From the NCBI RefSeq assembly GCF_015711605.1, contig NZ_JABTEZ010000002.1, forward strand, positions 558,001 through 622,000: DNA of 64,000 nucleotides, given 5' to 3'. Source of the stretch: Planomonospora sp. ID67723. Lineage in GTDB: Bacteria > Actinomycetota > Actinomycetes > Streptosporangiales > Streptosporangiaceae. The notes under the pieces are model-generated. The model had not been told where the DNA came from. It worked only from the letters and a program-made list of their open reading frames with translations, and made no database searches. A program made the position numbers and the translations under genes. This document shows, one piece after another, positions 1 through 64,000 of the stretch; the first letter of the stretch is position 1, and every line of letters begins with the position of its first letter.

Positions 1-760
1 GTGGAGCATGGCCACGGAGATCGCGTTCTACGCGCTGCTGCCGCTGCTGGCCTGGGCGTTCCACCGGCTGGCGAGCGGCGCCGCGACGCCGGCGGCCAAG
101 GCGCGCCGGGTCCTGCTGCCGATCGGCGCCATCATCCTCATCGGATACGCCTTCAGCGCCTGGAGCCATCACCCCTCGCTCGGTGAGTACCCGGTGCAGG
201 GCAACTGGCCCATCGCCTGGTTCGGCTACCTGGCCGTCGGCATGGCGCTGGCCACCATGTCGGCCGCGGCGGAGAGCGACGGCTGGCTGGCCCCCTACCG
301 GCTGATCGCCCGCAACCCCCTGGGCACCTGGGCGGTCGCGTTCGGCATCACGATCCTCTACTGCTTCTCGCCCATGGGCGACCAGGGCACGGCCAACTTC
401 CCGACCACCTCTGTGGTGCTGTTCAACCAGCCGATCGACCTGCTGATCGTCTTCCTGATGCTGGCGCCGCTGACCGTGCCCGGTGTGCGCTCGCGGTTCA
501 TCAGCGCCGTCCTGAACATCACGCCGCTGCAGTTCATCGGCCGCGTCTCCTACGCGATGTTCCTGTGGCACATCCCCGCCATCTACCTGTGGAACCTGTG
601 GGGGACGACGAACTTCCCCCTCGCGCTCCTGCTCGTGCACGGCACCGCGTTCACCGCGGCAGTGATCAGCTACTACGCCGTCGAACGGCCGGCGCTGCGG
701 CTGCGCAACAAGCTCGGCAAGGGCTCCGTGGAGCCCAGCACGCCCGTGCTCGTGCGCTGA
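1..760 (+). CDS. Acyltransferase-3 family membrane protein, 5' truncated by window edge
   Basis: The frame is open back to the first base and reads W-S-M-A-T-E-I-A-F-Y near the edge. That matches the W-S-[LM]-x-x-E-x-x-F-Y segment found internally in acyltransferase-3 proteins, so the N-terminal half (with the catalytic His region) lies outside the window. The visible ~250 residues hold about six hydrophobic membrane segments and end in a short basic tail. The family moves acyl groups from acyl-CoA onto sugars or other hydroxyls at the cytoplasmic membrane. A second family member sits at 14.2-15.4 kb in the same cluster, so one of them may acylate a sugar of the product. A strong hairpin follows the stop. 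Confidence 0.85.
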   Translation, partial: WSMATEIAFYALLPLLAWAFHRLASGAATPAAKARRVLLPIGAIILIGYAFSAWSHHPSLGEYPVQGNWPIAWFGYLAVGMALATMSAAAESDGWLAPYRLIARNPLGTWAVAFGITILYCFSPMGDQGTANFPTTSVVLFNQPIDLLIVFLMLAPLTVPGVRSRFISAVLNITPLQFIGRVSYAMFLWHIPAIYLWNLWGTTNFPLALLLVHGTAFTAAVISYYAVERPALRLRNKLGKGSVEPSTPVLVR

Positions 761-776
761 TCCCGCCTCCGGAGCC

Positions 777-807
777 CCGGGTCCGGCCATCCCCCAGCCG
801 GACCCGG
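777..807 (+). terminator. Intrinsic-terminator-like hairpin after the acyltransferase
   Basis: An 11-bp inverted repeat (777-787 with 797-807) encloses a 9-nt loop, 17 nt after the stop codon at 760. There is no U-tract, as is usual in actinomycetes. Confidence 0.6.
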
Positions 808-856
808 TGCACGTTCACGCCTCCGCGTCCGTTCAACCCTGATGCCAAGGAAGGTG

Positions 857-1738
857 ATGACTGTGGCGAGTCTGACCCGAGTCAGATCCGACGCCGATCT
901 CGACGACGTGGTGGCCGTCCTGGAAAGGGACGGAGCCGTCATCGTGGAAGACTTCGTCGACCACGAGACGCTGGCGGGGCTGTGGGCCGACCTGGAGCCC
1001 GCGCTGGAGGCCCAGGCCTACAGTGACAGCTGGTACGACGGCCTGCGCACGCGGCGGGTGTCGTCGCTGTTCGCCCGCACCAAGCGGCTGACCCCCGTGG
1101 TGACGCACCGCCTCTACCTGGGCGCCGCCAGAGCCATCATGCAAAAGCCCGTCCCCATGTGGATCGGCAAGTCCAGGCAGGAGATGACGCCGAGCATCCA
1201 GATCAGCGCCACCCAGCTCGTGCAGATCCACAAGGGACAGGGCAACCAGCCGCTGCACCGCGACGACGCGCTGCACCTGCGCAGCCATCCCGGCCCCACC
1301 AGCCGGGTACAGCTCATGCTGGCCATGAGCGAGTTCACCGCCGCCAACGGCGGCACCCAGGTGATCCCCGGCAGCCACCACTGGGACGACGAGCGGCCCC
1401 CGACCACCGAAGAGGCCATCCCCACCGAGATGCCGGCCGGAGGCGGGCTGATCTGGCTGGGCGGCGTCTACCACGGCGGCGGGCGCAACGTGACTGACAC
1501 GCCACGCACCGGCATGACCATCGCCTACGACCTGGGCAACCTCAGGCAGGAGGAGAACCAGTACCTCGCGGTGCCCCGCGAGCGGGTGCTGGAGTATCCC
1601 GAAGAGGTGCGCAAGCTCCTCGGCTACGACCGCTGCCCGCCCGGCGTGGGCTGGCTGGAGATGCACGACCCCTCGATCGTGCTCGAGGCCGAGGACGTCC
1701 AGCGGGCCGCGCTCGGCGCCCTCGTCGACAGCCGCTGA
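857..1738 (+). CDS. Phytanoyl-CoA dioxygenase (PhyH)-type Fe(II)/2-oxoglutarate oxygenase
   Basis: This 293-residue protein has the family's usual length. A facial-triad H-x-D is visible in Q-P-L-H-R-D-D (about residue 135), followed by a distal His in V-Y-H-G-G-G-R-N (about residue 210) and an Arg in P-R-T-G-M suited to 2-oxoglutarate. Such enzymes hydroxylate, halogenate or desaturate small molecules and are common tailoring enzymes in biosynthetic clusters. An AAGGAAGG ribosome site at 847-854 lies 2 nt before ATG 857 and 8 nt before GTG 863, so 863 may be the true start; the upstream ATG at 842 overlaps this site and is unlikely. The substrate is unknown. Confidence 0.85.
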   Translation: MTVASLTRVRSDADLDDVVAVLERDGAVIVEDFVDHETLAGLWADLEPALEAQAYSDSWYDGLRTRRVSSLFARTKRLTPVVTHRLYLGAARAIMQKPVPMWIGKSRQEMTPSIQISATQLVQIHKGQGNQPLHRDDALHLRSHPGPTSRVQLMLAMSEFTAANGGTQVIPGSHHWDDERPPTTEEAIPTEMPAGGGLIWLGGVYHGGGRNVTDTPRTGMTIAYDLGNLRQEENQYLAVPRERVLEYPEEVRKLLGYDRCPPGVGWLEMHDPSIVLEAEDVQRAALGALVDSR

Positions 1739-1828
1739 ATCCCCGGGCGAATGAGCATTCCCGAATAAGACGCCGGACCCGCCGACCCGGAATACTTGTA
1801 AGTCGGCATCTCGAGAAAGGACGACACT

Positions 1829-2284
1829 ATGACCGATGCGGCGAGTGGCAAGATAGAGATCACCAGAGTTCTCGACGCCCCGCGCGACGTGGTCTTCGCG
1901 GCCTGGACCAAGCCGGAGCACTTCACCCACTGGTGGGGCGCCCCGCTGGAGACCATCTCCATGGATGTGCGGCCGGGCGGCGAATGGAAGGCCACCATCG
2001 TCGTCGACGAGCAGACCCAGGTCCCCTTCGCGGGCGTCTACCAGGAGATCGTCCCGAACGAGCGGCTGGTCTACACGCTGGTCGACCTCAGCGGCAGGGA
2101 GCCGGCCGAGCAGCAGGCCGCCGGCCCCGAGAAGGTGACCGTCTCCCTGTCCGACGTCGACGGCGGCACCAAACTCACCTTCCTCCAGGAGGGCAACCTC
2201 CCCGAGGACGAGATTCCGCGGGCCGAGGAGGGCTGGGGCTTCTTCTTCGACGCCCTCGGCGAGTACGTCAAGAAGATCAAGTAA
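1829..2284 (+). CDS. SRPBCC / AHSA1-type ligand-binding protein
   Basis: The 151-residue protein begins I-T-R-V-L-D-A-P-R-D-V-V-F-A-A-W-T and contains H-W-W-G-A-P, both hallmarks of the AHSA1 branch of the START/SRPBCC fold. This fold forms a hydrophobic cavity. Members in biosynthetic clusters act as cyclases, chaperone-like binding proteins or enzymes of unknown chemistry. A GAAAGGA ribosome site precedes the ATG. The gene follows the dioxygenase after 90 nt, and could equally be a housekeeping AHSA1 protein unrelated to the product. Confidence 0.8.
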   Translation: MTDAASGKIEITRVLDAPRDVVFAAWTKPEHFTHWWGAPLETISMDVRPGGEWKATIVVDEQTQVPFAGVYQEIVPNERLVYTLVDLSGREPAEQQAAGPEKVTVSLSDVDGGTKLTFLQEGNLPEDEIPRAEEGWGFFFDALGEYVKKIK

Positions 2285-2599
2285 CCCGGCCGAGATCGTC
2301 AGCGGCCTGAGCGGCGGGCGTGCGTCGCACGCCGGCACCGGAGGTCCCTCAGGTCGTTGCACAGGATGTACGGCCACGCCGAGGAGCCAGCCGTCCTCGG
2401 CGACGAGGGCGAGGGGCCGAGCGCAGTCCCCCGGCGTGGCCGTACAACCAGGCGACAGACACGACTCCCCGTACCACCGACCCCGTCGGCGCTGCTCCCG
2501 CGCCACGGGGTTCACGTCTGCGCATCCCCGGTCCGATCGTGCGTGCCGCTACCGAGGCCCGCCGGCTGCCCGAGTCGTCAGTGGTTCCCCTGCCGACGC

Positions 2600-2780
2600 G
2601 CCCGCCGGGGCGGGCGGAGCGGATGGCCTGCATCATCGACTCCTGGGTGCCGACCGCCTCGATCACCGAGTGCGCACCCAGCACGCCGAGCAGGCCGACC
2701 GTGCCGTCTCCGACGACCGCGACGGTCTTGAGGTCCTCGACACGGACGTCGCCCGGGGCGTGCAGAACCGCTCCACGCAT
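2600..2780 (-). pseudogene. Remnant of a zinc-type alcohol dehydrogenase with internal deletions
   Basis: Reading from ATG 2780, the protein starts M-R-G-A-V-L-H-A-P-G-D-V-R-V-E-D, the standard N-terminus of MDR/zinc alcohol dehydrogenases. It jumps straight to V-A-V-V-G-D-G-T-V-G-L-L, the NAD-binding loop normally about 150 residues further on, and then to A-V-G-T-Q-E-S-M-M-Q-A-I-R-S-A-R-P-G-G, which is normally about 60 residues further still. After about residue 60 the frame is meaningless. An AAGGGG ribosome site still precedes the ATG. The order of pieces is conserved but the catalytic zinc domain is missing, so this is a decayed gene rather than a small enzyme. Confidence 0.75.
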
Positions 2781-2839
2781 GAGTAGCGCCCCTTGGGGTG
2801 CTGTGCTGTCAATGCGGTGTGCACGTCTCCCGGCGGTGA

Positions 2840-2965
2840 AGTGCCGCGTACGACGACTCCCGGCGCCGGATCTTCGACCAGGCCGCGAAGCCGGTCGGGC
2901 GCAAAGGGAAGCCGGTCGGGCTCAAAGGGCTGACCCCACGCGAGCTGCGGAGCCTGAGGCGGCGC
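2840..2965 (+). pseudogene. Possible tyrosine-recombinase (integrase) C-terminal fragment
   Basis: A short plus-strand frame after a stop at 2837 reads R-R-I-F-D-Q-A-A-K-P-V-G-(repeat)-L-K-G-L-T-P-R-E-L-R. It resembles the F-D-x-A-A-x-x-x-G-L-x-G-L-T-P-H-E-L-R-H-T segment of phage-type integrases just before the catalytic His-x-x-Arg. An internal duplication (two K-P-V-G-x-K-G units) and loss of the downstream Arg/Tyr box make it non-functional. It adjoins the dehydrogenase relic, so together they may mark an old insertion or deletion scar. The match is short and judged by eye. Confidence 0.35.
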
Positions 2966-2986
2966 GGGCGCGGTGGGCCGACGGCG

Positions 2987-4198
2987 TCAGATTATGCGTA
3001 CCTCGGGCACGTAGACGATCCAGCGGCCGGTGAAGCCGCTTTCCTTCGCCATGATCTCTTCCGCGTGGTTCCAGGCGAACAGGACCGCGTAGTCGGGGCG
3101 GTCCTCGAGGAAGACGGACGGCGGCACGACGGGGATGTGCGACCCGGCGACGACTCGGTCCTGTTTGGCCGGGGTGGAGTCGCAGACGTAGGGGATCAGA
3201 TCGGTGCCGATGCCGCAGTAGTTGGTCACCGTGGTGATCTTGGCGGGGGCGCCGTACCCCGCCACGCGCTTGCCGTCGGCGCGCAGCTCGCGCAGCAGCG
3301 TGGTCAGGTCGTCGCGCACGCGCTCGGCCCGGCGGGCGAATTCCTCAAGGGTGGCGTGCTGGTCGAGCCGCTGGGCGCGCTCGGTCGCCAGCAGGTCGGC
3401 GACGGCGGGCGCGGGCGGACGGGCGCCGCGCTGGGCGAGCGTGTAGCGCATCGATCCGCCGTGGATGGCCAGCGGTTCGGCGTCGACCAGTTCGAGGCCG
3501 AACAGCCTGGCGGCGGCGTGGATGGAGCTGACGGAGAAGACGAAGGAGTGCTCGTCGTAGAGCAGGTCGAAGGCGGTCTGCTCGACGACGGCGCCCAGGT
3601 AGGGCTCTTCGAAGACGAACACGCCGTCGGGGCCGAGCAGCGTCCTGACGCCTTTGAGCACGGAGTCGAGGTGGGAGATGTGCGCGATGACGTTGGCACC
3701 GAAGATGGCGTCGGCCGGGCCGTGTTCGGCGCGGATGTCCGAGGCCGTCTCCTCGTCGAAGAAGCGCGACAGGATCCGGATGCCCTTGGATCTGGCCAGC
3801 GCGGCCACTTCCTGGGAGGGCTCGACGCCGAGGTGCCGCACGCCGGAGTCGGCGATCGTGGCGAGCATGACGCCGTCGTTGCAGCCGATCTCGACGATGA
3901 ACGGGTCGTGGCCGGTCAGTTCGGTGGCCATCAGGCGGCGCGCCACGCCGGTGAAGTGCGCGCTGTGCACCGAGGAGTTGGACGCCCGGTAGGGGTATTG
4001 GTCGTGGTATCTGACTTCCTGCGGGATGTCGGCCATCAATTGCACCATCGCGCACGAGTCGCACATCCCGACGAGCAGCCGGTAAAAGAACTCGTCGGTC
4101 AGTTCGCCGGATTTGGGAAAGGCGTTTCCGCGCGGCTGGTCCCCGAGGTCGATCGACGCTTTGACCGGCCCAGAGCAAATGCGGCAGGAAGTCTCCAT
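2987..4198 (-). CDS. NDP-sugar C-methyltransferase (TylC3-like, class I SAM)
   Basis: The 403-residue protein has the full three-part architecture of deoxysugar C-methyltransferases. An N-terminal zinc-binding region has C-R-I-C at residues 5-8 and a later C-D-S-C. The central SAM domain has I-V-E-I-G-C-N-D-G-V near residue 105. The C-terminal domain holds Y-G-A-P-A-K-I-T-T-V and V-C-D-S-T-P-A-K-Q. Family members such as TylC3 add a methyl to C-3 of a 4-keto NDP-sugar. In this cluster it probably methylates the UDP-4-keto sugar made by the 26.3-29.4 kb and 10.4 kb genes. It appears monocistronic, with the terminator of the upstream oxidase about 60 nt before its start. Confidence 0.85.
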   Translation of the reverse strand: METSCRICSGPVKASIDLGDQPRGNAFPKSGELTDEFFYRLLVGMCDSCAMVQLMADIPQEVRYHDQYPYRASNSSVHSAHFTGVARRLMATELTGHDPFIVEIGCNDGVMLATIADSGVRHLGVEPSQEVAALARSKGIRILSRFFDEETASDIRAEHGPADAIFGANVIAHISHLDSVLKGVRTLLGPDGVFVFEEPYLGAVVEQTAFDLLYDEHSFVFSVSSIHAAARLFGLELVDAEPLAIHGGSMRYTLAQRGARPPAPAVADLLATERAQRLDQHATLEEFARRAERVRDDLTTLLRELRADGKRVAGYGAPAKITTVTNYCGIGTDLIPYVCDSTPAKQDRVVAGSHIPVVPPSVFLEDRPDYAVLFAWNHAEEIMAKESGFTGRWIVYVPEVRII

Positions 4199-4260
4199 GG
4201 CCTGACGCTAACATTTCCGGCCGGTCGTTTCTTATCGTCGCTTGCCGGGGTGCACGAAGA

Positions 4261-4289
4261 AAGGGCCCGCCTGCGCGCGGCGGGCCCTT
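4261..4289 (-). terminator. Hairpin terminator between the FAD oxidase and the methyltransferase
   Basis: A perfect 11-bp GC-rich stem (4261-4271 with 4279-4289) has a 7-nt loop and lies just after the stop of the minus-strand oxidase gene. Confidence 0.65.
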
Positions 4290-4305
4290 CGTCTCGGGCG
4301 GAGGG

Positions 4306-5664
4306 TCAGGACGACGCGGTGCGGTGGGTCGCGCCGGGCATGATGTCGTCGCGGAACAGGCCGTCGGGGTCCACACGCGCCCGCACCGCGTCCACGGCCG
4401 TCACGGTCGCGGCGTCGAGGTGGCCCTGCGGCTGGTCGAACCGCTCGACGAACGTGGGCGCGGTCCTGCCGGTGTCCCAGGGGGCGAGCGCGGCCCTGAC
4501 GACGGGGAGCCTGCCGATGATCTGCTCCCTGGTCCCGGACAGTCCCGGCACACCGCCACCGGAGTAGGCGTAGCGGGCGTTCAGGGCGTTCAGGGCGCCG
4601 CCCGACGGGTCTGGCCGGCCGTACGCGCCGCCGAGCTGCCGCAGGCCCGCCGCGATCAGCGGCGATCCGGAGCCGGCGCCGATGACCTTGAGCAGCGCCT
4701 CGATGCCGGCGTCGCCGAGCTCGTCCAGCAGCAGGTGGTCGCCGATGACCTCGACCGGGTCGGACGGGTCCATGTGGGTGTCGAGCAACCCGGCCGGCGC
4801 GGTCGTCTGCCAGGTGTCGAGCACCGGCTCGGCGATGTCGCGCAGCGGGCCGAGCAGGTCGTCCGCCTGAGCCAGGGCGGTCGGCACGTCGTCGTCCGTC
4901 CCGGCCAGCACGGCGCCGTCCACGCACAGGACGGGGCCCGCCGACAGCATGGGCGGCACGTCGGGCAGGTCGGGCAGGTTGAGGATCCGCACGGTGGTCG
5001 TCGCCTCGTCCGGCGCGTCCAGCGTCCATGCGCGCCAGGCCCGCAGCAGCTCGGGGGCGTGCCGGGCCGGCCAGCACGCGGCCCCGGTCACCACCTGCGC
5101 GACGGGGAACAGGCCGACCTCCACGGCGGTCACGACGCCGAATCCGCCTCCGCCGCCGCGCAGCGCCCACAGCAGGTCGGCGTCCGCCCTGCGCAGCTCG
5201 CCGTCCGCGGTGACCAGCTCCACCGCGCGCACGCTGTTGGCGGCCAGGCCCACGTGCCTGCCGTAGAAGCTGAGCCCGCCGCCGAGCAGGTAGCCGACCA
5301 CGCCGACCGTGGGCGACGAGCCGTGCGCGACCGACAGCCCGTGCTCGGCGGCGGCCTTGACCACCGCGCCCCAGCGGGTCCCCGCGGGCACGCGTGCCAC
5401 GCGGCGGTCGCTGTCGATCTCCACGGTCCCCGTCATCTCCGTACGCAGCAGCAACGCCTCACGCATGGGCCTGGCCGCCGGCGCCGAGTGGCCGGTGGTG
5501 TGCACGCGGACGGGCAGGCCCTCACGGCGCGCGAAGCGGATGGCCTGCCGGACCTCCTCGACCGTGCGCACCACGGCGGCCGCGGCCGGTTCGGGGATCG
5601 CGGCCAGGCTGAAGACCGCGGTGGCCGCGTCGTAGCCGGGCTCTCCCGGCCTGGCGACGCGCAT
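4306..5664 (-). CDS. Berberine-bridge-type (PCMH) FAD-dependent oxidase
   Basis: The 452-residue protein has a VAO/PCMH FAD-binding domain. T-T-G-H-S near residue 60 supplies the His that usually carries 8-alpha-histidyl FAD, followed by a G-A-V-V region and Y-L-L-G-G-G-L-S-F-Y. The expected C-terminal Y/N motif reads N-A-R-Y-A-Y-S-G, near residue 370. A Cys for bicovalent flavin attachment is not obvious. These enzymes oxidise alcohols, sugars or C-N bonds using O2. Its ATG abuts the stop of the 5.7-7.2 kb methyltransferase, so the two are co-transcribed. The role in the pathway is inferred only from location. Confidence 0.8.
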   Translation of the reverse strand: MRVARPGEPGYDAATAVFSLAAIPEPAAAAVVRTVEEVRQAIRFARREGLPVRVHTTGHSAPAARPMREALLLRTEMTGTVEIDSDRRVARVPAGTRWGAVVKAAAEHGLSVAHGSSPTVGVVGYLLGGGLSFYGRHVGLAANSVRAVELVTADGELRRADADLLWALRGGGGGFGVVTAVEVGLFPVAQVVTGAACWPARHAPELLRAWRAWTLDAPDEATTTVRILNLPDLPDVPPMLSAGPVLCVDGAVLAGTDDDVPTALAQADDLLGPLRDIAEPVLDTWQTTAPAGLLDTHMDPSDPVEVIGDHLLLDELGDAGIEALLKVIGAGSGSPLIAAGLRQLGGAYGRPDPSGGALNALNARYAYSGGGVPGLSGTREQIIGRLPVVRAALAPWDTGRTAPTFVERFDQPQGHLDAATVTAVDAVRARVDPDGLFRDDIMPGATHRTASS

Positions 5665-7209
5665 TCAGCTCACCCGCTGAGCGGTGAGGAAGACGAACGA
5701 CTCGGGACCGGAGCTCTCGCGGACCACCATGCCGGCGTCGGCCAGCCAGCGGTCCAGCTCGGCGCGCTCGAACAGCAGCATGCCCGCCGGTCTGCTGGGG
5801 AAGTAGTGCGAGGCCTGGAAGTGGCGGCAGACGGGGTCCTCGTCCCACACGAACGTCATCAGCGTGAACGTGCCGCCGGGCCGCAGCACGCGGCCCACCT
5901 CGGCGATCGCGGCCGCCGCGTCGTCGGGGAAGGCGTGCAGCGCGTTCCAGCAGACGACCGCGCCCATGCTGGCGTCGGGCAGCGGCAGGTCGAGCGCGCT
6001 CGCCAGGACGGCGGGCACCTCGGGCAGCCGGTGGCGCAGCACGTTCAGCATCGGCAGGCCCAGGTCCAGCGCCAGGAGCCGGTCGGCGCCGACGGCGGCG
6101 GCGATGACCTCGGTCCAGCGGCCGGCGCCCGCGCCGAGGTCGAGGACGGGGCCGTCGACGGGATTCACGCTGCGCCCGATGTAGGCGTCCTCGTCGGCGA
6201 GGGTGACCGCGCCGCCCCAGTTGCCGCCGGCCACGCGCAGGAACTCGGGGCGCAGCAGCGCCTCGTAGTAGAGCCCCATGCTGGGCATCTCGGCGAGGCT
6301 CTTCAGCAGGTCGGCCGTGGCTTCGTCGGCGTCGTCCCGCACCGTCCTGGTGAGGTCGAGGATGCCGCGGAAGGCGGGATAGGCGACCTCGCAGGCCGGG
6401 CAGCGCACGGCCTCCCGGCCGACGTCGAGGGGGCCGCGGCAGGCGGGGCAGGCCAGCGCGGCCGCGTGCGGCCTGAACAGGTCGAGCCGGGGGTCGTCGC
6501 CGCCGGCGCTCTCCTGCGGCGGTGGCTGCGGGCCGGGGGTGGTGACCGGCAGGCCGTGCCGGACGGACCAGTAGGCCTTGAGCCCCATGTAGCCCCACAC
6601 GGTCCTGCTGTCGTTGCGCCAGTTGACCTCGGCCTGCTCGTCGGTGAGCGCGCCGATCCAGGCCCGGTCGAAGGCGCGCTCCTCGGGTGTGAGCCGCCAG
6701 ATCTCCGGAGCGGGCCAGACCCTGCCGAGGCCGGTTCGCTCGGCGTCCATGGTGCGCAGGCACCGCTCCAGCCTGGACCGGTCGCCGGAGTCGAGGCCCA
6801 GCTCCCCGGCGGCACCGAGCACCCTGTCGCGGTCGTCAGGGAAGTGCGCGAGCAGGTAGGCCAGCGCCTGGCCGAGCGCCGGGGTGGCGTGTCGGGCCAG
6901 GTCCAGGTAGCGGTCGAGGCCGGCGCGCACGGCCTCGACCTGCCCCGCCTCCGCGATCAGGCCGAGCAGGATCAGCAGGCGCCCGGCACGTCCGGCGTCG
7001 AGCCCGTCGAGCGCGGCGATGAGGCCGGGGATCGCGGCCGGCGCGCGCTCGGTGAGCGTGCCGCCCTCCCACAGCGTCTGGTCCTGTGCCGTGCCGGGCG
7101 TCCACAGCGCGCCGGCCAGCCGCCCGAAAGCCGCGTCGACCTCGTCGGCCGCCGCACTCGTGAACTCCTCGACAAGGATCGATGACGCATACGTGGTGTC
7201 AACGCTCAT
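5665..7209 (-). CDS. SAM methyltransferase with long N-terminal extension and Zn-ribbon
   Basis: The C-terminal ~200 residues form a Methyltransf_11 domain: P-V-L-D-L-G-A-G-A-G-R-W binds SAM, and N-A-L-H-A-F-P-D-D and L-R-P-G-G-T-F follow. Just before it lies a Trm112-like zinc ribbon, C-P-A-C-x(12)-C-P-A-C. The first ~230 residues are helical and HEAT-like (L-I-A-A-L-D-G-L-D-A, L-L-I-L-L-G-L-I), and I do not recognise them. The start at 7209 follows a GAAGGGA site; an upstream ATG at 7248 lacks one. It heads a two-gene operon with the FAD oxidase and is divergent from the solute-binding-like gene across a paired regulatory element. Confidence 0.8.
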   Translation of the reverse strand: MSVDTTYASSILVEEFTSAAADEVDAAFGRLAGALWTPGTAQDQTLWEGGTLTERAPAAIPGLIAALDGLDAGRAGRLLILLGLIAEAGQVEAVRAGLDRYLDLARHATPALGQALAYLLAHFPDDRDRVLGAAGELGLDSGDRSRLERCLRTMDAERTGLGRVWPAPEIWRLTPEERAFDRAWIGALTDEQAEVNWRNDSRTVWGYMGLKAYWSVRHGLPVTTPGPQPPPQESAGGDDPRLDLFRPHAAALACPACRGPLDVGREAVRCPACEVAYPAFRGILDLTRTVRDDADEATADLLKSLAEMPSMGLYYEALLRPEFLRVAGGNWGGAVTLADEDAYIGRSVNPVDGPVLDLGAGAGRWTEVIAAAVGADRLLALDLGLPMLNVLRHRLPEVPAVLASALDLPLPDASMGAVVCWNALHAFPDDAAAAIAEVGRVLRPGGTFTLMTFVWDEDPVCRHFQASHYFPSRPAGMLLFERAELDRWLADAGMVVRESSGPESFVFLTAQRVS

Positions 7210-7266
7210 TGAGACATTCCCTTCGCACGAAACGCCTTTCAGCATCACACCGGCCGCTCGGCCCGG

Positions 7267-7312
7267 TCATCTTCGTGCGTGCGGGGGAAACCGAGCGCAA
7301 TAGCGGAGATGC
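7267..7312. promoter_or_regulatory. Inverted pair of CGCA-N6-RAGATGN elements, divergent promoter 1
   Basis: Site 7267-7283 reads on the minus strand CGCA-CGCACG-AAGATGA and faces the methyltransferase start at 7209. Site 7296-7312 reads on the plus strand CGCA-ATAGCG-GAGATGC and faces the start at 7344. Centres are 29 bp apart. The same oriented element recurs at seven other promoter regions of the cluster. Confidence 0.6.
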
Positions 7313-7343
7313 GGCGCGGAAAAGACGAGTCAACCATGGAGGC

Positions 7344-8771
7344 ATGAAGAACAGGATTCCGATCGAAGTATGGGTCCCCGACCTGACGTTCCCCGGCTGG
7401 ATGGATCGGTGGTATCAGCAGGCCGCCGATTTCGAGAAACTGCACCCCGAATACCAGGTCGTGGTGCACGGCAAGGATTTCTGGCAGCTGCCCAGGCAGG
7501 TCGCGGAGGCCGCTGCGGAAGGACACGTCCCGGCTCTGTCGGAGTACTACTTCTACATGACGCAGGTGGCGCGCGACTCGCTCCAGCAGGACGGCCGCCC
7601 GCTGTTCACCTCGGTGGAGAAGGCCGTCGCCGGGCGCGACGAGGTGCTCGGCGAGCCCGTCGTGCTCGACGACATCATCGCGCCGCTGCGCGACTACTAC
7701 ACGCTGGACGGCGACCTGACGTGCATGCCGAGTGTCGGCACGACGAGCCTGCTGTACGGCAACACCGACCTGCTCAGGCGGGCGGGCGTGGAGAGCCTCC
7801 CGCGGACCTGGCAGGAGGTGGAGGAGGTCTGCGCCAGGGTGGCGGCGTTGAGTGACGGGCCCTCCCACGCGATCACGTGGTCCAACCACGGCACGTTCCT
7901 CCAGCAGGCGCTGGCCACCCAGGGCGGGCTGATCGTGAACGAGCACAACGGCAGGCGGGGCCGGGCCACCACCGTCGACCTGGCCTCGCCCGAGATGCTG
8001 CGCTGGGTGGAATGGGTGCGCGGCCTGCACCGGAGCGGCCACTACTACTACACCGGCAAGATCCCCGACTGGGCGGGCACGCTGAAGGCGTTCGCCGACC
8101 AGGACGTGGCCATCCGGATCTCCTCCTCCAACGACGTCAACTACATGTTCAGGGCGGCCGAGGACAACGGCTTCGGCATCGAGACGGGCATCTTCCCCTA
8201 CGACGAGAGCGTGCCGTACGTGGGCAACGCGATCGCCGGCACCGCGCTGTGGCTGGCGGAGGGGCTGGACGAGGCGACGCGGGAGGGCGCGCTGGCGTTC
8301 CTCATGTACCTGCACAATCCGCGCAACGCGGCGGAGCGCCACAAGGCGAACAGCTTCCTGCCGGTCTCGTACGCCTCGCACGCCCTGCTGGAGGAGGACG
8401 GTTGGTACGACGCCCACCCGCACCACCGGCTGGCCTACGACCACGTCATGCGCTTCCCCACGGGCGGCGCCGGCGTCCCCGCGTCGGAGGGCGCGCTGTT
8501 CGGCGACTTCGCGGGCAACCAGGATGTGATGACCAGGGCGGTCGGCGACGTGCTCGCCCTCGGCGCCGATCCCGCCGAGCGCCTGGCCTTCGCCACGGTG
8601 GAGGCGCAGCAACTGCTCGACGCCTACAACGAGTACGCGCTGGCGTCCGGCTTCCGTGACCCGGAGAACAGTCCTCCGACCAGCCTCAGCGTGGAGGCGT
8701 TCAAGGAGGCGCGGGCGGGCCGCGACTACTCGGCCGCCGACATGGAGGCGGTCGTCAAGCTGCACCGCTGA
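7344..8771 (+). CDS. Extracellular-solute-binding-protein-like protein lacking a signal peptide
   Basis: The 475-residue protein looks like a family-1 sugar ABC solute-binding protein: an early V-W-V-P-D-L-T-F, a F-E-K-L-H-P-E-Y-Q-V-V-V segment, then T-S-L-L-Y-G-N-T-D-L-L-R-R-A-G. It begins M-K-N-R-I-P-I-E-V-W-V-P, with neither a hydrophobic leader nor a lipobox Cys, and no ABC permease or ATPase gene is nearby. GGAGG at 7337-7341 fixes the start close to ATG 7344. It would therefore be cytoplasmic. Possible roles are binding a sugar or pathway intermediate, or an enzyme built on the periplasmic-binding fold. Function is unknown. Confidence 0.75.
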   Translation: MKNRIPIEVWVPDLTFPGWMDRWYQQAADFEKLHPEYQVVVHGKDFWQLPRQVAEAAAEGHVPALSEYYFYMTQVARDSLQQDGRPLFTSVEKAVAGRDEVLGEPVVLDDIIAPLRDYYTLDGDLTCMPSVGTTSLLYGNTDLLRRAGVESLPRTWQEVEEVCARVAALSDGPSHAITWSNHGTFLQQALATQGGLIVNEHNGRRGRATTVDLASPEMLRWVEWVRGLHRSGHYYYTGKIPDWAGTLKAFADQDVAIRISSSNDVNYMFRAAEDNGFGIETGIFPYDESVPYVGNAIAGTALWLAEGLDEATREGALAFLMYLHNPRNAAERHKANSFLPVSYASHALLEEDGWYDAHPHHRLAYDHVMRFPTGGAGVPASEGALFGDFAGNQDVMTRAVGDVLALGADPAERLAFATVEAQQLLDAYNEYALASGFRDPENSPPTSLSVEAFKEARAGRDYSAADMEAVVKLHR

Positions 8772-8778
8772 GCGCGCG

Positions 8779-8816
8779 GAAAGGGCCGCGGACCCGTCGG
8801 GGTCCGCGGCCCTTTC
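8779..8816. terminator. Bidirectional terminator between convergent genes
   Basis: A perfect 17-bp stem (8779-8795 with 8800-8816) and a GTCG tetraloop lie between the convergent stops at 8771 and 8829. Confidence 0.85.
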
Positions 8817-8828
8817 CCGTGGTGAGGC

Positions 8829-10124
8829 TCAGCGGTGCACCGCGGTGAGCTTCTCCAGGGCGGGCACGATCTCGGACGGGCCGGGCCGGTCCAGCCACTC
8901 CTGATGCAGGGCGGCGGCGGCGTCGCGGTAGGAGGGGTTCTCCAGCACCGCGACGATCGAGTCCCTGATCTCCTGCACGGACTGCTTCTGGTGGTCGACG
9001 CGCAGGCCGGCGCCCCGCGACTCGATGTAGGCGAGCGCGGTCTTGGACAGGATGTGCCGTTCGGCCATCTTGCTGTTCTCGCCGTCGGTCACGATGACGC
9101 GCTGCGGTTCGTCCGTGTCGCCGATGAGCTGCGGCAGCCCGGCGGCGACCGAGGCCCAGAACGTGCCGCTGGAGCCGTGGTTGATGCTGGCCGAGCAGGT
9201 CGGCAGGAGCTGGAGCAGCGGGACGTAGTCGACGGTGCGGACGTTGTCGGGGATCGAGGAGATGCCTTCGAGCTGGTCGGCGTTGAGCGTGGCGATCACC
9301 TCCACGTCCAGGTCGGCGACCGCCTCGAAGATCTTCGGCGTGCGCCACTCTCCCTTGTGGTAGGCCCTGGTGGACAGGCCGAGCGACAGTGCCACGCGCG
9401 GTCGGTCCGGCTTGCCGTACAGCCAGGAGGGCTTGACGCCGCCGCCGTTGTAGGGGCTCCAGCGGACGGGCACCGAGGCCAGGTCCTGCGACAGGCGCAT
9501 CTCGCGCGGCAGCGGGTCGATGGTCCACTGGCCGACGAGCAGTTCCCTGTCCACCTCGACGCCGTAGTGCTCGGCGAGCGGGCGCACCGCTCTGGCCAGC
9601 GGGTTGACGGGTGGCGTGGCATGGCCGGCGTACAGCTCCACGGCCCAGCCGCTGTAGTCGGGACCCATCAGCACCCGGGCGTGCGCGGCGCCGCACGCCT
9701 TGGCCGCGACGGCGCCGGCGGGGAACCACGGGTCCCACAGCACCAGGTCGGGCTGCCACGCGCGGGCGAACTCGACCAGGGCCTTGTTCTGCTCGCTCGG
9801 CACCGGCGGCAGGTGGAACCTGACGCCCATGAGGTAGTACTGGAAGAACACGTCCCAGGTGTCGCGCTGGTCCTCGGTCACCCCCAGGGCCGCGGCGAGC
9901 CGCTCCATCTCCTCGGGGTCGGGCGGCAGGTCGTCGCGGACCCACCCGCCGGTGTCGGGCTCGCCGCACGTGACGGCGGTCAGGCCCGCCGCCACGATGT
10001 CGTCGGCCGCACCGGGCGGGCAGGCCACGCAGACCTCGTGCCCGGCCAGTTGCAGGGCCTGCGCGTACGGCACGGCGGGGTAGAGGTGGCACACCTGTGG
10101 CCACACAGTGAGCATGATTCGCAT
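8829..10124 (-). CDS. GT1-family natural-product glycosyltransferase
   Basis: The 431-residue protein is a GT-B fold glycosyltransferase of the antibiotic type. The N-terminus M-R-I-M-L-T-V-W-P-Q-V-C-H-L-Y-P supplies the acceptor-side basic residue. The C-terminal donor domain has I-N-H-G-S-S-G-T-F-W-A-S-V-A-A-G-L-P-Q-L, the conserved nucleotide-sugar-binding signature. Its length matches macrolide and aromatic glycosyltransferases. It is the only glycosyltransferase in the window and so the likely user of the sugar made by the flanking genes. AAGGGAG precedes ATG 10124. It is transcribed from the divergent promoter shared with the epimerase/decarboxylase gene. Confidence 0.9.
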   Translation of the reverse strand: MRIMLTVWPQVCHLYPAVPYAQALQLAGHEVCVACPPGAADDIVAAGLTAVTCGEPDTGGWVRDDLPPDPEEMERLAAALGVTEDQRDTWDVFFQYYLMGVRFHLPPVPSEQNKALVEFARAWQPDLVLWDPWFPAGAVAAKACGAAHARVLMGPDYSGWAVELYAGHATPPVNPLARAVRPLAEHYGVEVDRELLVGQWTIDPLPREMRLSQDLASVPVRWSPYNGGGVKPSWLYGKPDRPRVALSLGLSTRAYHKGEWRTPKIFEAVADLDVEVIATLNADQLEGISSIPDNVRTVDYVPLLQLLPTCSASINHGSSGTFWASVAAGLPQLIGDTDEPQRVIVTDGENSKMAERHILSKTALAYIESRGAGLRVDHQKQSVQEIRDSIVAVLENPSYRDAAAALHQEWLDRPGPSEIVPALEKLTAVHR

Positions 10125-10207
10125 CTAGCGCTCCCTTGCGGAACTCCTGGATAAGTGGACGACACAATGCGCCTAGGGCTCCAGCATCCGGCACGGAAAT
10201 GCGCCGC

Positions 10208-10249
10208 GCATCTCCTGCATTGCGAGTCATCCGGCAAGTCAGGAGGTGC
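10208..10249. promoter_or_regulatory. Inverted pair of CGCA-N6-RAGATGN elements, divergent promoter 2
   Basis: Site 10208-10224 reads on the minus strand CGCA-ATGCAG-GAGATGC, toward the glycosyltransferase. Site 10233-10249 reads on the plus strand GGCA-AGTCAG-GAGGTGC, toward the SDR gene at 10355. The first is identical over all 17 bp to the site at 27853-27869. Confidence 0.6.
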
Positions 10250-10354
10250 GGGAGGGTGCCCTTACACGGTGTTCTTTTCTTTAAGTCACGCCATTTTCAA
10301 GGGGACGCCTTATGCTCATTCACAATTGCACAAGCGCCACGGGGACCGGCTGAC

Positions 10355-11335
10355 ATGGCCGGCGCACGCGTGGTCGTGACCGGCGGCTCGGGTTTCATCG
10401 GCGGGCACCTGGTGGACAAGCTGCTCGCCCGCGGCGACGAGGTGACGGTCTTCGACCGGGAACCCGACCCCCGGGTGCGCACGATCACCGGGGACATCCG
10501 CGACGAGGCACGGCTGGCCGAGGCGATCGGCGCCGGGGTGGACGTGGTGTACCACCTGGCGGCCGAGGTGGGGGTGGACCGCTATCTGACGCGCCCCCTC
10601 GACGTGATCGACGTCAACTTCCAGGGCACCAGGAACGTGCTGGAACGCGCCCACGCGGCCGGCGCCCGCGTGGTGGTGGCCAGCACCAGCGAGGTGTTCG
10701 GCAAGAACCCCGCGGTGCCGTGGGCGGAGGACGCCGACCGGGTGCTCGGCTCCACCGCCGCGGGCCGCTGGACCTACTCCTCCGCCAAGGCCATGTCCGA
10801 GCACCTGACGCTGGCGTTCTGCGCACAGCACGGGCTGGACGCCACGATCGTGCGGTTCTTCAACGCCTACGGCCCTCGCCAGCGGCCCGCCTTCGTGCTC
10901 AGCCGCACCATCCACCGGGCGCTCAACGGCCACCCGCTCGCCCTGTACGACGGCGGCGGGCAGACCCGGTGCTTCACGTTCGTGGAGGACGCGGTGGCGG
11001 GCGCGATGCTGGCCGGCGACAGGGGCGGCGCGGGAGAGGTGTTCAACCTGGGCAGCATGACCGAGACCACCGTGCGGGAGGCGATCACCACCGTGGCGGC
11101 GCTGACCGGGGCGGCGACCGTGGAGGTGGACGCGCGCGCCGCGCTCGGCCCCGCCTACGAGGACGTGCCGCGCCGCGTCCCCGACAGTTCCAAGGCGCGC
11201 CGGCTGCTGGGGTGGACGGCGACGACCTCGCTGGCCGAGGGCGTCGCGCGCACCATCGACTGGGCCAGGGCGAACCCGTGGTGGCTCGCCCAGCCCGACT
11301 CCGGCGTCGCCGTCACCGTCGCCGTCGCGAGCTGA
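10355..11335 (+). CDS. Extended SDR: NDP-sugar epimerase / UDP-glucuronate decarboxylase-like
   Basis: The 326-residue extended short-chain dehydrogenase has T-G-G-S-G-F-I-G for NAD binding, an S-T-S-E-V-F-G catalytic Ser region and Y-S-S-A-K as the Y-x-x-x-K pair. F-N-A-Y-G-P-R and a late R-V-P-D-S-S-K-A-R-R-L-L-G-W support a nucleotide-sugar substrate. The family includes UDP-glucuronate decarboxylases and 4-epimerases. With the 6-dehydrogenase at 26.3 kb, decarboxylation to a UDP-4-keto-pentose is attractive, but 4-epimerisation cannot be excluded. GGGGA at 10341-10345 sets the start at 10355; a long upstream in-frame extension lacks a ribosome site. Confidence 0.8.
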   Translation: MAGARVVVTGGSGFIGGHLVDKLLARGDEVTVFDREPDPRVRTITGDIRDEARLAEAIGAGVDVVYHLAAEVGVDRYLTRPLDVIDVNFQGTRNVLERAHAAGARVVVASTSEVFGKNPAVPWAEDADRVLGSTAAGRWTYSSAKAMSEHLTLAFCAQHGLDATIVRFFNAYGPRQRPAFVLSRTIHRALNGHPLALYDGGGQTRCFTFVEDAVAGAMLAGDRGGAGEVFNLGSMTETTVREAITTVAALTGAATVEVDARAALGPAYEDVPRRVPDSSKARRLLGWTATTSLAEGVARTIDWARANPWWLAQPDSGVAVTVAVAS

Positions 11336-11342
11336 GCGCGCG

Positions 11343-11377
11343 AAAGAGCCTCCGCACCGGCGGTGCGGAGGCTCTTT
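11343..11377. terminator. Bidirectional terminator between epimerase and P450 genes
   Basis: A perfect 16-bp stem (11343-11358 with 11362-11377) is followed by TTTT on the plus strand and preceded by AAA, so it suits both convergent genes. Confidence 0.85.
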
Positions 11378-11385
11378 TCCGTGCT

Positions 11386-12627
11386 TTACCGCACCGCCGC
11401 GGGAACGGGGGCGGTCAGGCGTACCGGGAGCGCCCGGTGCCCGTTCATGATGAAGGTCGGCAGCGGCTGCAGATCCTGCCGGTCCACCGCCAGGTTGAGC
11501 TCGGGGAACCTGGCGAACAGCGACGACAGTCCGATCGTGGCGACCGCCCTGGCGATCGAGGCGCCGAGGCAGTAGTGCGGGCCGTACCCGAACGACAGGT
11601 GCTCCTTGTCCTCGCGGGTGATGTCGAAGCGGCCCGCGTCGGCCCCGTGCAGCGCCGGGTCACGGCCCACGGCCGCGTAGTTGACCAGGATCGGGTCGCC
11701 CTGCGGGATCGTGACGCCGTCGAGGTGGATGTCGGTGACCGCGTACCGCAGCGGCAGGTGCGCCAGCGGCGACTCCACCCGCAGGGTCTCGTCGATCACG
11801 TCGTCCCAGGTGGACCGGCCCGACCTGACCAGTTCGAGCTGCTCGGGGTGCGAGAGCAGCGCGGTGATCGCGTTGTCGAAGAAGTTGATCGTGGTCTCCG
11901 AGCCGGCACCGAGGATCGCGAAGATCGTGTCGGTGAGCTCGACCTCGGACAGCCGCGAGCCGTCCGTGTCGCGCGCCGTCACCAGGTCGGTGGTGATGTC
12001 CTCACCCGGGTTCCTGCGCTTCTCGGCGATGAGCTCGGCCATGGCGCCGCGCCACCCGGCCAGGATGCCCTGGGCCTGCTGCGGGGTGACGGTGGTGTCG
12101 ACCATCATGTCGATGACCTTGGCGGTCGCCGCGCGGGCCTCCTCCGACATGCCGATCAGGTCCGCGACCAGCATGGCGGGCAGCGGGTAGGCGAAGCGCT
12201 CGCGCAGGTCGACCACCTCGCCGGGCTCCGTGGCCGCGAGCGCGTCGAGCAGCTGGCCGGTGAGCGCGACGATGCGCGGCTTGATCGCCTCGGTTCGGCG
12301 CGGCGTGAACGCCTTGCCGACCAGCCGGCGCAGCCGGACATGGTCCTTGCCGTACGCGGTCACCATGTTGTCCATGGCGATCCAGCTGATCATCTCCCAG
12401 TCGGGCGGGATCTCCCCGTTGATGAACGCGGGCCAGTGATTGCGCGCGCTCTTGGTGACGTTGGGCTCGGCCAGCAGCTGCCTGACCGCCTCGTAGGTGT
12501 TGACGGACCAGGCGAGCACTCCACCGGGGAGCTCCACCTGGACGGCGTGGCCCCCAGCGCGCAGGATGTCGGTTTCCGCATGGATGTCACGGCCGGTGGG
12601 GTCGAGAACGGGGCAGCGCATTTCCAC
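11386..12627 (-). CDS. Cytochrome P450 (bacterial class, CYP107-like)
   Basis: This 413-residue P450 has the I-helix oxygen-binding motif G-A-G-S-E-T-T, the K-helix E-T-L-R and the haem loop F-G-Y-G-P-H-Y-C-L-G with axial Cys353. Its size and motifs match soluble actinomycete P450s that hydroxylate or couple natural products using ferredoxin electrons. No ferredoxin is adjacent; the nearest is in the separate P450 locus at 40.2 kb. The GTG start at 12627 follows GGGAGA. It is the last gene of an acyltransferase-exporter-P450 operon and ends at the terminator at 11.35 kb. Confidence 0.92.
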   Translation of the reverse strand: MEMRCPVLDPTGRDIHAETDILRAGGHAVQVELPGGVLAWSVNTYEAVRQLLAEPNVTKSARNHWPAFINGEIPPDWEMISWIAMDNMVTAYGKDHVRLRRLVGKAFTPRRTEAIKPRIVALTGQLLDALAATEPGEVVDLRERFAYPLPAMLVADLIGMSEEARAATAKVIDMMVDTTVTPQQAQGILAGWRGAMAELIAEKRRNPGEDITTDLVTARDTDGSRLSEVELTDTIFAILGAGSETTINFFDNAITALLSHPEQLELVRSGRSTWDDVIDETLRVESPLAHLPLRYAVTDIHLDGVTIPQGDPILVNYAAVGRDPALHGADAGRFDITREDKEHLSFGYGPHYCLGASIARAVATIGLSSLFARFPELNLAVDRQDLQPLPTFIMNGHRALPVRLTAPVPAAVR

Positions 12628-12663
12628 TGTGGTCTCCCATTGATCTCATCAGTTCTGACGGGG

Positions 12664-14235
12664 TCAGGCGTTGGCCGACTCCGGCTCTTCCGCGGACTCT
12701 TCCGCGGTTTGCTCCTGCTGTCCGGTCGGCGGCACCTTCCGGAGGGTGATCAGTGCGAAAACGGCCAGGCACAGGGCGAGCACCGCGCTGACGCCCGTGG
12801 CGGCGGTCACCGACGTGGTGAACGCCTCACGGGCGGCGGTGAGCAGTTCGGCGGCCACGGGCGCGGACACCTGCCCCGCCGCGTTGATCGCGCCCGCGAT
12901 CCCCTCGCCGGCCGTGTCCGCGACCGCGGGCGGCAGGGAGGAGGGCAGAGCCCCGGAGATCTGGGCGCTGTAGACGGCGGTGCCGACACTGCCCAGCGTG
13001 GCGACGCCGAGCGCGATGCCGAGCTCGCCGCCGGTCTCCGAGACCGCGGAAGCGGATCCCGCCTGCTCCGGGGGCACCGAGCTGAAGATCAGCGCGTTGC
13101 CGAGCGCGCCCATCGGCCCCGCGCCGACGGAGCCGATGACCAGGCCGGTGAGCACCAGGCCGACCCCCGAGGAGACGTCGAGCGTGCTCAGCACGAAGTA
13201 GCCGATCGCGATGACGACCAGGCCGCCCGCGATGACGTACCCGGGGCGCAGCTTCCGCGCCACCACGGGCGCCAGGAGCACGCTCGCGATCGTCGCCGCG
13301 GTGGAGGGCACCACCCACAGCCCCGTCGCCAGCGGCGACAGGCCGACCACGGTCTGCAGGAACATGCTGACCAGGAAGAAGCTGCCGTTGACGACGCCGC
13401 CGAGCACCATGATCGCCACGGCGGCCCGGAAGATCGGCCGCTTGAACAGCCGCATGTCGAGCAGCGGCGACTCCAGCTTGCGCTGCCGCTGGACGAACGC
13501 CAGGCCGAAGGCGAGCCCCGCCAGGACGGCCACGACGTACCACGGCTGCCAGCCGTGCTTGGCCAGCTCCTTGAGCCCGTAGATGAACGGCAGGATGGCC
13601 GCGAGCGACAGCGCGACGCTGGGCAGGTCGAGCCGTCCGCCGTCGGGGTCGCGGTGCTCGGGCAGGAGCACGGGCCCCGTCGCGAGCAGCAGCGCCATGA
13701 CCGGTACGGCCAGCAGGAACACCGAGCCCCACCAGAAGTTCTCCAGCATCAGCCCGCCGACCACGGGGCCGAGCGCGATGCCGCCCATGAAGCAGGCCAT
13801 CCACACCGAGATCGCGGTGCCCATCTGCTGCGGATCCTTGAAGATGGTGACGATCAGCGACATCGTCGACGGCATGATCGTGGCGCCGGCGATCCCCAGC
13901 AGCGCACGCGAGACGATGAGCAGCTCCGCGGTGGAGGAGTAGGCGGCCAGCACCGACGCGACCGTGAAGGCGGTGGCGCCCACGAGCAGCAGCCTGCGCC
14001 GCCCGATGAGGTCTCCGAGCCGGCCCATGGTGACCAGGAGCCCGGCGATGACGAAGCCGTAGATGTCGGTGATCCACAGCTGCTGCGTGAGCGTGGCGCC
14101 GAGCTCCGAGCTGAGGTGCGGCAGGGCCAGGTAGAGCACGCTCATGTCGATCGAGAGCAGCAGCGTGGGCAGGGCCAGGATGGCCAGCGCCAGCCACTCC
14201 CGCGTCCCGGCCTTGGCCGGTGTGTTCACGTCCAT
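12664..14235 (-). CDS. DHA2-family (14-TMS) MFS drug exporter
   Basis: The 523-residue protein has about 14 hydrophobic segments, the MFS motif G-R-L-G-D-L-I-G-R-R-R between TM2 and TM3, and motif C-like A-L-G-P-V-V-G-G in TM5, which marks antiporters. The acidic tail (residues ~500-523) is cytoplasmic. QacA/EmrB-type members export cationic or aromatic antibiotics, so this is the best candidate for product export and self-resistance. GGAAGGA precedes ATG 14235. Only 13 nt separate it from the upstream acyltransferase. Confidence 0.9.
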   Translation of the reverse strand: MDVNTPAKAGTREWLALAILALPTLLLSIDMSVLYLALPHLSSELGATLTQQLWITDIYGFVIAGLLVTMGRLGDLIGRRRLLLVGATAFTVASVLAAYSSTAELLIVSRALLGIAGATIMPSTMSLIVTIFKDPQQMGTAISVWMACFMGGIALGPVVGGLMLENFWWGSVFLLAVPVMALLLATGPVLLPEHRDPDGGRLDLPSVALSLAAILPFIYGLKELAKHGWQPWYVVAVLAGLAFGLAFVQRQRKLESPLLDMRLFKRPIFRAAVAIMVLGGVVNGSFFLVSMFLQTVVGLSPLATGLWVVPSTAATIASVLLAPVVARKLRPGYVIAGGLVVIAIGYFVLSTLDVSSGVGLVLTGLVIGSVGAGPMGALGNALIFSSVPPEQAGSASAVSETGGELGIALGVATLGSVGTAVYSAQISGALPSSLPPAVADTAGEGIAGAINAAGQVSAPVAAELLTAAREAFTTSVTAATGVSAVLALCLAVFALITLRKVPPTGQQEQTAEESAEEPESANA

Positions 14236-14248
14236 CGAGGTCCTTCCT

Positions 14249-15424
14249 TCAATTGGACAGCGCGCCCACGGGCGGCTGCTCGACGGTCTCCTGCGTGACG
14301 GAGGGCTTGCGGGGCTTGCTCCAGTACTTCATGGCCGGCCGTTCCACCAGCGTGTAGAGCAGCCAGCCCGTCACGACGGTGGCGCCGGCGAGCGCGATTA
14401 TGAGCAGGGTGCCGCCCACGGGGCCGTACTCGGCCTGGCCCAGCACCGCCTCGCGCAGCCAGTACAGGACGATGGACTGGGTCAGGTAGAAGCCGAAGGA
14501 GATCTGTCCCAGCCAGACCATGGGCCGGGTGCCGAAGAACGTCTTCCGGCCGTCGAGGTTGGCCTTGGCGAAGGTGCCGATGGCCAGCGCGAAGGGGACG
14601 GCCGTCACCAGGGAGACGCTGTAGGGCCAGGGGATGTACAGCGTGGCCGCGTAGGCGGCCACCAGCAGCGCCGTCACGGGGAGCATCCCGATGCGCGGCC
14701 ACCTGCCCGCGATGACGATCCTGGCCAGGATCATGCCGAGGACGAACTCGAAGAGCCGCACGGGCGGGAACAGGTAGACGAACCAGAACTGCGTCAGCGA
14801 CAGCACCTCGCCCGGGTACTTCGGCGCGTCGGGCACCAGGGTCAGCGTGACCAGGCACACGGCGGCCATGCCGGCCACGGCCACGCCCGCCCACAGCCAC
14901 AGGCGGTTGTCGGCGATCTTCCTGATCGGGATGATCAGCGCGGGGAACAGCAGGTAGAACAGCATCTCCGCGCTCAGCGACCAGGCCGGCATGTTGGCGC
15001 CGCCCCAGATGCCGTTGTCGGTGGTGAAGGGGTTGAGCAGCAGCAGGTTCGGCAGGCCCCACAGCGCCGTGTACGACCCGGCGAACAGCAGCATGGCGAG
15101 CGCCCACGTCACCACGTGATTGGGCATGATCTTCACGACGCGGCGCCGGTAGTAGGCGCGGATCCGGTCACCCGGCTTGGCCGACCACGTGATCACGAAA
15201 CCGCTCAGGATGAAGAAGAACGACACTCCGATGGAGCCGCCGGGGTAGAACAGCCATACCAGCGTCTGGGTGATGCCGTCGTCCGCGAACGGAGTCGCCG
15301 GATCGTGGTTCCCCATCGTGAAGGGGAAAATGACATGACTCAGGAAGACCAATAATGCGGCGATGATGCGCATTCCCGTCAGCGCGGGCAGATCTCCGCG
15401 CACGGCAGGGGGTGTGGAGGACAC
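14249..15424 (-). CDS. Acyltransferase-3 family membrane O-acyltransferase
   Basis: The 391-residue protein starts with L-T-G-M-R-I-I-A-A-L-L-V-F-L-S-H, carrying the family's catalytic His in TM1. F-F-F-I-L-S-G-F-V-I and a W-S-L-S-A-E motif follow, with about ten membrane segments in all. It likely transfers an acyl group onto the sugar or another hydroxyl of the product. GTG 15424 is preferred because AAAGGAG lies 8 nt upstream; an in-frame ATG at 15535 has no site and would overlap a minisatellite. It heads the operon with the exporter and P450, behind a single CGCA-N6-GAGATGC element. Confidence 0.88.
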   Translation of the reverse strand: MSSTPPAVRGDLPALTGMRIIAALLVFLSHVIFPFTMGNHDPATPFADDGITQTLVWLFYPGGSIGVSFFFILSGFVITWSAKPGDRIRAYYRRRVVKIMPNHVVTWALAMLLFAGSYTALWGLPNLLLLNPFTTDNGIWGGANMPAWSLSAEMLFYLLFPALIIPIRKIADNRLWLWAGVAVAGMAAVCLVTLTLVPDAPKYPGEVLSLTQFWFVYLFPPVRLFEFVLGMILARIVIAGRWPRIGMLPVTALLVAAYAATLYIPWPYSVSLVTAVPFALAIGTFAKANLDGRKTFFGTRPMVWLGQISFGFYLTQSIVLYWLREAVLGQAEYGPVGGTLLIIALAGATVVTGWLLYTLVERPAMKYWSKPRKPSVTQETVEQPPVGALSN

Positions 15425-15483
15425 GTCGGGCTCCTTTCTCTCGGAATGCCCTGCTCCATCTTTCGTACGGCCATCTGCCCGTC

Positions 15484-15500
15484 GCATCTCGCCACGTGCG
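15484..15500 (-). promoter_or_regulatory. Single CGCA-N6-GAGATGC element upstream of the acyltransferase operon
   Basis: On the minus strand it reads CGCA-CGTGGC-GAGATGC, matching the fixed positions exactly, 60 nt before GTG 15424. Only one copy is present, and only one gene direction is served here. Confidence 0.6.
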
Positions 15501-15530
15501 GACTTACAGATGAGCAGCTCGCCGGCCCGC

Positions 15531-15598
15531 GGCACGGCTCACGAGGGCACGGCTCACGAGGGCACGGCTTGCAGGGGTACGGCTTACAGGGGCACGGA
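15531..15598. repeat. 15-bp tandem minisatellite (four copies plus a partial)
   Basis: Unit GGCACGGCTCACGAG occurs at 15531-15545 and 15546-15560 (identical), with diverged copies at 15561-15575 and 15576-15590 and a partial copy to 15598. It runs over the stop codon of the minus-strand SDR gene (15584-15586) and sits upstream of the next operon. Confidence 0.9.
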
Positions 15599-16336
15599 GG
15601 TGGTCAGCCCGCCGTCCACCCTCAGCTCCTGCCCGGTGATGTAGGACGAGCGGGGCGACAGCAGGAACGCCGCCACGTCGGCCACGTCCTCGGGGGTGCC
15701 GAGCCTCCCGAGCGCCACCTGCGCACGGCACGCCTCCTGCGCCTCCGGCGTGTTGGAGATCGCCTCGAACATCTCGGTGACGATGTAGCCGGGGCTGATC
15801 GCGTTGACGCGGATGCCGCCGGGCGCCAGGTCGGCGGCCAGCGTGCGCACCAGGTTGATCACCGCGGCCTTGCTGGCGGCGTACACCGAGGTGAAGGCCA
15901 GCCCGCGATGGGCCAGCCAGGATCCGTTGACCACGACGGACCCGCCGCCGCCCATCAGCCGCACGGCCTGCTGGATGGTGAAGTAGACGCCCTTGAGATT
16001 GGTGGCGACGATGTCGTCGAAGGCCTCCTCGGTGACGTCGCCGCTGCGGGAGAAGCCGGCCACGCCCGCGTTGGCGAACACGCCGTCGAGCGTGCCGAAG
16101 TCCTGCTCGATCCGCGAGACCAGTGCGCCGACCTCACCGGGGCGCGACACGTCGGTGGGCACGGCGAGCACCCGCTCACCCGCGTCGAGCTCGCGCACCG
16201 CCTTGTCCAGGCGCTCGGAGCTGCGTCCCGCGAGCACGACCCGCGCGCCCTCGGAAAGGAGCCGCTGCGCGGTGGCCAGCCCCATGCCGCTGCCGCCGCC
16301 GGTGATGAGAACCGCTTTGTCGGAAAACTCGTTCAT
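15584..16336 (-). CDS. Classical short-chain dehydrogenase/reductase
   Basis: The 250-residue protein has T-G-G-G-S-G-M-G (NAD(P) loop), N-A-G-V-A-G, a catalytic Ser in V-N-G-S-W, and Y-A-A-S-K. The C-terminus I-T-G-Q-E-L-R-V-D-G-G is that of classical SDRs. It reduces or oxidises an unidentified ketone or alcohol; a keto-sugar or anthranilate-derived intermediate is possible. No clear ribosome site precedes ATG 16336, so start choice rests on homology to the family N-terminus. The divergent neighbour is the flavin hydroxylase at 16472. Its last codons fall inside a tandem repeat, so the C-terminus may have been altered by slippage. Confidence 0.88.
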   Translation of the reverse strand: MNEFSDKAVLITGGGSGMGLATAQRLLSEGARVVLAGRSSERLDKAVRELDAGERVLAVPTDVSRPGEVGALVSRIEQDFGTLDGVFANAGVAGFSRSGDVTEEAFDDIVATNLKGVYFTIQQAVRLMGGGGSVVVNGSWLAHRGLAFTSVYAASKAAVINLVRTLAADLAPGGIRVNAISPGYIVTEMFEAISNTPEAQEACRAQVALGRLGTPEDVADVAAFLLSPRSSYITGQELRVDGGLTTSVPL

Positions 16337-16397
16337 GGGGCCAGAATCACACGGCGCCCCCCGCGGAATTTCTGAGAAATTGCGCTGTCCCCGGGCC

Positions 16398-16414
16398 CGC
16401 ATTTCAGAAGATGA
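16398..16414 (+). promoter_or_regulatory. CGCA-N6-AAGATGA element upstream of the flavin hydroxylase
   Basis: The plus strand reads CGCA-TTTCAG-AAGATGA, 58 nt before ATG 16472. A poorer inverted partner (16368-16384, minus strand CGCA-ATTTCT-CAGAAAT) faces the SDR start at 16336. Confidence 0.5.
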
Positions 16415-16471
16415 TCCGTGTCGCCTTCGGTGTGACCCTGTGGTGAATCGTAAAGCGCAGGAGGCGATCCG

Positions 16472-17875
16472 ATGGGTGATGTGTCCAAGACCCGTGCGGT
16501 GGTGCTCGGCGGCAGTCTCGCGGGGCTATTCGCCGCCAGAGTGCTTTCCGACGCCTACGACGAGGTGGTCATCGTCGACCGCGACGAGCTGATCGGTGTG
16601 CAAGGCCCGCGGCGCGGATGCCCGCAGAGCCGGCACATCAACGGCCTGCTGGCCCGCGGCCAGCAGGTCATGGAGGAGCTGTACCCGGGGATCACCGAGG
16701 GACTGTTCGCCGACGGCGTGCCGACCGGCGACCTGGCCGGCGACGTGCGCTGGTATTTCAACGGCAAGCCGCTCCAGCGCCGGCACGCTGGCCTGGTGTG
16801 CGTGGCGGCCAGCCGCCCCAAGCTGGAGCACCACATCAGGGAGCGGACCAGAGTGCTGCCCGGCGTGGTCTTCGCCGAACGCCACGACATCCTCGGCCTG
16901 GAGTTCGCTCCCGACGGCAGCCGGGTCACCGGCGCCAAGGTGCAGCCGCTCGACGGCGAGGGTGAGCCGCAGGTGCTCTCCGCCGACCTGGTGGTCGACG
17001 CCACCGGGCGCGGCTCCCGCACGCCGATCTGGCTCGAGGCCCAGGGCTACCCCCGGGTCGAGGAGGAGCGCACGAAGATCGGCCTCGGGTACGTCACGCA
17101 GCACTACCGCCTGAAGGAGGACCCGTACCACGGCGACCTGTCGATCAACCCGGTCGCCAACAAGGACCTCCCGCGAGGCGCCATCTTCACCAAGACCGAC
17201 GGCGACCGCGTCGAGCTGACCACGTACGGCATCCTCGGCGACCACCCGCCCACCGACCAGGAGGGCCTGTACGCGTGGCTGAAGACGCTGTCCGTGCCCG
17301 ACATCTATGACGCCGTGCAGAACGCCGAGCCGCTGGACGAGCCCGTCGCCTTCCGGTTCCCGACGACGCTGCGGCGCCGCTACGAGAAGATGACGCGCTT
17401 CCCCGACGGCCTGCTGGTCACGGGCGACGCGGTGTGCTGCTTCAACCCCGTCTACGCGCAGGGCATGACCGTGGCCGCGCTGTCCGCCCTGGTCATCCGC
17501 CAGCACCTGCACACCGGTGCGCTGCCCGACCCCCTGCAGTACTTCGACGACCTGGCGAAGAACGCCATCAACCAGCCGTGGGAGATGACGCACACGGTCG
17601 ACATGGGCTTCCCCGGCGTGGAGGGCGAGCGCGGCCCCGCCGTCCGGGCGGCCGGGGCGTTCCTCGGCCTCGTGCAGCAGGCGGCCACCAAGGACCCCGT
17701 CGTGGCGGGGGCCTACATGCGCGGTGCGGGCCTCATCGACGGGCCCGAGGAGCTCATGAAGCCGCCGATGCTGGCCCGCATCCTGTGGAACGCACTGCCC
17801 TGGGTCGGCACGCCCGCACAGTCCAAGCACCAGCCGGCCCAGAACCGGACCCTGGCGAGGAGCGCGAAGCCGTGA
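16472..17875 (+). CDS. FAD-dependent monooxygenase (aromatic/polyprenyl hydroxylase fold)
   Basis: The 467-residue protein has an N-terminal Rossmann motif V-L-G-G-S-L-A-G-L-F-A-A (a G-x-G-x-x-G variant), a mid-protein V-V-D-A-T-G-R-G-S-R-T, and the second FAD motif L-V-T-G-D-A-V-C-C-F-N-P. This is the group A flavoprotein-hydroxylase layout. It could hydroxylate the anthranilate or kynurenine ring or another part of the scaffold; the sequence does not say which. AGGAGG lies 8 nt before the ATG. Its TGA overlaps the GTG of the condensation enzyme, so the pair are translated together, suggesting consecutive or linked steps. Confidence 0.85.
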   Translation: MGDVSKTRAVVLGGSLAGLFAARVLSDAYDEVVIVDRDELIGVQGPRRGCPQSRHINGLLARGQQVMEELYPGITEGLFADGVPTGDLAGDVRWYFNGKPLQRRHAGLVCVAASRPKLEHHIRERTRVLPGVVFAERHDILGLEFAPDGSRVTGAKVQPLDGEGEPQVLSADLVVDATGRGSRTPIWLEAQGYPRVEEERTKIGLGYVTQHYRLKEDPYHGDLSINPVANKDLPRGAIFTKTDGDRVELTTYGILGDHPPTDQEGLYAWLKTLSVPDIYDAVQNAEPLDEPVAFRFPTTLRRRYEKMTRFPDGLLVTGDAVCCFNPVYAQGMTVAALSALVIRQHLHTGALPDPLQYFDDLAKNAINQPWEMTHTVDMGFPGVEGERGPAVRAAGAFLGLVQQAATKDPVVAGAYMRGAGLIDGPEELMKPPMLARILWNALPWVGTPAQSKHQPAQNRTLARSAKP

Positions 17876-19206
17876 GCGTCACCGGGTTGCTTCCGCTCTC
17901 CTGGAACCAGGGGTTCCTGCGCGCCTGGGACCAGGGCGACGAGACCGGCCCCTTCGGCCCCCGTTACATCATCATCTGCGGCTACCGGCTGACCGGGCCC
18001 GTCGACCCGGCGGTGCTGCAGGAGACGCTGGACGAGGTCGTGGTGCGGCACGAGGCGCTGCGCACCGAGATCGTCCGCGACGGCGACGGCCACCAGGTCG
18101 TCCATCCGCCGTGCCGGGTCCGGCTCACCGTGCGGGACCTGCCCGGCGACGACCGGGACAGGCGCGCGGAGGAGCTGCTCAACGACGCCGAGGCGGAGCC
18201 GTTCCCGATCAAGGAGCTGCCGCTGATCCGCGCGGTGCTCGGCCGCTTCGACGACGAGGACGCGGTGCTGGGCCTGGTCGCCCACCACACCGCCGTCGAC
18301 GAGTGGTCGATCCGGCTGATCATGCGGGACGTGGCGCACGGGTACGCCGTGCGCACGGGCCACCGGCCGCCGCCGCTCCCGCCGGTGCCGCAGTACCGCG
18401 ACTACGTGGACTGGGAGCGTACGGGCGCCGGCGGGGACGACAACGAGCGGGCGCTGGCGTACTGGCGTGACAAGCTGGCGGGCGCTCAGGTCCTGGGCAC
18501 CGGGACCGACCACCTGCGCTCCGCCGGCCTGACCAAGACCACGGCCTGGCGGCGCTTCAGCCTGCCCGGCACGCTGACCGGGGCCGTCAGGGACATCGTG
18601 AAGGAGACACGCAGCTCGCCGTTCATGGTGCTGCTCGCCGCCTACGCGGTCTACCTGAGCCGGCGCGAGGGCACCACCGACGTCGTCGTGCCGAGCTTCT
18701 CCTCGGGCCGCGGGCCCGCCCGCTTCCACGAGACCGTCGGGTCGTTCTTCAACTACCTGCCGTTCCGGGTGAACCTGGAGGGTTGCCGCACCTTCCGGGA
18801 CGTCATCACCCGCACCCGGCTGACCTGCGTCGAGGCCTACGCCAACGACCTGCCGTTCGGGCAGATCCTCGGCGTGGCGCCGGAGCTGATGACACCCGTG
18901 ACCCGGGACGACTGCGCCGTGGTCGCCTTCCAGGTCTTCAGGTCGCCGCTCGGCGGCGAGCAGGGGAGCGCGGGCGCGCTGCAGTACTCGGTGATCCGCC
19001 GCAGGCGGGTGTCGCAGTGGGACGGCGGTGACGTGCCGGACGGCGCCATGTGGCACCTGGAGATCGACTCCGTCGGCGAGATCGTGGGGTCGTTCGCTTT
19101 CAACACCAACCTGTACGGCGAGCAGACGGCCGACAGGATGATCGAGGAGTTCGGCGACCTGCTCAAGCGGCTGACCGCCGACCTCAACGCGCCGCTGGAG
19201 TTCTGA
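17872..19206 (+). CDS. Free-standing NRPS-type condensation enzyme
   Basis: The 444-residue protein is a single condensation domain. The catalytic motif is intact as H-H-T-A-V-D at residues 138-143, followed by late motifs S-S-G-R-G-P-A-R and V-G-S-F-F-N-Y-L-P-F-R. Adenylation, carrier and thioesterase domains are absent. Stand-alone condensation proteins such as SgcC5 of the C-1027 pathway join a carrier-bound acid to an alcohol or amine of a core scaffold. Here the carrier at 30.3 kb and the ligase at 22.8 kb could supply an activated anthranilate-type acyl group. That assignment is inference. Confidence 0.88.
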   Translation: MSVTGLLPLSWNQGFLRAWDQGDETGPFGPRYIIICGYRLTGPVDPAVLQETLDEVVVRHEALRTEIVRDGDGHQVVHPPCRVRLTVRDLPGDDRDRRAEELLNDAEAEPFPIKELPLIRAVLGRFDDEDAVLGLVAHHTAVDEWSIRLIMRDVAHGYAVRTGHRPPPLPPVPQYRDYVDWERTGAGGDDNERALAYWRDKLAGAQVLGTGTDHLRSAGLTKTTAWRRFSLPGTLTGAVRDIVKETRSSPFMVLLAAYAVYLSRREGTTDVVVPSFSSGRGPARFHETVGSFFNYLPFRVNLEGCRTFRDVITRTRLTCVEAYANDLPFGQILGVAPELMTPVTRDDCAVVAFQVFRSPLGGEQGSAGALQYSVIRRRRVSQWDGGDVPDGAMWHLEIDSVGEIVGSFAFNTNLYGEQTADRMIEEFGDLLKRLTADLNAPLEF

Positions 19207-19210
19207 ACCC

Positions 19211-19243
19211 GCCACCCCCGGGCGGCCCGGCCGCCCGGGGGTG
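19211..19243 (+). terminator. Terminator after the condensation gene
   Basis: A GC-rich inverted repeat of about 15 bp starts 5 nt after the stop at 19206, with a very short loop. Confidence 0.65.
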
Positions 19244-19287
19244 AGGCGGTTCCCGCCTGGGGCGGTGAAGGAGGCGCGCAGCTCCGC

Positions 19288-19390
19288 CGACGGGTCCAGG
19301 ACGCCGCCCGGCAGCGCACCCACCGGCATCCCGCCATAGGCGACCAGGCGGTGCGCGCCGGCGATCCTGCCGGGCAGACGGTCTGGCGTG
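19288..19390 (-). pseudogene. Short MFS-transporter relic
   Basis: A minus-strand frame reads L-P-G-R-I-A-G-A-H-R-L-V-A-Y-G-G-M-P-V-G-A-L-P-G-G-V-L in two stretches. It resembles the L-x-G-R-V-x-A-x-x-R-x-x-x-W-G-x-x-P-L-G-A-L-L-G-G segment of DHA3-type MFS proteins; compare L-L-G-R-L-N-S-A-Y-R-L-L-A-W-G in the intact gene at 58.3 kb. Nothing alignable flanks it. The rest of the 19.24-19.59 kb gap holds no gene I can support. Confidence 0.5.
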
Positions 19391-19591
19391 CCGACGCGGC
19401 CGCCGCACGCTCGTCTCACCGGGCACGTCGCGCCGCACCTGGTGGTCACCCCGTCTGTTCCGCAGGCTGACCAGGAAGGACAGCGCGTCGCCGGGGGACG
19501 GCGGCGCGCTGGAGCCGGTGAACGTCAGGCCGCTCGGCGGCGGGCCGGTGGAGGACTCGGCCGTGGTGCGCGAGGCCGCCGGTCACACAGC

Positions 19592-19631
19592 GCAGGTCCT
19601 CCCCCCGCCGCCGGGCGGGGGGAGGACCTGC
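19592..19631. terminator. Terminator after the alpha/beta hydrolase
   Basis: A perfect 18-bp stem (19592-19609 with 19614-19631) with a 4-nt loop lies 14 nt beyond the minus-strand stop at 19645. Confidence 0.85.
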
Positions 19632-19644
19632 ACATCAGCCCGGA

Positions 19645-20430
19645 TCAGCCGCGGAAGAAGGCGGCCAGGGGCGGCGCCAGCGCCTCGGGGGCGATGTCGT
19701 GGCCGTGGCCCTCCAGCACGGTGAACTGCGCGCTGGGCACCGCCTGCGCCACCGCCTGGCCCGCCGACTGCATCCAGGCGCCGCTGTTGCCGCCGGCCAG
19801 GGCCAGCGTCGGCACCTTGATCTTCTCCAGTTCATCGACCGGGAGCCGGTTCCCCGGGCCGCACACCGCCGCCTCGTACACCAGCGTGTGGGCCACCGAC
19901 GTCATCCCGTCCCAGTAGGGGGACTCGCGCATCTGGCCGACCATCTCGGCGGGCACCTCGGCCGCCTCGACCATGAACCGCTCGACGACCTCGCCCCGCT
20001 TGCCCTCGGCCACCAGCGTGGCCAGTTGCTCGCGGAAGTCGTCCGGGATCGGCGCCCGGCTGTCGTCGACGATGAACGGCGGCTCGTACACCGCCAGTTT
20101 GGTGACCGGCAGCCCCGCCGCGGCCGCCCGCAGCGCCAGCGCCCCGCCCGACGACCCCCCGAACACCGCCGCCGAGCCGCCGGCCGCCTCGATCACCGCA
20201 GCCAGGTCCTCGATCTCGCGCTCCACCTCGTACGACTCGTTGTCGGCGCTGCCGCCGCGGCCGCGCCGGTCGTAGTTGTAGACCGTGAACTCCCCCGAGA
20301 GCTCGGCCGCGAGCCCCGCCCAGATCGGGTGCGTCCTGTCGCTGAACCCGCCCTGGACGAGCACTACCGCCGGACCAGAACCTGTCCGGTCGTAGGCAAT
20401 GGTGGTGCCGTCCGCCGACTTCACATCCAT
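19645..20430 (-). CDS. Alpha/beta hydrolase
   Basis: The 261-residue protein has the hydrolase fold: an oxyanion region V-L-V-Q-G-G-F, nucleophile elbow G-G-S-S-G-G (Ser near residue 95), an acid on V-P-T-L-A-L-A-G-G-N, and the catalytic His in G-H-G-H-D-I-A-P. The tetrapeptide before the nucleophile and the small lid match small-ester or lactone hydrolases of actinomycetes. The role in the pathway is unknown; it could be an editing or deacylating enzyme. It is divergent from the Eis-like acetyltransferase, separated by a weak pair of the cluster's regulatory elements. Confidence 0.85.
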   Translation of the reverse strand: MDVKSADGTTIAYDRTGSGPAVVLVQGGFSDRTHPIWAGLAAELSGEFTVYNYDRRGRGGSADNESYEVEREIEDLAAVIEAAGGSAAVFGGSSGGALALRAAAAGLPVTKLAVYEPPFIVDDSRAPIPDDFREQLATLVAEGKRGEVVERFMVEAAEVPAEMVGQMRESPYWDGMTSVAHTLVYEAAVCGPGNRLPVDELEKIKVPTLALAGGNSGAWMQSAGQAVAQAVPSAQFTVLEGHGHDIAPEALAPPLAAFFRG

Positions 20431-20521
20431 GGAGATTTCTCCGCTCTTGAGTCGATTGAACGCTGCCCGAATCGGCTGCCGGGCATAAGTCTTCCCAAGA
20501 TGCCCCAGAAGCCGTCACCGG

Positions 20522-20574
20522 TCTTCTCCGAAAGTGCTTTCCGGGTGGTGCGTGTTTCGCAATTCAGGAGGTGA
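20522..20574. promoter_or_regulatory. Weak inverted pair of the cluster element, divergent promoter 3
   Basis: Site 20558-20574 reads CGCA-ATTCAG-GAGGTGA toward the acetyltransferase (20634). Site 20522-20538 reads, on the minus strand, AGCA-CTTTCG-GAGAAGA toward the hydrolase. Both deviate from the consensus but keep its spacing and orientation. Confidence 0.4.
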
Positions 20575-20633
20575 ATCACCGGGTGCGGCCACGCGACCAT
20601 ACGAAAGGCATCGAGAATCCGGAGGCTTTGGTC

Positions 20634-21872
20634 ATGACTGTGCCCGCCCAGAACGACGACGTGACGATTGAGGTGCCCACTCCCGAGGATTGGGAGTCCA
20701 TCTACGCGATGTTCTCCTCGGGCATCAACATCGACGGCGACCCGCAGAGCCTGGAAGCGGAGCGCCCGCTCTTCGAGCCCGGCCGTTCGCTGGTCGTGCG
20801 CGCCGGCGGCCGTGTCGTCGGCACCCTCGGCGCGAACACCCGCCAGATCGCCGTCCCGGGCGCTGTGGTGCCCGCCGCGCACGGCTGCCGGGGCGCGGTG
20901 TCGGCCACCATGCGACGCCAGGGCATCCTGACGCGCCTGATGCGCAAGCACTTCGAGGACGCGCGGGCGCTCGGCGAACCCATCACGCTCTGCTGGGCCA
21001 GCGAGGGCCGCATCTACCACCGCTTCGGTTACGGCCTGTCGGTGCGCAGGGTCGGCCTCAACGTCAACGCCCGCGAGGTCACCGTTCCCAAGGGCGAGGA
21101 GCCGGGCAGGATCGTCGAGGGCACGGTCGCCGACCTGCGCGACGCGCTGGTCAAGGTCTACGACCAGGTCTACGCCGAGCGCCCCGGCTGGTCGGAGCGC
21201 ACCGCCGCGCACTGGGACTACCGGCTGGCCGACACGATGGCGATGCGCCAGGGCGCCTCCGCGCTGCGCGTCGCGGTCCACGAGGGCGACGACGGCATCG
21301 ACGGCTACGCGTTGTGGCGGGTCAGGAGCAACTGGAACGCCAACGGTCCCCTCGGCGATGTCGTCGTGGTGGAGCAGGTCTCGACCACGCCCGAGGCGTA
21401 CCGGGCGCTGTGGCGGTTCCTGCTGTCCGTCGACCTCACGCGGTCGGCCTCGACCTGGGCGGTCGGCGTCGACGAGCCCCTGTACTACTGGGTCGGCGAG
21501 CCGCGCCAGCTCGACGCGCACCTGTGCGACGCGCTGTGGATCCGCGTCGTGGACGTCCCCAAGGCGCTGGCCGCCCGGCGGTACGCGGCGCCGGTCGACG
21601 TGGTGATCCAGGTCACCGACGAGTTCCTGCCGGAGAACTCGGGCACCTGGCGGCTGACCGGCTCGCCGGAGGGCGCCACCTGCACGCCCACCTCGGAGCC
21701 GCCCGACCTGTGGCTGGACGTCCGCGCGCTGGGCGCGGTCTACATGGGCGGCACCTCGCTGTCGGCGCTGGTCGACGCGGGCCTGGTCAAGGAGGTGCGG
21801 CACGGGACGCTCCCGGCGGCCTCGACGGCGTTCCGGTGGCACACGTCGCCGTACGCCTTCGAGCTCTTCTAA
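20634..21872 (+). CDS. Eis-like GNAT N-acetyltransferase
   Basis: The 412-residue protein has the three-part Eis layout: an N-terminal GNAT domain with a V-S-A-T-M-R-R-Q-G-I-L-T-R-L-M acetyl-CoA loop, a second GNAT-like domain, and a C-terminal SCP2-type domain ending in a free carboxylate (F-E-L-F). Eis enzymes acetylate amines of aminoglycosides and other substrates. In a biosynthetic cluster such a protein may acetylate an amino sugar for self-protection or modify the product. GGAGG lies upstream of ATG 20634. It is 22 nt from the arylformamidase-like gene, so the two form an operon. Confidence 0.85.
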   Translation: MTVPAQNDDVTIEVPTPEDWESIYAMFSSGINIDGDPQSLEAERPLFEPGRSLVVRAGGRVVGTLGANTRQIAVPGAVVPAAHGCRGAVSATMRRQGILTRLMRKHFEDARALGEPITLCWASEGRIYHRFGYGLSVRRVGLNVNAREVTVPKGEEPGRIVEGTVADLRDALVKVYDQVYAERPGWSERTAAHWDYRLADTMAMRQGASALRVAVHEGDDGIDGYALWRVRSNWNANGPLGDVVVVEQVSTTPEAYRALWRFLLSVDLTRSASTWAVGVDEPLYYWVGEPRQLDAHLCDALWIRVVDVPKALAARRYAAPVDVVIQVTDEFLPENSGTWRLTGSPEGATCTPTSEPPDLWLDVRALGAVYMGGTSLSALVDAGLVKEVRHGTLPAASTAFRWHTSPYAFELF

Positions 21873-21894
21873 GCACCCGCTTCCCGTACCGTCC

Positions 21895-22629
21895 ATGCCG
21901 TACGCCGAGCTGTTGTCACGCCGCGTCAGAACACCCGACCGGGTGATCCGCTACGGACCCCACCCCGAACAGGTCGTCGACGTCCTCGCGGGTGGGGGGC
22001 GCGGGGTCGTCATCCTCGTGCACGGGGGGTTCTGGCGTGCCGAGTACGACCGCCTGCACACGCGGCCCATGGCCGACGCGCTCGCGGCCGACGGCTACAC
22101 GGTGTGCTCGGTCGAGTACCGCCGCATCGGGCACGAGGGCGGCGGCTATCCCGGCACGTTCGACGACGTCGCCGCCGCCGTCGCCACGATCCTTGCCGAG
22201 GTGCCCGTCCGCGGCCCCGTCGTCCTGACCGGCCATTCGGCGGGTGGGCACCTCGCGCTCTGGCACGGCTGCGCGGGCGGGCGGATCAGCGGCGTCGTGG
22301 CCCTGGCCGCCCTGTCGGACGTGGGCCGGACGGTGGCCGACGGCCTCGGCGGGGGAGCGGGCGCCGCGCTGCTCGGCGGTCGCACCGGCCTGCTGCCCCT
22401 CGTCGACACCATGAGCCTGCCCTGGCGGAACGAGGGCAGGCTCGTCCTCGTGCACGGCGCCAAGGACCGCGTCGTGCCCGTCGAGATGAGCCGCGACTAC
22501 GCCGCACGCAATCCCGCCGCCAGGCTCGTCGAGCTGCCTGATGTCGGCCACTTCAAGCTCATCGATCCGCTGTCGCGCGCCTGGCCCGCCGTGCGCGCCG
22601 CCATCGACGGGGACGTCGTCCGCGCGTAG
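21895..22629 (+). CDS. Arylformamidase-like alpha/beta hydrolase (kynurenine formamidase)
   Basis: The 244-residue protein carries H-G-G-F-W near residue 42, the H-G-G-x-W oxyanion motif of the kynurenine formamidase branch of the esterase family. It also has nucleophile G-H-S-A-G-G-H, an Asp in H-G-A-K-D-R-V-V-P, and a catalytic His in V-G-H-F-K-L. The expected reaction is N-formylkynurenine to kynurenine plus formate. The case rests on both the motif and the location: tryptophan 2,3-dioxygenase and kynureninase lie in the next operon, and no other formamidase candidate is present. A generic carboxylesterase is the alternative. Confidence 0.75.
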   Translation: MPYAELLSRRVRTPDRVIRYGPHPEQVVDVLAGGGRGVVILVHGGFWRAEYDRLHTRPMADALAADGYTVCSVEYRRIGHEGGGYPGTFDDVAAAVATILAEVPVRGPVVLTGHSAGGHLALWHGCAGGRISGVVALAALSDVGRTVADGLGGGAGAALLGGRTGLLPLVDTMSLPWRNEGRLVLVHGAKDRVVPVEMSRDYAARNPAARLVELPDVGHFKLIDPLSRAWPAVRAAIDGDVVRA

Positions 22630-22641
22630 ACCCTCCCACGC

Positions 22642-22658
22642 CGCATTTGGCAAGAAAT
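22642..22658 (+). promoter_or_regulatory. Degenerate cluster element upstream of the ligase operon
   Basis: It reads CGCA-TTTGGC-AAGAAAT, 97 nt before ATG 22755. CGCA and spacing are kept, but the right half is poor. Confidence 0.3.
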
Positions 22659-22754
22659 TGGCACAAACCTGTCATCGGGCCCCATCTTGCTGCCCGCTCC
22701 ACGCCTCGCTTCGCCACGGACCGCCAGGCACCGTGAGAGAAGAAGGAGGCACCC

Positions 22755-24257
22755 ATGAATTCCCTGAACATCGCGGAGCGGTTCCTCGAAAGGAACGACG
22801 GTGACAGGACCGCGCTCATCACCCCATCGGGCCGGCTCAGCTACGCGGACCTGCGATCGCTGGCCGCCAGGACCGGCAACGCGCTGCGCGCCCTGGGGGT
22901 TCGCCGCGGCGACCGCGTCCTGATCTGCCTCAGCGACGGTCCCGAGTTCGTCGCCACGTGGTACGGCGCGCAGCTCATCGGCGCGGTCACCGCCGAGGTC
23001 TACACCTATCTCCAGGCCAAGGACTACCGCTACTTCCTCGACTACGCCCAGCCCCGCGTGGTCGTCACGGACACCGCCGCGCTCGACGGGCTGCGCGCGG
23101 CGGGGGCGCGCGACCTCCTGGTGGCCGGCGTGCCGGAGCACCGGCTCCTGCCCGGCGAGCGGCACTTCGGCTCGACGGTCGGCGCCCAGAGCGACGCGCT
23201 GGACCCGGTCCCCGTCGAGGCCGGCGACGTGGCGCTGTGGAAGTTCACCACGGGCCGCTCGGGCGCGCCGCGCGCCTGCGTGCTGCCCGCCAGGAGCCCG
23301 CACGCGAGCTTCGAGGCGTACGCCAGGGGCGTGCTCGGCCTCAGCCGGGACGACGTGGTGCTGCCGGTGCCGAAGCTGTTCTTCGGCTACGCGCGTGACC
23401 TGACGGCGCTGTTCCCGTTCGGCGTGGGCGCGGCGGGGATCGTCTTCCCCGAGCGGAGCACGCCGGAGCGCATCTTCGAGCTGATCGCCGAGCACCGGCC
23501 CACGATCCTGGTCAACGTGCCCACCATGATGAGCGCCATGCTCGCCCACCCCGACGCCGCCCGCCAGGACCTCAGCAGCCTGCGCGTGTGCGTCTCGGCC
23601 GGCGAGGCGCTGCCCGCCGAGCTGCACCGCAGGTGGCTGGACACCTTCGGCGTCGAGGTGGCCGACGGGCTGGGCTCCTCCGAGGCGTACCACATCTTCC
23701 TGTCCAACCGCCCGGGCCGCAGCCGGGCCGGCAGCCTCGGCACCGCGGTGCCCGGCTACCGCCTGCGCGTCGTGGACGAGCGCGGCGGGCCGGTGCCGGA
23801 CGGCGAGGTGGGCCGCCTGGAGATCACCGGCGAGACCGCGGCGCTGGAGTACTGGCAGGACCCGGTCAAGTCGGCCGCCACCTTCGTGGCCCCGAACACC
23901 GTGCGCTCGGGCGACCTGGTGAGCAGGGACGCCGACGGTTTCTTCCACTATCACGGCCGCGTTGACGACCTGCTGAAGGTGGGGGGAGTGTGGGTGGCGC
24001 CCACCGAGATCGAGAACTGCCTGCTCGGCCACCGGGCGGTGGCCGACTGCGCGGTGGTGGCCTACCGGGCGGACGGGCTGGTCCTGCCGCGCGCGTACGT
24101 GGTGGCGGCGGCGCCCTTGACGGCGCAGGAGGTGAAGGACTACGTGCGCGCGCGATTGGCGCCGCACAAGTATCCCAGGGATGTGATGTTCGTGGACGCG
24201 CTGCCGCAGACGGCTTCCGGCAAGGTGGACAGGCGAGCCCTGGAGGCGGTGGCATGA
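22755..24257 (+). CDS. Aryl-acid AMP ligase (benzoate/anthranilate-CoA ligase type)
   Basis: The 500-residue ANL-superfamily protein resembles benzoate-CoA ligases in length and in its N-terminus (N-I-A-E-R-F-L-E-R-N). Core motifs present are D-G-L-G-S-S-E (A5), S-G-D-L (A7), H-G-R-V-D-D-L-L-K (A8) and the A10 Lys in T-A-S-G-K-V-D-R. The A3 P-loop is unusual: T-T-G-R-S-G-A-P-R-A-C in place of the common S-G-[ST]-T-G-x-P-K-G, so its Lys is lost. The expected product is an anthraniloyl-AMP passed to CoA or to the carrier protein at 30.3 kb. GGAGG precedes the start, and its stop overlaps the dioxygenase ATG. Confidence 0.85.
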   Translation: MNSLNIAERFLERNDGDRTALITPSGRLSYADLRSLAARTGNALRALGVRRGDRVLICLSDGPEFVATWYGAQLIGAVTAEVYTYLQAKDYRYFLDYAQPRVVVTDTAALDGLRAAGARDLLVAGVPEHRLLPGERHFGSTVGAQSDALDPVPVEAGDVALWKFTTGRSGAPRACVLPARSPHASFEAYARGVLGLSRDDVVLPVPKLFFGYARDLTALFPFGVGAAGIVFPERSTPERIFELIAEHRPTILVNVPTMMSAMLAHPDAARQDLSSLRVCVSAGEALPAELHRRWLDTFGVEVADGLGSSEAYHIFLSNRPGRSRAGSLGTAVPGYRLRVVDERGGPVPDGEVGRLEITGETAALEYWQDPVKSAATFVAPNTVRSGDLVSRDADGFFHYHGRVDDLLKVGGVWVAPTEIENCLLGHRAVADCAVVAYRADGLVLPRAYVVAAAPLTAQEVKDYVRARLAPHKYPRDVMFVDALPQTASGKVDRRALEAVA

Positions 24258-25051
24258 ACGGCGCCGCGCTCGCCCCGGGAACACACGTGACCTACTCCTC
24301 CTACCTGGAGATCGACCGGCTGCTCGACGCGCAGCGCCCGCACTCGCGCGCGCACGACGAGATGATGTTCATCGTCGTGCACCAGGTCTATGAACTGTGG
24401 TTCAAGCTGCTGCTGCACGAGCTGGCCGGCCTGCAGCAGCGCCTGGAGGCCGGTGACAGCGGCCCGGCGCTGCACACGCTGCGGCGTTGCCTGTCCGTGC
24501 TCCGGGTGGCCGTCGACCAGATGGACGTCATGGACACGCTGACGCCTGCCCAGTTCGCAGGCTTCCGCCGCTGCCTGGGCTCCGCGAGCGGCGCGCAGTC
24601 CGCGCAGTTCCGCGAGCTGGAGGCGGTGCTGGGAGCGCGTGACCGCCTCGCGCTGGAGGCCTACCAGGAAGGCAGCGCCGAACGGCTGCGCATCGAGGCG
24701 GCCATGGAGCGGCCGTCCCTGCTCGACTCCTTCCTCGTCTACCTGTCGTCGCAGGGCTACCCGGTCCCCGCCGAGGTGCTGCGCAGGAATCCCGCCCTGC
24801 CGTTCGAGGCCACCGCGCCGCTGCGCGAGGTGCTCGTGCAGGTCAACCGCGACGACCTGGTCGCCGGACAGGTCGCGGAGGGCCTCCTCGACCTGGACCA
24901 GCTGCTGCAGGAATGGCGCTACCGGCACAGCGTCATGGTGCAGCGCATGATCGGGGCGCGGCGCGGCACCGGCGGGACCTCCGGCGCCGCCCACCTGCGC
25001 GACACCTGTGTCCCGGCCTTCCCGGTGCTGTGGGAGGTGCGTGGCGCATGA
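24254..25051 (+). CDS. kynA: Tryptophan 2,3-dioxygenase
   Basis: The 265-residue protein has the family signature H-D-E-M-M-F-I-V-V-H-Q-V-Y-E-L-W-F-K near residues 35-55, with the active-site His, Phe, Tyr and Arg positions. The C-terminal haem-ligand His is in Y-R-H-S-V-M-V, followed by G-T-G-G-T-S-G. It oxidises L-Trp to N-formylkynurenine. Length is typical of bacterial TDOs. It is embedded between the ligase and kynureninase by ATGA overlaps at both ends, so the three gene products are made together and the pathway points to anthranilate supply for the product, not to NAD synthesis. Confidence 0.95.
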   Translation: MNGAALAPGTHVTYSSYLEIDRLLDAQRPHSRAHDEMMFIVVHQVYELWFKLLLHELAGLQQRLEAGDSGPALHTLRRCLSVLRVAVDQMDVMDTLTPAQFAGFRRCLGSASGAQSAQFRELEAVLGARDRLALEAYQEGSAERLRIEAAMERPSLLDSFLVYLSSQGYPVPAEVLRRNPALPFEATAPLREVLVQVNRDDLVAGQVAEGLLDLDQLLQEWRYRHSVMVQRMIGARRGTGGTSGAAHLRDTCVPAFPVLWEVRGA

Positions 25052-26253
25052 CCGCCGACCTGGCCGCGTCCCTCGCTCCGCACTACACGATGTTCCGCGT
25101 CTCGGAACGCCTGCTGCTCACCGGCCACTCGCACCAGGCCTGGCCGGACGTCGCGCTCGACGGCCAGCTGGAGGCGTTCCAGGACGCCGCGCTCGACGTG
25201 GACGACAAGTGGGCGCGCGCCCTGGACAAGGCCGAGGACGTGCGGGCCGGCTTCCGGCGCGTGCTCGGCGACCCCGCCGCCGAGCTGGCCCTCGGCTCCA
25301 ACACCCACGAACTGGTGATCCGCTTTCTGTCCTCGCTGCCGCTCGGCGACCGGCCCAGGCTGGTGACCTCCGACGGCGAGTTCCACACGCTGCGCCGCCA
25401 GCTCGCCCGGCTGGAGGAGGAGGGCCTGGAGCTGGTGCGCGTGCCGGCGGAGCCCGTCGACACCCTGTCCGCGCGGCTGGCGGCGGAGGTCGACGACAGG
25501 ACCGCCGCCGTGCTGGTCTCCGCCGTGATGTACGAGACCGCCAAGATCGTGCCGGATCTCGGCACGCTCGCGGACGCGTGTGAGCGCAGAGGCGCGCAGT
25601 TGCTCGTCGACGCCTACCACGCGCTCGGCGTCGTGCCCTTCTCCGCCGCGGCGATCCCCTCCGCCTGGATCGTCGGCGGCGGGTACAAGTACCTCCAGCT
25701 CGGCGAGGGGAACTGCTTCCTGCGGGTCCCGCCGCAGGCCACGCGGCTCCGCCCGGTGATCACCGGCTGGTTCGCCGAGTTCGCCGAGCTGGCCGCCGAC
25801 GCGGGGCCCGGCACGGTGGCCTACCCGCCGGGCGCGCAGGCCTTCTCCGGGGCCACCTACGACCCGACCAGCCACTACCGGGCGGCCCGCGTGTTCGACT
25901 TCTTCGCCGAGCACGGCCTGACGCCCGATCTGCTGCGCCGCGTCTCCGAGCGCCAGCTCGACAGGCTGCGCGCGCGCTTCGACGCCATGGACACCGGCGG
26001 CCTGATCAGCAGGGACACCGGCACGCCGCCGTCGGGCATCGCCGGATTCCTCGCACTGCGATCGCCGCACGCGGCGCGGCTTCGTGACGGGCTGGCCGCG
26101 CGGGGCGTGCTCGCCGACAGCCGCGGCCACATGCTGCGGCTCGGTCCCGCACCCTACCTGTCGGACGAGCAGCTCGACGCCGCGATGGACGCGCTGGAGG
26201 CCGAGCTGGCCGGCGTGCGCGCCGCCCGGCCGCAGCTCGCGGGCTCACGGTGA
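25048..26253 (+). CDS. kynU: Kynureninase
   Basis: The 401-residue fold-type I PLP enzyme has the Schiff-base Lys (K214) in G-G-G-Y-K-Y-L, preceded by the ring-nitrogen Asp in L-L-V-D-A-Y-H. A substrate/PLP region F-H-T-L-R-R-Q lies near residue 115. Sequence and length fit kynureninases, which cleave kynurenine to anthranilate plus alanine, or 3-hydroxykynurenine to 3-hydroxyanthranilate. A class V aminotransferase is the alternative, but the genetic coupling to tryptophan dioxygenase supports kynureninase. Whether the ring is hydroxylated before or after this step is not evident. Confidence 0.88.
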   Translation: MTADLAASLAPHYTMFRVSERLLLTGHSHQAWPDVALDGQLEAFQDAALDVDDKWARALDKAEDVRAGFRRVLGDPAAELALGSNTHELVIRFLSSLPLGDRPRLVTSDGEFHTLRRQLARLEEEGLELVRVPAEPVDTLSARLAAEVDDRTAAVLVSAVMYETAKIVPDLGTLADACERRGAQLLVDAYHALGVVPFSAAAIPSAWIVGGGYKYLQLGEGNCFLRVPPQATRLRPVITGWFAEFAELAADAGPGTVAYPPGAQAFSGATYDPTSHYRAARVFDFFAEHGLTPDLLRRVSERQLDRLRARFDAMDTGGLISRDTGTPPSGIAGFLALRSPHAARLRDGLAARGVLADSRGHMLRLGPAPYLSDEQLDAAMDALEAELAGVRAARPQLAGSR

Positions 26254-26263
26254 CGGACACCGG

Positions 26264-26298
26264 AAAGGCCGCCGCCGATCGGATCGGCGGCGGCCCTT
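26264..26298. terminator. Bidirectional terminator between kynureninase and sugar dehydrogenase
   Basis: Near-perfect 14-bp arms (26267-26280 with 26282-26295) with flanking AAA and CTT sit in the convergent gap. Confidence 0.75.
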
Positions 26299-26345
26299 CT
26301 CCCTCGCCGGGCCGGCGGGTCAGCGGGTCAGCCCTCCGGCGCCCT

Positions 26346-27692
26346 TCAGCGCCCGACTCCGAGGTAGTCGTAGCCCAGCCGGCGCAGCTCGGCGATCTTG
26401 TCCTTGCTGTAGTAGGCCCGTCCGTCCAGGACGAGGCACGAGCCGGCCACGGGCAGCTCCGCGAAGTCGATCTCCTTGAACTCCTCGTGCAACGCCATGA
26501 CGGCGAGGCAGTCGGCATCCCGGACGGCCTCCAGCAGGTCCGGGGAGGGCCGGACGCCCACGACGGCCTCGGCCTGGAGGGAGTCCACCAGCGGATCGTA
26601 GACGCGGACCGTGGCGCCGGCCTTCGTCAGGGTCGTGACGACGGCCTCCACCGGCGTCGCCCGCAGGTCGCCCGTGTTGTTCTTGAACGCCGCGCCCAGC
26701 ATGGCGATCGTGGACGTGGCGGGATCCTTGCCGAGCCTCAGCAGCCCGTCGATGATCAGTTGTGCCGTGTACTCCGGCATCTCCAGATTGACCTCGCGGC
26801 CCGTCGGCGCGGTGAAGATCTCCAGGCCGCGCTGCCGGGCGGAGTGCCAGACCATCCACGGGTCCTTGACCAGGCACGAGCCACCCACGCCCACGCTGGG
26901 CAGCAGGATGTTGACCTTCCCTTTGCCCTTGGGGACGGTGTTGGCCGCCGAGATCACATCCAGGACGTCCACGTCGAACAGGGCGCAGAACTTGGCGAGC
27001 TCGTTGGCGAGCGCGATGTTGAGGTCGATCCACCAGTTGTCGGCCAGCTTGACGATCTCCGCGGATTCGGGCGAGTCCAGGGCGATCGTCTCGACCCCGA
27101 GCGCGCGGTGCCAGAAGTCGGCCGCGTCCCGGGTGCTGTCGGCGTCCATGCCTCCGACCACGATCGGCAGGGAGCGCAGCTCACGCAGGGCCGTTCCCTC
27201 GGCGAACCGCTCGGGTGTGAAGGCGAGCCCGAAGTGCTCGCCGCAGACGAGCCCGCTCTGCTGCAGCAGGGGCAACACGAACTCCCGGGTCGTGCCCGGC
27301 GGCACGGTGCTCTTGAGGATCAGCAGGTGTCCCTCGCGCAGATGGTGGCTCACCTCCAGGCACGCCTCCCTGAGCTGGTGGTCCACCAGGGAGCCGTCGG
27401 CGCGGACCGGAGTGCCCACCGCGATCAGCACGACGTCGGCGGCGCGGACGGCGGAGTAGTCGGTGGTCACCCGGAGCCGGCCGGCCGCCATTCCGCCCAG
27501 CAGCAGGTCGGCCAGCCCGTCCTCCTGGTACCGGCAATGCCCTGCGGTCAGCTCGTCGACGAGCTGGACGTCGGTGTCCACCCCGATGACGTCCCAGCCG
27601 CGACCGGCCAGCGCCGCCGCGAAGCAGGAGCCGACGTAACCGAGGCCGATGATCGCCACTTTCGGGTCTCGACTGTCAGATAGAAAATTCAT
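26346..27692 (-). CDS. UDP-sugar 6-dehydrogenase (UDP-glucose / ManNAc dehydrogenase family)
   Basis: The 448-residue protein has the N-terminal NAD domain (I-I-G-L-G-Y-V-G), the catalytic Cys in G-V-G-G-S-C-L-V-K-D-P near residue 250, and the C-terminal G-A-A-F-K-N-N-T-G-D-L-R-A-T-P motif. It oxidises C-6 of a UDP-hexose twice, giving a uronate. Within this cluster UDP-glucose to UDP-glucuronate is the simplest reading; a WecC-like activity is the alternative. ATG 27692 follows GGGAGAG. It is divergent from the E1-type dehydratase across a paired regulatory element, which suggests joint control of sugar genes. Confidence 0.85.
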   Translation of the reverse strand: MNFLSDSRDPKVAIIGLGYVGSCFAAALAGRGWDVIGVDTDVQLVDELTAGHCRYQEDGLADLLLGGMAAGRLRVTTDYSAVRAADVVLIAVGTPVRADGSLVDHQLREACLEVSHHLREGHLLILKSTVPPGTTREFVLPLLQQSGLVCGEHFGLAFTPERFAEGTALRELRSLPIVVGGMDADSTRDAADFWHRALGVETIALDSPESAEIVKLADNWWIDLNIALANELAKFCALFDVDVLDVISAANTVPKGKGKVNILLPSVGVGGSCLVKDPWMVWHSARQRGLEIFTAPTGREVNLEMPEYTAQLIIDGLLRLGKDPATSTIAMLGAAFKNNTGDLRATPVEAVVTTLTKAGATVRVYDPLVDSLQAEAVVGVRPSPDLLEAVRDADCLAVMALHEEFKEIDFAELPVAGSCLVLDGRAYYSKDKIAELRRLGYDYLGVGR

Positions 27693-27801
27693 GGCTCTCC
27701 CAACGAGAGGAATGCGGACTCGATCCACCGATTCTTCGTACGGCCATTGACCGCCCCGGGCCTTTTCCTTTTACAAGCACATCCCCAGTGCCCGCCGTAT
27801 C

Positions 27802-27869
27802 GCATCTTTTGACTTGCCGGAAAGCGGCTGCCGGCCGCCGGCTCATTTCCGTCGCAATGCAGGAGATGC
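27802..27869. promoter_or_regulatory. Inverted pair of CGCA-N6-RAGATGN elements, divergent promoter 4
   Basis: Site 27853-27869 (plus) reads CGCA-ATGCAG-GAGATGC toward the dehydratase. Site 27802-27818 (minus strand) reads GGCA-AGTCAA-AAGATGC toward the dehydrogenase. The shared 17-mer with 10208-10224 and a nearby shared 11-mer (TGACTTGCCGG) argue for common control. The rest of the 375-nt gap shows nothing else clear. Confidence 0.6.
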
Positions 27870-28067
27870 ACGAGCCGCGGCCGGGGACGATGCTGTGGTG
27901 GTACGGCCAGCAGAGTTGATCTTTCATGGCGAGGATGCCGACCGGGGATCCGGCTACACGGGCGGGGCCAGGTGGGCGGACGGCGCGTCCGCCGGCGCCG
28001 GCGCCGTGATCGCTCGTGCGCCCGGAAGAACCTCGGCGGTGTCGACCCGATGAGTAAGGGGCCGGAG

Positions 28068-29372
28068 ATGAATGAGCACAAGGCGCTGATCCTGGACGAG
28101 GTCCGCAAGTATCACCAGGACGTTGAGACCAGCGGGGAGTTCGTGCCCGGTGTCACGGAGATCTGGCCGACCGGTGCGGTGCACGACGTGGAGGACCGTG
28201 TGGCGCTGGTCGAGGCGGCACTCGAACTGCGGGTCGCGGGCGGATCCAGGGCACGGAGGTTCGAGTCCCTCTTCGCGCGCAAAATGAAGCGGCGCAAGGC
28301 GTTCCTGGCCAACTCGGGCTCCTCGGCCAATCTGCTGGCGCTCTCCGCGCTGACCTCGCACCGGCTGCAGGACGCGCGGCTGCGGCCGGGCGATGAGGTG
28401 ATCACCGTCGCGGCGGCCTTCCCGACCACGGTGAACCCGATCCTGCAGAACGGCCTGGTCCCGGTCTTCGTGGACGTCGAGCTGGGCACCTACAACCCGA
28501 CCGTGGACATGGTGGCGCAGGCGATCGGGCCCCGGACCCGGGCGATCATGATCGCGCACACGGTCGGCAACCCCTTCCCGGTGGCCGAGATGGCCCAGCT
28601 CGCGGCGGAGCACGAACTGTTCCTGATCGAGGACAGCTGCGATGCCGTCGGAGCCACCTACGACGGTGAGCCGGTGGGCACCTTCGGCGATCTCACCACC
28701 GTGAGCTTCTACCCGGCGCACCACATGACGATGGGGGAGGGCGGCTGCGTCCTCACCTCGAACCTGTTGCTCGCGCGGATCGTCGAGTCGCTGCGCGACT
28801 GGGGCAGGGACTGCTGGTGCGAGCCGGGCGAGAGCAACACCTGCCTCAAGCGCTTCGACTACCAGATGGGCACGCTGCCCCACGGCTACGACCACAAGTA
28901 CATCTACTCGCACGTCGGCTACAACCTGAAGATCACCGAGCTGCAGGCCGCGCTCGGCCTGAGCCAGCTCGACAAGCTCGACGACTTCTGCGCCACCCGC
29001 CGGCGCAACTGGCGGCGGTTGCGCGAGGGACTGGAGGGCGTGCCCCACCTGCTGCTCCCCGAGGCGACCCCGCGCAGCGATCCGAGCTGGTACGGCTTCG
29101 TCGTCACGGTCGACCCGGAGGCGCCGTTCGGCGCCGGGGAGCTGGTGTCCTTCCTGGAGGACCGGAAGATCGGCACGCGCCGGCTGTTCGCCGGCAACCT
29201 GGTCCGGCACCCCGCCTACGCGGACCAGAACTACCGGATCGTGGGAGAACTCGCCAACACCGACATCATCACCACCCAGACGTTCCACGTCGGCGTCTAT
29301 CCGGGACTGACCGACGAGATGATCGACTACGTCGTCGACTCCTTCAAGGACTTCGTCCGGGCGCAGGGGTGA
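28068..29372 (+). CDS. E1-type PMP/[2Fe-2S] NDP-4-keto-sugar 3-dehydratase
   Basis: The 434-residue protein belongs to the DegT/DnrJ/EryC1 fold but has F-Y-P-A-H-H-M-T-M-G-E-G-G, where the PLP Lys is replaced by His (H218). That substitution defines 3-dehydratases rather than aminotransferases. Four cysteines follow the exact spacing C-x57-C-x-C-x7-C (C191, C249, C251, C259), the [2Fe-2S] ligands of E1 (AscC/RfbH) enzymes. Such proteins remove the C-3 hydroxyl of a 4-keto-6-deoxy NDP-sugar with help from a reductase. No E3-like reductase gene is in the window. AAGGGG supports ATG 28068; ATG 28050 is possible. Confidence 0.88.
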   Translation: MNEHKALILDEVRKYHQDVETSGEFVPGVTEIWPTGAVHDVEDRVALVEAALELRVAGGSRARRFESLFARKMKRRKAFLANSGSSANLLALSALTSHRLQDARLRPGDEVITVAAAFPTTVNPILQNGLVPVFVDVELGTYNPTVDMVAQAIGPRTRAIMIAHTVGNPFPVAEMAQLAAEHELFLIEDSCDAVGATYDGEPVGTFGDLTTVSFYPAHHMTMGEGGCVLTSNLLLARIVESLRDWGRDCWCEPGESNTCLKRFDYQMGTLPHGYDHKYIYSHVGYNLKITELQAALGLSQLDKLDDFCATRRRNWRRLREGLEGVPHLLLPEATPRSDPSWYGFVVTVDPEAPFGAGELVSFLEDRKIGTRRLFAGNLVRHPAYADQNYRIVGELANTDIITTQTFHVGVYPGLTDEMIDYVVDSFKDFVRAQG

Positions 29373-29419
29373 CCGCCCGGCGGACGCCGGGCCGGTGACC
29401 GCCCCGCGCCGCGACAGCA

Positions 29420-29466
29420 GACCAGCGCTTTCCCCGCCGGGTGCCCCGGCGGGGAAAGCGCTGGTC
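29420..29466. terminator. Strong bidirectional terminator
   Basis: A perfect 21-bp stem (29420-29440 with 29446-29466) with a 5-nt loop sits between the convergent dehydratase and SnoaL-like genes. Confidence 0.88.
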
Positions 29467-29576
29467 CCGTCCCGCCCGGCCGGCTGCGGCCCGGTCCTCG
29501 GCGGTACGGGCGGGACGGGGCCCGCCGGATCCGGCCGTCGCCGTTGACCGCCGGATCCGGTTGACCGGTCCGCGGG

Positions 29577-29987
29577 TCAGGCGGCGGCGGGAGTGTTCTG
29601 GTATGCGGTGATCAGCCACTGCCCGTCCTGCTTGGCCAGCACCCAGGTGGCGCGGACGGCCCGCTCGGGTGCGACCTCGGTCTCGTCACCGGTCAAGACG
29701 CCGCCCCGGGTGACCAGCACGGCGGCGTCCGGGCCGAGGAGCTTCACCGAGACGGGCGCGCCGGTCACGCGGGTCCCCTTGTAGGGACCCGCATAGGCCA
29801 TCCCCATGAACGTGCGGATGTTCTCACGACCCGTGACGAAGATGTCGCCCGGAAGGATCATGGTGGCGTCCTCCGTGAAGACCTCGGCGAAGGCGTCACC
29901 GTCATTGCGGGCCCACGCGGCGATGATGCGCTGGGGCACCCCGCCGATGGCCGTCGTGTCGTCGGTGGCGGTCGGTGTAGGGCTCAT
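29577..29987 (-). CDS. SgcJ/EcaC-type NTF2-fold protein
   Basis: The 136-residue protein shows the cone-shaped NTF2 pattern of the SgcJ/EcaC group: I-I-A-A-W-A-R-N-D-G-D-A-F-A-E-V-F-T-E-D-A in two stretches, then I-L-P-G-D-I-F-V-T-G-R-E-N-I. Members occur in enediyne and other clusters and as general stress-related proteins; few have a proven reaction. It could act as a hydrolase, cyclase or binding protein. The gene is monocistronic, with an oriented cluster element 117 nt upstream, which argues that it belongs to the pathway rather than being a bystander. Confidence 0.75.
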   Translation of the reverse strand: MSPTPTATDDTTAIGGVPQRIIAAWARNDGDAFAEVFTEDATMILPGDIFVTGRENIRTFMGMAYAGPYKGTRVTGAPVSVKLLGPDAAVLVTRGGVLTGDETEVAPERAVRATWVLAKQDGQWLITAYQNTPAAA

Positions 29988-30103
29988 GCTTCATTCCTTC
30001 GTTCAGCGACGGGAACAGGGAAGGGCGTGAACCGGTGGGGCACGGGCGACGGCCCGGATCGCCGGTCCTCCCCTTCGCATCGTGATCGCCGGGTGCCCGC
30101 CGT

Positions 30104-30214
30104 GCATCTCTTGGTGTGCGGCGCCCGGCGGAGCCGCCGCCCGGTGACGCCGCGAGCCTGTCCCGGCCCGGTCGCGTCGGCCGGACGGCGGCTGTCTCGC
30201 ACTCTCGGAGATGT
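30104..30214. promoter_or_regulatory. Inverted pair of CGCA-N6-RAGATGN elements, divergent promoter 5
   Basis: Site 30104-30120 (minus strand CGCA-CACCAA-GAGATGC) faces the SnoaL-like gene. Site 30198-30214 (plus strand CGCA-CTCTCG-GAGATGT) faces the carrier-protein operon. Nothing else clear is seen in the 336-nt gap. Confidence 0.6.
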
Positions 30215-30323
30215 GCCCGGCCTCTGCGGTTGTGACGATGGTCAGCAGTGACCGGCGGTCCGGACGGGCCTGTCCATGGTTCTTCACCGCCGATGACAAG
30301 TGGATGGAGAGGGAGGACAGCGG

Positions 30324-30599
30324 ATGAGCAGCAATCGCCCCGGCGAGCTTAGTTTCTCCATGGTCGAGGAGAAGGTCGGTGAGATCTGGCGGCATGTGCT
30401 CGACGTGCCGGCCGACATGAAGGACGCCACGTTCTTCGATCTGGAGGGCGAGTCGATCTCCGCGATCCGCCTCGTCTCGAGGATCGAGGAGGAGCTCGGC
30501 GTCTCGATCGAGGTGGGCGAGCTCTTCGAGGAGGACCCGAACCTCGAGGCGCTGATCCAGAAGGTCGTGGCAGAGGCGAAGATCTCGGCCACGGTCTGA
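30324..30599 (+). CDS. Free-standing carrier protein (PCP/ArCP type)
   Basis: The 91-residue helical protein carries the phosphopantetheine Ser (S44) in F-F-D-L-E-G-E-S-I-S-A-I-R-L, close to the D-L-G-G-D-S-L peptidyl/aryl carrier consensus. The following helix L-V-S-R-I-E-E-E-L-G-V-S-I is typical. It would hold an acyl group as a thioester for a tailoring enzyme or the free-standing condensation protein. G to E substitution just before the Ser is unusual but tolerated in other carriers. GGGAGG precedes the ATG. It shares a promoter with the flavoenzyme 88 nt downstream, so oxidation of the carrier-bound acyl group is a reasonable guess. Confidence 0.88.
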   Translation: MSSNRPGELSFSMVEEKVGEIWRHVLDVPADMKDATFFDLEGESISAIRLVSRIEEELGVSIEVGELFEEDPNLEALIQKVVAEAKISATV

Positions 30600-30687
30600 A
30601 CGAGTCCGGCGCCGATTCGCGTGTCTCACCGGCCGGCAGGCCGGACGTGCGGCTTCAGCGTCTCGCCCGATGGACGACGAGGAGGAA

Positions 30688-31872
30688 ATGGTGTTGACGA
30701 CCGAGGTTCCGACGCGGGAAGAGCTGGTGCGACGAGCATCCGAACTCGGGCCGGCCTTGCAGAAGAACGCAGCCTGGTCGGAGGAGAACCGGCGCATCCA
30801 CGATGAGTCGATCGAGGCCCTGGCCGAGGCGGGCGTCTTCAAGATGAGGGTGCCCGCCCGCTACGGCGGGTACGAATGCGATACGCGCACCCTCGTCGAC
30901 GTGGCCGCGGAGCTGGGCCAGGCCGACGGCTCCACGGCCTGGACGGCGTCGGTCTACTGGATTCCCACGTGGATGACGTGCCTGTTCCCCGACCAGGTCC
31001 AGGACGAGGTGTTCTCGACGCCGGATGTGCGGGTGTGCGGCACGCTGAGCCCCACCGCCATGGCCACCCCGGCCAAGGGCGGCGTCGTGGTCAACGGCAG
31101 GTGGGGGTTCGTCAGCGGCGCCTGGCACAGCCACTGGCAGGAGATCGTGGCGGTCCAGGTGGGACCGGACCAGGAGCCCATGCCGATCATGGCGCTGGTG
31201 CCGATGTCGGATCTGCAGATCGTCGACGACTGGCACACGGCGGGGCTGCGGGGCACCGGCAGCGTCAGCACGGTCGCGCAGGACGTGTTCGTCCCCGCCG
31301 AGCGCATCCTTCCGCTGCCCGCGGTGCTCCAGGGGCAGTACGCCTCACGGCTGAACGCCGACACGCCGATCTATCGGGCTCCCCTTCTCCCCGTGGCGTC
31401 CGCCTCCTCGGTCGGCACCGTCGTGGGACTGGCCAAGGCGGCCAGGACGGCGTTCCTGCGCCGCCTGCCCGAGCGCAAGATCACTTACACCAGCTATGAG
31501 AGCCAGGCAGAGGCGCCGCTGACGCACATCCAGGTCGCGGAGGCCACCCTGAAGATCGACCAGGCGCAGTTCCACGCCGAGCGCCTCGCGGCCACGGTCG
31601 ACCGCAAGAGCGAACTGGGCGAGGAGTGGTCGCTGGAGGAGCGCGCCAGGGTGCGCGCCGACATGGGCGCCGTGTGCAGGCTGGCCAAGGAGTCCGTGGA
31701 CATCTTCGCCACGGCGAGCGGCGGGTCGTCGATCTACACGGACGTGCCGATCCAGCGGATCTCGCGCGACGTCCAGAGCGTGAACCTGCACGCTCTCATG
31801 CATCCCAACACCAACGCGGAGCTGTACGGCAGGATCCTGTGCGGCCTGCCGCCCAACACGCTCTACATCTGA
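30688..31872 (+). CDS. Acyl-CoA-dehydrogenase-fold flavin monooxygenase (HpaH/nitrososynthase-like)
   Basis: The 394-residue protein has the acyl-CoA dehydrogenase fold: A-R-Y-G-G-Y-E near residue 58, W-T-A-S-V-Y-W, a G-R-W-G-F-V-S-G-A-W-H-S segment and a C-terminal helical domain. The catalytic Glu of true dehydrogenases is not obvious. This is typical of group D flavin monooxygenases, which use reduced flavin from a partner to hydroxylate phenols or oxidise sugar amines (DnmZ, KijD3). The neighbouring carrier protein favours a carrier-bound aromatic substrate; the C-methyltransferase elsewhere keeps an amino-sugar role open. ATG 30688 or GTG 30691 follow GGAGG; ATG 30670 has no site. Confidence 0.8.
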   Translation: MVLTTEVPTREELVRRASELGPALQKNAAWSEENRRIHDESIEALAEAGVFKMRVPARYGGYECDTRTLVDVAAELGQADGSTAWTASVYWIPTWMTCLFPDQVQDEVFSTPDVRVCGTLSPTAMATPAKGGVVVNGRWGFVSGAWHSHWQEIVAVQVGPDQEPMPIMALVPMSDLQIVDDWHTAGLRGTGSVSTVAQDVFVPAERILPLPAVLQGQYASRLNADTPIYRAPLLPVASASSVGTVVGLAKAARTAFLRRLPERKITYTSYESQAEAPLTHIQVAEATLKIDQAQFHAERLAATVDRKSELGEEWSLEERARVRADMGAVCRLAKESVDIFATASGGSSIYTDVPIQRISRDVQSVNLHALMHPNTNAELYGRILCGLPPNTLYI

Positions 31873-31885
31873 GGCCCGTCCTGCC

Positions 31886-31935
31886 GGCGACGCCCGGGAG
31901 AAGGGGGACGCCGTGCCCGTCGGCGTCTCCGGGCG
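31886..31935. terminator. Probable hairpin between convergent flavoenzyme and TyrA genes
   Basis: Imperfect inverted repeats (CGCCCGG-AGA with TCTCCGGGCG, plus an inner GACGCC/GGCGTC) lie in the 69-nt convergent gap. Confidence 0.45.
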
Positions 31936-31941
31936 GCCGCC

Positions 31942-32988
31942 TCAGGCCGCCCTCTCCCGGCTCGCCCCCTCCCGGCCCGCCGTGTCCGCCGGATACTCGC
32001 CGGTGATGAGCGCACGGCCCCTGTTGCCCCTGTCGAGCAGGTCGGCCACGATGCCGGACCCCGCGCTCGGCGCTCGCAGCGCGGAGGCGACGTCGGCGAG
32101 GTCGCGCGCCACGGCCTCCAGCATCTCGGCGACCGGCTCCGCGTTCTGCGCGAGGATGTCGCGCCAGAGGCCGGGAGGGCTTCCCGCCACCCGGGTCACA
32201 TCCCACAACCCCCTGCCCGCCAGCGACAACGCCGACCGGCCGGCGTCGGCGAAGCGGGCCGCGAGTGCGGCCGACACCACGTGCGGCGCATGCGAAACCG
32301 CGGCGGCGGTCCGGTCGTGGGCGTCCGGCGCGAGCAGCACGGGCTCCGCCCCGCACGCGGTGACCAGGTCGGTCACGGTCCGCACCGCACGGGGTGACGC
32401 CGCCGGGTGCGGGCACAGGGCCCATGGGCGGCCGGTGAACAGGTCCGCGAGCGCGGCGCCCGGACCCGACAGCTCGCGTCCGGCCATCGGGTGCCCCGGC
32501 ACGTAGCTCGTGAGATCGCACCCGGCGAGTTCGGCGTCGGCCAGGATCCGCGCCTTGGTGCTGGCGACGTCGGTGTACACGGTGCCCAGCCCGCGACTCT
32601 GGGCCTCCCGCAGCATGCCGGCGACGGTGGAGGGCGGGGTGGCGATGACCACCACGTCGGCGGGAGGGGTGCGGGGCGACAGCGCGACCCCCGCCCCTGC
32701 CCGCACGGCTTCCAGCAGCGAGTGCGGGTCGTGGTCGGACAGGGCCACGCGGACACCGGTGCGCCGGAGCGCGAGCGCGACGGAGGTGCCGATCAGGCCG
32801 CACCCGATCACTGAGACGCGGCGGATCTCCGCCCCGGCCGCCCGCCGTCGCCGAACGCCCTGGCGGAACGACGGGCCGGACGGGCCTGCGGGGTCTGCGG
32901 CGGTGCGGTGTTCCCCATGCCGGAGGGCGGGGTTCCCGATCCCGGAACCGATCCGCCCGCTGATCTGCCGAGTGTCGTGAATGGTCAT
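31942..32988 (-). CDS. tyrA: Prephenate dehydrogenase (TyrA family)
   Basis: The 348-residue protein has V-S-V-I-G-C-G-L-I-G-T-S-V-A-L-A for NAD(P), followed by T-D-V-A-S-T-K, Y-V-P-G-H-P-M-A-G-R-E-L-S-G-P and a central A-A-V-S-H-A-P-H-V: the TyrA catalytic signature. No C-terminal ACT domain is visible, so tyrosine feedback may be weak. About 45 residues precede the Rossmann motif, with low similarity to anything. It converts prephenate to 4-hydroxyphenylpyruvate. Placed at the edge of the cluster, it may raise tyrosine supply, or it may be the housekeeping copy. Ribosome site GAGAAAG before ATG 32988 is weak. Confidence 0.85.
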   Translation of the reverse strand: MTIHDTRQISGRIGSGIGNPALRHGEHRTAADPAGPSGPSFRQGVRRRRAAGAEIRRVSVIGCGLIGTSVALALRRTGVRVALSDHDPHSLLEAVRAGAGVALSPRTPPADVVVIATPPSTVAGMLREAQSRGLGTVYTDVASTKARILADAELAGCDLTSYVPGHPMAGRELSGPGAALADLFTGRPWALCPHPAASPRAVRTVTDLVTACGAEPVLLAPDAHDRTAAAVSHAPHVVSAALAARFADAGRSALSLAGRGLWDVTRVAGSPPGLWRDILAQNAEPVAEMLEAVARDLADVASALRAPSAGSGIVADLLDRGNRGRALITGEYPADTAGREGASRERAA

Positions 32989-33216
32989 GCCCGCTGCTTT
33001 CTCTAACCGGTCTTTCGACTGGATCGCCCTTGGTCGGGGACGGATCACCCGGTGAGCCGATCCGTTCCCTCCCCTGCAATGCTGGGCCTTGCGGGGCTCG
33101 GAAAGCAGGCGGAACGCTGTCCGCATGCTGCGGGTCGCCAGCAGTTTCATGCCACGACGGCTCCGGCCGGATGAGAGGCCCCCTCCCGTACGGCCGCGCC
33201 GCGTTCGGAGGCCGCT

Positions 33217-33239
33217 GACCGGGATGCCGGTGCCCGGTC
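33217..33239 (-). terminator. Hairpin after the muramidase gene
   Basis: A 7-bp stem, GACCGGG with CCCGGTC, lies 11 nt beyond the minus-strand stop at 33250. Confidence 0.5.
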
Positions 33240-33249
33240 CCGCCCGGCG

Positions 33250-34371
33250 TCAGCGGACGTCGACGTAGTCGGTCCTGCTCTTCGCGCCCAGGCGCCGGGA
33301 GTCACCCTTGTAGACCACCTGCCAGGTCCCGTCCTTGCTCGCCTTGATCGCCGTGCGGAACGTGCCGTCGGCGGCGGTCGTGACGGTGCCCGCCGTACGC
33401 CAGGTCGCCGAGCCGTGGGGCCTGAACATGACGGCGATCTTCTGCTTGGCGGCGGCCTGCCGGGTGCCGGAGGCGGTGTACTGGCTCAGGGTGCCGACGA
33501 CCGTCAGCTTCCGGCCGCGCCGGATCGGGTCGGGCCCGGCGTTGACGAAGGAGACGCGCGTGGTGGCCCTGGCGGTGCTTTTGGCGGTGTTTTTGGTGGG
33601 GCTTGTGGCGGGGCTCTTGACGGGCGCGGCGGCGCTCTGGCCGGCGGCCAGCTGCCTGAGCTGCTCGTAGGTGCCGTTGAAGGCGTTCTGGTCGCCGGGG
33701 AAGACGCCGGAGTCGGCGTACTGCCAGATGGCGTGACGGGTCCAGCCGGAGGGGAGGGTGCCGGCGGAGGAGGAGTAGCGGGCGATCCAGAGCGGGTGGT
33801 CGCCGAAGGCCGCGCTCCCGCCGGTGCAGGTCTGCCACCAGTAGGTGTTGGTGTAGATGACGGGCCGCCTGCCGGTGAGGGCGAGGTAGCGGTTGCTGAA
33901 GTCGCGGATCCAGCCGGTCATCTGCGCGGGGGACAGCCCGTAGCACGTGTTCAGGCCGTTGGAGGACCGGTAGGGGTTGAACTCGATGTCGAGCGCGCCG
34001 GGCAGTGTCCGGCCGTCGCCCGTCCAGCCGCCGCCGTACCGGACGAAGTAGTCGGCCTGGGCGGCGCCGCCGGACTTGTGCGGCAGCGCGAAGTGGTAGG
34101 CGCCCCTGATCAGGCCGGCCCGCCGGGCCCCCTCGGACTGCGCGGCGAAGTAGGGGTTGCGGTAGGTGACCGACTCGGTGGCCTTGACGTAGGCGAACCG
34201 GCCGCCCGCGCCGTACACCGACGTCCATGACACGCTCGGCTGGTAGGAGCTGACGTCCAGTCCCCGGACGTCCGCCGGTGCGGACGCGGCCAGCACGGTG
34301 CCGGGGACCGCCACGAACGGTACGGAGGCGAGGACCAGGCCGCCGAGGAGAAGTCCGGACAGACGTTTCAT
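33250..34371 (-). CDS. Secreted GH25 muramidase with C-terminal beta-sandwich domain
   Basis: The 373-residue protein has a Sec signal (M-K-R-L-S-G-L-L-L-G-G-L then A-A-S-A near residue 30). The GH25 domain begins G-L-D-V-S-S-Y-Q, has the catalytic D-x-E in A-L-D-I-E-F-N-P, and ends W-Q-Y-A-D-S-G. A T/K/P linker (~220-245) leads to a bacterial Ig-like region with G-D-S-R-R-L-G. It would cleave peptidoglycan outside the membrane, for growth or lysis of competitors. GAGGG is 9 nt before ATG 34371; an ATG at 34380 sits against that site. It appears unrelated to the cluster and marks its right border. Confidence 0.9.
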   Translation of the reverse strand: MKRLSGLLLGGLVLASVPFVAVPGTVLAASAPADVRGLDVSSYQPSVSWTSVYGAGGRFAYVKATESVTYRNPYFAAQSEGARRAGLIRGAYHFALPHKSGGAAQADYFVRYGGGWTGDGRTLPGALDIEFNPYRSSNGLNTCYGLSPAQMTGWIRDFSNRYLALTGRRPVIYTNTYWWQTCTGGSAAFGDHPLWIARYSSSAGTLPSGWTRHAIWQYADSGVFPGDQNAFNGTYEQLRQLAAGQSAAAPVKSPATSPTKNTAKSTARATTRVSFVNAGPDPIRRGRKLTVVGTLSQYTASGTRQAAAKQKIAVMFRPHGSATWRTAGTVTTAADGTFRTAIKASKDGTWQVVYKGDSRRLGAKSRTDYVDVR

Positions 34372-34636
34372 TCGCCCCATCCCTCACAGGACGCCGTGCG
34401 GCGTCGGCTTTCCCTCTCTCGATCGGCGGTTCGGCGGTCCAGATGAGGATTGAGGGACGGCAGGGATGTGAGCCTGATCACGTGGAGGCGGGCTGACGGC
34501 GGAAGGCGTACACGCGGGGCGAACGTGCTCGCCGGTCACTCCGGGCGGCCGGAACCCTGTTCCCCGCCGCGGGGGCATGCCGCCGGTCCACGGGACCGGG
34601 CGGGGGCACGGCCGGCGCGGCCGTGCGACGACCGGT

Positions 34637-35029
34637 TCACCCCTCGCCGGGCTCCGCGGCCTTCTTCCGCTCGGCTCGCTCGTGCTTGGCGATCAGGCCG
34701 TCGACCTGGACGCTCAGCCTGGCGCCGAGGGGCCAGCCGATGTAGTGGGTGAGGAAGACGGCGACCTCGCGGAGCTCGGCGGGGGAGAGCTCGGCGTTGG
34801 CCAGGGCGGCCGGGAGCTGGATGTCGAGGACGTCGTTGAGCCCTTGACCGGCCAGCATGCCGATCAGCAGCAGCCGCCGGTCGCGCATCGACAGGCCGGG
34901 GCGGGTCCAGACCTCGGCGAAGAGGTGGTCGACGGTGATGCCGAAGAAGTCGCCGGGGGCGTCGCCGATCTCCCAGCCGTACACCTGGCGCATCATCTCC
35001 AGTCCGCGCCGCCGCCGGTCGTCGCTCAC
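34637..35029 (-). CDS. Carboxymuconolactone decarboxylase-family protein
   Basis: The 130-residue all-helical protein contains R-D-R-R-L-L-L-I-G-M-L-A and L-T-H-Y-I-G-W-P, as in gamma-carboxymuconolactone decarboxylases. The C-x-x-C pair of the AhpD branch is absent, so a lactone decarboxylase-like or unknown role is more likely than peroxidase activity. GAGGAG precedes GTG 35029. It is the last gene of the minus-strand run from 38.2 kb, separated by 22 nt from the dehydrogenase upstream. Context suggests breakdown of a cyclic or terpenoid compound. Confidence 0.8.
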   Translation of the reverse strand: MSDDRRRRGLEMMRQVYGWEIGDAPGDFFGITVDHLFAEVWTRPGLSMRDRRLLLIGMLAGQGLNDVLDIQLPAALANAELSPAELREVAVFLTHYIGWPLGARLSVQVDGLIAKHERAERKKAAEPGEG

Positions 35030-35051
35030 CGTGTCTCCTCGATGGTCGGGG

Positions 35052-35978
35052 TCATGCGGGATCGGGGTCGTGCGGGGCCGGAGCACCGGGCGCGGCGTCG
35101 CGGGCGGGAAGTCCGAGGCTCTCGGCGAGGCGGGCGAGCGCGAGCCGGGCCAGGGGCACCTCGACGCCGTGCTCGGCGGCGAGGCCGAGGGCGAGGGACA
35201 GGTCCTTCTCGCCGAGCGCCAGCACGTGCTCCATGATCTCGTACAGCGGGTCACCGGGATCGAGCGGCGCGGTGGCCGGGCGGATCATGATGGAGCCGGG
35301 TCCGCCGGTGACGGCGTCGGAGTGCCTGACGATCCGGGCGAGCCGGCGCAGGGAGATCCCGGCCGCCTCGGCGAGCCGCTGCGCCTCGGCCGCCGCGGCG
35401 AACGCGGTGAAGTGCAGCAGGTTGCGGGCGAGCTTGGCCCGGGTGCCCGCGCCGACCGGCCCCATGTGCAGGACGAGGCCGGCCCAGGCCCCGAAGGGCT
35501 CCTGGCAGCGGGCGAAGGCGCTCTCGGTCCCGCCGACCATCACCGCCAGGGTGCCCGCCTCGGCGCCCATGAAGCCGCCGCTGACCGGCGCGTCGACGAC
35601 CTCGATGCGGTACGGCAGCGCCCGCTCGGCGAGCGCCTCCGCGGTGCCCGGCCGGATCGTCGAGTGGACCGCGATGATCGTGCCGGGGGCCGCCGCGGGG
35701 AGGATCCCGTCCGCGACCTCGTCCACCTGCGCGTCGTCCCGGACCATGATCGAGATCATCCGGCAGGCGGCGGCCACCTCGGCGGGACTCGCCGCGGGCT
35801 TGGCGCCCCTGTCCACCAGCGGGGCCACGGCCTCCGGCCGGGTGTCGTGCACGACGAGGCCGCGGCCGGCCAGGTGCCTCGCCATGGGAGCGCCCATCTG
35901 GCCCAGCCCGATGAAGCCGTACGGCCCGGACGGTTCGTGGGGGGAGGACGGCTCGCGCGGTGCGGGCACGGCGGTCAC
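35052..35978 (-). CDS. 3-hydroxyisobutyrate dehydrogenase-like oxidoreductase
   Basis: The 308-residue beta-hydroxyacid dehydrogenase has the nucleotide motif F-I-G-L-G-Q-M-G-A-P-M-A-R-H-L, the substrate loop V-D-A-P-V-S-G-G-F-M-G-A, and the catalytic-Lys helix G-A-G-T-R-A-K-L-A-R-N-L-L. It is the usual length for the family, whose members oxidise 3-hydroxyacids or reduce semialdehydes. GTG 35978 overlaps the TGA of the upstream SDR, so translation is coupled. A proline-rich stretch precedes the Rossmann fold. Together with the SDR and aldehyde dehydrogenase it likely forms an oxidation series on one substrate. Confidence 0.87.
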   Translation of the reverse strand: MTAVPAPREPSSPHEPSGPYGFIGLGQMGAPMARHLAGRGLVVHDTRPEAVAPLVDRGAKPAASPAEVAAACRMISIMVRDDAQVDEVADGILPAAAPGTIIAVHSTIRPGTAEALAERALPYRIEVVDAPVSGGFMGAEAGTLAVMVGGTESAFARCQEPFGAWAGLVLHMGPVGAGTRAKLARNLLHFTAFAAAAEAQRLAEAAGISLRRLARIVRHSDAVTGGPGSIMIRPATAPLDPGDPLYEIMEHVLALGEKDLSLALGLAAEHGVEVPLARLALARLAESLGLPARDAAPGAPAPHDPDPA

Positions 35979-36712
35979 GAGCGGAACACCTCGCCGCCGT
36001 CGACGTTGAAGATCTGCCCGGTGACCCAGGCGGCCTCGTCCGAGAGCAGGAACAGGCACATGCCGACGAGGTCCTGCGGGGTGCCCATCCGCTTGAGCGC
36101 CAGCTTGTCGCGCACGATCTTCCGCACCATGCCCTCGGGCACGACCGCGCGGTTGGCCTCGGTGTCGATCGGGCCGGGTGCGATGGCGTTGACCCGGATG
36201 CCCATGCCGCCCAGCTCGTGGGCGAGTTGCTGGGTGATCCCGTTGACCCCGGCCTTGGCCAGGCCGTAGAAACCGGAGTACTGCCAGGCCGCGGTGGACG
36301 ACTGGTTGACGACCGCCCCGCCGCCGCGCTCCTGCATGTACGGCTGGACGGCGCGGGCGCACAGCAGTGCGCCGTCCATGTTCACCGCCATGAACCGCTT
36401 GTAGTAGTCCCAGTCCACGCTGAACAGGAAGTCCAGCCGCATGGTGCCGAAGATCGCCGCGTTGTTGACCAGGTAGTCGATCCCGCCGAAGCGTTCGGCC
36501 GCCGCGGCGGCCATGGCCCGGACCGACTCGGGGTCGGAGACGTCGGTGCGGACGTACAGCCCCTTGACCTCCTCCGCGACGGCCGCGCCCCGGTCGCTGA
36601 CGTCGGCGACCACGACGCTCGCACCCTCCGCCGCCAGCGCCCGCGCGTACGCCTCTCCGATCCCCTGGGCGGCACCGGTCACGATCGCGACCCTGCCCTC
36701 GAAACGGCTCAT
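35975..36712 (-). CDS. Classical SDR oxidoreductase
   Basis: The 245-residue protein has T-G-A-A-Q-G-I-G, N-N-A-A-I-F-G, a catalytic Ser in V-N-Q-S-S-T, and Y-G-L-A-K near residue 155. The C-terminus ends V-T-G-Q-I-F-N-V-D-G-G. It would interconvert an alcohol and ketone with NAD(P). ATG 36712 overlaps the stop of the aldehyde dehydrogenase (ATGA), and its own stop overlaps the next gene, so it lies in the middle of a tightly coupled catabolic operon controlled from the operator at 38.2 kb. Confidence 0.9.
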   Translation of the reverse strand: MSRFEGRVAIVTGAAQGIGEAYARALAAEGASVVVADVSDRGAAVAEEVKGLYVRTDVSDPESVRAMAAAAAERFGGIDYLVNNAAIFGTMRLDFLFSVDWDYYKRFMAVNMDGALLCARAVQPYMQERGGGAVVNQSSTAAWQYSGFYGLAKAGVNGITQQLAHELGGMGIRVNAIAPGPIDTEANRAVVPEGMVRKIVRDKLALKRMGTPQDLVGMCLFLLSDEAAWVTGQIFNVDGGEVFRS

Positions 36713-38205
36713 CCGGCTCCCTCCCCGGCCTGGGCGATCTCCGCGATCGCCTTGGTCTCCAGGTACTCCTCGAACCCGGCCACGCCCATCTCCCGGCCGA
36801 TCCCCGACTGCTTGTAACCGCCGAAGGGCACGTCCGCGCCGTACCAGACCCCGCCGTTGACGCTGACGGTCCCGGTGCGCAGCCGCCGGGCCACCGCCCG
36901 CGCCCGCTCCGGATCACCGCCGTGCACCGCGCCCGAGAGCCCGTACGGCGAGTCGTTCGCGATCCGCACGGCATCGTCGTCGCCGTCGTGCGGCAGGATC
37001 ACCAGCACCGGGCCGAAGATCTCCTCCCGGGCGGTGAGGGAGTCGTTGGTCAGCCCGGTGATCAGGGTCGGCTCGATCCAGAAACCCTTGTCCCGTCCCT
37101 CCGGCCGCCCGCCCCCGGTGGCGAACGCGCCGCCCTCGGCGCGCGCGAGATCCAGGTAGCCCTCGATCCGCTCCCGCTGCCGGGCGGAGATGACCGGGCC
37201 GCAGACCGTGCGGTCGTCGCGCGGGTCCCCGGCACCGAGCTTCGCCATCGCGGTGGCGGTGATCCTCACGGCCTCGTCGTACCGGGCGCGGGGGACCAGC
37301 AGCCGGGTGGTGATCGCGCATCCCTGCCCGGCGTGCGTGATCCCGGCGAACGCGGCGTAGGAGCAGGCGCTCCGCAGGTCGGCGTCGTCGAGCACGATGA
37401 ACGCCGACTTGCCGCCCAGCTCCAGGAAGACCTTCTTGAGCGTCTCCGCCGCCGCGCGCATGACGGCGCGGCCGGTCGCCGTGGACCCGGTGAAGGAGAC
37501 CAGGTCCACCCGGGGATCGGCGCAGAGCCTCGCCCCGAGGGCGTGGTCGGCGCCGGTGACGACGTTGACGACGCCGGGCGGGATGTCGGTCTCCTCGGCG
37601 ACGACCACGCCGAGCGCGGCGGCGCACCAGGGCGTGTCGGGGGCGGGTTTGAGCACGACCGTGTTCCCGGCCGCCAGCGCCGGTCCCAGCTTGGCCAGGT
37701 TGATCTGGTGCGGGAAGTTCCACGGGGTGATCGCCCCGACCACGCCCACCGGCTCGCGGACCACGCGGCGGTCGCTGGCCATCCCCATGGGCGCGGCCCG
37801 CCCGAGGTCGTGCTCCCACCGGTAGCGCTCGGCGAGGTCGGCGAACCAGGTCAGGTCGGTGACGGGCGCGTCGAGCTGCGCGCCGTACGTCAGGAACCGC
37901 GGGGCGCCGGCCTCGGCGATGGTGAGCTCGCGCAGCTCGTCGGAGTGGCGGGCGAGCGCCTCGGAGAGCTGGCGCAGGCAGCGGATGCGCAGGCCGGGGT
38001 CGGCGGCCCAGCCGGAGGCGTCGAAGGCGCGGCGGGCGGCGGCGATCGCGTGGTCCATGTCTTCGGGGGTGGCGTCGGCGGCCTCGCCCAGGACCTCCTC
38101 GGTCGCCGGGTTGACCGTCTCGAAGCGCCGGGAGCCGGGGACGAGCTCCCCGTCGATCAGGAGGGGTGAAGAACTGCCGAGCAAGCGATCGGTTGTTCTG
38201 GACAC
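36709..38205 (-). CDS. Aldehyde dehydrogenase, leaderless operon head
   Basis: The 498-residue NAD(P)-dependent aldehyde dehydrogenase has G-A-I-T-P-W-N-F-P (about 150), F-T-G-S-T-A-T-G (NAD loop), E-L-G-G-K-S (general base Glu, ~258) and G-Q-G-C near residue 292 with the catalytic Cys; then E-E-I-F-G-P-V. It oxidises an aldehyde to an acid. The GTG start at 38205 has no ribosome site but lies 6 nt after TAGTCT (a TAnnnT -10), so the transcript is probably leaderless. The start codon sits inside the TetR operator, giving direct repression. Confidence 0.9.
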   Translation of the reverse strand: MSRTTDRLLGSSSPLLIDGELVPGSRRFETVNPATEEVLGEAADATPEDMDHAIAAARRAFDASGWAADPGLRIRCLRQLSEALARHSDELRELTIAEAGAPRFLTYGAQLDAPVTDLTWFADLAERYRWEHDLGRAAPMGMASDRRVVREPVGVVGAITPWNFPHQINLAKLGPALAAGNTVVLKPAPDTPWCAAALGVVVAEETDIPPGVVNVVTGADHALGARLCADPRVDLVSFTGSTATGRAVMRAAAETLKKVFLELGGKSAFIVLDDADLRSACSYAAFAGITHAGQGCAITTRLLVPRARYDEAVRITATAMAKLGAGDPRDDRTVCGPVISARQRERIEGYLDLARAEGGAFATGGGRPEGRDKGFWIEPTLITGLTNDSLTAREEIFGPVLVILPHDGDDDAVRIANDSPYGLSGAVHGGDPERARAVARRLRTGTVSVNGGVWYGADVPFGGYKQSGIGREMGVAGFEEYLETKAIAEIAQAGEGAG

Positions 38206-38224
38206 ATGTCCAGACTACAGTTCA
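38196..38224. promoter_or_regulatory. TetR operator O1 overlapping two divergent leaderless promoters
   Basis: Core arms TCTGGACA and TGTCCAGA (38197-38204 and 38207-38214) flank CA. The 29 bp match the site at 44634-44662 at 26 positions. A minus-strand -10 (TAGTCT, 38217-38212) lies 6 nt before GTG 38205; a plus-strand -10 (TACAGT, 38216-38221) lies 7 nt before ATG 38229. Confidence 0.75.
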
Positions 38225-38228
38225 CCCC

Positions 38229-38900
38229 ATGACGGAACGCAAGGACTATTCCGGAGAATTCGATCCGGGCTTCCGCTTCGAGGACCTGTCGAAGGAGGCT
38301 CTGGTCCGGCTCGTCAGGGAGTACGGCCTGATCGTCCACCTGCTCGACCGCTCGGTCTTCACCGCGGTGGGCCTGCGGTACGGCCAGCAGGCGGTCGAGG
38401 AGATCGCCATCGAGGAGTGGCGGGGCGCCAGTCCCGTCTACACCGAGCGGATCCGCGAGATCATGAGGATCGAGGGCGACGGGGTCTCGGCGATCTTCAA
38501 ATGCCTTCAGCTCGATCCCGGCTTCGCCCAGCACTACATGGACGTGGAGTACGAGCTCGTCTCCGAGGCGCACGGCTTCTTCCAGCTCCGCTCGTGCGGT
38601 GCGCTGCTGGACGTCGAGCCCTTCGGGGAGCGTGCGATCCGCGGGATGTGCCACCACATCGAGGACGGCACGTTCGACTGGACCGCCCAGGCGGTCAACC
38701 CGCGCGCCCGCATCCGCCCGGTCCACCGCCCTCCCCGGCAACCGGCGGGCCGGGTCCCGCACTGCCGCTGGGAGGTCGTCATCGACGACGCGACCGAGCC
38801 GGTGGAGGAGGCCGAGATCACCCGGATGACCCGGGGCACCACGGCGGCCCGCTTCCGCTTCCCGCCGATGCGCGACGGCACGCCGCACATCCCCGCCTGA
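38229..38900 (+). CDS. Conserved hypothetical protein (possible ATC-hydrolase-like fold)
   Basis: I do not recognise this 223-residue protein with confidence. It is soluble and acidic, begins with a helix-rich region (D-L-S-K-E-A-L-V-R-L-V-R-E-Y-G), and later has H-G-F-F-Q-L-R-S-C-G-A-L and R-G-M-C-H-H-I-E-D, with paired Cys and His residues that could bind metal or form an active site. The general layout recalls L-2-amino-thiazoline-4-carboxylate hydrolase-like proteins, but that is a weak impression. It is divergent from the aldehyde dehydrogenase, shares its operator and probably starts without a leader. Confidence 0.75.
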   Translation: MTERKDYSGEFDPGFRFEDLSKEALVRLVREYGLIVHLLDRSVFTAVGLRYGQQAVEEIAIEEWRGASPVYTERIREIMRIEGDGVSAIFKCLQLDPGFAQHYMDVEYELVSEAHGFFQLRSCGALLDVEPFGERAIRGMCHHIEDGTFDWTAQAVNPRARIRPVHRPPRQPAGRVPHCRWEVVIDDATEPVEEAEITRMTRGTTAARFRFPPMRDGTPHIPA

Positions 38901-38991
38901 CCGCGTCCGCTCGCCGCCGGAGCGGTTCGTCACCGACGGCCGCCTCGGCCGCAGGGCCGGCCGCAGCTTCGGCGGCTGCAGCCGGGCCGCG

Positions 38992-39453
38992 TCAGTCCAG
39001 GCAGAACTCGTTGCCCTCGGGGTCGGTCATCACGATGAAGCCGCCGCTCATCGGGGGAGCGGGCTCGTCGCGACGCACTCGCGTCGCCCCCAGCGCGACG
39101 AGCCGGTCGCACTCGGCCTCCAGCGCCGCCATCCGCTCCTCTCCCCGCAGCCCGGGAGCCGCGCGGACGTCGAGGTGGACGCGGTTCTTGGCGACCTTGT
39201 CCTCCGGGACCCGCTGGAAGAACAGCCGCGGGCCGTGCCCGTCCGGGTCCTCGATGGCCGATCTCGTGTTGCGCTCCTCGTCCGGTACGCCGGCCCGTGC
39301 GAGGAAGTCGTCCCACGCGGCCAGCGGGTCGGCGCCCTCGGGCAGGTCGACTCCAGGCGGGCCGGGGTGGACGTAGCCCAGGACGTCGCGCCAGAAGGAT
39401 GACAGCGCCCTCGGGTCGTGGGCGTCGAAGGTGACCTGGATGCGGCGGCTCAT
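38992..39453 (-). CDS. VOC-superfamily (glyoxalase-like) protein
   Basis: The 153-residue protein has paired beta-alpha-beta-beta-beta modules: I-Q-V-T-F-D-A-H-D-P near the start, N-R-V-H-L-D-V in the second module, and the C-terminal D-P-E-G-N-E-F-C-L. The His, His and Glu of these segments could bind a divalent metal. Members include glyoxalases, extradiol dioxygenases and resistance proteins; this one resembles uncharacterised actinomycete glyoxalase-like proteins. GGAGC precedes ATG 39453. It lies at the 3' end of the P450 run but after a gap, so its link to that locus is uncertain. Confidence 0.82.
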   Translation of the reverse strand: MSRRIQVTFDAHDPRALSSFWRDVLGYVHPGPPGVDLPEGADPLAAWDDFLARAGVPDEERNTRSAIEDPDGHGPRLFFQRVPEDKVAKNRVHLDVRAAPGLRGEERMAALEAECDRLVALGATRVRRDEPAPPMSGGFIVMTDPEGNEFCLD

Positions 39454-39557
39454 CGGGTTGCTCCGTTCGTAACGGGTTTCGCGTGCAGGCAGACGTCGGG
39501 CGGATGACGGATCAGCTCGCGGAGCGTCCGGTTCCAGTCGAGTCCGTCTGCGTCCAT
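39450..39557 (-). CDS. Possible 35-codon small ORF coupled to the VOC gene
   Basis: A frame from ATG 39557 (M-D-A-D-G-L-D-W-N-R-T-L-R-E-L) ends in a TGA that overlaps the VOC start as ATGA. A ribosome site is poor (GGAGG about 15 nt away). It may be a coupling leader, a truncated gene, or chance. Confidence 0.22.
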   Translation of the reverse strand: MDADGLDWNRTLRELIRHPPDVCLHAKPVTNGATR

Positions 39558-39576
39558 GAGGCCACCCTGACACCTC

Positions 39577-39599
39577 CAGCGGACAGAATCGGTCCGCTG
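39577..39599. terminator. 8-bp hairpin downstream of the NTF2-like gene
   Basis: CAGCGGAC and GTCCGCTG flank a 7-nt loop, 27 nt after the minus-strand stop at 39626. It could be a terminator or an operator. Confidence 0.35.
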
Positions 39600-39625
39600 T
39601 TTCGAACGGGGACCGCCCGCGGGGG

Positions 39626-40177
39626 TCACCAGAGGGGGACCGGGGTCTCGCCGCGCCGGTAGTAGCCGGGGACCGGTCGCCCCGAGGCGGCCCTGTCGAG
39701 GCGGCGCTTCATGCCGTCCGAGAGCACACCGGCCTTCATCATCTCCACGAACAGCGAGGTGACGTTCCCCAGGTCGAACCAGTCGCGCTGCCAGGACCAC
39801 CGGAAGCCTCCGCCGTACCGGAACCAGCTCCCGCCGATGCCCGCCACCTCGTAGGCGCCTCCGCCGGGCCGCTCGGCGTCGGCGACCTGTTTCCAGAAGC
39901 CGACCACCTCGCCGTTGCGGTCGTCGACCAGGATGCTCTGGTACGGGTACGACCAGCCGTCCAGGCCGCCCATCTCCGAGCCCAGGGCCAGGTCGCGGAT
40001 CTCGTCCCGGCCCACCGCCATGAAGTCCTGGCCGGGGCCGACGTTCCAGCCGTAGGTCGCGTCCTCGGTGTAGAGCTCGGCCAGCGGGCGCCAGTCGCCC
40101 GCCTCCTCGCAGCGCCGGTTGGCCTCCAGCCACCGGTTCACCATCTCGTTCAGCTCGTCGCGCTCGAAAGCGGGCAC
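39626..40177 (-). CDS. NTF2-like / SnoaL-like protein
   Basis: The 183-residue protein has an N-terminal helix pair (N-E-M-V-N-R-W-L-E-A-N) followed by W-R-P-L-A-E-L-Y-T-E-D-A-T-Y, the standard NTF2-fold opening, and a cavity-lining W-S-Y-P-Y-Q. Polyketide-cyclase-like and dehydratase members exist, but no catalytic His/Asp pair is certain here. GGAGAGGAG precedes GTG 40177. It follows the ferredoxin by 59 nt in a P450 operon, an arrangement seen in loci that degrade terpenoid or steroid-like compounds, so it may bind or isomerise an oxidised intermediate. Confidence 0.8.
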   Translation of the reverse strand: MPAFERDELNEMVNRWLEANRRCEEAGDWRPLAELYTEDATYGWNVGPGQDFMAVGRDEIRDLALGSEMGGLDGWSYPYQSILVDDRNGEVVGFWKQVADAERPGGGAYEVAGIGGSWFRYGGGFRWSWQRDWFDLGNVTSLFVEMMKAGVLSDGMKRRLDRAASGRPVPGYYRRGETPVPLW

Positions 40178-40236
40178 GGGGTCTCCTCTCCGCGGGCTCG
40201 GGGCCAGGGCAGGGCTCAGGGGGCAGGACTCGGGGA

Positions 40237-41856
<1,620 letters not shown>

Positions 41857-41860
<4 letters not shown>

Positions 41861-42735
41861 CGTCCCTCCTCCCTTCCGGAGACGGCCGGGGAGTCCGGAC
41901 CGGTCGCCGCGGCTCCGGCGGCCTCGGATGCGGAGGCGGGGCCCGAACGGGCCGCGGCGGGCTTCGCGACGGCCGCCTCCGGCTGGACCTCGACGAGCGT
42001 CAGGTGGGTGCCGCGCGGCGCCGCGACGACGGCGGCGATCACGGCGGCGACGTCCTCGGCCCGCAGGAAGTACGGATGGCGGGCGAGCCCCCACCGCACC
42101 CACTCCTCGAGGACCTCCCCGGTCGTCTCGGCGTCCCAGCCCATGCCCATGCCGGTCATGGTCGGGCCGGGCCGTACGACCGAGATCCGGACACCGGTGC
42201 CCTCCAGTTCCATCTGCAGGGCCCTGGCCATGCCCTCCACGCCGTTCTTGGCCGCGACGTACGCCCCCATGCGGGTGCGCGGGGCCCGTACGACGTCGGA
42301 GGAGACGAGGACGACGTCGCCCCGGCCGCGCGCGACCATGCCGGGCACGACACGGGAGACGAGGCGGTGCGCGCCCACGAGGTGGACCTGGAGCTGGGCG
42401 GCGAAGTCCTCGGAGGCCAGTTCGTGGACGCGTTCGGCGCCCAGGTCCCCGGCTCCCGACACGACGATCTCAGGCTCGCCGAGGGCGCCGGCGGCCGCCG
42501 AGACGAAGCGCTCGACCGAGCCGGAGTCGGAGACGTCCAGGGGGTGGGTGAAGACCTCGCCGCCGTCCTTGCGGATGGTTTCGGCGAGATCCTCGCACCG
42601 GTCCGTCCGGCGCGCGCCGAGGGCGACCGGATGGCCCGCGGCGGCCAGCAGGACGGCGGTCGCGGCGCCGATCCCGGAGGACGCCCCGGTGACCAGCGCG
42701 GGGCGGCGTTGCGGGTGGGGTTCGAATCGTGGCAT
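41857..42735 (-). CDS. Short-chain dehydrogenase/reductase with Ala-rich C-terminal tail
   Basis: The 292-residue protein has T-G-A-S-S-G-I-G-A-A, a V-S-G-A-G-D segment (in place of N-N-A-G), V-L-V-S-S-D catalytic Ser region and Y-V-A-A-K. A disordered A/P/G-rich tail of about 40 residues follows the fold. It probably oxidises the alcohol made by one of the flanking P450s. GGAGAG precedes ATG 42735; further upstream starts lack a site. The GTGA overlap with the CYP51-like gene couples the two. Confidence 0.88.
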
Positions 42736-42829
42736 ATACGCGCTCTCCAGACACTTGCTGCGATTCATGGCGCGGTTCGGGACGGGGCGGGTGCTCACCG
42801 CCCGCTTAGCGGACAGCGGACGGGGGCGG

Positions 42830-44035
42830 TCATGACGGCGTGCGGAGGGTGACGGAGACCGGCAGGGAGGCGAAGCCGCGGACGTTGACCGAGTGCACGC
42901 GGACGGCGCCCGCCTCGTCGACCTCGTAGGAGCGGACCCGCCGTACGAACTCGGTCAGCGCGACGCGCGCCTCCAGCCGCGCCAGGCCGGCGCCCAGGCA
43001 GAAGTGCCGCCCGCCGCCGAAGCTGACCATCGGGGAGGTGTCGCGGTCGAGGTCGTAGGCGTCCGGGTCGGGGAAGACCCGCGGATCGCGGTTGGCCGCG
43101 CCGATGAGCAGCAGCACCCGGTCTCCGGCGGGGACCGTACGGCCGTGCAGCTCGGTGTCCCGGGTGACCGTGCGGGCCAGCAGCTGGCTGGAGCCGTCGT
43201 AGCGGAGCGTCTCCTCCACCCAGTCGGCGACCCGCTCCGGGTCCTCCATGGGCTTGGCCAGCTCGGCGGGGTTGCGCCGGCCCCAGTGGAGCGCGTTGGC
43301 CAGCAGCTTGGTGGTGGTCTCGTTGCCCGCCACCACCATGAGGAACAGGAAGGCGATGACCTCCTCCTCCGCCAGCCGGTCGCCGCTTTCCTCGGCGGTC
43401 AGCAGCGCGGAGGTGAGGTCGCGGCCGGGCCTGCGGCGGCGCTCGGCGACCAGGTCCTGGTAGTAGCCGACGAGGGTGAGCGCGGCCTCCATCCCGGCGG
43501 GCGGGACGTCGTTGAGGCCCTCCTCGCGGTGGACGACCAGGTCGGCCAGCCGGCGCAGCTCGTCCCGGTCGGCCTCGGGCACGCCCATCAGCTCGGAGAC
43601 GACGTCCATCGGCAGCTTGCCCGCGACGTCGGCGACGAAGTCGAACCCGCCCTTCTCCAGGGCGGGATCGAGGTGGCGGCGGGTCAGGCGCAGGACGTCG
43701 CCCTCCAGCTCGCGGACCCGGCGGGGGGTGAAGCCCTTGGAGACCAGGGACCGCATCCGGGTGTGCGTCGGCGGGTCCATGGCCAGGAAGGACATCGTCC
43801 GGTGCGCGGCCGGTCCCCAGGCGCTGGGGTCGAGGGAGACGCCGTTGCCGTTGGAGAACCGCTCGTGGTCCCGGAACGCGCCCGCCACGTCGGCGTGGCG
43901 CGACAGGGCCCAGAAGCCGAGGGCGTCGTCGCGGTAGAGCGGGGCCTCCTCCCGCAGGCGCGCGTACGTCGGGTAGGGGTCCTCGTGGACCGCGTAGTCG
44001 TAGGGGTTGTACGTGACCTGGGGGGAGGGGTCCAC
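42830..44035 (-). CDS. Cytochrome P450 (CYP125/142/CYP105-like soluble class)
   Basis: The 401-residue P450 has I-helix V-V-A-G-N-E-T-T-T, K-helix E-T-L-R, P-x-R-like P-D-A-Y-D-L-D-R, and the haem loop F-G-G-G-R-H-F-C-L-G with axial Cys346. Length and the N-E-T-T motif fit the soluble bacterial class, and subfamily cannot be fixed by eye. It lies 5 nt after the TetR stop, so it belongs to the regulator's own transcript and would be induced with it. A 94-nt gap separates it from the SDR-P450-ferredoxin genes that follow. Confidence 0.92.
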   Translation of the reverse strand: MDPSPQVTYNPYDYAVHEDPYPTYARLREEAPLYRDDALGFWALSRHADVAGAFRDHERFSNGNGVSLDPSAWGPAAHRTMSFLAMDPPTHTRMRSLVSKGFTPRRVRELEGDVLRLTRRHLDPALEKGGFDFVADVAGKLPMDVVSELMGVPEADRDELRRLADLVVHREEGLNDVPPAGMEAALTLVGYYQDLVAERRRRPGRDLTSALLTAEESGDRLAEEEVIAFLFLMVVAGNETTTKLLANALHWGRRNPAELAKPMEDPERVADWVEETLRYDGSSQLLARTVTRDTELHGRTVPAGDRVLLLIGAANRDPRVFPDPDAYDLDRDTSPMVSFGGGRHFCLGAGLARLEARVALTEFVRRVRSYEVDEAGAVRVHSVNVRGFASLPVSVTLRTPS

Positions 44036-44040
44036 GGCGG

Positions 44041-44643
44041 TTACCTCACGATCAGCTCGGCGACGTCGGCGAGGCGGTCGGCCATCTCCCCGTAGGAGGT
44101 GTAGCCCATCCCGGCCTGGACGAGCGCGCCCGCGTAGGCCAGCTCCAGCGCGTCCAGCGTCCGGGGACCGGCGTGCGCGCCGAGCGCGGCCCGCAGGCGG
44201 CGCCGGATGGCCAGCCCGATGCGGGCGCGCAGCTCCTGGACGTCGGGGTCGTTGCCGAGCATCGCGGCCGTGCAGGCGGCGGCGAGCCGGGGCTCGTCCG
44301 AGACCAGCAGGGTGATCTCGCGGAGCACGGCGACCACGCGCTCACGTGCCCCGGCCGTCCCCTGCGGGGCGTCCGGCGGGGGTTCCACGGGGGCGGTCAC
44401 CGGGGGCAGCGCGCTCAGCCGGCGCCAGAACACCTCGGTGACGAGGTGGTTCTTGGAGGCGAAGTAGGTGTAGGCCGTGGCGGGAGCGACCCCGGCCCGG
44501 CGGGCGACGTTGCGGACGGTCAACCCGTCGAAGCCGGTCTCCCTGACCTCCTCCACGGCCGCCTCGGTCAGGCGCCGCACGGTATCCGCCTGGCGCTCGG
44601 TCAGCCGCCGGCGGGTGGGCTCTGCAACCAACTTTCCGGACAC
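44041..44643 (-). CDS. TetR-family repressor of the P450 locus, leaderless start
   Basis: The 200-residue protein has an N-terminal HTH (G-L-T-V-R-N-V-A-R-R-A-G-V then T-A-Y-T-Y-F-A-S-K-N-H-L) and a helical ligand domain ending in Y-A-G-A-L-V-Q-A-G. It heads a transcript with the P450 gene. GTG 44643 is preferred: no ribosome site is present, and TATTGT (44657-44652) lies 8 nt upstream, consistent with a leaderless mRNA; TTG 44655 is the alternative. Its start codon lies at the same position in its operator as the aldehyde dehydrogenase start does in O1, implying autoregulation and coordinated control. Confidence 0.9.
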   Translation of the reverse strand: MSGKLVAEPTRRRLTERQADTVRRLTEAAVEEVRETGFDGLTVRNVARRAGVAPATAYTYFASKNHLVTEVFWRRLSALPPVTAPVEPPPDAPQGTAGARERVVAVLREITLLVSDEPRLAAACTAAMLGNDPDVQELRARIGLAIRRRLRAALGAHAGPRTLDALELAYAGALVQAGMGYTSYGEMADRLADVAELIVR

Positions 44644-44662
44644 ATGTCCAGACAATAGTTCA
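44634..44662. promoter_or_regulatory. TetR operator O2 at the repressor's own start
   Basis: Arms TCTGGACA and TGTCCGGA on the minus strand flank TG. 26 of 29 positions match O1 at 38196-38224, including a flanking TGAACT. No other copy was seen in the locus. Confidence 0.75.
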
Positions 44663-44851
44663 GCATCTCTCCTCGCACAAGCGATTGTTCAAGTGAGAGG
44701 CGCCCGCCCGAGTCCGGATCATCGCGGCAGGCCGTCAGGGAGACGTCATGGCGGCACGCATGTCAGCGGAGGGGCCGCCGGCGCCCGCATCCGGCGGACT
44801 GCGCGGCTCCCCGGATACTGGGAGCGGATCTTCACCCCGGGAGGTGACGCG

Positions 44852-46153
44852 TTGACCGCTCTGCCGATCATGTCCGCGTGGCGGCGGGTCGCCGGGTTCC
44901 GCGGCGCTCCGTCCGTCATCGACGCCGTGACAGCCGGTGCGGTGGCCGTCGCCACCCTCTGGTCCGGGCTGAGATGGGCCGGCGGGGGACCGGGGGTCGC
45001 CGCGCTGGCGCTCGGCGCGTCGGCGCCGCTGCTGTGGCGGCGCAAGGCGCCCGTTCTCACCGCCTCCGCGGTGTGCGCCGCGACGACCGGGCTGGCGCTG
45101 CTCCAGGCGCTGCCGCCGCTGCCGTACGGCGCGCTGGTGGCGGTGTACACGGTGGCGGCGCTCAGTGCGCGGCGGGTACGCCTGCTGAGCGCGGTCGCCG
45201 GCGCGGGTCTGCTGGTCGTCTCCCTCACCGTGCCGGGCGAGTCACCGGACTCCTTCGGCTACGTCGGCATGGCGTTCGCGGCCGCCTGCGCGCTGGGGAC
45301 CGGCGCGCGGGCGCGCCGGGCGGAGATCGCCGCGCTGGGGGAACGCGCCCGCAGGCTGGAGGAGGAGCGGGCGGCGGCCGCGGCGCAGGAGCGCACCCGC
45401 ATCGCGCGCGACATGCACGACGTGCTGACGCACTCGGTCGGCATCATGGTCGTCCAGGCCGACGCGGGCTCCCTGGTGGTGCGCGCCGACCCGGACCGGG
45501 CCGAGGCCGCGTTCGAGGCGATCGCGCGGACCGGGCGGGAGGCGGTCGGCCAGCTCCGCCGCGTCCTGGGCGCGCTGCGGTCGGGGGACGGCGGCGGTGG
45601 CGAGGGTGGCGGTGGCGAGGGTGGCGGTGGCGAGGGTGGCGGTGGTGAGGGTGGTGGCGCCGGTCCCGCGGGGCTCGCGCCGCCGCCGGGGCTCGGTGCG
45701 GTGGGACGCCTGGCCGCCCAGTTCCGGGAGGCCGGGCTGGAGGTGATCGTCGAGTCCGGCGGCGAGGCGGGCCCGGTGCCCGCCGACGTCGACATGGCGG
45801 CCTACCGGCTCGTCCAGGAGTCGCTGACGAACACCCTCCGGCACGCGGGGGCGACCACCGCGTGGGTACGGCTGCGCTGGTCGCCGCAGGCCCTGCGGAT
45901 CGAGGTGACCGACGACGGCCGGGGCCCGGCCCCGGACGGGAACACGGCGGGCCACGGCCTGATCGGCATGAGGGAACGGGTCGCGGCGTGCGGCGGTACG
46001 CTGCAGGCGGGTCCCGGCCGGGACGGGGCGGCGGGCGGCGGGTTCACCGTCATCGCGACGCTGCCGATCGGGCAGGAGCGGCCCGCGGTCGTCACGATGC
46101 CGCCGATCGAACAGGAGCGGTCCGCCGATGGTGCGCGTACTCGTCGTCGATGA
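44852..46153 (+). CDS. NarL-type sensor histidine kinase
   Basis: The 433-residue kinase has about five N-terminal membrane segments (residues 20-150), a short coiled coil rich in E/R/A, the HisKA_3 phosphoacceptor H189 in R-D-M-H-D-V-L-T-H-S-V-G, and a C-terminal HATPase with N-T-L-R-H-A, D-D-G-R-G and G-L-I-G-M-R-E-R. A Gly-Glu repeat forms the linker between H-box and ATPase. TTG 44852 follows GGGAGG; the next in-frame ATG (44870) has no site. The response regulator overlaps its end by 26 nt, so they are cognate. Confidence 0.92.
   Translation: MTALPIMSAWRRVAGFRGAPSVIDAVTAGAVAVATLWSGLRWAGGGPGVAALALGASAPLLWRRKAPVLTASAVCAATTGLALLQALPPLPYGALVAVYTVAALSARRVRLLSAVAGAGLLVVSLTVPGESPDSFGYVGMAFAAACALGTGARARRAEIAALGERARRLEEERAAAAAQERTRIARDMHDVLTHSVGIMVVQADAGSLVVRADPDRAEAAFEAIARTGREAVGQLRRVLGALRSGDGGGGEGGGGEGGGGEGGGGEGGGAGPAGLAPPPGLGAVGRLAAQFREAGLEVIVESGGEAGPVPADVDMAAYRLVQESLTNTLRHAGATTAWVRLRWSPQALRIEVTDDGRGPAPDGNTAGHGLIGMRERVAACGGTLQAGPGRDGAAGGGFTVIATLPIGQERPAVVTMPPIEQERSADGARTRRR
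45593..45652 (+). repeat. 15-bp tandem repeat encoding a Gly-Glu linker in the kinase
   Basis: Four copies of GGCGGTGGCGAGGGT (last copy with one change) are in frame and encode repeats of G-G-G-E-G. The length is a multiple of three, so slippage would keep the frame. Confidence 0.92.
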
Positions 46154-46793
46154 CCAGGACCTGTTCCGCGGCGGCTTCTCCCTGATCCTGAACTCCCAGC
46201 CCGGCATCTCCGTCGTCGGTGAGGCCGCCGACGGAGCCGAGGCCGTCCGCAGGGCGGTGGACCTGCGTCCCGACGTGGTGCTGATGGACATCCGGATGCC
46301 GAACGTCGACGGGGTCGAGGCGACGGCCCGGATCTGCGAGCGCACCGAAGCCAGGGTCCTGGCGCTGACCATGTTCGACCTCGACGAGTACGTCTACGCC
46401 ATGCTCCGCGCCGGGGCCAGCGGCTTCCTGCTGAAGGACGCCCACAGGGACGAGCTGGTCGCCGCCGTCCGCGTGGTCGCCGCGGGGGAGGCCCTCCTGG
46501 CCCCGGCGGTGACGCGGCGGCTGATCGCCGACCTGGTCGGGCGGGGCGGCGCCGTACCCCGCCTGAAGGCCCGGCTCGGAGAGCTGACCGTCCGGGAGCG
46601 GGAGACGCTGGAACGGGTGGCGCGGGGGATGTCCAACGCCGAGATCGCCGCCGCGCTGTACGTGAGTGAGCACACCGTCAAGACCCACGTCAGCAACCTG
46701 CTGTCCAAGCTCGGGCTGCGCGACCGGGCGCAGGCGGTGGTCTTCGCCTACGAGTCGGGTCTCGTCGTCGCGGGGACTCACTCCCCGGGATGA
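46128..46793 (+). CDS. NarL/LuxR-family response regulator
   Basis: The 221-residue protein has a receiver domain with D8-D9, phosphoacceptor D54 in V-L-M-D-I-R-M-P, T82 in A-L-T-M-F and K104 in F-L-L-K-D-A. The C-terminal LuxR HTH has L-T-V-R-E-R-E-T-L and N-A-E-I-A-A-A-L-Y-V-S-E-H-T-V-K-T-H. It partners the upstream kinase. The N-acyltransferase-like gene 84 nt downstream is a likely target or co-transcribed gene, linking the pair to lipoprotein or envelope status. Confidence 0.95.
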   Translation: MVRVLVVDDQDLFRGGFSLILNSQPGISVVGEAADGAEAVRRAVDLRPDVVLMDIRMPNVDGVEATARICERTEARVLALTMFDLDEYVYAMLRAGASGFLLKDAHRDELVAAVRVVAAGEALLAPAVTRRLIADLVGRGGAVPRLKARLGELTVRERETLERVARGMSNAEIAAALYVSEHTVKTHVSNLLSKLGLRDRAQAVVFAYESGLVVAGTHSPG

Positions 46794-46877
46794 GGGCGGG
46801 TTCACTCTCCGCGGCGATCTCCGCGGGCACCGCAGGCGGGCAGCATCGAAGCCTGTCCCCCTGAGGAGATCATCCCG

Positions 46878-48338
46878 ATGCGATTGCTGTCCGTCCTCAC
46901 CGCCGGCGCCCTCTCCGCCGTCCTGCTGTTCTTCGGTACCGGGCTCACCCCGCTGCCCTGGCTCACCTGGCTGGCGCCCCTGCCCGTCCTGCTCCTCGCA
47001 CCCCGGGTGTCCGCGTCCGCCGCCTCCGCCGCGGCGTTCGCGGCCTGGGGCGCCGGCGGGCTGAACCTGTGGGCTCTGCAGCGGGACCGGCTGGAGACGC
47101 CGCTCCCCGTCGCGCTGCTCAGCGTGGTGCTCCCGGCCCTGCTGGCGGTCTCGGCCGTGCTGCTCTTCCGTGGCCTGCTGCGGCGGGGCCGGGTCGTGGC
47201 GGCCGTCCTGTCCGTGCCCGCGGTGTGGGTGAGCGGCGAGTACCTGATCTCGGTCCTCGGGTCGGACGGGGTGGTGTGGAGCCTGGCCTACACCCAGGCC
47301 GGTGTGCTGCCGGTGCTCCAGCTCGCCTCGCTCACCGGCGTGTGGGGCATCACGTTCGCGCTGGCCGGAGTCCCGGCGGCCGCCGCCGCGGTCCTCACGC
47401 CGGGGACGCCCGGGCGCGCCCGCCTGGTCGTGGGGCTCACGGTGCCGGCCCTGCTCGCCGCGACGGTGGCGTACGGGACCGTACGGCTCGCCGCGCCCGG
47501 CGGGCCGCACCGGAACATGGCGCTGCTGGCCGCCGGCCTGAAGGGGGACTGGGCGCCGGTGGGCACGCCCCGGGGCGCACAGAAGCTCCGGGACATGCTG
47601 GCGCACCTGCGCGCCCTGCCCCGGGGCACGGAGGTGGCCGTGCTGGCGGAGGGCGCTTTCATCGCAGCCGAGGCCGACCTCCCGCTGGTCACCGGTCCGC
47701 TGGCCGCGCTGGCCGGGGAGCGGCGGATGGACATCGTCGCCGGGGTGATCGTCACCGACGCCCGCCGCAACACGGCCATGGTCTTCCCCTCCTCCGGAGG
47801 CCCGCCGCAGGTCTACCGCAAGCGGCACATGGTGCCCGGCGTCGAGCCGTACGAGCCGGGCGAGAAGGCCCTCGTCCTCGGAGACGCGGGCGTGGCGATC
47901 TGCAAGGACCTGGACTTCCCCGGCCTGGCCCGGGAGAACCGCCGGAGCGGCGCCACGACCATGCTGGTGCCCGCCCTGGACTTCGAGCTCGACGCCTGGC
48001 AGCACTCCCGGGTCGCGGTGACGCGGGGTGTGGAGAACGGCTTCGCGGTGGTGCGCAGCGGGGCCGACGGCGCCCTGACGGTCAGCGATCCGTACGGGCG
48101 GGTGCTCGCGGAGGGAGAGACCCGGGGCCGCTCCGTCGTGACCGTCGCCGCCGCCGTCCCGGTGGGCGGGACCAGTGCCCTCTACACGAGCTGGGGCGAC
48201 TGGTTCGCCTGGGTCTGCCTGCTCCTGGCCGCGGTCCTCGCCGGGCGGGCGGCCATCGGTGAGCGCGACCGGCACGCGGGAGGCCCGGCGCCCGCCCCGC
48301 GGGCCCCTTCCCCCACGACCTCCTCCCACGGCCCGTGA
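46878..48338 (+). CDS. lnt: Apolipoprotein N-acyltransferase-like membrane nitrilase
   Basis: The 486-residue protein has six or so N-terminal membrane segments, then a nitrilase-fold domain from about residue 215 and a last TM near the C-terminus, the Lnt layout. The catalytic triad is visible: Glu in V-L-A-E-G-A-F, Lys in V-Y-R-K-R-H-M-V-P, and Cys in A-I-C-K-D-L-D-F-P. Lnt transfers a third acyl chain to the N-terminal Cys of lipoproteins. Its sequence drifts from proteobacterial Lnt, so another membrane amidase/acyltransferase role is possible. AGGAG precedes the ATG. Confidence 0.85.
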   Translation: MRLLSVLTAGALSAVLLFFGTGLTPLPWLTWLAPLPVLLLAPRVSASAASAAAFAAWGAGGLNLWALQRDRLETPLPVALLSVVLPALLAVSAVLLFRGLLRRGRVVAAVLSVPAVWVSGEYLISVLGSDGVVWSLAYTQAGVLPVLQLASLTGVWGITFALAGVPAAAAAVLTPGTPGRARLVVGLTVPALLAATVAYGTVRLAAPGGPHRNMALLAAGLKGDWAPVGTPRGAQKLRDMLAHLRALPRGTEVAVLAEGAFIAAEADLPLVTGPLAALAGERRMDIVAGVIVTDARRNTAMVFPSSGGPPQVYRKRHMVPGVEPYEPGEKALVLGDAGVAICKDLDFPGLARENRRSGATTMLVPALDFELDAWQHSRVAVTRGVENGFAVVRSGADGALTVSDPYGRVLAEGETRGRSVVTVAAAVPVGGTSALYTSWGDWFAWVCLLLAAVLAGRAAIGERDRHAGGPAPAPRAPSPTTSSHGP

Positions 48339-48515
48339 CCGCATGACGGCCGCATGACAGGGGCGGGCCCGGGTACCACGTGACCGTCGGGGGCGAGACG
48401 GGCATCGGGGCGGAGCGGGGTGTCCGCTCACCTCCGGGAGACCCGGGAGCCGGACGTGCGGCTGGAGGCGGAGATGGATGCAGGGACGGGGCCGGGCGTG
48501 CCGCAGGAGGTCCTG

Positions 48516-49136
48516 ATGAGAGCGGGGGAGGTGGAGCTCGCGGGCACACTCACCGTCCCCGACGGCGCCACCGGGATCGTCGTGTTCGTGCACGGCAGCG
48601 GCAGCAGCCGGCACAGCCCCCGCAACCGCTACGTGGCCGGGGTCCTGAACGACGCCGGGCTGGGCACGCTCCTGTTCGATCTGCTCACCCCCGCCGAGGA
48701 GGGCGACAGGGCCAACGTCTTCGACATCTCCCTGCTCGCCGAGCGGCTCAGGCGGGTCACCGGCCGGTTGCGCGAGCAGGTGCCCGGACTCCGCGTCGGC
48801 TACTTCGGGGCCAGCACCGGGGCCGCGGCGGCGCTGTGGGCCGCCGCGGGCGAAGCGGGCGGCGGCGGGATCACCGCCGTGGTGTCCCGGGGCGGGCGGC
48901 CCGACCTGGCGGGCCCGCGGCTGGCCGAGGTCTCCGCTCCCACGCTGCTCATCGTGGGCGGCCGCGACGAGCAGGTGCTCGCGATGAACGAGGAGGCCCG
49001 GGCCCGGCTCCGCTGCGAGAACCGCCTGGAGGTCGTCCCCGGCGCCACCCACCTGTTCGAGGAGCCGGGCACCCTGGAGAAGGCGGCGGCGCTGGCACGC
49101 GACTGGTTCCTCCGGCATCTGACCGGGGACGCCTGA
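48516..49136 (+). CDS. Dienelactone-hydrolase-like alpha/beta hydrolase
   Basis: The 206-residue protein has V-F-V-H-G-S-G-S-S (oxyanion loop), nucleophile in G-A-S-T-G-A-A, Asp in I-V-G-G-R-D-E-Q and His in P-G-A-T-H-L-F. This set matches small actinomycete hydrolases often fused to phosphoribosyltransferase domains, though here it is alone. ATG 48516 has AGGAGG 5 nt upstream and begins M-R-A-G-E-V-E-L-A-G-T-L, where family members start; in-frame GTG 48420 and ATG 48474 are alternatives. The substrate is unknown. Confidence 0.85.
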   Translation: MRAGEVELAGTLTVPDGATGIVVFVHGSGSSRHSPRNRYVAGVLNDAGLGTLLFDLLTPAEEGDRANVFDISLLAERLRRVTGRLREQVPGLRVGYFGASTGAAAALWAAAGEAGGGGITAVVSRGGRPDLAGPRLAEVSAPTLLIVGGRDEQVLAMNEEARARLRCENRLEVVPGATHLFEEPGTLEKAAALARDWFLRHLTGDA

Positions 49137-49180
49137 CCGGGCTCTTCCTTCTCAAGGGCGATTTTCAGGAAAGGACGACC

Positions 49181-49999
49181 ATGAGCGACGCACCGATCTC
49201 CCGCGCCGGATACGACCGGATCGCGATCGTCACCGGGGCGGACTCCGGCATCGGCAAGGCGACCGCCGTGACCCTGGCCGGGCAGGGCTTCGACGTGGGC
49301 ATCACCTACCACAGCGACAGGGAGGGCGCGGAGGAGACGGCGCGGCTGGTGCGCGGGAAGGGCCGGACGGCGGCGGTCCGCCGGCACGACCTCACCGACC
49401 CGGAGAAGGCCGCGGCGGCGGTGGACGAGCTGGCCGAGGAACTGGGCGGCGTCGGCGTCCTGGTCAACAACGCCGGGACCGGCAGCGGCACGCCGCTGCT
49501 GGAGATGGACTTCGGGCAGTGGCGGTCGGTGCTCGCGGTGGACCTGGACGGCGCGTTCACGTGCGCCCAGCGGGCGGTCCGGCGCATGATCGCCGCCGGC
49601 CGCGGCGGGCGCGTGGTCAACGTGACCAGCGTCCACGAGGAGCATCCCCGGGTCGGGGCGGGGCCGTACTGCGCGGCCAAGGGCGGGCTGCGCATGCTGA
49701 GCCGGGTGCTGGCGCTGGAGCTGGCGCCGTACGGGATCACGGTGAACACCGTCGCGCCTGGTGAGATCGCCACGCCGATGACCGGTCAGGAGGACCAGCC
49801 GCCGGAGCCCGGAAGCCGGCCCGGTTACCCGATCGACCGGCCGGGGGACGCCCGGGAGGTGGCCGCCGTCGTCGCCTTCCTCGCGAGTCCCGACTCGTCG
49901 TACGTCACGGGGGCGAGCCTGTTCGTGGACGGAGGGCTGGGGCTCATGGGCCCCCAGGCGGCGGGCGTCCTCACCTCGGGGGAGTGGCGCCGCGGATGA
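49181..49999 (+). CDS. Short-chain dehydrogenase, 3-oxoacyl-reductase-like
   Basis: The 272-residue SDR has T-G-A-D-S-G-I-G (unusual D), N-N-A-G-T-G, a catalytic Ser in N-V-T-S-V-H, and Y-C-A-A-K. It also has the C-terminal V-T-G-A-S-L-F-V-D-G-G-L-G-L. The H-E-E-H-P insert after the Ser is seen in the glucose 1-dehydrogenase/YgfF-like branch. AGGAAAGGA is a clear ribosome site before ATG 49181. It is 44 nt downstream of the hydrolase gene and its 3' end comes within 30 nt of the convergent anti-sigma gene. Confidence 0.9.
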   Translation: MSDAPISRAGYDRIAIVTGADSGIGKATAVTLAGQGFDVGITYHSDREGAEETARLVRGKGRTAAVRRHDLTDPEKAAAAVDELAEELGGVGVLVNNAGTGSGTPLLEMDFGQWRSVLAVDLDGAFTCAQRAVRRMIAAGRGGRVVNVTSVHEEHPRVGAGPYCAAKGGLRMLSRVLALELAPYGITVNTVAPGEIATPMTGQEDQPPEPGSRPGYPIDRPGDAREVAAVVAFLASPDSSYVTGASLFVDGGLGLMGPQAAGVLTSGEWRRG

Positions 50000-50026
50000 G
50001 GCCGCGAACCGGTCGCGGGCCGGAGG

Positions 50027-50251
50027 TCAGTGTGATGCGCGGTCGTCGTCGGAGCTGCCGGTGAGGGAATTGGAGCGGTCCTTCCGCACGGCGTCGAGCA
50101 GGCCGGGAACCTCGCTCAGTTCCCGGAGCTCGGCCTGGCACTCCTCGCACGACATGAGGTGGCGTTCGAACGCCTGATGATCCTCTTCGTCGAGCACGCC
50201 GAGGGCGTATGCCGCCACGTCTTCGTGCGCACCGCGCGAGGAGGGGGACAT
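50027..50251 (-). CDS. Soluble zinc-finger (ZAS) anti-sigma factor
   Basis: The 74-residue protein has H31-x3-C35-x2-C38 in R-H-L-M-S-C-E-E-C, the zinc anti-sigma motif, with an upstream His. There is no membrane segment or extracytoplasmic domain, unlike most RskA/RsiW-type factors, so it would act in the cytoplasm, perhaps sensing redox state by zinc release like RsrA. Its start overlaps the sigma stop (TGATG), giving coupled equimolar synthesis. Confidence 0.9.
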   Translation of the reverse strand: MSPSSRGAHEDVAAYALGVLDEEDHQAFERHLMSCEECQAELRELSEVPGLLDAVRKDRSNSLTGSSDDDRASH

Positions 50252-50802
50252 CAGCTCGCGACACCTCTCTCCTTCAGGATCCCGCGCAGCGCGCGGATCC
50301 CGTAGTAGAGCCGGGACTTGACCGTGCCCGGCGGGATTCCGAGAATCTCCGCCGCCTCACCAATCGTACGGTCCCGTAGGTAAGTGTGCTCGATGACTTC
50401 ACGGTGTTCTTCGGACAGATCGCGGAGAGCCTCGGCGACGATCATCGCCTCCAGCGCCCGCTCCGATCCGTCGGGAACGGAGACGGCGTCGGCGTCGGCG
50501 GGTTCGACCTCCTGCGGCCGAGCCCCCCGCCTGCGACGGCCGTCGATGACGATACGGCGGGCGACGGTGAGAAGCCAGGCCCACAGCAGGCCCGGCTCCC
50601 GGTGCAACCTCCCCGCGTTTCGCCAGGCCCGGACGATCGTCTCCTGGACGACGTCCTCGGCCCACTGCAGATCGTTGCCGGTGGCCTTACGCACATGCCG
50701 GAGCAGAGGAGCACCGAACTCCTGGTAGAGCACCTCGACCAGGACATCATCGTCGGTTTCCGCGCTCTCGAGTCGGCTGTCGAGATGACGAGGCACGGGC
50801 AC
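50251..50802 (-). CDS. ECF-family RNA polymerase sigma factor
   Basis: The 183-residue protein has region 2 (L-Y-Q-E-F-G-A-P-L-L-R-H, Q-W-A-E-D-V-V-Q-E-T-I-V-R-A-W-R-N) and region 4 (L-S-E-E-H-R-E-V-I-E, T-I-G-E-A-A-E-I-L-G-I-P-P-G-T-V-K-S-R). The length matches ECF sigmas of the RpoE/SigK type. It is divergent from a five-gene envelope operon and likely drives that operon. GTG 50802 is the start. The plus-strand sequence at about 50.87-50.90 kb contains GTGAACC, 16 nt, then CGTAC, a possible ECF promoter. Confidence 0.92.
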   Translation of the reverse strand: MPVPRHLDSRLESAETDDDVLVEVLYQEFGAPLLRHVRKATGNDLQWAEDVVQETIVRAWRNAGRLHREPGLLWAWLLTVARRIVIDGRRRRGARPQEVEPADADAVSVPDGSERALEAMIVAEALRDLSEEHREVIEHTYLRDRTIGEAAEILGIPPGTVKSRLYYGIRALRGILKERGVAS

Positions 50803-50875
50803 ATCTTTACACCATCGTTATGGCTCCGTGTGCAACTTGCGCAACTCCAGTCATTTCTAGCTATCTCCTCACTTT

Positions 50876-50905
50876 GGTGAACCGTCCCTGTAATGGTCGC
50901 GTACC
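50876..50905 (+). promoter_or_regulatory. Candidate ECF promoter for the envelope electron-transfer operon
   Basis: GTGAACC and CGTAC are separated by 16 nt, about 55 nt before ATG 50955. The -35 AAC is a common ECF feature. Judged by eye only. Confidence 0.35.
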
Positions 50906-50954
50906 TCCCACCAAGTGCGCCCGCACCGGCGGGCCTCTGGGGAAAGGAACGACC

Positions 50955-51473
50955 ATGACAACACGGCACGTCCCATGGTCGGCCGGGGCTGTTGTCACCC
51001 TTGTCTTCCTCACCGGATGCGCCGGAGCCGCAGCCTCCGGCCAGGGTTCCTCCGGCCAGGCCTACGCGACCTCGGAGGCGGTGAGCGAGCACGCGGGTCA
51101 CGCCTTCCTGAAGGTCTCGGACACCGGTCTCGTCGTCGACTCCCAGGGCCGCACCCTCTACCGCTTCGACGAGGACAAGCCCTCGTCGCCGAGTTGCGCG
51201 GGGAAGTGCGCGGCCACGTGGCCGCCCGTCACCACCGCCGACGAGGTCATGGTCGAGGGCATCGACCAGGCGCTGGTCGGTACGGCCAAGCGAGCCGACG
51301 GCACCGTGCAGGTCACCCTCGGTGGCTGGCCCCTCTACCGGTTCTCCGGCGACGAGATCCCCGGGGATCTCAAAGGGCACGGCGCGGGGGGCGCGTGGTT
51401 CGCGAGCGCCCCGGACGGAAAGAAGGCGCAGGCCCCGGACGGTGCGCCGACGCAGGCTCCGGACGGCTACTGA
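50955..51473 (+). CDS. COG4315-type lipoprotein (secreted repeat domain)
   Basis: The 172-residue protein has a lipobox L-T-G-C at residues 19-22, then two copies of the COG4315 repeat. The first has V-V-D-S-Q-G-R-T-L-Y-R-F-D-E-D and S-C-A-G-K-C-A-A-T-W-P-P; the second has L-G-G-W-P-L-Y-R-F-S-G-D. The C-x3-C pair could form a disulfide or bind a metal. Family members are anchored outside the membrane and have no established function. The tail repeats A-P-D-G. GGAAAGGA precedes the ATG. As first gene of the run it may act as an extracytoplasmic redox or binding partner. Confidence 0.9.
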   Translation: MTTRHVPWSAGAVVTLVFLTGCAGAAASGQGSSGQAYATSEAVSEHAGHAFLKVSDTGLVVDSQGRTLYRFDEDKPSSPSCAGKCAATWPPVTTADEVMVEGIDQALVGTAKRADGTVQVTLGGWPLYRFSGDEIPGDLKGHGAGGAWFASAPDGKKAQAPDGAPTQAPDGY

Positions 51474-51486
51474 ACCGGGCCGCGCC

Positions 51487-52161
51487 ATGCTCGGATCGCT
51501 GTTCGGCCGCTCCCGCCGCTCCGCCCGGTCTGTCCGGTTCGGAGGTCTCGGCCGGTTCGGCAACGGAGAACTGCTGCTGTTCGGAACCTTTCTCGCGGTC
51601 GCCGCGGTGGCGGTCATGCTGGTCACGCCGTCCGGTGGTCTGCCCGCCGCCTCCGGAGAGACCCCCCAGGGCTGGATGCAGACCCAGTACGGCCCGCTCA
51701 GCCCGGCCGACCGCGACTTCCTGGTCAAGGTCCGCCAGGCCGGCCTCTGGGAGATCCCCACGGGGCAGCAGGCCCAGCAGCGGGCCGACAGCAAGCGGGT
51801 CAAGGAGGTCGGCATGCATCTGGTGACCGACCATCTCAAGCTCGACGTCCAGGTCCGCTCGGTCGCCGGACAGCTCGGCGTGGTGCTGCCCAGCCAGGCG
51901 AGCGCGGACCAGCAGCGCTGGATGGCGGAGCTGTCGGCCTCGTTCGGCGCCGACTACGACCGGACCTTCGCCAACCGGCTCCGCCAGGCTCACGGGAAGG
52001 TCTTCACGACGGTCGCCGCCGTACGGTCCGGCACCCGGAACGATCTCATTCGATCCTTCGCCCAGCGGGCGGTGGAGGTGGTCATGAAGCACATGACCCT
52101 GCTGGAGAGCACAGGTCTCGTCGACTACACCGCTCTTCCGGAGCCTCCCGCACCACAGTGA
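51487..52161 (+). CDS. DUF4142-family exported or membrane-anchored protein
   Basis: The 224-residue protein has a basic N-terminus, one hydrophobic segment (L-L-L-F-G-T-F-L-A-V-A-A-V-A-V) near residues 28-48, and then a helical DUF4142 domain with L-S-P-A-D-R-D-F-L-V-K-V-R-Q-A-G-L-W-E and a terminal V-V-M-K-H-M-T-L-L. The domain has a ferritin-like four-helix look; its His residues (V-T-D-H-L-K, M-K-H-M) are conserved in the family. The function is unknown. It lies 13 nt after the lipoprotein and 12 nt before the DUF1996 gene. Ribosome site is weak. Confidence 0.85.
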   Translation: MLGSLFGRSRRSARSVRFGGLGRFGNGELLLFGTFLAVAAVAVMLVTPSGGLPAASGETPQGWMQTQYGPLSPADRDFLVKVRQAGLWEIPTGQQAQQRADSKRVKEVGMHLVTDHLKLDVQVRSVAGQLGVVLPSQASADQQRWMAELSASFGADYDRTFANRLRQAHGKVFTTVAAVRSGTRNDLIRSFAQRAVEVVMKHMTLLESTGLVDYTALPEPPAPQ

Positions 52162-52173
52162 GGAAAGAGACCC

Positions 52174-53502
52174 ATGAAACGCGTGAAACGTCTGTACGCG
52201 CCCCTGTCCGCGCTCGTCCTGGCTGCAGGGGTCCTGACCGCCGTGGCCGGCCCGGCCGAGGCCGACCATTGCGATCCGGCCGAGCAGGGCCAGAACCAGC
52301 AGGGTCAGGACCAGCAGGGCCAGGACCAGCAGGGTCAGGACCAGCAGGGCCAGGACCAGCAGGGCCAGAACCAGGGGAACCCGCAGGGACCGGACCAGCA
52401 GGACCAGCAGGGCCAGGACCAGCAGGGTCAGGACCAGCAGGGCCAGGACCAGCAGGACCAGGACCAGCAGGACCAGAACCAGCAGGACCAGAACCAGAAC
52501 CAGGGGAACCCGCAGGGACCGGACCAGCAGGACCAGCGGAGCCAGGGGAACCCGCAGGGACCGGACCAGCAGGACCAGCGGAGCCAGAACCCGCAGGAAC
52601 CGGACCAGCAGGGCGAGCAGGCTGAGGAGGAGTGCGCGGATCTCGGTCCGTTCCCGCAGGACTTCACCGACATCCGTCAGGTGCAGCCGAACGTCCGGGT
52701 TCCCCGGCCCCAGCGCGGAGGCTCGACCGGCAGCTTCGTCTCCCGGTGCGGCAGGAACCAGAACGGCCACCGCAACCCCGACAACTTCATCGTCGCCCCG
52801 GGCGTGCGCAACGGCGCCCACCACGTGCACGACTACGTCGGCAACCTGTCGACCGACGCCTTCTCCACCGACCAGAGCCTGGCCGCGTCGGGGACCACGT
52901 GCGCGTTCGGTGACCGCTCGACCTACTTCTGGCCCGTCCTGCGGGACCGTACGGTCGACGCCAACAACCAGGATCCGGACGGCAACGTGGGTCAGATCCT
53001 GACCCCTCGCGTGGCGAGCATGCAGTTCAGGGGAAACCCGGTCGCCAAGGTCACCGCGATGCCGCGGTTCCTCCGGATGATCACCGGTGACGCCAAGGCC
53101 GCGACCAACGGCGGAGGGAACGCCCGCGCCCAGTGGACCTGCAGCGGGTTCACCAACCGGGTGCTGACCGACAAGTACCCGATCTGCCCCCGGGGCAGCC
53201 TGGTCGTGCGAATTCTGGATTTCCCCAGCTGCTGGGACGGGCAGAACACCGACAGCGCCAACCACCGCACCCACGTCCTGTTCCCCGACGAGAACGGCGC
53301 CTGCCCCGCCGGTACGCGGCCCGTCCCGCAACTCCGGATGACCCTCGCCTACGCCACGCCGCGCACCCCGTCCTTCGCCCTGGACGCCTTCCCCGAGCAG
53401 CTCCACAACCCGGTCACCGATCACGCCGACTTCGCGAACGTGATGCCGGACAGGCTCATGCGGTTCGCGGTGAACTGCATCAACCAGGGACGCCGCTGCT
53501 GA
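52174..53502 (+). CDS. Secreted DUF1996 protein with Gln/Asp/Gly repeat region
   Basis: The 442-residue protein has a Sec signal cleaved near A-E-A/D-H-C (residue 30), a low-complexity repeat of Q-D-Q-Q-G units (38-149), and a DUF1996 domain (~155-442). The latter has H-H-V-H-D-Y-V-G-N, T-Y-F-W-P-V-L, P-S-C-W-D-G and L-H-N-P-V-T-D-H-A-D-F. DUF1996 proteins are secreted in fungi and actinomycetes and have no settled activity; the H-x-H and multiple Cys suggest a metal or disulfide-rich fold. The repeat probably spans the cell wall or forms a hydrophilic spacer. Confidence 0.9.
   Translation: MKRVKRLYAPLSALVLAAGVLTAVAGPAEADHCDPAEQGQNQQGQDQQGQDQQGQDQQGQDQQGQNQGNPQGPDQQDQQGQDQQGQDQQGQDQQDQDQQDQNQQDQNQNQGNPQGPDQQDQRSQGNPQGPDQQDQRSQNPQEPDQQGEQAEEECADLGPFPQDFTDIRQVQPNVRVPRPQRGGSTGSFVSRCGRNQNGHRNPDNFIVAPGVRNGAHHVHDYVGNLSTDAFSTDQSLAASGTTCAFGDRSTYFWPVLRDRTVDANNQDPDGNVGQILTPRVASMQFRGNPVAKVTAMPRFLRMITGDAKAATNGGGNARAQWTCSGFTNRVLTDKYPICPRGSLVVRILDFPSCWDGQNTDSANHRTHVLFPDENGACPAGTRPVPQLRMTLAYATPRTPSFALDAFPEQLHNPVTDHADFANVMPDRLMRFAVNCINQGRRC
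52285..52620 (+). repeat. CAGGACCAGCAGGGC-type in-frame repeat array
   Basis: About 22 units of 15 bp, with substitution and interruption by GGGAACCCGCAGGGACCG blocks, encode Q-D-Q-Q-G/Q-N-Q-Q-G. Units stay in multiples of three. It is a coding minisatellite and not a CRISPR. Confidence 0.9.
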
Positions 53503-53575
53503 CCGGGCGGCCAGGCCACCGGCCTCACGCCCGCCCCGGGCGGCACCCTCTCCGCTGGGACGATCAGGAGGCACA

Positions 53576-54901
53576 GTGCGCAACATCGAGTGGGACGCCG
53601 CGGGTGACACGAACGGAGCGGTGTACTACCTGAACAGGCCGGTCGCCGTCCCGGACGCTCCGGCGCACGATCACGAGGATCCGGTACGCCGTGCGGACGT
53701 GCCGATGCACCTCGTGGCCGGATCGCCGACGGCGCTGGCCGGACCGGAACGCGGCCTGCCCGGTCCGGGACACGATCTGCTCGATCCGGGATACGACCTG
53801 CCCGGCGTGGGCCACGGCCCGGGGCCCGGCTCGGGAGGTGCCCTGGGAATCGACACGGAACCTGGCGCGGGATACGGCCGGAGGCCCGGCTCGGGGTCCG
53901 GCCCGGCCGATCCGGGAAGGACCGGGCAGGCCGCGTCCTGGCCCCGCCTGCCCGAATCCGATCCGGACAGGCCGAGGCGCGGCCAGGCACGGCACTCCCG
54001 GCACGAGGCCGCCTCCGGCCTCGACCGCCGGGGCAACCGCATCATGCTCGGGGCCGGGATCACCGCAGTCACGGTCGGTGCGCTGATGATGGGCAGAACC
54101 GAGGCGGGCCTCCGGGCCTCCGCCGCGGCATGGGAACTGCTCTCCTTCTTCTCGGGAGTGCTGACGCTGGTCGCGCTCACCTGCACCGTCGCGCTCGGAC
54201 TGCTCTCCGCCGACCGCGTGGTCCTTCCCGCCCAGGGCAGGATCCGGACCCAGCTCCTCCACCGGGCTGCGGCGCTGCTCGGCATGACGTTCCTGGCCAC
54301 GCACATCCTGATGAAGATCGCTGAAGGCCGGGCGCCGGCCGCCGCCGCCGCGGTCCCGACGTCCGCGCCCACCGTGGCGATCGGCCTCGGCGTGATCGCC
54401 TCCGACGTCATGGTGCTGATCTTCGCGACCGGGATCGCCCGTGCCGGTTTCGCCGACACCCGCAGGCCATGGGTGTGGCGGCTGCTGCACGGTTCGGCCT
54501 ACCTCGCCTGGCCCGCCGCGATCATGCACGGGCTGAGCGCGGGCCGCCAGCCCGCCGCCTGGGTGAGCTGGAGCTACGTGGTCTGCCTGGTCGCGGTGGG
54601 AACCGCCCTGCTGATCAGGGTGATCTCCGCCCTGAAGTCCAGGCGCACCCCCGCCCACATCGAAGAAGCCCTTGCCGAACGACCCGGTACGGCCGAGCGG
54701 TCCGGCGCGGACGCGTGGTCCGGTACGGCGGAGCGGCCCGCAGAGGCGGAGCCGACATCGCTCACGAGCATCGTCGGCCGCGTCCCGCGCCGGGCACGTG
54801 AGGGCAGGACCGGGACGGACACCAGGACCGCGACGGGCACCAGGACCGGGACAGGCACGGACGGCCGGGCGACCGTCCGGCGGATCGGAGGCGGTCGATG
54901 A
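53576..54901 (+). CDS. Ferric-reductase-like membrane cytochrome
   Basis: The 441-residue protein has a Pro/Gly-rich soluble N-terminus (to about 155), then about six membrane segments. Two H-x13-H pairs, L-L-H-R-A-A-A-L-L-G-M-T-F-L-A-T-H and L-L-H-G-S-A-Y-L-A-W-P-A-A-I-M-H, are the bis-haem ligands of ferric reductase/YedZ-type membrane cytochromes. It would carry electrons across the membrane. A disordered charged C-terminus (T-R-T-A-T-G repeats) follows. GTG 53576 has AGGAGG upstream. Its stop overlaps the NuoF-like gene, so electrons from that flavoprotein are the natural input. Confidence 0.87.
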   Translation: MRNIEWDAAGDTNGAVYYLNRPVAVPDAPAHDHEDPVRRADVPMHLVAGSPTALAGPERGLPGPGHDLLDPGYDLPGVGHGPGPGSGGALGIDTEPGAGYGRRPGSGSGPADPGRTGQAASWPRLPESDPDRPRRGQARHSRHEAASGLDRRGNRIMLGAGITAVTVGALMMGRTEAGLRASAAAWELLSFFSGVLTLVALTCTVALGLLSADRVVLPAQGRIRTQLLHRAAALLGMTFLATHILMKIAEGRAPAAAAAVPTSAPTVAIGLGVIASDVMVLIFATGIARAGFADTRRPWVWRLLHGSAYLAWPAAIMHGLSAGRQPAAWVSWSYVVCLVAVGTALLIRVISALKSRRTPAHIEEALAERPGTAERSGADAWSGTAERPAEAEPTSLTSIVGRVPRRAREGRTGTDTRTATGTRTGTGTDGRATVRRIGGGR

Positions 54902-56346
54902 TCCCCTACAGGGTTCCCCAGGTCAGGAGGCTGGGGCCGGCCAGGCTCACCGCCGGGTTGGACACCTCCCGGAGGATGGACCTGCCGGCCCACCGCGCCA
55001 TGCACGGCACGGCGCCGAAGCTGGACGCGCGGGAGCTGGCCGAGCTGGCCGACGCGGTGGACCTCCGGGGCCGGGGCGGCGCGGCCTTCCCCTTCGCCCG
55101 CAAGCTCCGGGCGGTGGCCGCCCACCGCTCGGAGAGCGCCGTCCTGGTCAACGCCGCCGAGGGCGAGCCGGCCAGCGGCAAGGACACGATGCTGCTCACC
55201 AGGACCCCGCACCTGGTCATCGAGGGCGCCCTGCTCGCCGCGGACGCACTCGGCGCCCGGCGGGTGGTGGTGGCCGTCGCCGAGGGCGGGATGGGCCAGG
55301 CATCGGTCGCCGCCGCGGTCGAGGAGCGGGGCGCGGCGGATCGGATCCGGGTCGCGGGCATCCCCGAACGGTTCATCTCCGGGGAGGGCGGCGCACTGGT
55401 CAGGACGGTGAACGGGCAGGGCGGCGGGCCGCCGGGCCGCAAGGTCCGGACGAGCGACAGCGGCGTGGACGGGCTGCCCACGCTGCTGTCGAACGCCGAG
55501 ACCTTCGCGCAGCTCGCGGTCCTCGCCACGCTGGGCCCCGAGCAGTACGCCGACGTCGGGACCCCGCGGGAACCCGGCACGGTCCTGCTCACGGTGGGCG
55601 GGTCGGCGGCCGCCCCGGCGGTGGTGGAGGTGGCGACCGGCACACCGCTGACCGCCGTCCTGGAGGCGTGCCGCGCCTCACCCGGCGAGGGCGTGCTCGT
55701 CGGCGGGTACCACGGTGCGTGGATCCACCCCGACGCGGCCGCCGCCACACCGGTCTCCCGGCAGGGCGTCGCCGATGCGGGCGGGCGGCTCGGCGCCGGG
55801 ATCGTGCTGCCCCTGGGCGGCGAGACCTGCCCGCTGGGCGAGACGCTGAGGGTGGCGCGCTATCTCGCCGCGCAGTCGTCCGGACAGTGCGGGCCCTGCC
55901 GGCTCGGCCTGCCGGACGTCGCCCGATCCCTGGCCGATCTCGTGGCCGGCTCGGCGACGGCCCTGGACGGGTTGCGCCGCCGGGCGGCCGGCGTGCGGGG
56001 CAGGGGCGCGTGCTCCCACCCCGACGGGACGTCGGGGTTCGTGCTGTCGGCCCTGTCGGCGTTCCCCGACGACATCCAGGAGCACCTGCTCCGCGGGACC
56101 TGCGGACGCCCGGTCCTGGGCGTCCTCCCCGTTCCCGAGCGGGAACCGGAGCCCGAAGTCCACCTGGCCGTCGACTGGACCCGCTGCCAGGGCCACGGCC
56201 TGTGCGCCAAGCTCGCCCCCGAGCTCGTCCACCTCGACGAGAACGGCTATCCGGTCTTCGGCAGCGAGGCCGTACCCTCGCCGCTCCTGCGGCTGGCCCG
56301 CAGGGCGGTGGAGATGTGCCCGGCCCTCGCCCTGCGGATGGCCTGA
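54898..56346 (+). CDS. NuoF-like NADH-oxidising flavoprotein fused to a ferredoxin domain
   Basis: The 482-residue protein starts with the FMN/NADH region of the 51-kDa subunit: L-R-G-R-G-G-A-A-F-P-F-A-R-K near residue 60, A-A-E-G-E-P-A-S-G-K-D near 88, and V-S-N/S-N-A-E-T region. The 4Fe-4S site is at S-G-Q-C-G-P-C-R-L-G with a later G-A-C-S-H-P. A second, C-terminal domain is a [3Fe-4S]/[4Fe-4S] ferredoxin (C-Q-G-H-G-L-C ... E-M-C-P-A). This fusion outside a Nuo operon suggests an NADH-to-membrane electron donor for the cytochrome just upstream, with which it is translationally coupled. Confidence 0.9.
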   Translation: MIPYRVPQVRRLGPARLTAGLDTSRRMDLPAHRAMHGTAPKLDARELAELADAVDLRGRGGAAFPFARKLRAVAAHRSESAVLVNAAEGEPASGKDTMLLTRTPHLVIEGALLAADALGARRVVVAVAEGGMGQASVAAAVEERGAADRIRVAGIPERFISGEGGALVRTVNGQGGGPPGRKVRTSDSGVDGLPTLLSNAETFAQLAVLATLGPEQYADVGTPREPGTVLLTVGGSAAAPAVVEVATGTPLTAVLEACRASPGEGVLVGGYHGAWIHPDAAAATPVSRQGVADAGGRLGAGIVLPLGGETCPLGETLRVARYLAAQSSGQCGPCRLGLPDVARSLADLVAGSATALDGLRRRAAGVRGRGACSHPDGTSGFVLSALSAFPDDIQEHLLRGTCGRPVLGVLPVPEREPEPEVHLAVDWTRCQGHGLCAKLAPELVHLDENGYPVFGSEAVPSPLLRLARRAVEMCPALALRMA

Positions 56347-56395
56347 CGTCCTCCACCAGGCGGCGGGGAGAGGACCCGGGGCTCCGGGCGCGGCG

Positions 56396-56800
56396 TCACG
56401 CCGCGGGTACTGCGGCGACCGCCTCGACCTCGATCAGTATGTCCGGCCGGAACAGGCCCGCCACCTGCACGAGCGAGCTGGTGGGCGGGCGGTCCAGATT
56501 GACGAACTCGTCCCGTACGGCCCGGACGACGGGCAGCGCCGAGGTGTCGACGACGAAGAACGTGAGCTTGAACACGTCGTCCCAGGTCGCGCCGGCCGCC
56601 TCCAGCGCCGCTCCGACGTTCCGCATGACCAGGCGCGTCTGGGCCTCCCAGTCACCTGTCGGGGCCGGGGTGCCGTCGGCGGCGATCGGGACCTGGCCCG
56701 AGGTCCAGACGAGCCTGCTGCCCGGCGGGACGCTGGCGACGTGGCTGTAGCCGTTGGCCGTCGGCAACGTCGGGGGAGTGCTGAAATCGATGGAGCCCAT
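56396..56800 (-). CDS. RidA-family enamine/imine deaminase-like protein
   Basis: The 134-residue Rid protein contains Y-S-H-V-A, W-T-S-G-Q-V-P, Q-T-R-L-V-M-R-N-V-G-A-A-L and P-T-S-S-L-V-Q-V-A-G-L-F-R, with E-V-E-A-V at the C-terminus. In RidA an Arg in the active site (R-N-V-G region and the final R) is needed for 2-aminoacrylate deamination; here position 105 reads S-S-L, so subgroup Rid4-7 is likelier. It is divergent from a TetR gene that may control it. AAGGAAGG precedes ATG 56800. Confidence 0.9.
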   Translation of the reverse strand: MGSIDFSTPPTLPTANGYSHVASVPPGSRLVWTSGQVPIAADGTPAPTGDWEAQTRLVMRNVGAALEAAGATWDDVFKLTFFVVDTSALPVVRAVRDEFVNLDRPPTSSLVQVAGLFRPDILIEVEAVAAVPAA

Positions 56801-56928
56801 GAACCTTCCTTCCGGATGTCCCCGGGACAGGGACCGCCGGCCGGCCGTGTTCCGGGGGACAGGGCGATGCTACTCGGGCATGGGCCATGATGATGATCGG
56901 CGGTCATACGGGACTGAGGAGGCGGACT

Positions 56929-57588
56929 GTGCCGACGCTCACCTGGGAGCGGCTCCCCGAGGCCCGCCGCGCGGCGGTGCTGCGGGCGGCGGAGGCCGAG
57001 TTCGCGGCGCACGGCTTCTCCGGAGGGAGCCTCAACGTCATCGCCCGCAACGCGGGAGTGGCCAAGGGCAGCCTGTTCCAGTACTTCACCGACAAGATCG
57101 ATCTTTACACCCACCTGTCGGAGCTGGCGTGCGCACGCATTTCGGCGTACATGAACCGGCACATCGCCCGGATGCCGTGGGAGCAGGGGTTCTTCCCCGC
57201 CTACCGGCAACTGGTGCTGGTGTGGATGGAGTACTTCCGGGAGCATCCGGTGGAGCTGGCGCTGACCGCGGCGGTGAACCTCGAACCGGAGCCGTCGGCG
57301 CGGCTGGCCGTGCGAGAGGTCGTCAACCGTTTCTACATCCGGGACGTGCGTCCCCTGCTCGAAAGGGCGCGCGACGCCGGAGAGCTGCGTGCGGACGCGG
57401 ATCTGGACGCCTGGCTCGCGCTGCTGCTGATGGTCCTGCCGCATCTGGCGCTGGCGCCCTCCTATCCGGGGCTCGACCCGGTCCTGGGGCTGAGCAGCGG
57501 TGACCCCGACCGGGTGGAGTCGGCCGCCATGCGGTTGCTGGACGTCTTCGAGGCGGCGTTCGGCACGCGCGTGCCGGCCGGTCACTGA
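56929..57588 (+). CDS. TetR-family transcriptional regulator
   Basis: The 219-residue protein has an N-terminal HTH with A-A-E-A-E-F-A-A-H-G-F-S-G-G-S-L-N-V-I-A-R-N-A-G-V and G-S-L-F-Q-Y-F-T-D-K (recognition helix end). The C-terminal domain (F-F-P-A-Y-R-Q-L, R-P-L-L-E-R-A-R) is typical of ligand-binding TetR proteins. GTG 56929 follows AGGAGG with 7-nt spacing; the ATGs at 56887 and after lack one. It is divergent from the RidA gene over about 130 bp containing two copies of a GGGACAGGG-like word, which may include its operator. Confidence 0.88.
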   Translation: MPTLTWERLPEARRAAVLRAAEAEFAAHGFSGGSLNVIARNAGVAKGSLFQYFTDKIDLYTHLSELACARISAYMNRHIARMPWEQGFFPAYRQLVLVWMEYFREHPVELALTAAVNLEPEPSARLAVREVVNRFYIRDVRPLLERARDAGELRADADLDAWLALLLMVLPHLALAPSYPGLDPVLGLSSGDPDRVESAAMRLLDVFEAAFGTRVPAGH

Positions 57589-57610
57589 ACCCGCCCGCGC
57601 GGGGAGAGCC

Positions 57611-58177
57611 TCAGTCGGCCAGCCGGTGCAGGATGACGATGCCGCCGTAGGCGGGCCGGTCGAGGCGCTGGTCCTCGGTCTCGATGTACTCGTCGAGGAT
57701 GGCGAGGATGCGGCGGTCCAGTTCCTCGATCTCCGCTGGCGACAGGTGCAGCATGAACCGCGTCATCGTCCGGACGGAGTCCGGTCCCGCCTCGCGAAGC
57801 TCGTCCTGGAACGCCTCGATCGGCGCGAACGAGGCCTCGGCCCCCTCGCCGGACAGCGGGTCGTCCAGCCACCATGAGCGGCCCGTGGACCGGTAGGGCT
57901 TCTCCAGGGCACCGCTCTCACCCGTCCGCACCGGCGCCTGCCGCAGGAAGCCCGCGTCGGTGAGCTGGCGGACGTGGTAGAAGACCGTTCCCGGGTCCGT
58001 GCCGAGGCGGTCGGCGAGTTGCTTGTTCGTCATCTCCCGCTGCGCGCACAACCGCAGGATGCGGATGCGCAGCGGGTGCGCCAGGGCCTTGGCCTCGCGG
58101 ACCGTCGCCGCACGCCGCTGTCGCGGATAGGGGGAGGACTCCTCCGGAGACTGCTGCCCGGCACCCTGATCGCTCAT
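57611..58177 (-). CDS. ArsR-like winged-helix regulator
   Basis: The 188-residue protein has an HTH_20-type winged helix: A-K-A-L-A-H-P-L-R-I-R-I-L-R-L-C, T-N-K-Q-L-A-D-R-L-G-T-D-P-G-T-V-F-Y-H-V-R-Q-L. No ArsR metal-site C-x-C is present; one Cys lies near residue 44. The C-terminal helical part may bind a ligand or drug. It is divergent from an MFS exporter, with a perfect 18-bp palindrome in the 72-nt gap, so repression of the exporter is likely. Confidence 0.9.
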   Translation of the reverse strand: MSDQGAGQQSPEESSPYPRQRRAATVREAKALAHPLRIRILRLCAQREMTNKQLADRLGTDPGTVFYHVRQLTDAGFLRQAPVRTGESGALEKPYRSTGRSWWLDDPLSGEGAEASFAPIEAFQDELREAGPDSVRTMTRFMLHLSPAEIEELDRRILAILDEYIETEDQRLDRPAYGGIVILHRLAD

Positions 58178-58221
58178 GGTTCCAGAGTAGGCCGATCTAT
58201 ATCCGTCCCATCGATTGATTT

Positions 58222-58239
58222 TTTCAAATCGATTTGAAA
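58222..58239. promoter_or_regulatory. Perfect 18-bp palindrome between regulator and MFS genes
   Basis: TTTCAAATC and GATTTGAAA form a perfect palindrome, strikingly AT-rich in this genome, 11 nt before ATG 58250. It is the probable operator of the ArsR-like protein. Confidence 0.82.
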
Positions 58240-58249
58240 GTCTCGATTC

Positions 58250-59527
58250 ATGACAACCGATGACCGAGCACAGGCCGACGACCGGAGGGCGCCCCGAGAC
58301 CGTCCTCCTCCGCTGGGAGGCGCCTTCTGGCGGCTGTGGACATCGGCCGCCCTGTCCAACCTGGCCGACGGGATCTTCAAGGTCGCCCTGCCCCTGGTGG
58401 CCATCCGCTTCACGGACTCCCCCACCTTGATCGCCGGGCTGACCTTCGCGCTGACGCTCCCGTGGCTGCTCTTCGCGCTTCCCGCCGGCGCGCTCGCCGA
58501 CCGGCTCGACCGCCGCCGCGCGATGCTCGGCGCCAACACCGCCCGGGCCGTGCTGCTGGCCGTGCTCGTGCTGACCGCCGCGACCGGCAACGGCTCGATC
58601 TGGGTGCTGTACGCCGTCGCGCTCTGCGTCGGCGTCACCGAGACGATCTACGACACCTCGGCGCAGTCGATCCTGCCGCAGGTCGTCCCGCGCGAGCGGC
58701 TGTCGCGCGCGAACGGGCGCCTGCACGCCGCCGAGCTGACCGCCAACGAGTTCGTCGGCCCGCCCCTGGGCGGCTTCCTGGTGGCGGCGGGCGTGGTGGC
58801 GGCGTTCACCGCCCCGGTGGCGCTGTGGGCGGCAGCCGTGGTGATGCTGCTGTTCATGCGCGGCTCGTTCCGGGTCGAGCGGGACCGGCGCACCACCATG
58901 CGCGCCGACATCGCCGAGGGCCTGCGCTTCCTGTGGCGCCACCGCCTCCTGCGGACCCTCGCCGCCATGGTGGGCGTCGCCAACTTCGCCACCAACGCCA
59001 CCTGGGCGATCCTCGTGCTGTACGCGGTGGGTCCCGGCTCCGCCATGGGGCTGTCCGAACCGGCCTACGGGCTGCTGCTCACCGCCGTCGCGGCGGGCAG
59101 CCTGCTCGGCGCCCTCATCGCCGAGCGGGTCGAGCGCCTGCTCGGGCGCTCCCGCTCGCTCGCACTGACCATCCTCACGGGCGTGTTCTTCCTCGGTGCC
59201 CCGGCCGTGACGGCCGACCCGTTCGTGATCGGCGCCGTGTTCTTCGCCGGGGGCGTCTCCATCGCCGTCTGGAACGTCATCACGGTGTCGCTGCGGCAGC
59301 GGATCACGCCCGACCGGCTGCTCGGGCGCCTCAACAGCGCCTACCGGCTCCTCGCCTGGGGCACCATCCCCCTGGGCGCCGCCGCCGGCGGCCTGCTGGC
59401 CCAGTTCTTCGGGCTCCGCGCGGTCTTCGCCGTCATGGCGCTGCTGACGCTCGCCCGGATCGCCGGCATGGCGGTGGTGAACGACAAAGCCATGGACGCG
59501 GCCGAACGCGGGGCCGGTCAGCCTTGA
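58250..59527 (+). CDS. MFS transporter, DHA3-like (12 TMS)
   Basis: The 425-residue protein has twelve hydrophobic segments; loop 2-3 reads G-A-L-A-D-R-L-D-R-R-R, matching MFS motif A, and the late segment L-L-G-R-L-N-S-A-Y-R-L-L-A-W-G-T-I-P-L-G-A is characteristic of the DHA3 (enterobactin exporter/macrolide efflux) branch. It likely exports drugs or metabolites under the divergent ArsR-like regulator. Its stop is followed by a hairpin. ATG 58250 has no strong ribosome site; ATTCATG is adjacent to the operator palindrome, so a short or absent leader is possible. Confidence 0.9.
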   Translation: MTTDDRAQADDRRAPRDRPPPLGGAFWRLWTSAALSNLADGIFKVALPLVAIRFTDSPTLIAGLTFALTLPWLLFALPAGALADRLDRRRAMLGANTARAVLLAVLVLTAATGNGSIWVLYAVALCVGVTETIYDTSAQSILPQVVPRERLSRANGRLHAAELTANEFVGPPLGGFLVAAGVVAAFTAPVALWAAAVVMLLFMRGSFRVERDRRTTMRADIAEGLRFLWRHRLLRTLAAMVGVANFATNATWAILVLYAVGPGSAMGLSEPAYGLLLTAVAAGSLLGALIAERVERLLGRSRSLALTILTGVFFLGAPAVTADPFVIGAVFFAGGVSIAVWNVITVSLRQRITPDRLLGRLNSAYRLLAWGTIPLGAAAGGLLAQFFGLRAVFAVMALLTLARIAGMAVVNDKAMDAAERGAGQP

Positions 59528-59549
59528 GTCCCGGCGGCCCCGCGGGACT
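59527..59549 (+). terminator. Hairpin after the MFS gene
   Basis: AGTCCCG and CGGGACT flank a 9-nt loop immediately after the TGA. Confidence 0.55.
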
Positions 59550-59638
59550 CGGCGGCCGGGCGGGGCGCGGCGCAGGGGAGGAACCCGGGTGAGGTCGATG
59601 CGGCTTCGTCTCGATTGCCCGTGATGTGTTGCGCGTCA

Positions 59639-59671
59639 TAGAACCGAGTTCTAATGTGACCGGTGGTCACA
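59639..59671. promoter_or_regulatory. Two adjacent palindromes upstream of the GMC oxidoreductase
   Basis: TAGAAC-CGA-GTTCTA (59639-59653) and TGTGACC-GGT-GGTCACA (59655-59671) are both exact inverted repeats, one nt apart, ending 43 nt before GTG 59715. They resemble two different regulator sites; the IclR gene at 63.2 kb is the local candidate for one. Confidence 0.7.
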
Positions 59672-59714
59672 TGCGCTGGGCGGACAGGTGCCGCCCACTC
59701 TCGACGGAGGACCT

Positions 59715-61667
59715 GTGCCTGCTCTCACTCCCGTCCAGCGCCAGGTGCTGCGCGCGCTGGTGGACACCGCCGTTCCAGCGCTGCAGGTCGACGACGACCC
59801 GACCGGTTTCTGGGCGACGCCCGGCTCCGCGGCCGGCGCCGACGAGGCGCTGGCCCAGTACCTGGAGACCCTTCCGGAGGCGGATCAGACGGGCGTCGCG
59901 CAACTGCTCGACGGCCTGGCGATGCTCGGCTTCCAGCACCAGGGGCGGGCGACCCGCGAGGGGATGCTCGCCACGGCCATGGCGCTCGCGCCGGAGGCGC
60001 TCGTCGCCGTCTCCACGCTGCGCGGCGGGGCGTGCATGCTCGCTCACTCCATCACCGACGACAACGGCCGCAACCCGTTCTGGGCGCAGTACGGCTACCC
60101 CGGACCGCAGATCACGCCGACCCGGGACGAGCCGTACATCACCCCGCACGTCCCCGCCGACGGCGAGGTGATCGAGGCGGACGTCGTGGTCGTCGGCTCC
60201 GGCGCGGGCGGCGGCACGATCGCCGGCGTGCTGGCCACGCGAGGCAGGCGCGTCGTCGTGCTGGAGGCGGGCGGGGCCACCAGCGAGCGGGACTACCGCC
60301 AGCTGGAGACCGAGGGCAAGGAGCTGATGTACCGGGGCGGGCTCTCGGTCTCCGCCGACGGCAACGTCGGCCTGCTCGCCGGATGCACGCTGGGCGGCGG
60401 CACCACCGTCAACTGGCACAACTGCGTACGGCCCAGCGATGCGGTGCGCCGCGAATGGGCCCGGGAGCACGGGCTGGAGGGCCTCGACACCGCCGGGTTC
60501 GACCGTCACCTGGAGGCGGTCCTCGCGCGGATGGGCGCCAACGACCGGTGCAGCGACTTCAACGGCCCGCACCAGCGCATGGCCGAGGGAGCCAAGGCCC
60601 TCGGCTGGTCCATGCACACCGCGGTGCGCAACGTGGACGAGGCGACCTACGACCCGGTGGCCGCCGGCTACACCCAGTTCGGCGATCCGAGCGGCAGCAA
60701 GCGCGGCACGCTCAACACCTACCTGCGCGACGCCTTCGACCACGGCGCGAAGATCCTCGTCCGCACCCGCGCGGAGCGGGTCCTCACCGAGGGAGGGCGG
60801 GCCGCCGGCGTCGAAGCCGTCTACACCGACCCCGCCGGCGGCGGGACCCGGCGGGTGACGGTGCGCGCCGCCGACGTCGTCGTGGCCTGCGGCGCCCTGG
60901 AGACGCCGGCGCTCCTGCTCCGCTCGGGCATCGGCGGGCCCGCCGTCGGCCACAACCTCTACCTGCACCCCAGCGCGGGGATCTTCGGCGTCTACCCCGA
61001 GGACCAGCGGGCGTGGTGGGGCCCGCCCCAGGCCGCCGTCATGGACGAGTTCCGCGACCTGGGCGACGGGTACGGCCTGCTGGTCGAGGGCTCGCAGTAC
61101 TACACCGGCGTCTTCGCCTTCCAGCTGGCGCGGCGGGACGGCCGGGAGGCCAAGGAGGCGATGAGCAAGCTCGGCCGGATGGCGGACTTCCTTTTCATCC
61201 TGCGCGACCACGCCGGCGGGCGGGTGACGATCGACGAGAACGGCGAGGCGGTGCACACCTACGCCCTCACCGACGAGCGCGACGTCGCGGCCTACTACAA
61301 GGGCCTGCGCGTCCTGGCCGAGCTGCACCTGGCCGCGGGGGCCCAGGAGCTGTGGTTCGGCGCCACCCCGCCGGTGTTCCGGCGCGGTGACGACTTCGAG
61401 GCATGGATGGCCCGCCTGGAGTCGACGCACATCGGCGCGGGCGGGCTGTTCATGGGCAGCGCCCACCAGATGGGCACGGCCCGCATGGGCACCGACCCGC
61501 TGACCTCCGTCGCCGGGCCGACCGGCGAGCTGCACGACGTCGCCGGCGTCTGGATCGGCGACACCAGCGCCTTCCCCACGCCCTCGGGCGCCAACCCGAT
61601 GCTCACCTGCATGGCTCTGGCCCACCGTACGGCCGAGCACATCGCCCGGCACACCACTGCGGCCTGA
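59715..61667 (+). CDS. GMC-family oxidoreductase (long-chain alcohol oxidase type)
   Basis: The 650-residue flavoprotein has an N-terminal helical extension (1-150) resembling a gluconate 2-dehydrogenase subunit 3 or alcohol-oxidase lead domain. FAD motif V-V-V-V-G-S-G-A-G-G-G-T follows (~166), then G-G-T-T-V-N-W-H and a C-terminal catalytic segment H-Q-M-G-T-A-R-M-G and P-S-G-A-N-P-M. It would oxidise a primary or long-chain alcohol to an aldehyde for the downstream dehydrogenase. GTG 59715 has GGAGG 5 nt upstream. The operon is just downstream of a double palindrome and convergent with the IclR gene. Confidence 0.9.
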   Translation: MPALTPVQRQVLRALVDTAVPALQVDDDPTGFWATPGSAAGADEALAQYLETLPEADQTGVAQLLDGLAMLGFQHQGRATREGMLATAMALAPEALVAVSTLRGGACMLAHSITDDNGRNPFWAQYGYPGPQITPTRDEPYITPHVPADGEVIEADVVVVGSGAGGGTIAGVLATRGRRVVVLEAGGATSERDYRQLETEGKELMYRGGLSVSADGNVGLLAGCTLGGGTTVNWHNCVRPSDAVRREWAREHGLEGLDTAGFDRHLEAVLARMGANDRCSDFNGPHQRMAEGAKALGWSMHTAVRNVDEATYDPVAAGYTQFGDPSGSKRGTLNTYLRDAFDHGAKILVRTRAERVLTEGGRAAGVEAVYTDPAGGGTRRVTVRAADVVVACGALETPALLLRSGIGGPAVGHNLYLHPSAGIFGVYPEDQRAWWGPPQAAVMDEFRDLGDGYGLLVEGSQYYTGVFAFQLARRDGREAKEAMSKLGRMADFLFILRDHAGGRVTIDENGEAVHTYALTDERDVAAYYKGLRVLAELHLAAGAQELWFGATPPVFRRGDDFEAWMARLESTHIGAGGLFMGSAHQMGTARMGTDPLTSVAGPTGELHDVAGVWIGDTSAFPTPSGANPMLTCMALAHRTAEHIARHTTAA

Positions 61668-61680
61668 AAGCGAGCGACAG

Positions 61681-63126
61681 ATGACCGCCCCAGAGCTCAA
61701 TCACACGCGCGACCGCATCTACGTCGACGGCGCCTGGATCCCCTCGACCGGCACCGGCACCCTGCCGGTCGTCAACCCCTTCACCGAGCAGGTCATCGGC
61801 ACCGTGCCCGAGGGCACCGCCGAGGACGTGGACCGCGCCGCCCGCGCCGCGGCCCGGGCCCTGCCCGGCTGGTCGGCCACCTCTCTGGCCGACCGGATCA
61901 AGGCGTGCTCGGCGGTCGCCGAGGGGCTCAAGGCCCGCGCCCAGGAGATCGCCCTCATGGCCTCCCGGGAGATGGGCGCGCCCTGGCAGCTGGCCGTCAT
62001 GGTCCAGGCCGGCCTGCCGGTCATCGACTTCGCCTCGATGGAGGACGTCGCCGGCCAGGTCGAGTGGGAGCGCCGGTCGGGCAACTCCGTGCTGGTCCGG
62101 CAGCCGGTCGGCGTGGTCGGTGCGATCACGCCGTGGAACTACCCCCTGCACCAGATCGCGGCGAAGGTGGCCCCGGCCCTGGTCGCCGGGTGCACCGTCG
62201 TCCTCAAGCCGTCCGAGCTGGTGCCCGGCGTCGCCTACCTGCTCGCCGAGATCATCGACGCGGCCGGCCTGCCGCCCGGCGTGTTCAACCTGGTCACCGG
62301 GACCGGACCGGTGGTCGGCGAGGCGATCGTCGCGCACCCGGCGGTCGACATGGTCTCGTTCACCGGCTCCACCCGCGCCGGGCGGCGGGTCGCCGAGCTG
62401 GCCGCCGCCGCGCCCAAGCGCACCTCGCTGGAGCTCGGCGGCAAGTCGGCCGGCGTGCTGCTCGACGACCTGTCGGCCGACGGGTTCGGCAACGCGGTGG
62501 CGGGTTCGCTGACCGGCTGCCTCATCAACAGCGGGCAGACGTGCAGCGCCACCACCCGGCTGCTGGTGCCCCGCGCCCGGCTGGCCGAGGCCGAGGAACT
62601 GCTCACCCTCTTCGCCCAGTTCGCGCCGGTCGGCGACCCGCTGGACCCGGCCACCCAGCAGGGCCCGCTGGTCAGCAAGGTGCAGCAGGAGCGGGTCCGC
62701 TCCTACATCCGCCAGGCTCTCGACGACGGCGCCCGGCTCGTCGCGGGCGGCCCGGAGCAGCCCGAGAACACCCCGACCGGCTTCTTCGTCAAACCGACCG
62801 TGCTCGTCGCCGAAGCCGGTTCCCGGATCGAGCAGGAGGAGGTCTTCGGGCCGGTCCTCACCGTCGTCCCGTACGACGGCGGCGACGACGGGGCGCTGGC
62901 CGTCGCCAACGGCACGCCGTACGGCCTGTCCGGCGCGGTGTGGGCGGGCGACCTCGACCGCGCCACGGCCTTCGCCCGGCGGATGCGCACCGGCCAGGTC
63001 GCGGTCAACGGAGGGGTCTTCAACCCGACGGCGCCCTTCGGCGGCTTCGGGCAGAGCGGCTACGGCCGCGAGCTCGGCCCGCTGGGCATCGAGGAGTTCA
63101 CCGCCGTCACGTCGCTGCAGTTCTGA
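61681..63126 (+). CDS. Aldehyde dehydrogenase
   Basis: The 481-residue enzyme has G-A-I-T-P-W-N-Y-P (~143), F-T-G-S-T-R-A-G (~224), E-L-G-G-K-S with the general-base Glu, and G-Q-T-C with the catalytic Cys (~282). It also has the E-E-V-F-G-P-V motif. It converts an aldehyde to the acid with NAD(P). It lies 13 nt after the GMC oxidase, which supports a two-step alcohol-to-acid pathway. The second aldehyde dehydrogenase in the window (36.7 kb) has similar motifs but lies in a different operon. Confidence 0.92.
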
Positions 63127-63154
63127 CCGGCCGCCTGGGCGTGCCCGGCGAGCC

Positions 63155-63181
63155 GTCCCCGGCGGGCGCCCCACCGGGGAC
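63155..63181. terminator. Terminator between convergent ALDH and IclR genes
   Basis: GTCCCCGG and CCGGGGAC form an 8-bp stem with an 11-nt loop between convergent stops. Confidence 0.6.
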
Positions 63182-63183
63182 GC

Positions 63184-63945
63184 TTACATCGTGTGCGCCC
63201 GGGCGTAGTCGTGCGCGATCCGATCCGCGGTGGCCAGCAACGGCTCCACCAGGCGCTTGAGCTCACGAGCCCGCCGGGACGACACCACGAGGCCGACGGC
63301 GGCGACCGCCCGGCCCTCGACGAGGATCGGCGCGGCCGCCGAGCACGTGCCCAGGGTCATCTCCTCGGAGGTGAGCGCGTAGCCCTGGGCGCGTACGGAG
63401 GCCAGTTCGCGGGCGAGCCTGCCCGGCTCGACGACGGTGTGCGGGGTCGGCCGCTCCAGCTGGCGTGCCAGGTAGGACGTCACGAACCACTCCGGCTCGT
63501 GGGCCAGCAGCGCCTTGCCGACGCCCGTGGGGTGCATGGGCAGGCGCCCGCCCGTCCGGGAGACGATGGGCACCGCACGCCTGCCGTGCACCTTGTCGAC
63601 GTACAGCACCTCGAGGCCGTCCCGGACGGCGAGGTGCACGTTCTCACCGGTGGTGACGAACAGCTCCTGCAGCCACGGGTGGGCGAGATCCTGGAGTGTG
63701 GTCGGCGCCAGCTGGCCGAGCTCCCACAGCCTCAGTCCGACGCGGAAGCGGCCGTCGGGGGTACGGCTCAGCGCCTGCCACTGCTCCAGCTCGCCGACCA
63801 GCCGGTGGGCGGTGGCCAGGGCGACCCCGCTGCGGCGGGCGATGTCCGACAGGCTGAGCCGGGAATGCGCGGCGTCGAAGGCCCCCAGGATGGCCAGGAC
63901 CTTGGACGTGACCGAGCGTCCCGGCTCCCGTGCCCCGCCCGCCAT
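63184..63945 (-). CDS. IclR-family transcriptional regulator
   Basis: The 253-residue protein has the IclR winged HTH ([24 protein letters not shown] in two stretches) and a C-terminal GAF-like effector domain with [12 protein letters not shown] and [10 protein letters not shown]. IclR proteins commonly respond to acids or aromatic metabolites, so it likely controls the convergent GMC oxidase/aldehyde dehydrogenase operon. ATG 63945 follows AGAGGGG; an in-frame GTG at 63984 close to the window end is the alternative. Confidence 0.9.
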
Positions 63946-64000
63946 CGTCCGTCCCCTCTTTCCGCGGCGCCCGACCGTGCCCACCGTACGCCTCTGCCGG

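Follow-up and report, generated by a model that had tools for sequence, protein, structure and literature searches.

The right part of an enediyne gene cluster occupies positions 8–31872 of the window, a stretch of 64,000 nucleotides from Planomonospora sp. ID67723 (the left part lies on L019 and L001–L003), and an oriented 17-bp element recurs at its promoters. What kind of site is this, and which protein reads it? An initial annotation described the element as CGCA-N6-RAGATGN, with ten strong and three weaker copies. Reading the sequence, we found all ten strong copies in place and correctly oriented, with the spacing of 25–94 bp reported for divergent pairs in the window; the CGCA...AGATG wording fits the strong copies except those at 10233 (GGCAAGTCAGGAGGTGC) and 27802 (GGCAAGTCAAAAGATGC), neither of which is a literal match. 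We define the element as SGCAHTNCNGRAGATGC, followed 19–20 nt downstream by a −10 element (NANNNT).

At the left, box CGCACGCACGAAGATGA (7267–7283, minus strand; −10 GATGCT) lies upstream of a methyltransferase gene (5665–7248, minus strand), and box CGCAATAGCGGAGATGC (7296–7312, plus strand; −10 AACCAT) upstream of a solute-binding-protein gene ending at 8771, for which an in-frame ATG at 7344 is a better fit than 7182. The next pair consists of CGCAATGCAGGAGATGC (10208–10224, minus; −10 GATGCT), upstream of a glycosyltransferase gene (8829–10124), and the box at 10233–10249 (plus), which has no NANNNT at the usual offset and precedes a NAD-epimerase/dehydratase gene ending at 11335 with an in-frame ATG at 10355. 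Box CGCACGTGGCGAGATGC (15484–15500, minus; −10 AAAGAT) is upstream of an acyltransferase gene listed as starting at 14249, where an in-frame GTG start is found at 15424, and CGCATTTCAGAAGATGA (16398–16414, plus; −10 GACCCT) is upstream of an FAD oxidoreductase gene (16472–17875). Two of the three weaker copies stand, both with a −10: AGCACTTTCGGAGAAGA (20522–20538, minus; matrix score 14.5; −10 CATCTT) upstream of a hydrolase gene (19645–20430), and CGCAATTCAGGAGGTGA (20558–20574, plus; score 23.0; −10 GACCAT) upstream of an Eis-like acetyltransferase gene ending at 21872 with an in-frame ATG at 20634. The third, CGCATTTGGCAAGAAAT (22642–22658, plus), scores 5.8 without a properly placed −10 and was dropped, leaving 12 of the 13 sites. 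Further right, GGCAAGTCAAAAGATGC (27802–27818, minus), again without NANNNT at the usual offset, precedes a UDP-glucose-dehydrogenase-like gene (26346–27728), and the box at 27853–27869 (plus; −10 GATGCT), upstream of a DegT-family gene (27972–29372), is identical over 17 bp to the copy at 10208, as first reported. The last pair comprises CGCACACCAAGAGATGC (30104–30120, minus; −10 CACGAT), upstream of a SnoaL-like gene (29577–29987), and CGCACTCTCGGAGATGT (30198–30214, plus; −10 GACGAT), upstream of a carrier-protein gene (30300–30599) with an HsaA-like gene behind it.

A GATGC-like word downstream of several copies had been likened to the second half of a direct repeat. The word is present, but it is the −10 at its fixed distance of 19–20 nt rather than a second half-site. 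In seven other clusters, 61 of 72 sites scoring at least 15 have a NANNNT that begins at offset 36 (22 sites) or 37 (39 sites), compared with 0–5 at each other offset from 18 to 69; the hexamer occupies the fixed offset in 20 of 23 sites of the own cluster and in 62 of 75 in five further clusters. Its consensus is GACGAT, without the first T, and only A2 and T6 are fixed. Sites scoring at least 16 in 11 clusters lie mostly outside called ORFs (97 of 117), though called coding sequence makes up 74% of the total. At eight orthologous Planobispora promoters the core (GCA plus RAGATG) is identical at 72 of 72 positions versus 68–80% outside the 17-mer, a comparison biased in favour of the core because promoter pairs were chosen in which both copies score; the −10 zone (41 of 56) is not conserved above its surroundings.

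A scan of the genome, proposed initially as a check, found the motif concentrated in this cluster rather than spread at background level over unrelated promoters. In 8.34 Mb of genome, CGCAN6RAGATG is matched exactly 21 times, eight of them within these 23 kb, against seven genome-wide for the backwards control. GCAN6RAGATGC likewise has 21 matches (control 10), and 12 fall between −47.3 and +30.1 kb (12/21 in a 95 kb stretch, binomial p ~1e-18). When box and −10 are combined, 15 of 23 matches in 8.3 Mb are in the cluster, the control pattern giving none; four of the eight outside are on contig C4. Among 21 out-of-cluster matches examined in this genome, six have a −10, four of these on C4. 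A covariance/profile model (R1) returned four genomic matches at E ≤ 10, all in the cluster, although the model is too short for significance.

The regulon is larger than the 1–33 kb originally marked, which is only the right third: the cluster spans ~95 kb, extends 64 kb left of the window and has 22–23 sites at or near promoters. It contains a PKSE, a thioesterase and cassette proteins, which we take to be of the DUF1702 and UnbV types, as befits an enediyne cluster. The reported lack of copies beyond ~30 kb holds within the window, save for scattered low-scoring matches, but not leftwards, where sites run to −64.4 kb (−544, −6095/−6122, −8554/−8570, −16501, −24807, −34254, −39561 (weak), −47262 and −64368). 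We took a match at −2569 (score 15.6), inside coding sequence and lacking a −10, as chance. In this genome no site was found upstream of the AraC-family gene described below, the ECF, TrmB-like and metallophosphatase genes of the cluster, the aromatic-acid operon at −25 kb (minus strand), the prephenate dehydrogenase gene, or the genes at −16.25 (plus), 4.2 (minus) and 16.4 kb (minus). These box-less operons are ones where a site would be expected.

Which protein reads the box? The initial annotation proposed that all of the cluster is under a single activator whose gene lies to the left of the window. A candidate is indeed found there, as in homologous clusters with the same motif: an AraC-family gene on the minus strand at L001:10117–10884 (−49883 to −49116), some 49 kb from the window. 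The protein has the two helix-turn-helix motifs of the AraC/XylS domain (Pfam HTH_18 2.7e-21, HTH_AraC 8.3e-18), and its DNA-binding domain matches RamA, MarA, Rob and SoxS, as well as AdpA (3w6v). Structure prediction for the Planobispora ortholog (two near-identical sequences) gave a mean pLDDT of 37, too low for use. Both helix-turn-helix motifs are closely similar across 22 aligned AraC proteins, even at 31–37% whole-protein identity, and clusters at that identity still have sites, mostly directly upstream of the AraC gene.

The AraC gene is present in all seven of the first homologous clusters (50–84% identity), which together hold 82 sites scoring at least 14 versus nine in reversed sequence. 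Eight non-own genomes have an AraC match at E ≤ 1e-60; one of them, G362, a second Planobispora (20 kb examined, L028), was left out here. As the AraC protein is the only one of three recognised cluster DNA-binding proteins common to all seven, it is the likely reader; the other own-cluster genes common to the seven encode enzymes or cassette proteins. In seven further genomes with the AraC gene (seven of ten non-own at E ≤ 1e-70, omitting G315 and G250 as already seen and G408 as too fragmented; neighbourhoods examined for five), 58 of 145 motif matches lie within 70 kb of the gene, in 7/7 genomes, where ~2.5 would be expected; the pattern used here had been narrowed from GCAN6 to GCAHN5 after the −10 offset analysis. 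On one contig each of G398 and G414 the build-up of boxes was visible before the AraC gene was located there, so the box can also help to find such clusters.

Across 61 family genomes, the median number of matches per Mb is 2.67 with the AraC gene (n = 11) versus 1.26 without (n = 50; one-sided p 7e-6); for the backwards control there is some difference as well (1.36 versus 0.97). No site was found in G384, where the cassette occurs together with an AraC homolog (31%), or in G317 (AraC homolog 38%), the control being zero in both; G151 (37%) has four matches versus two in the control and G392 (29%) two versus two. G323, a distant genome and the only one with cassette-like genes and no AraC homolog, has three matches, as does its control. 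These genomes and the own one were left out of our tally of 183 sites. The presence of the AraC gene and that of the cluster are confounded.

Other readers of the element have to be weighed against the AraC protein. An alternative sigma factor was raised already in the initial annotation, and an ECF-type sigma gene (192 aa; Sigma70_r2 1.6e-12, Sigma70_r4_2 3.1e-12) does lie near the AraC gene, at ~−47.8 kb, yet no homolog was found in the examined stretches of six site-rich clusters (G250, G016, G143, G277, G417 and G398; 7–23 sites each). A common reader should have its gene wherever the motif occurs, and the ECF sigma was rejected as such. That the boxes are ECF promoters is also made very improbable by their geometry: the 19–20 nt between box and −10 exceeds the usual ECF spacer of 16–17 nt, the near-invariant GCA sits a full turn further upstream, and NANNNT is a −10 of the housekeeping type. 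We consider it unlikely, too, that the element is bound by the TrmB/LuxR-like protein P0002 or by some regulator encoded on the chromosome and so far unseen, for instance one resembling AdpA. P0002 is encoded in the cluster and has homologs in G299, G315, G250, G401 and G436, but none was found in the examined stretches of G291, G016, G143, G277, G417 and G398, and it was rejected as common reader on account of its absence from these stretches of site-rich clusters. Where neither ECF nor TrmB-like homologs were found in the examined stretches, G016 still has 14 sites, G143 15, G277 7, G417 20 and G398 10. AdpA is itself of the AraC type and its DNA-binding domain was among those matched; a chromosomal regulator alone would, however, leave the build-up of motifs around the AraC gene in 7/7 further genomes unexplained, though that gene also marks the cluster.

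The type of site may likewise be questioned, since the AGATG end is similar to several −10 hexamers (GATGCT, GACGAT) and the 17-mer plus the downstream word could form a SARP-like direct repeat, or the boxes could be repressor operators. The fixed −10 offset led us to reject the direct repeat, and the pattern of fixed bases in the word agrees with a −10. The −10 is not covered by the box, which is placed upstream of it, and the closest relatives of the AraC protein with solved structures include the known activators RamA, MarA, SoxS and Rob, so that either reading is scarcely credible.

The element is thus, very probably, the operator of the cluster-encoded AraC/XylS-family activator in class II geometry: the box is asymmetric and oriented, with two elements one turn apart, and is predicted at about −32 to −50. 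From the sequence we infer physical binding, activation rather than repression, the assignment of helix to half and the exact start sites. One of the two helix-turn-helix motifs would contact GCA and the other RAGATG, on a single face of the DNA with roughly one helical turn between them, and the 17-mer would sit at about −48 to −32. Because the box would replace the −35 element and the −10 is weak, RNA polymerase would need the activator. At divergent gene pairs two back-to-back boxes would serve one promoter each, and a single AraC protein would activate the majority of operons in the ~95 kb cluster together; activation of the whole pathway probably falls to one protein.

It is conceivable, if rather doubtful, that a transferable module of enediyne control exists in at least two actinobacterial families, made up of the deeply conserved code GCA-N6-RAGATGC-N19/20-SANNNT and the AraC-type protein that reads it, and here possibly reaching in trans to an AfsA-like operon (C4:265–273 kb) and a chorismatase/CoA-ligase pair (C4:736 kb). 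AfsA-like proteins belong to A-factor-type signal synthesis, and, if real, the trans sites on C4 would link the enediyne pathway with a signalling operon. Homologs of this operon were found in only two others of the 61 genomes (G430, 40%; G428, 31%), and close to neither of them is there a box with its −10; on these results the operon was rejected as a general regulon member and remains a lead. With a box and a fixed −10, the sequence by itself suffices to assign promoters, correct start codons, draw cluster borders and recognise satellite genes, and the single-activator model is opened to direct test.

How enediyne clusters, which are large and have many branches, are regulated is poorly mapped. 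Known regulators of the AraC type encoded in such clusters are SgcR2 (C-1027) and TnmR7 (tiancimycin), which we set beside the present protein by description. According to the available text of PMC9464397, deletion of TnmR7 abolished production, and the protein was not obtained soluble for gel shift. The literature examined reports no operator for either regulator, and no operator or regulon motif for such clusters was found in a search that took in few subscription papers and included the accessible parts of PMC2657911, PMC9464397 and PMC5181780, the main text of the last being without the words ‘regulator’, ‘AraC’ and ‘promoter’.

The MarA/SoxS/Rob/RamA regulon offers another parallel, with a related DNA-binding domain and an asymmetric box that starts with GCA and lies forward over the −35 region; PMC12052159 uses gcannwwntgnnaaa as the marbox, which at class II promoters is oriented forward and overlaps the −35. 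The second element here is RAGATG, unlike their AAA, so the present box is not a marbox. Theirs is a scattered stress regulon, whereas here one dedicated pathway is served, and the cluster AraC protein differs from that group in an additional C-terminal part without an assigned fold.

The class II activators AraC, RhaS and XylS use a 17-bp half-site adjoining or over the −35, and the present element is predicted to share both this placement and the spacing class. Half-sites are paired at their promoters, in contrast to the usual single box per promoter here. The mechanism would be of a known kind; the predicted recognition code is newly defined and widely conserved.

All ten strong copies of the oriented element CGCA-N6-RAGATGN (hereafter the box) listed by the initial annotation were confirmed by reading the sequence; among the weaker of its 13 copies between 7.3 and 30.2 kb, those at 20522 and 20558 held, whereas that at 22642, scoring 5.8 in our matrix, was dropped. 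Exact matches to CGCAN6RAGATG number 21 in the 8.34 Mb genome, eight of them within the 7.3-30.2 kb stretch and one just left of the window, against seven genome-wide for the backwards control. For GCAN6RAGATGC there are 21 matches versus 10 for the control, with 12 of the 21 between -47.3 and +30.1 kb relative to the window start. A genome scan, suggested earlier as a check for background frequency, thus reveals clustering far above chance (p ~1e-18), and we regard the oriented copies as real.

The window (C2:558001-622000 of the Planomonospora genome) holds part of a larger locus. Immediately left of it, 60 kb (L001-L003) encode a 2208-residue enediyne-type polyketide synthase (KS-AT-KR-DH), a 4HBT thioesterase, a flavin reductase, a UnbV-type protein, a P450, a chorismate-using synthase with isochorismatase, an NRPS, an aromatic amino acid lyase/mutase-type protein, an HpaB-type hydroxylase and PaaA/PaaC-type oxygenase subunits; further left (L019) lie cassette genes of the DUF1702 and UnbV types. 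Together with the sugar genes, P450, MFS exporter, acyltransferases, CoA ligases, carrier protein, tryptophan dioxygenase and kynureninase-like protein of the window part, these form one enediyne cluster of ~95 kb, annotated by Pfam for part of its genes. An anthranilate-type acid could be made in it by either of two routes, namely tryptophan dioxygenase with kynureninase-like and benzoate-CoA-ligase-like proteins (window 22755-26253) and a chorismate synthase/isochorismatase pair (L002:11641-14186). A prephenate dehydrogenase gene at the right border (window 31942-33150, minus strand) has no box, and homologs of it occur near the clusters of G315, G250, G143 and G277.

Sites span -64368, before the cassette, to +30198. 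Of 24 places scoring at least 13.5 in the cluster, 22-23 were kept; that at -2569, in coding sequence and lacking a -10, was taken as chance. The box at -47262 lies within the 3' end of an ECF-type sigma gene and that at -34254 inside the 5' portion of an ORF called as a hydrolase, a gene that may start later because its Pfam domain begins only at residue 260. Gene starts are mechanical calls, those at 7182, 10136, 15535 and 20571 being probably too far upstream.

Alignment of 22 sites gave SGCA(A/C/T)TNCAGRAGATGC plus a second, downstream signal, which was then tested on sites from other genomes. Among 72 sites (score at least 15) of seven homologous clusters, NANNNT begins at offset 36 (22 sites) or 37 (39 sites), 61/72 in all, while any other offset from 18 to 69 accounts for 0-5. 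At these offsets it is found in 20 of 23 sites of the Planomonospora cluster (it is absent at -39561) and in 151 of 183 sites scoring at least 14 pooled from 18 other clusters, a tally that excludes six regions (own, G323, G384, G151, G317 and G392). The consensus by position is GACGAT, in which A2 and T6 are fixed by the search definition and the first base is mostly G (97/151) in place of T. We identify this hexamer as the predicted -10 element; it corresponds to the GATGC-like word that the initial annotation noticed 18-23 nt further on. A genome search for box plus -10 returned 13 + 10 = 23 matches, 15 of them in the cluster, and none for the control. Sites also avoid genes: across 11 clusters, 97 of 117 scoring at least 16 lie outside called ORFs, even though such coding calls cover 74% of the sequence of these clusters.

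The cluster was seen to encode three DNA-binding proteins: an AraC-family protein (L001:10117-10884, minus strand; 255 aa when begun at an ATG shared with Planobispora orthologs; HTH_18 2.7e-21), single-copy in the genome at E<=1e-30; a 192-residue ECF-type sigma encoded nearby (L001:12240-12818, plus strand, -47.76 kb); and P0002, a LuxR-HTH protein (GerE match 6.9e-6) that in our own reading resembles TrmB. The AraC protein (50-84% identity), enediyne synthase, thioesterase and cassette are present in all of the first seven homologous clusters, which hold 82 sites scoring at least 14 versus 9 in reversed sequence. Shared descent inflates counts among close relatives such as Planobispora, and the presence of the cluster is confounded with that of the AraC protein. 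Searches by tblastn (E 1e-6 or 1e-4) of the examined stretches, 60-120 kb long, found no ECF homolog in G250, G016, G143 and G277, no P0002 homolog in G291, G016, G143 and G277, and neither in G417 (20 sites) and G398 (10 sites). Since the other genes with homologs in all seven encode enzymes or cassette proteins, no common candidate other than the AraC protein was seen. No site was found in front of its gene in the Planomonospora genome, where we infer that ECF and P0002 may be candidates for turning on the putative AraC activator.

A further 61 family genomes were drawn separately, and GCAN6RAGATGC was counted in them before the AraC protein was sought; the 11 carrying the protein at E<=1e-70 (own included) had a median of 2.67 matches per Mb versus 1.26 in the other 50 (one-sided p 7e-6), and 1.36 versus 0.97 for the backwards control. 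In seven further genomes (G436, G417, G401, G419, G414, G398 and G430), 58 of 145 GCAHN5RAGATGC matches are no more than 70 kb from the AraC gene (~2.5 expected), with such matches in all seven; the examined neighbourhoods of five contain 75 sites scoring at least 14 versus 4 reversed, 62 of the 75 with a -10. A survey of 394 genomes of the class found the AraC protein (E<=1e-30) in 18, the cassette marker (E<=1e-40) likewise in 18, and the two together in 12. Six have the marker without the protein at this cut-off: G189, G215, G384, G391 and G392 carry a weaker homolog (29-33%) in the stretch, and none was found in that of G323. Six others (G019, G073, G112, G269, G293 and G317) have the AraC protein only, two of their neighbourhoods being examined. 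G269 (42% identity) has two sites with a -10 within 6 kb and no enediyne cassette was found there; G317 (38%) shows no site.

Both helix-turn-helix motifs stay closely similar at 31-37% AraC identity. At this distance, G215, G391, G189, G275 and G338 have their strongest or sole site directly before the AraC gene and co-directional with it, and G151 a weak one (14.3, with a -10); this placement suggests that the activator may activate its own gene. No site was found in G384. Counting against so deep a conservation are G317, with its AraC homolog and no site, and G151 and G392, whose site numbers barely exceed (4 versus 2) or equal (2 versus 2) the control.

Boxes also occur elsewhere in the Planomonospora genome. 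Three with a -10 (L021:10286-10302, minus; 10515-10531, plus; 17723-17739, plus) flank an operon of AfsA-like, ICMT-like, PPDK-like, UbiA-like and nitroreductase genes (C4:265-273 kb), and no homolog of the AraC protein was found within the 47 kb examined around it. Another box with a -10 (L025:2001-2017, minus; C4:736.4 kb) precedes a chorismatase (FkbO/Hyg5-like) and AMP-ligase pair; its promoter stretch resembles that at C4:272.7 kb, with an identical box in both. Two identical GGCAAGATCGAAGATGC matches lacking a -10 (L020:5472, plus, and 9821, minus), inverted and 4.3 kb apart, are apparently copies of one repeated sequence.

With the -10 taken at -12 to -7, the 17-mer would occupy roughly -48 to -32, overlying the -35 region and directed towards the gene. 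Among 17 sequences of solved structures, RamA is the best match to the AraC DNA-binding domain (1.6e-12), and MarA, Rob, SoxS and AdpA are among the others. Class II marboxes (gcannwwntgnnaaa) are described as forward-oriented over the -35 (PMC12052159), and RamA at a class II promoter as contacting both sigma region 4 and the C-terminal domain of alpha (PMC8811837). The predicted site would act like a class II MarA-type site and yet is no marbox, since the first element GCA is common to both while AGATG replaces the second, AAA; which helix contacts which half we infer by analogy with the family. AraC-type regulation of enediyne clusters has precedents in SgcR2 (PMC2657911) and TnmR7 (PMC9464397), for neither of which an operator was found in the open-access literature searched. 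The kind of system is known, while, as far as could be seen, the putative box, its predicted promoter grammar and its distribution are new.
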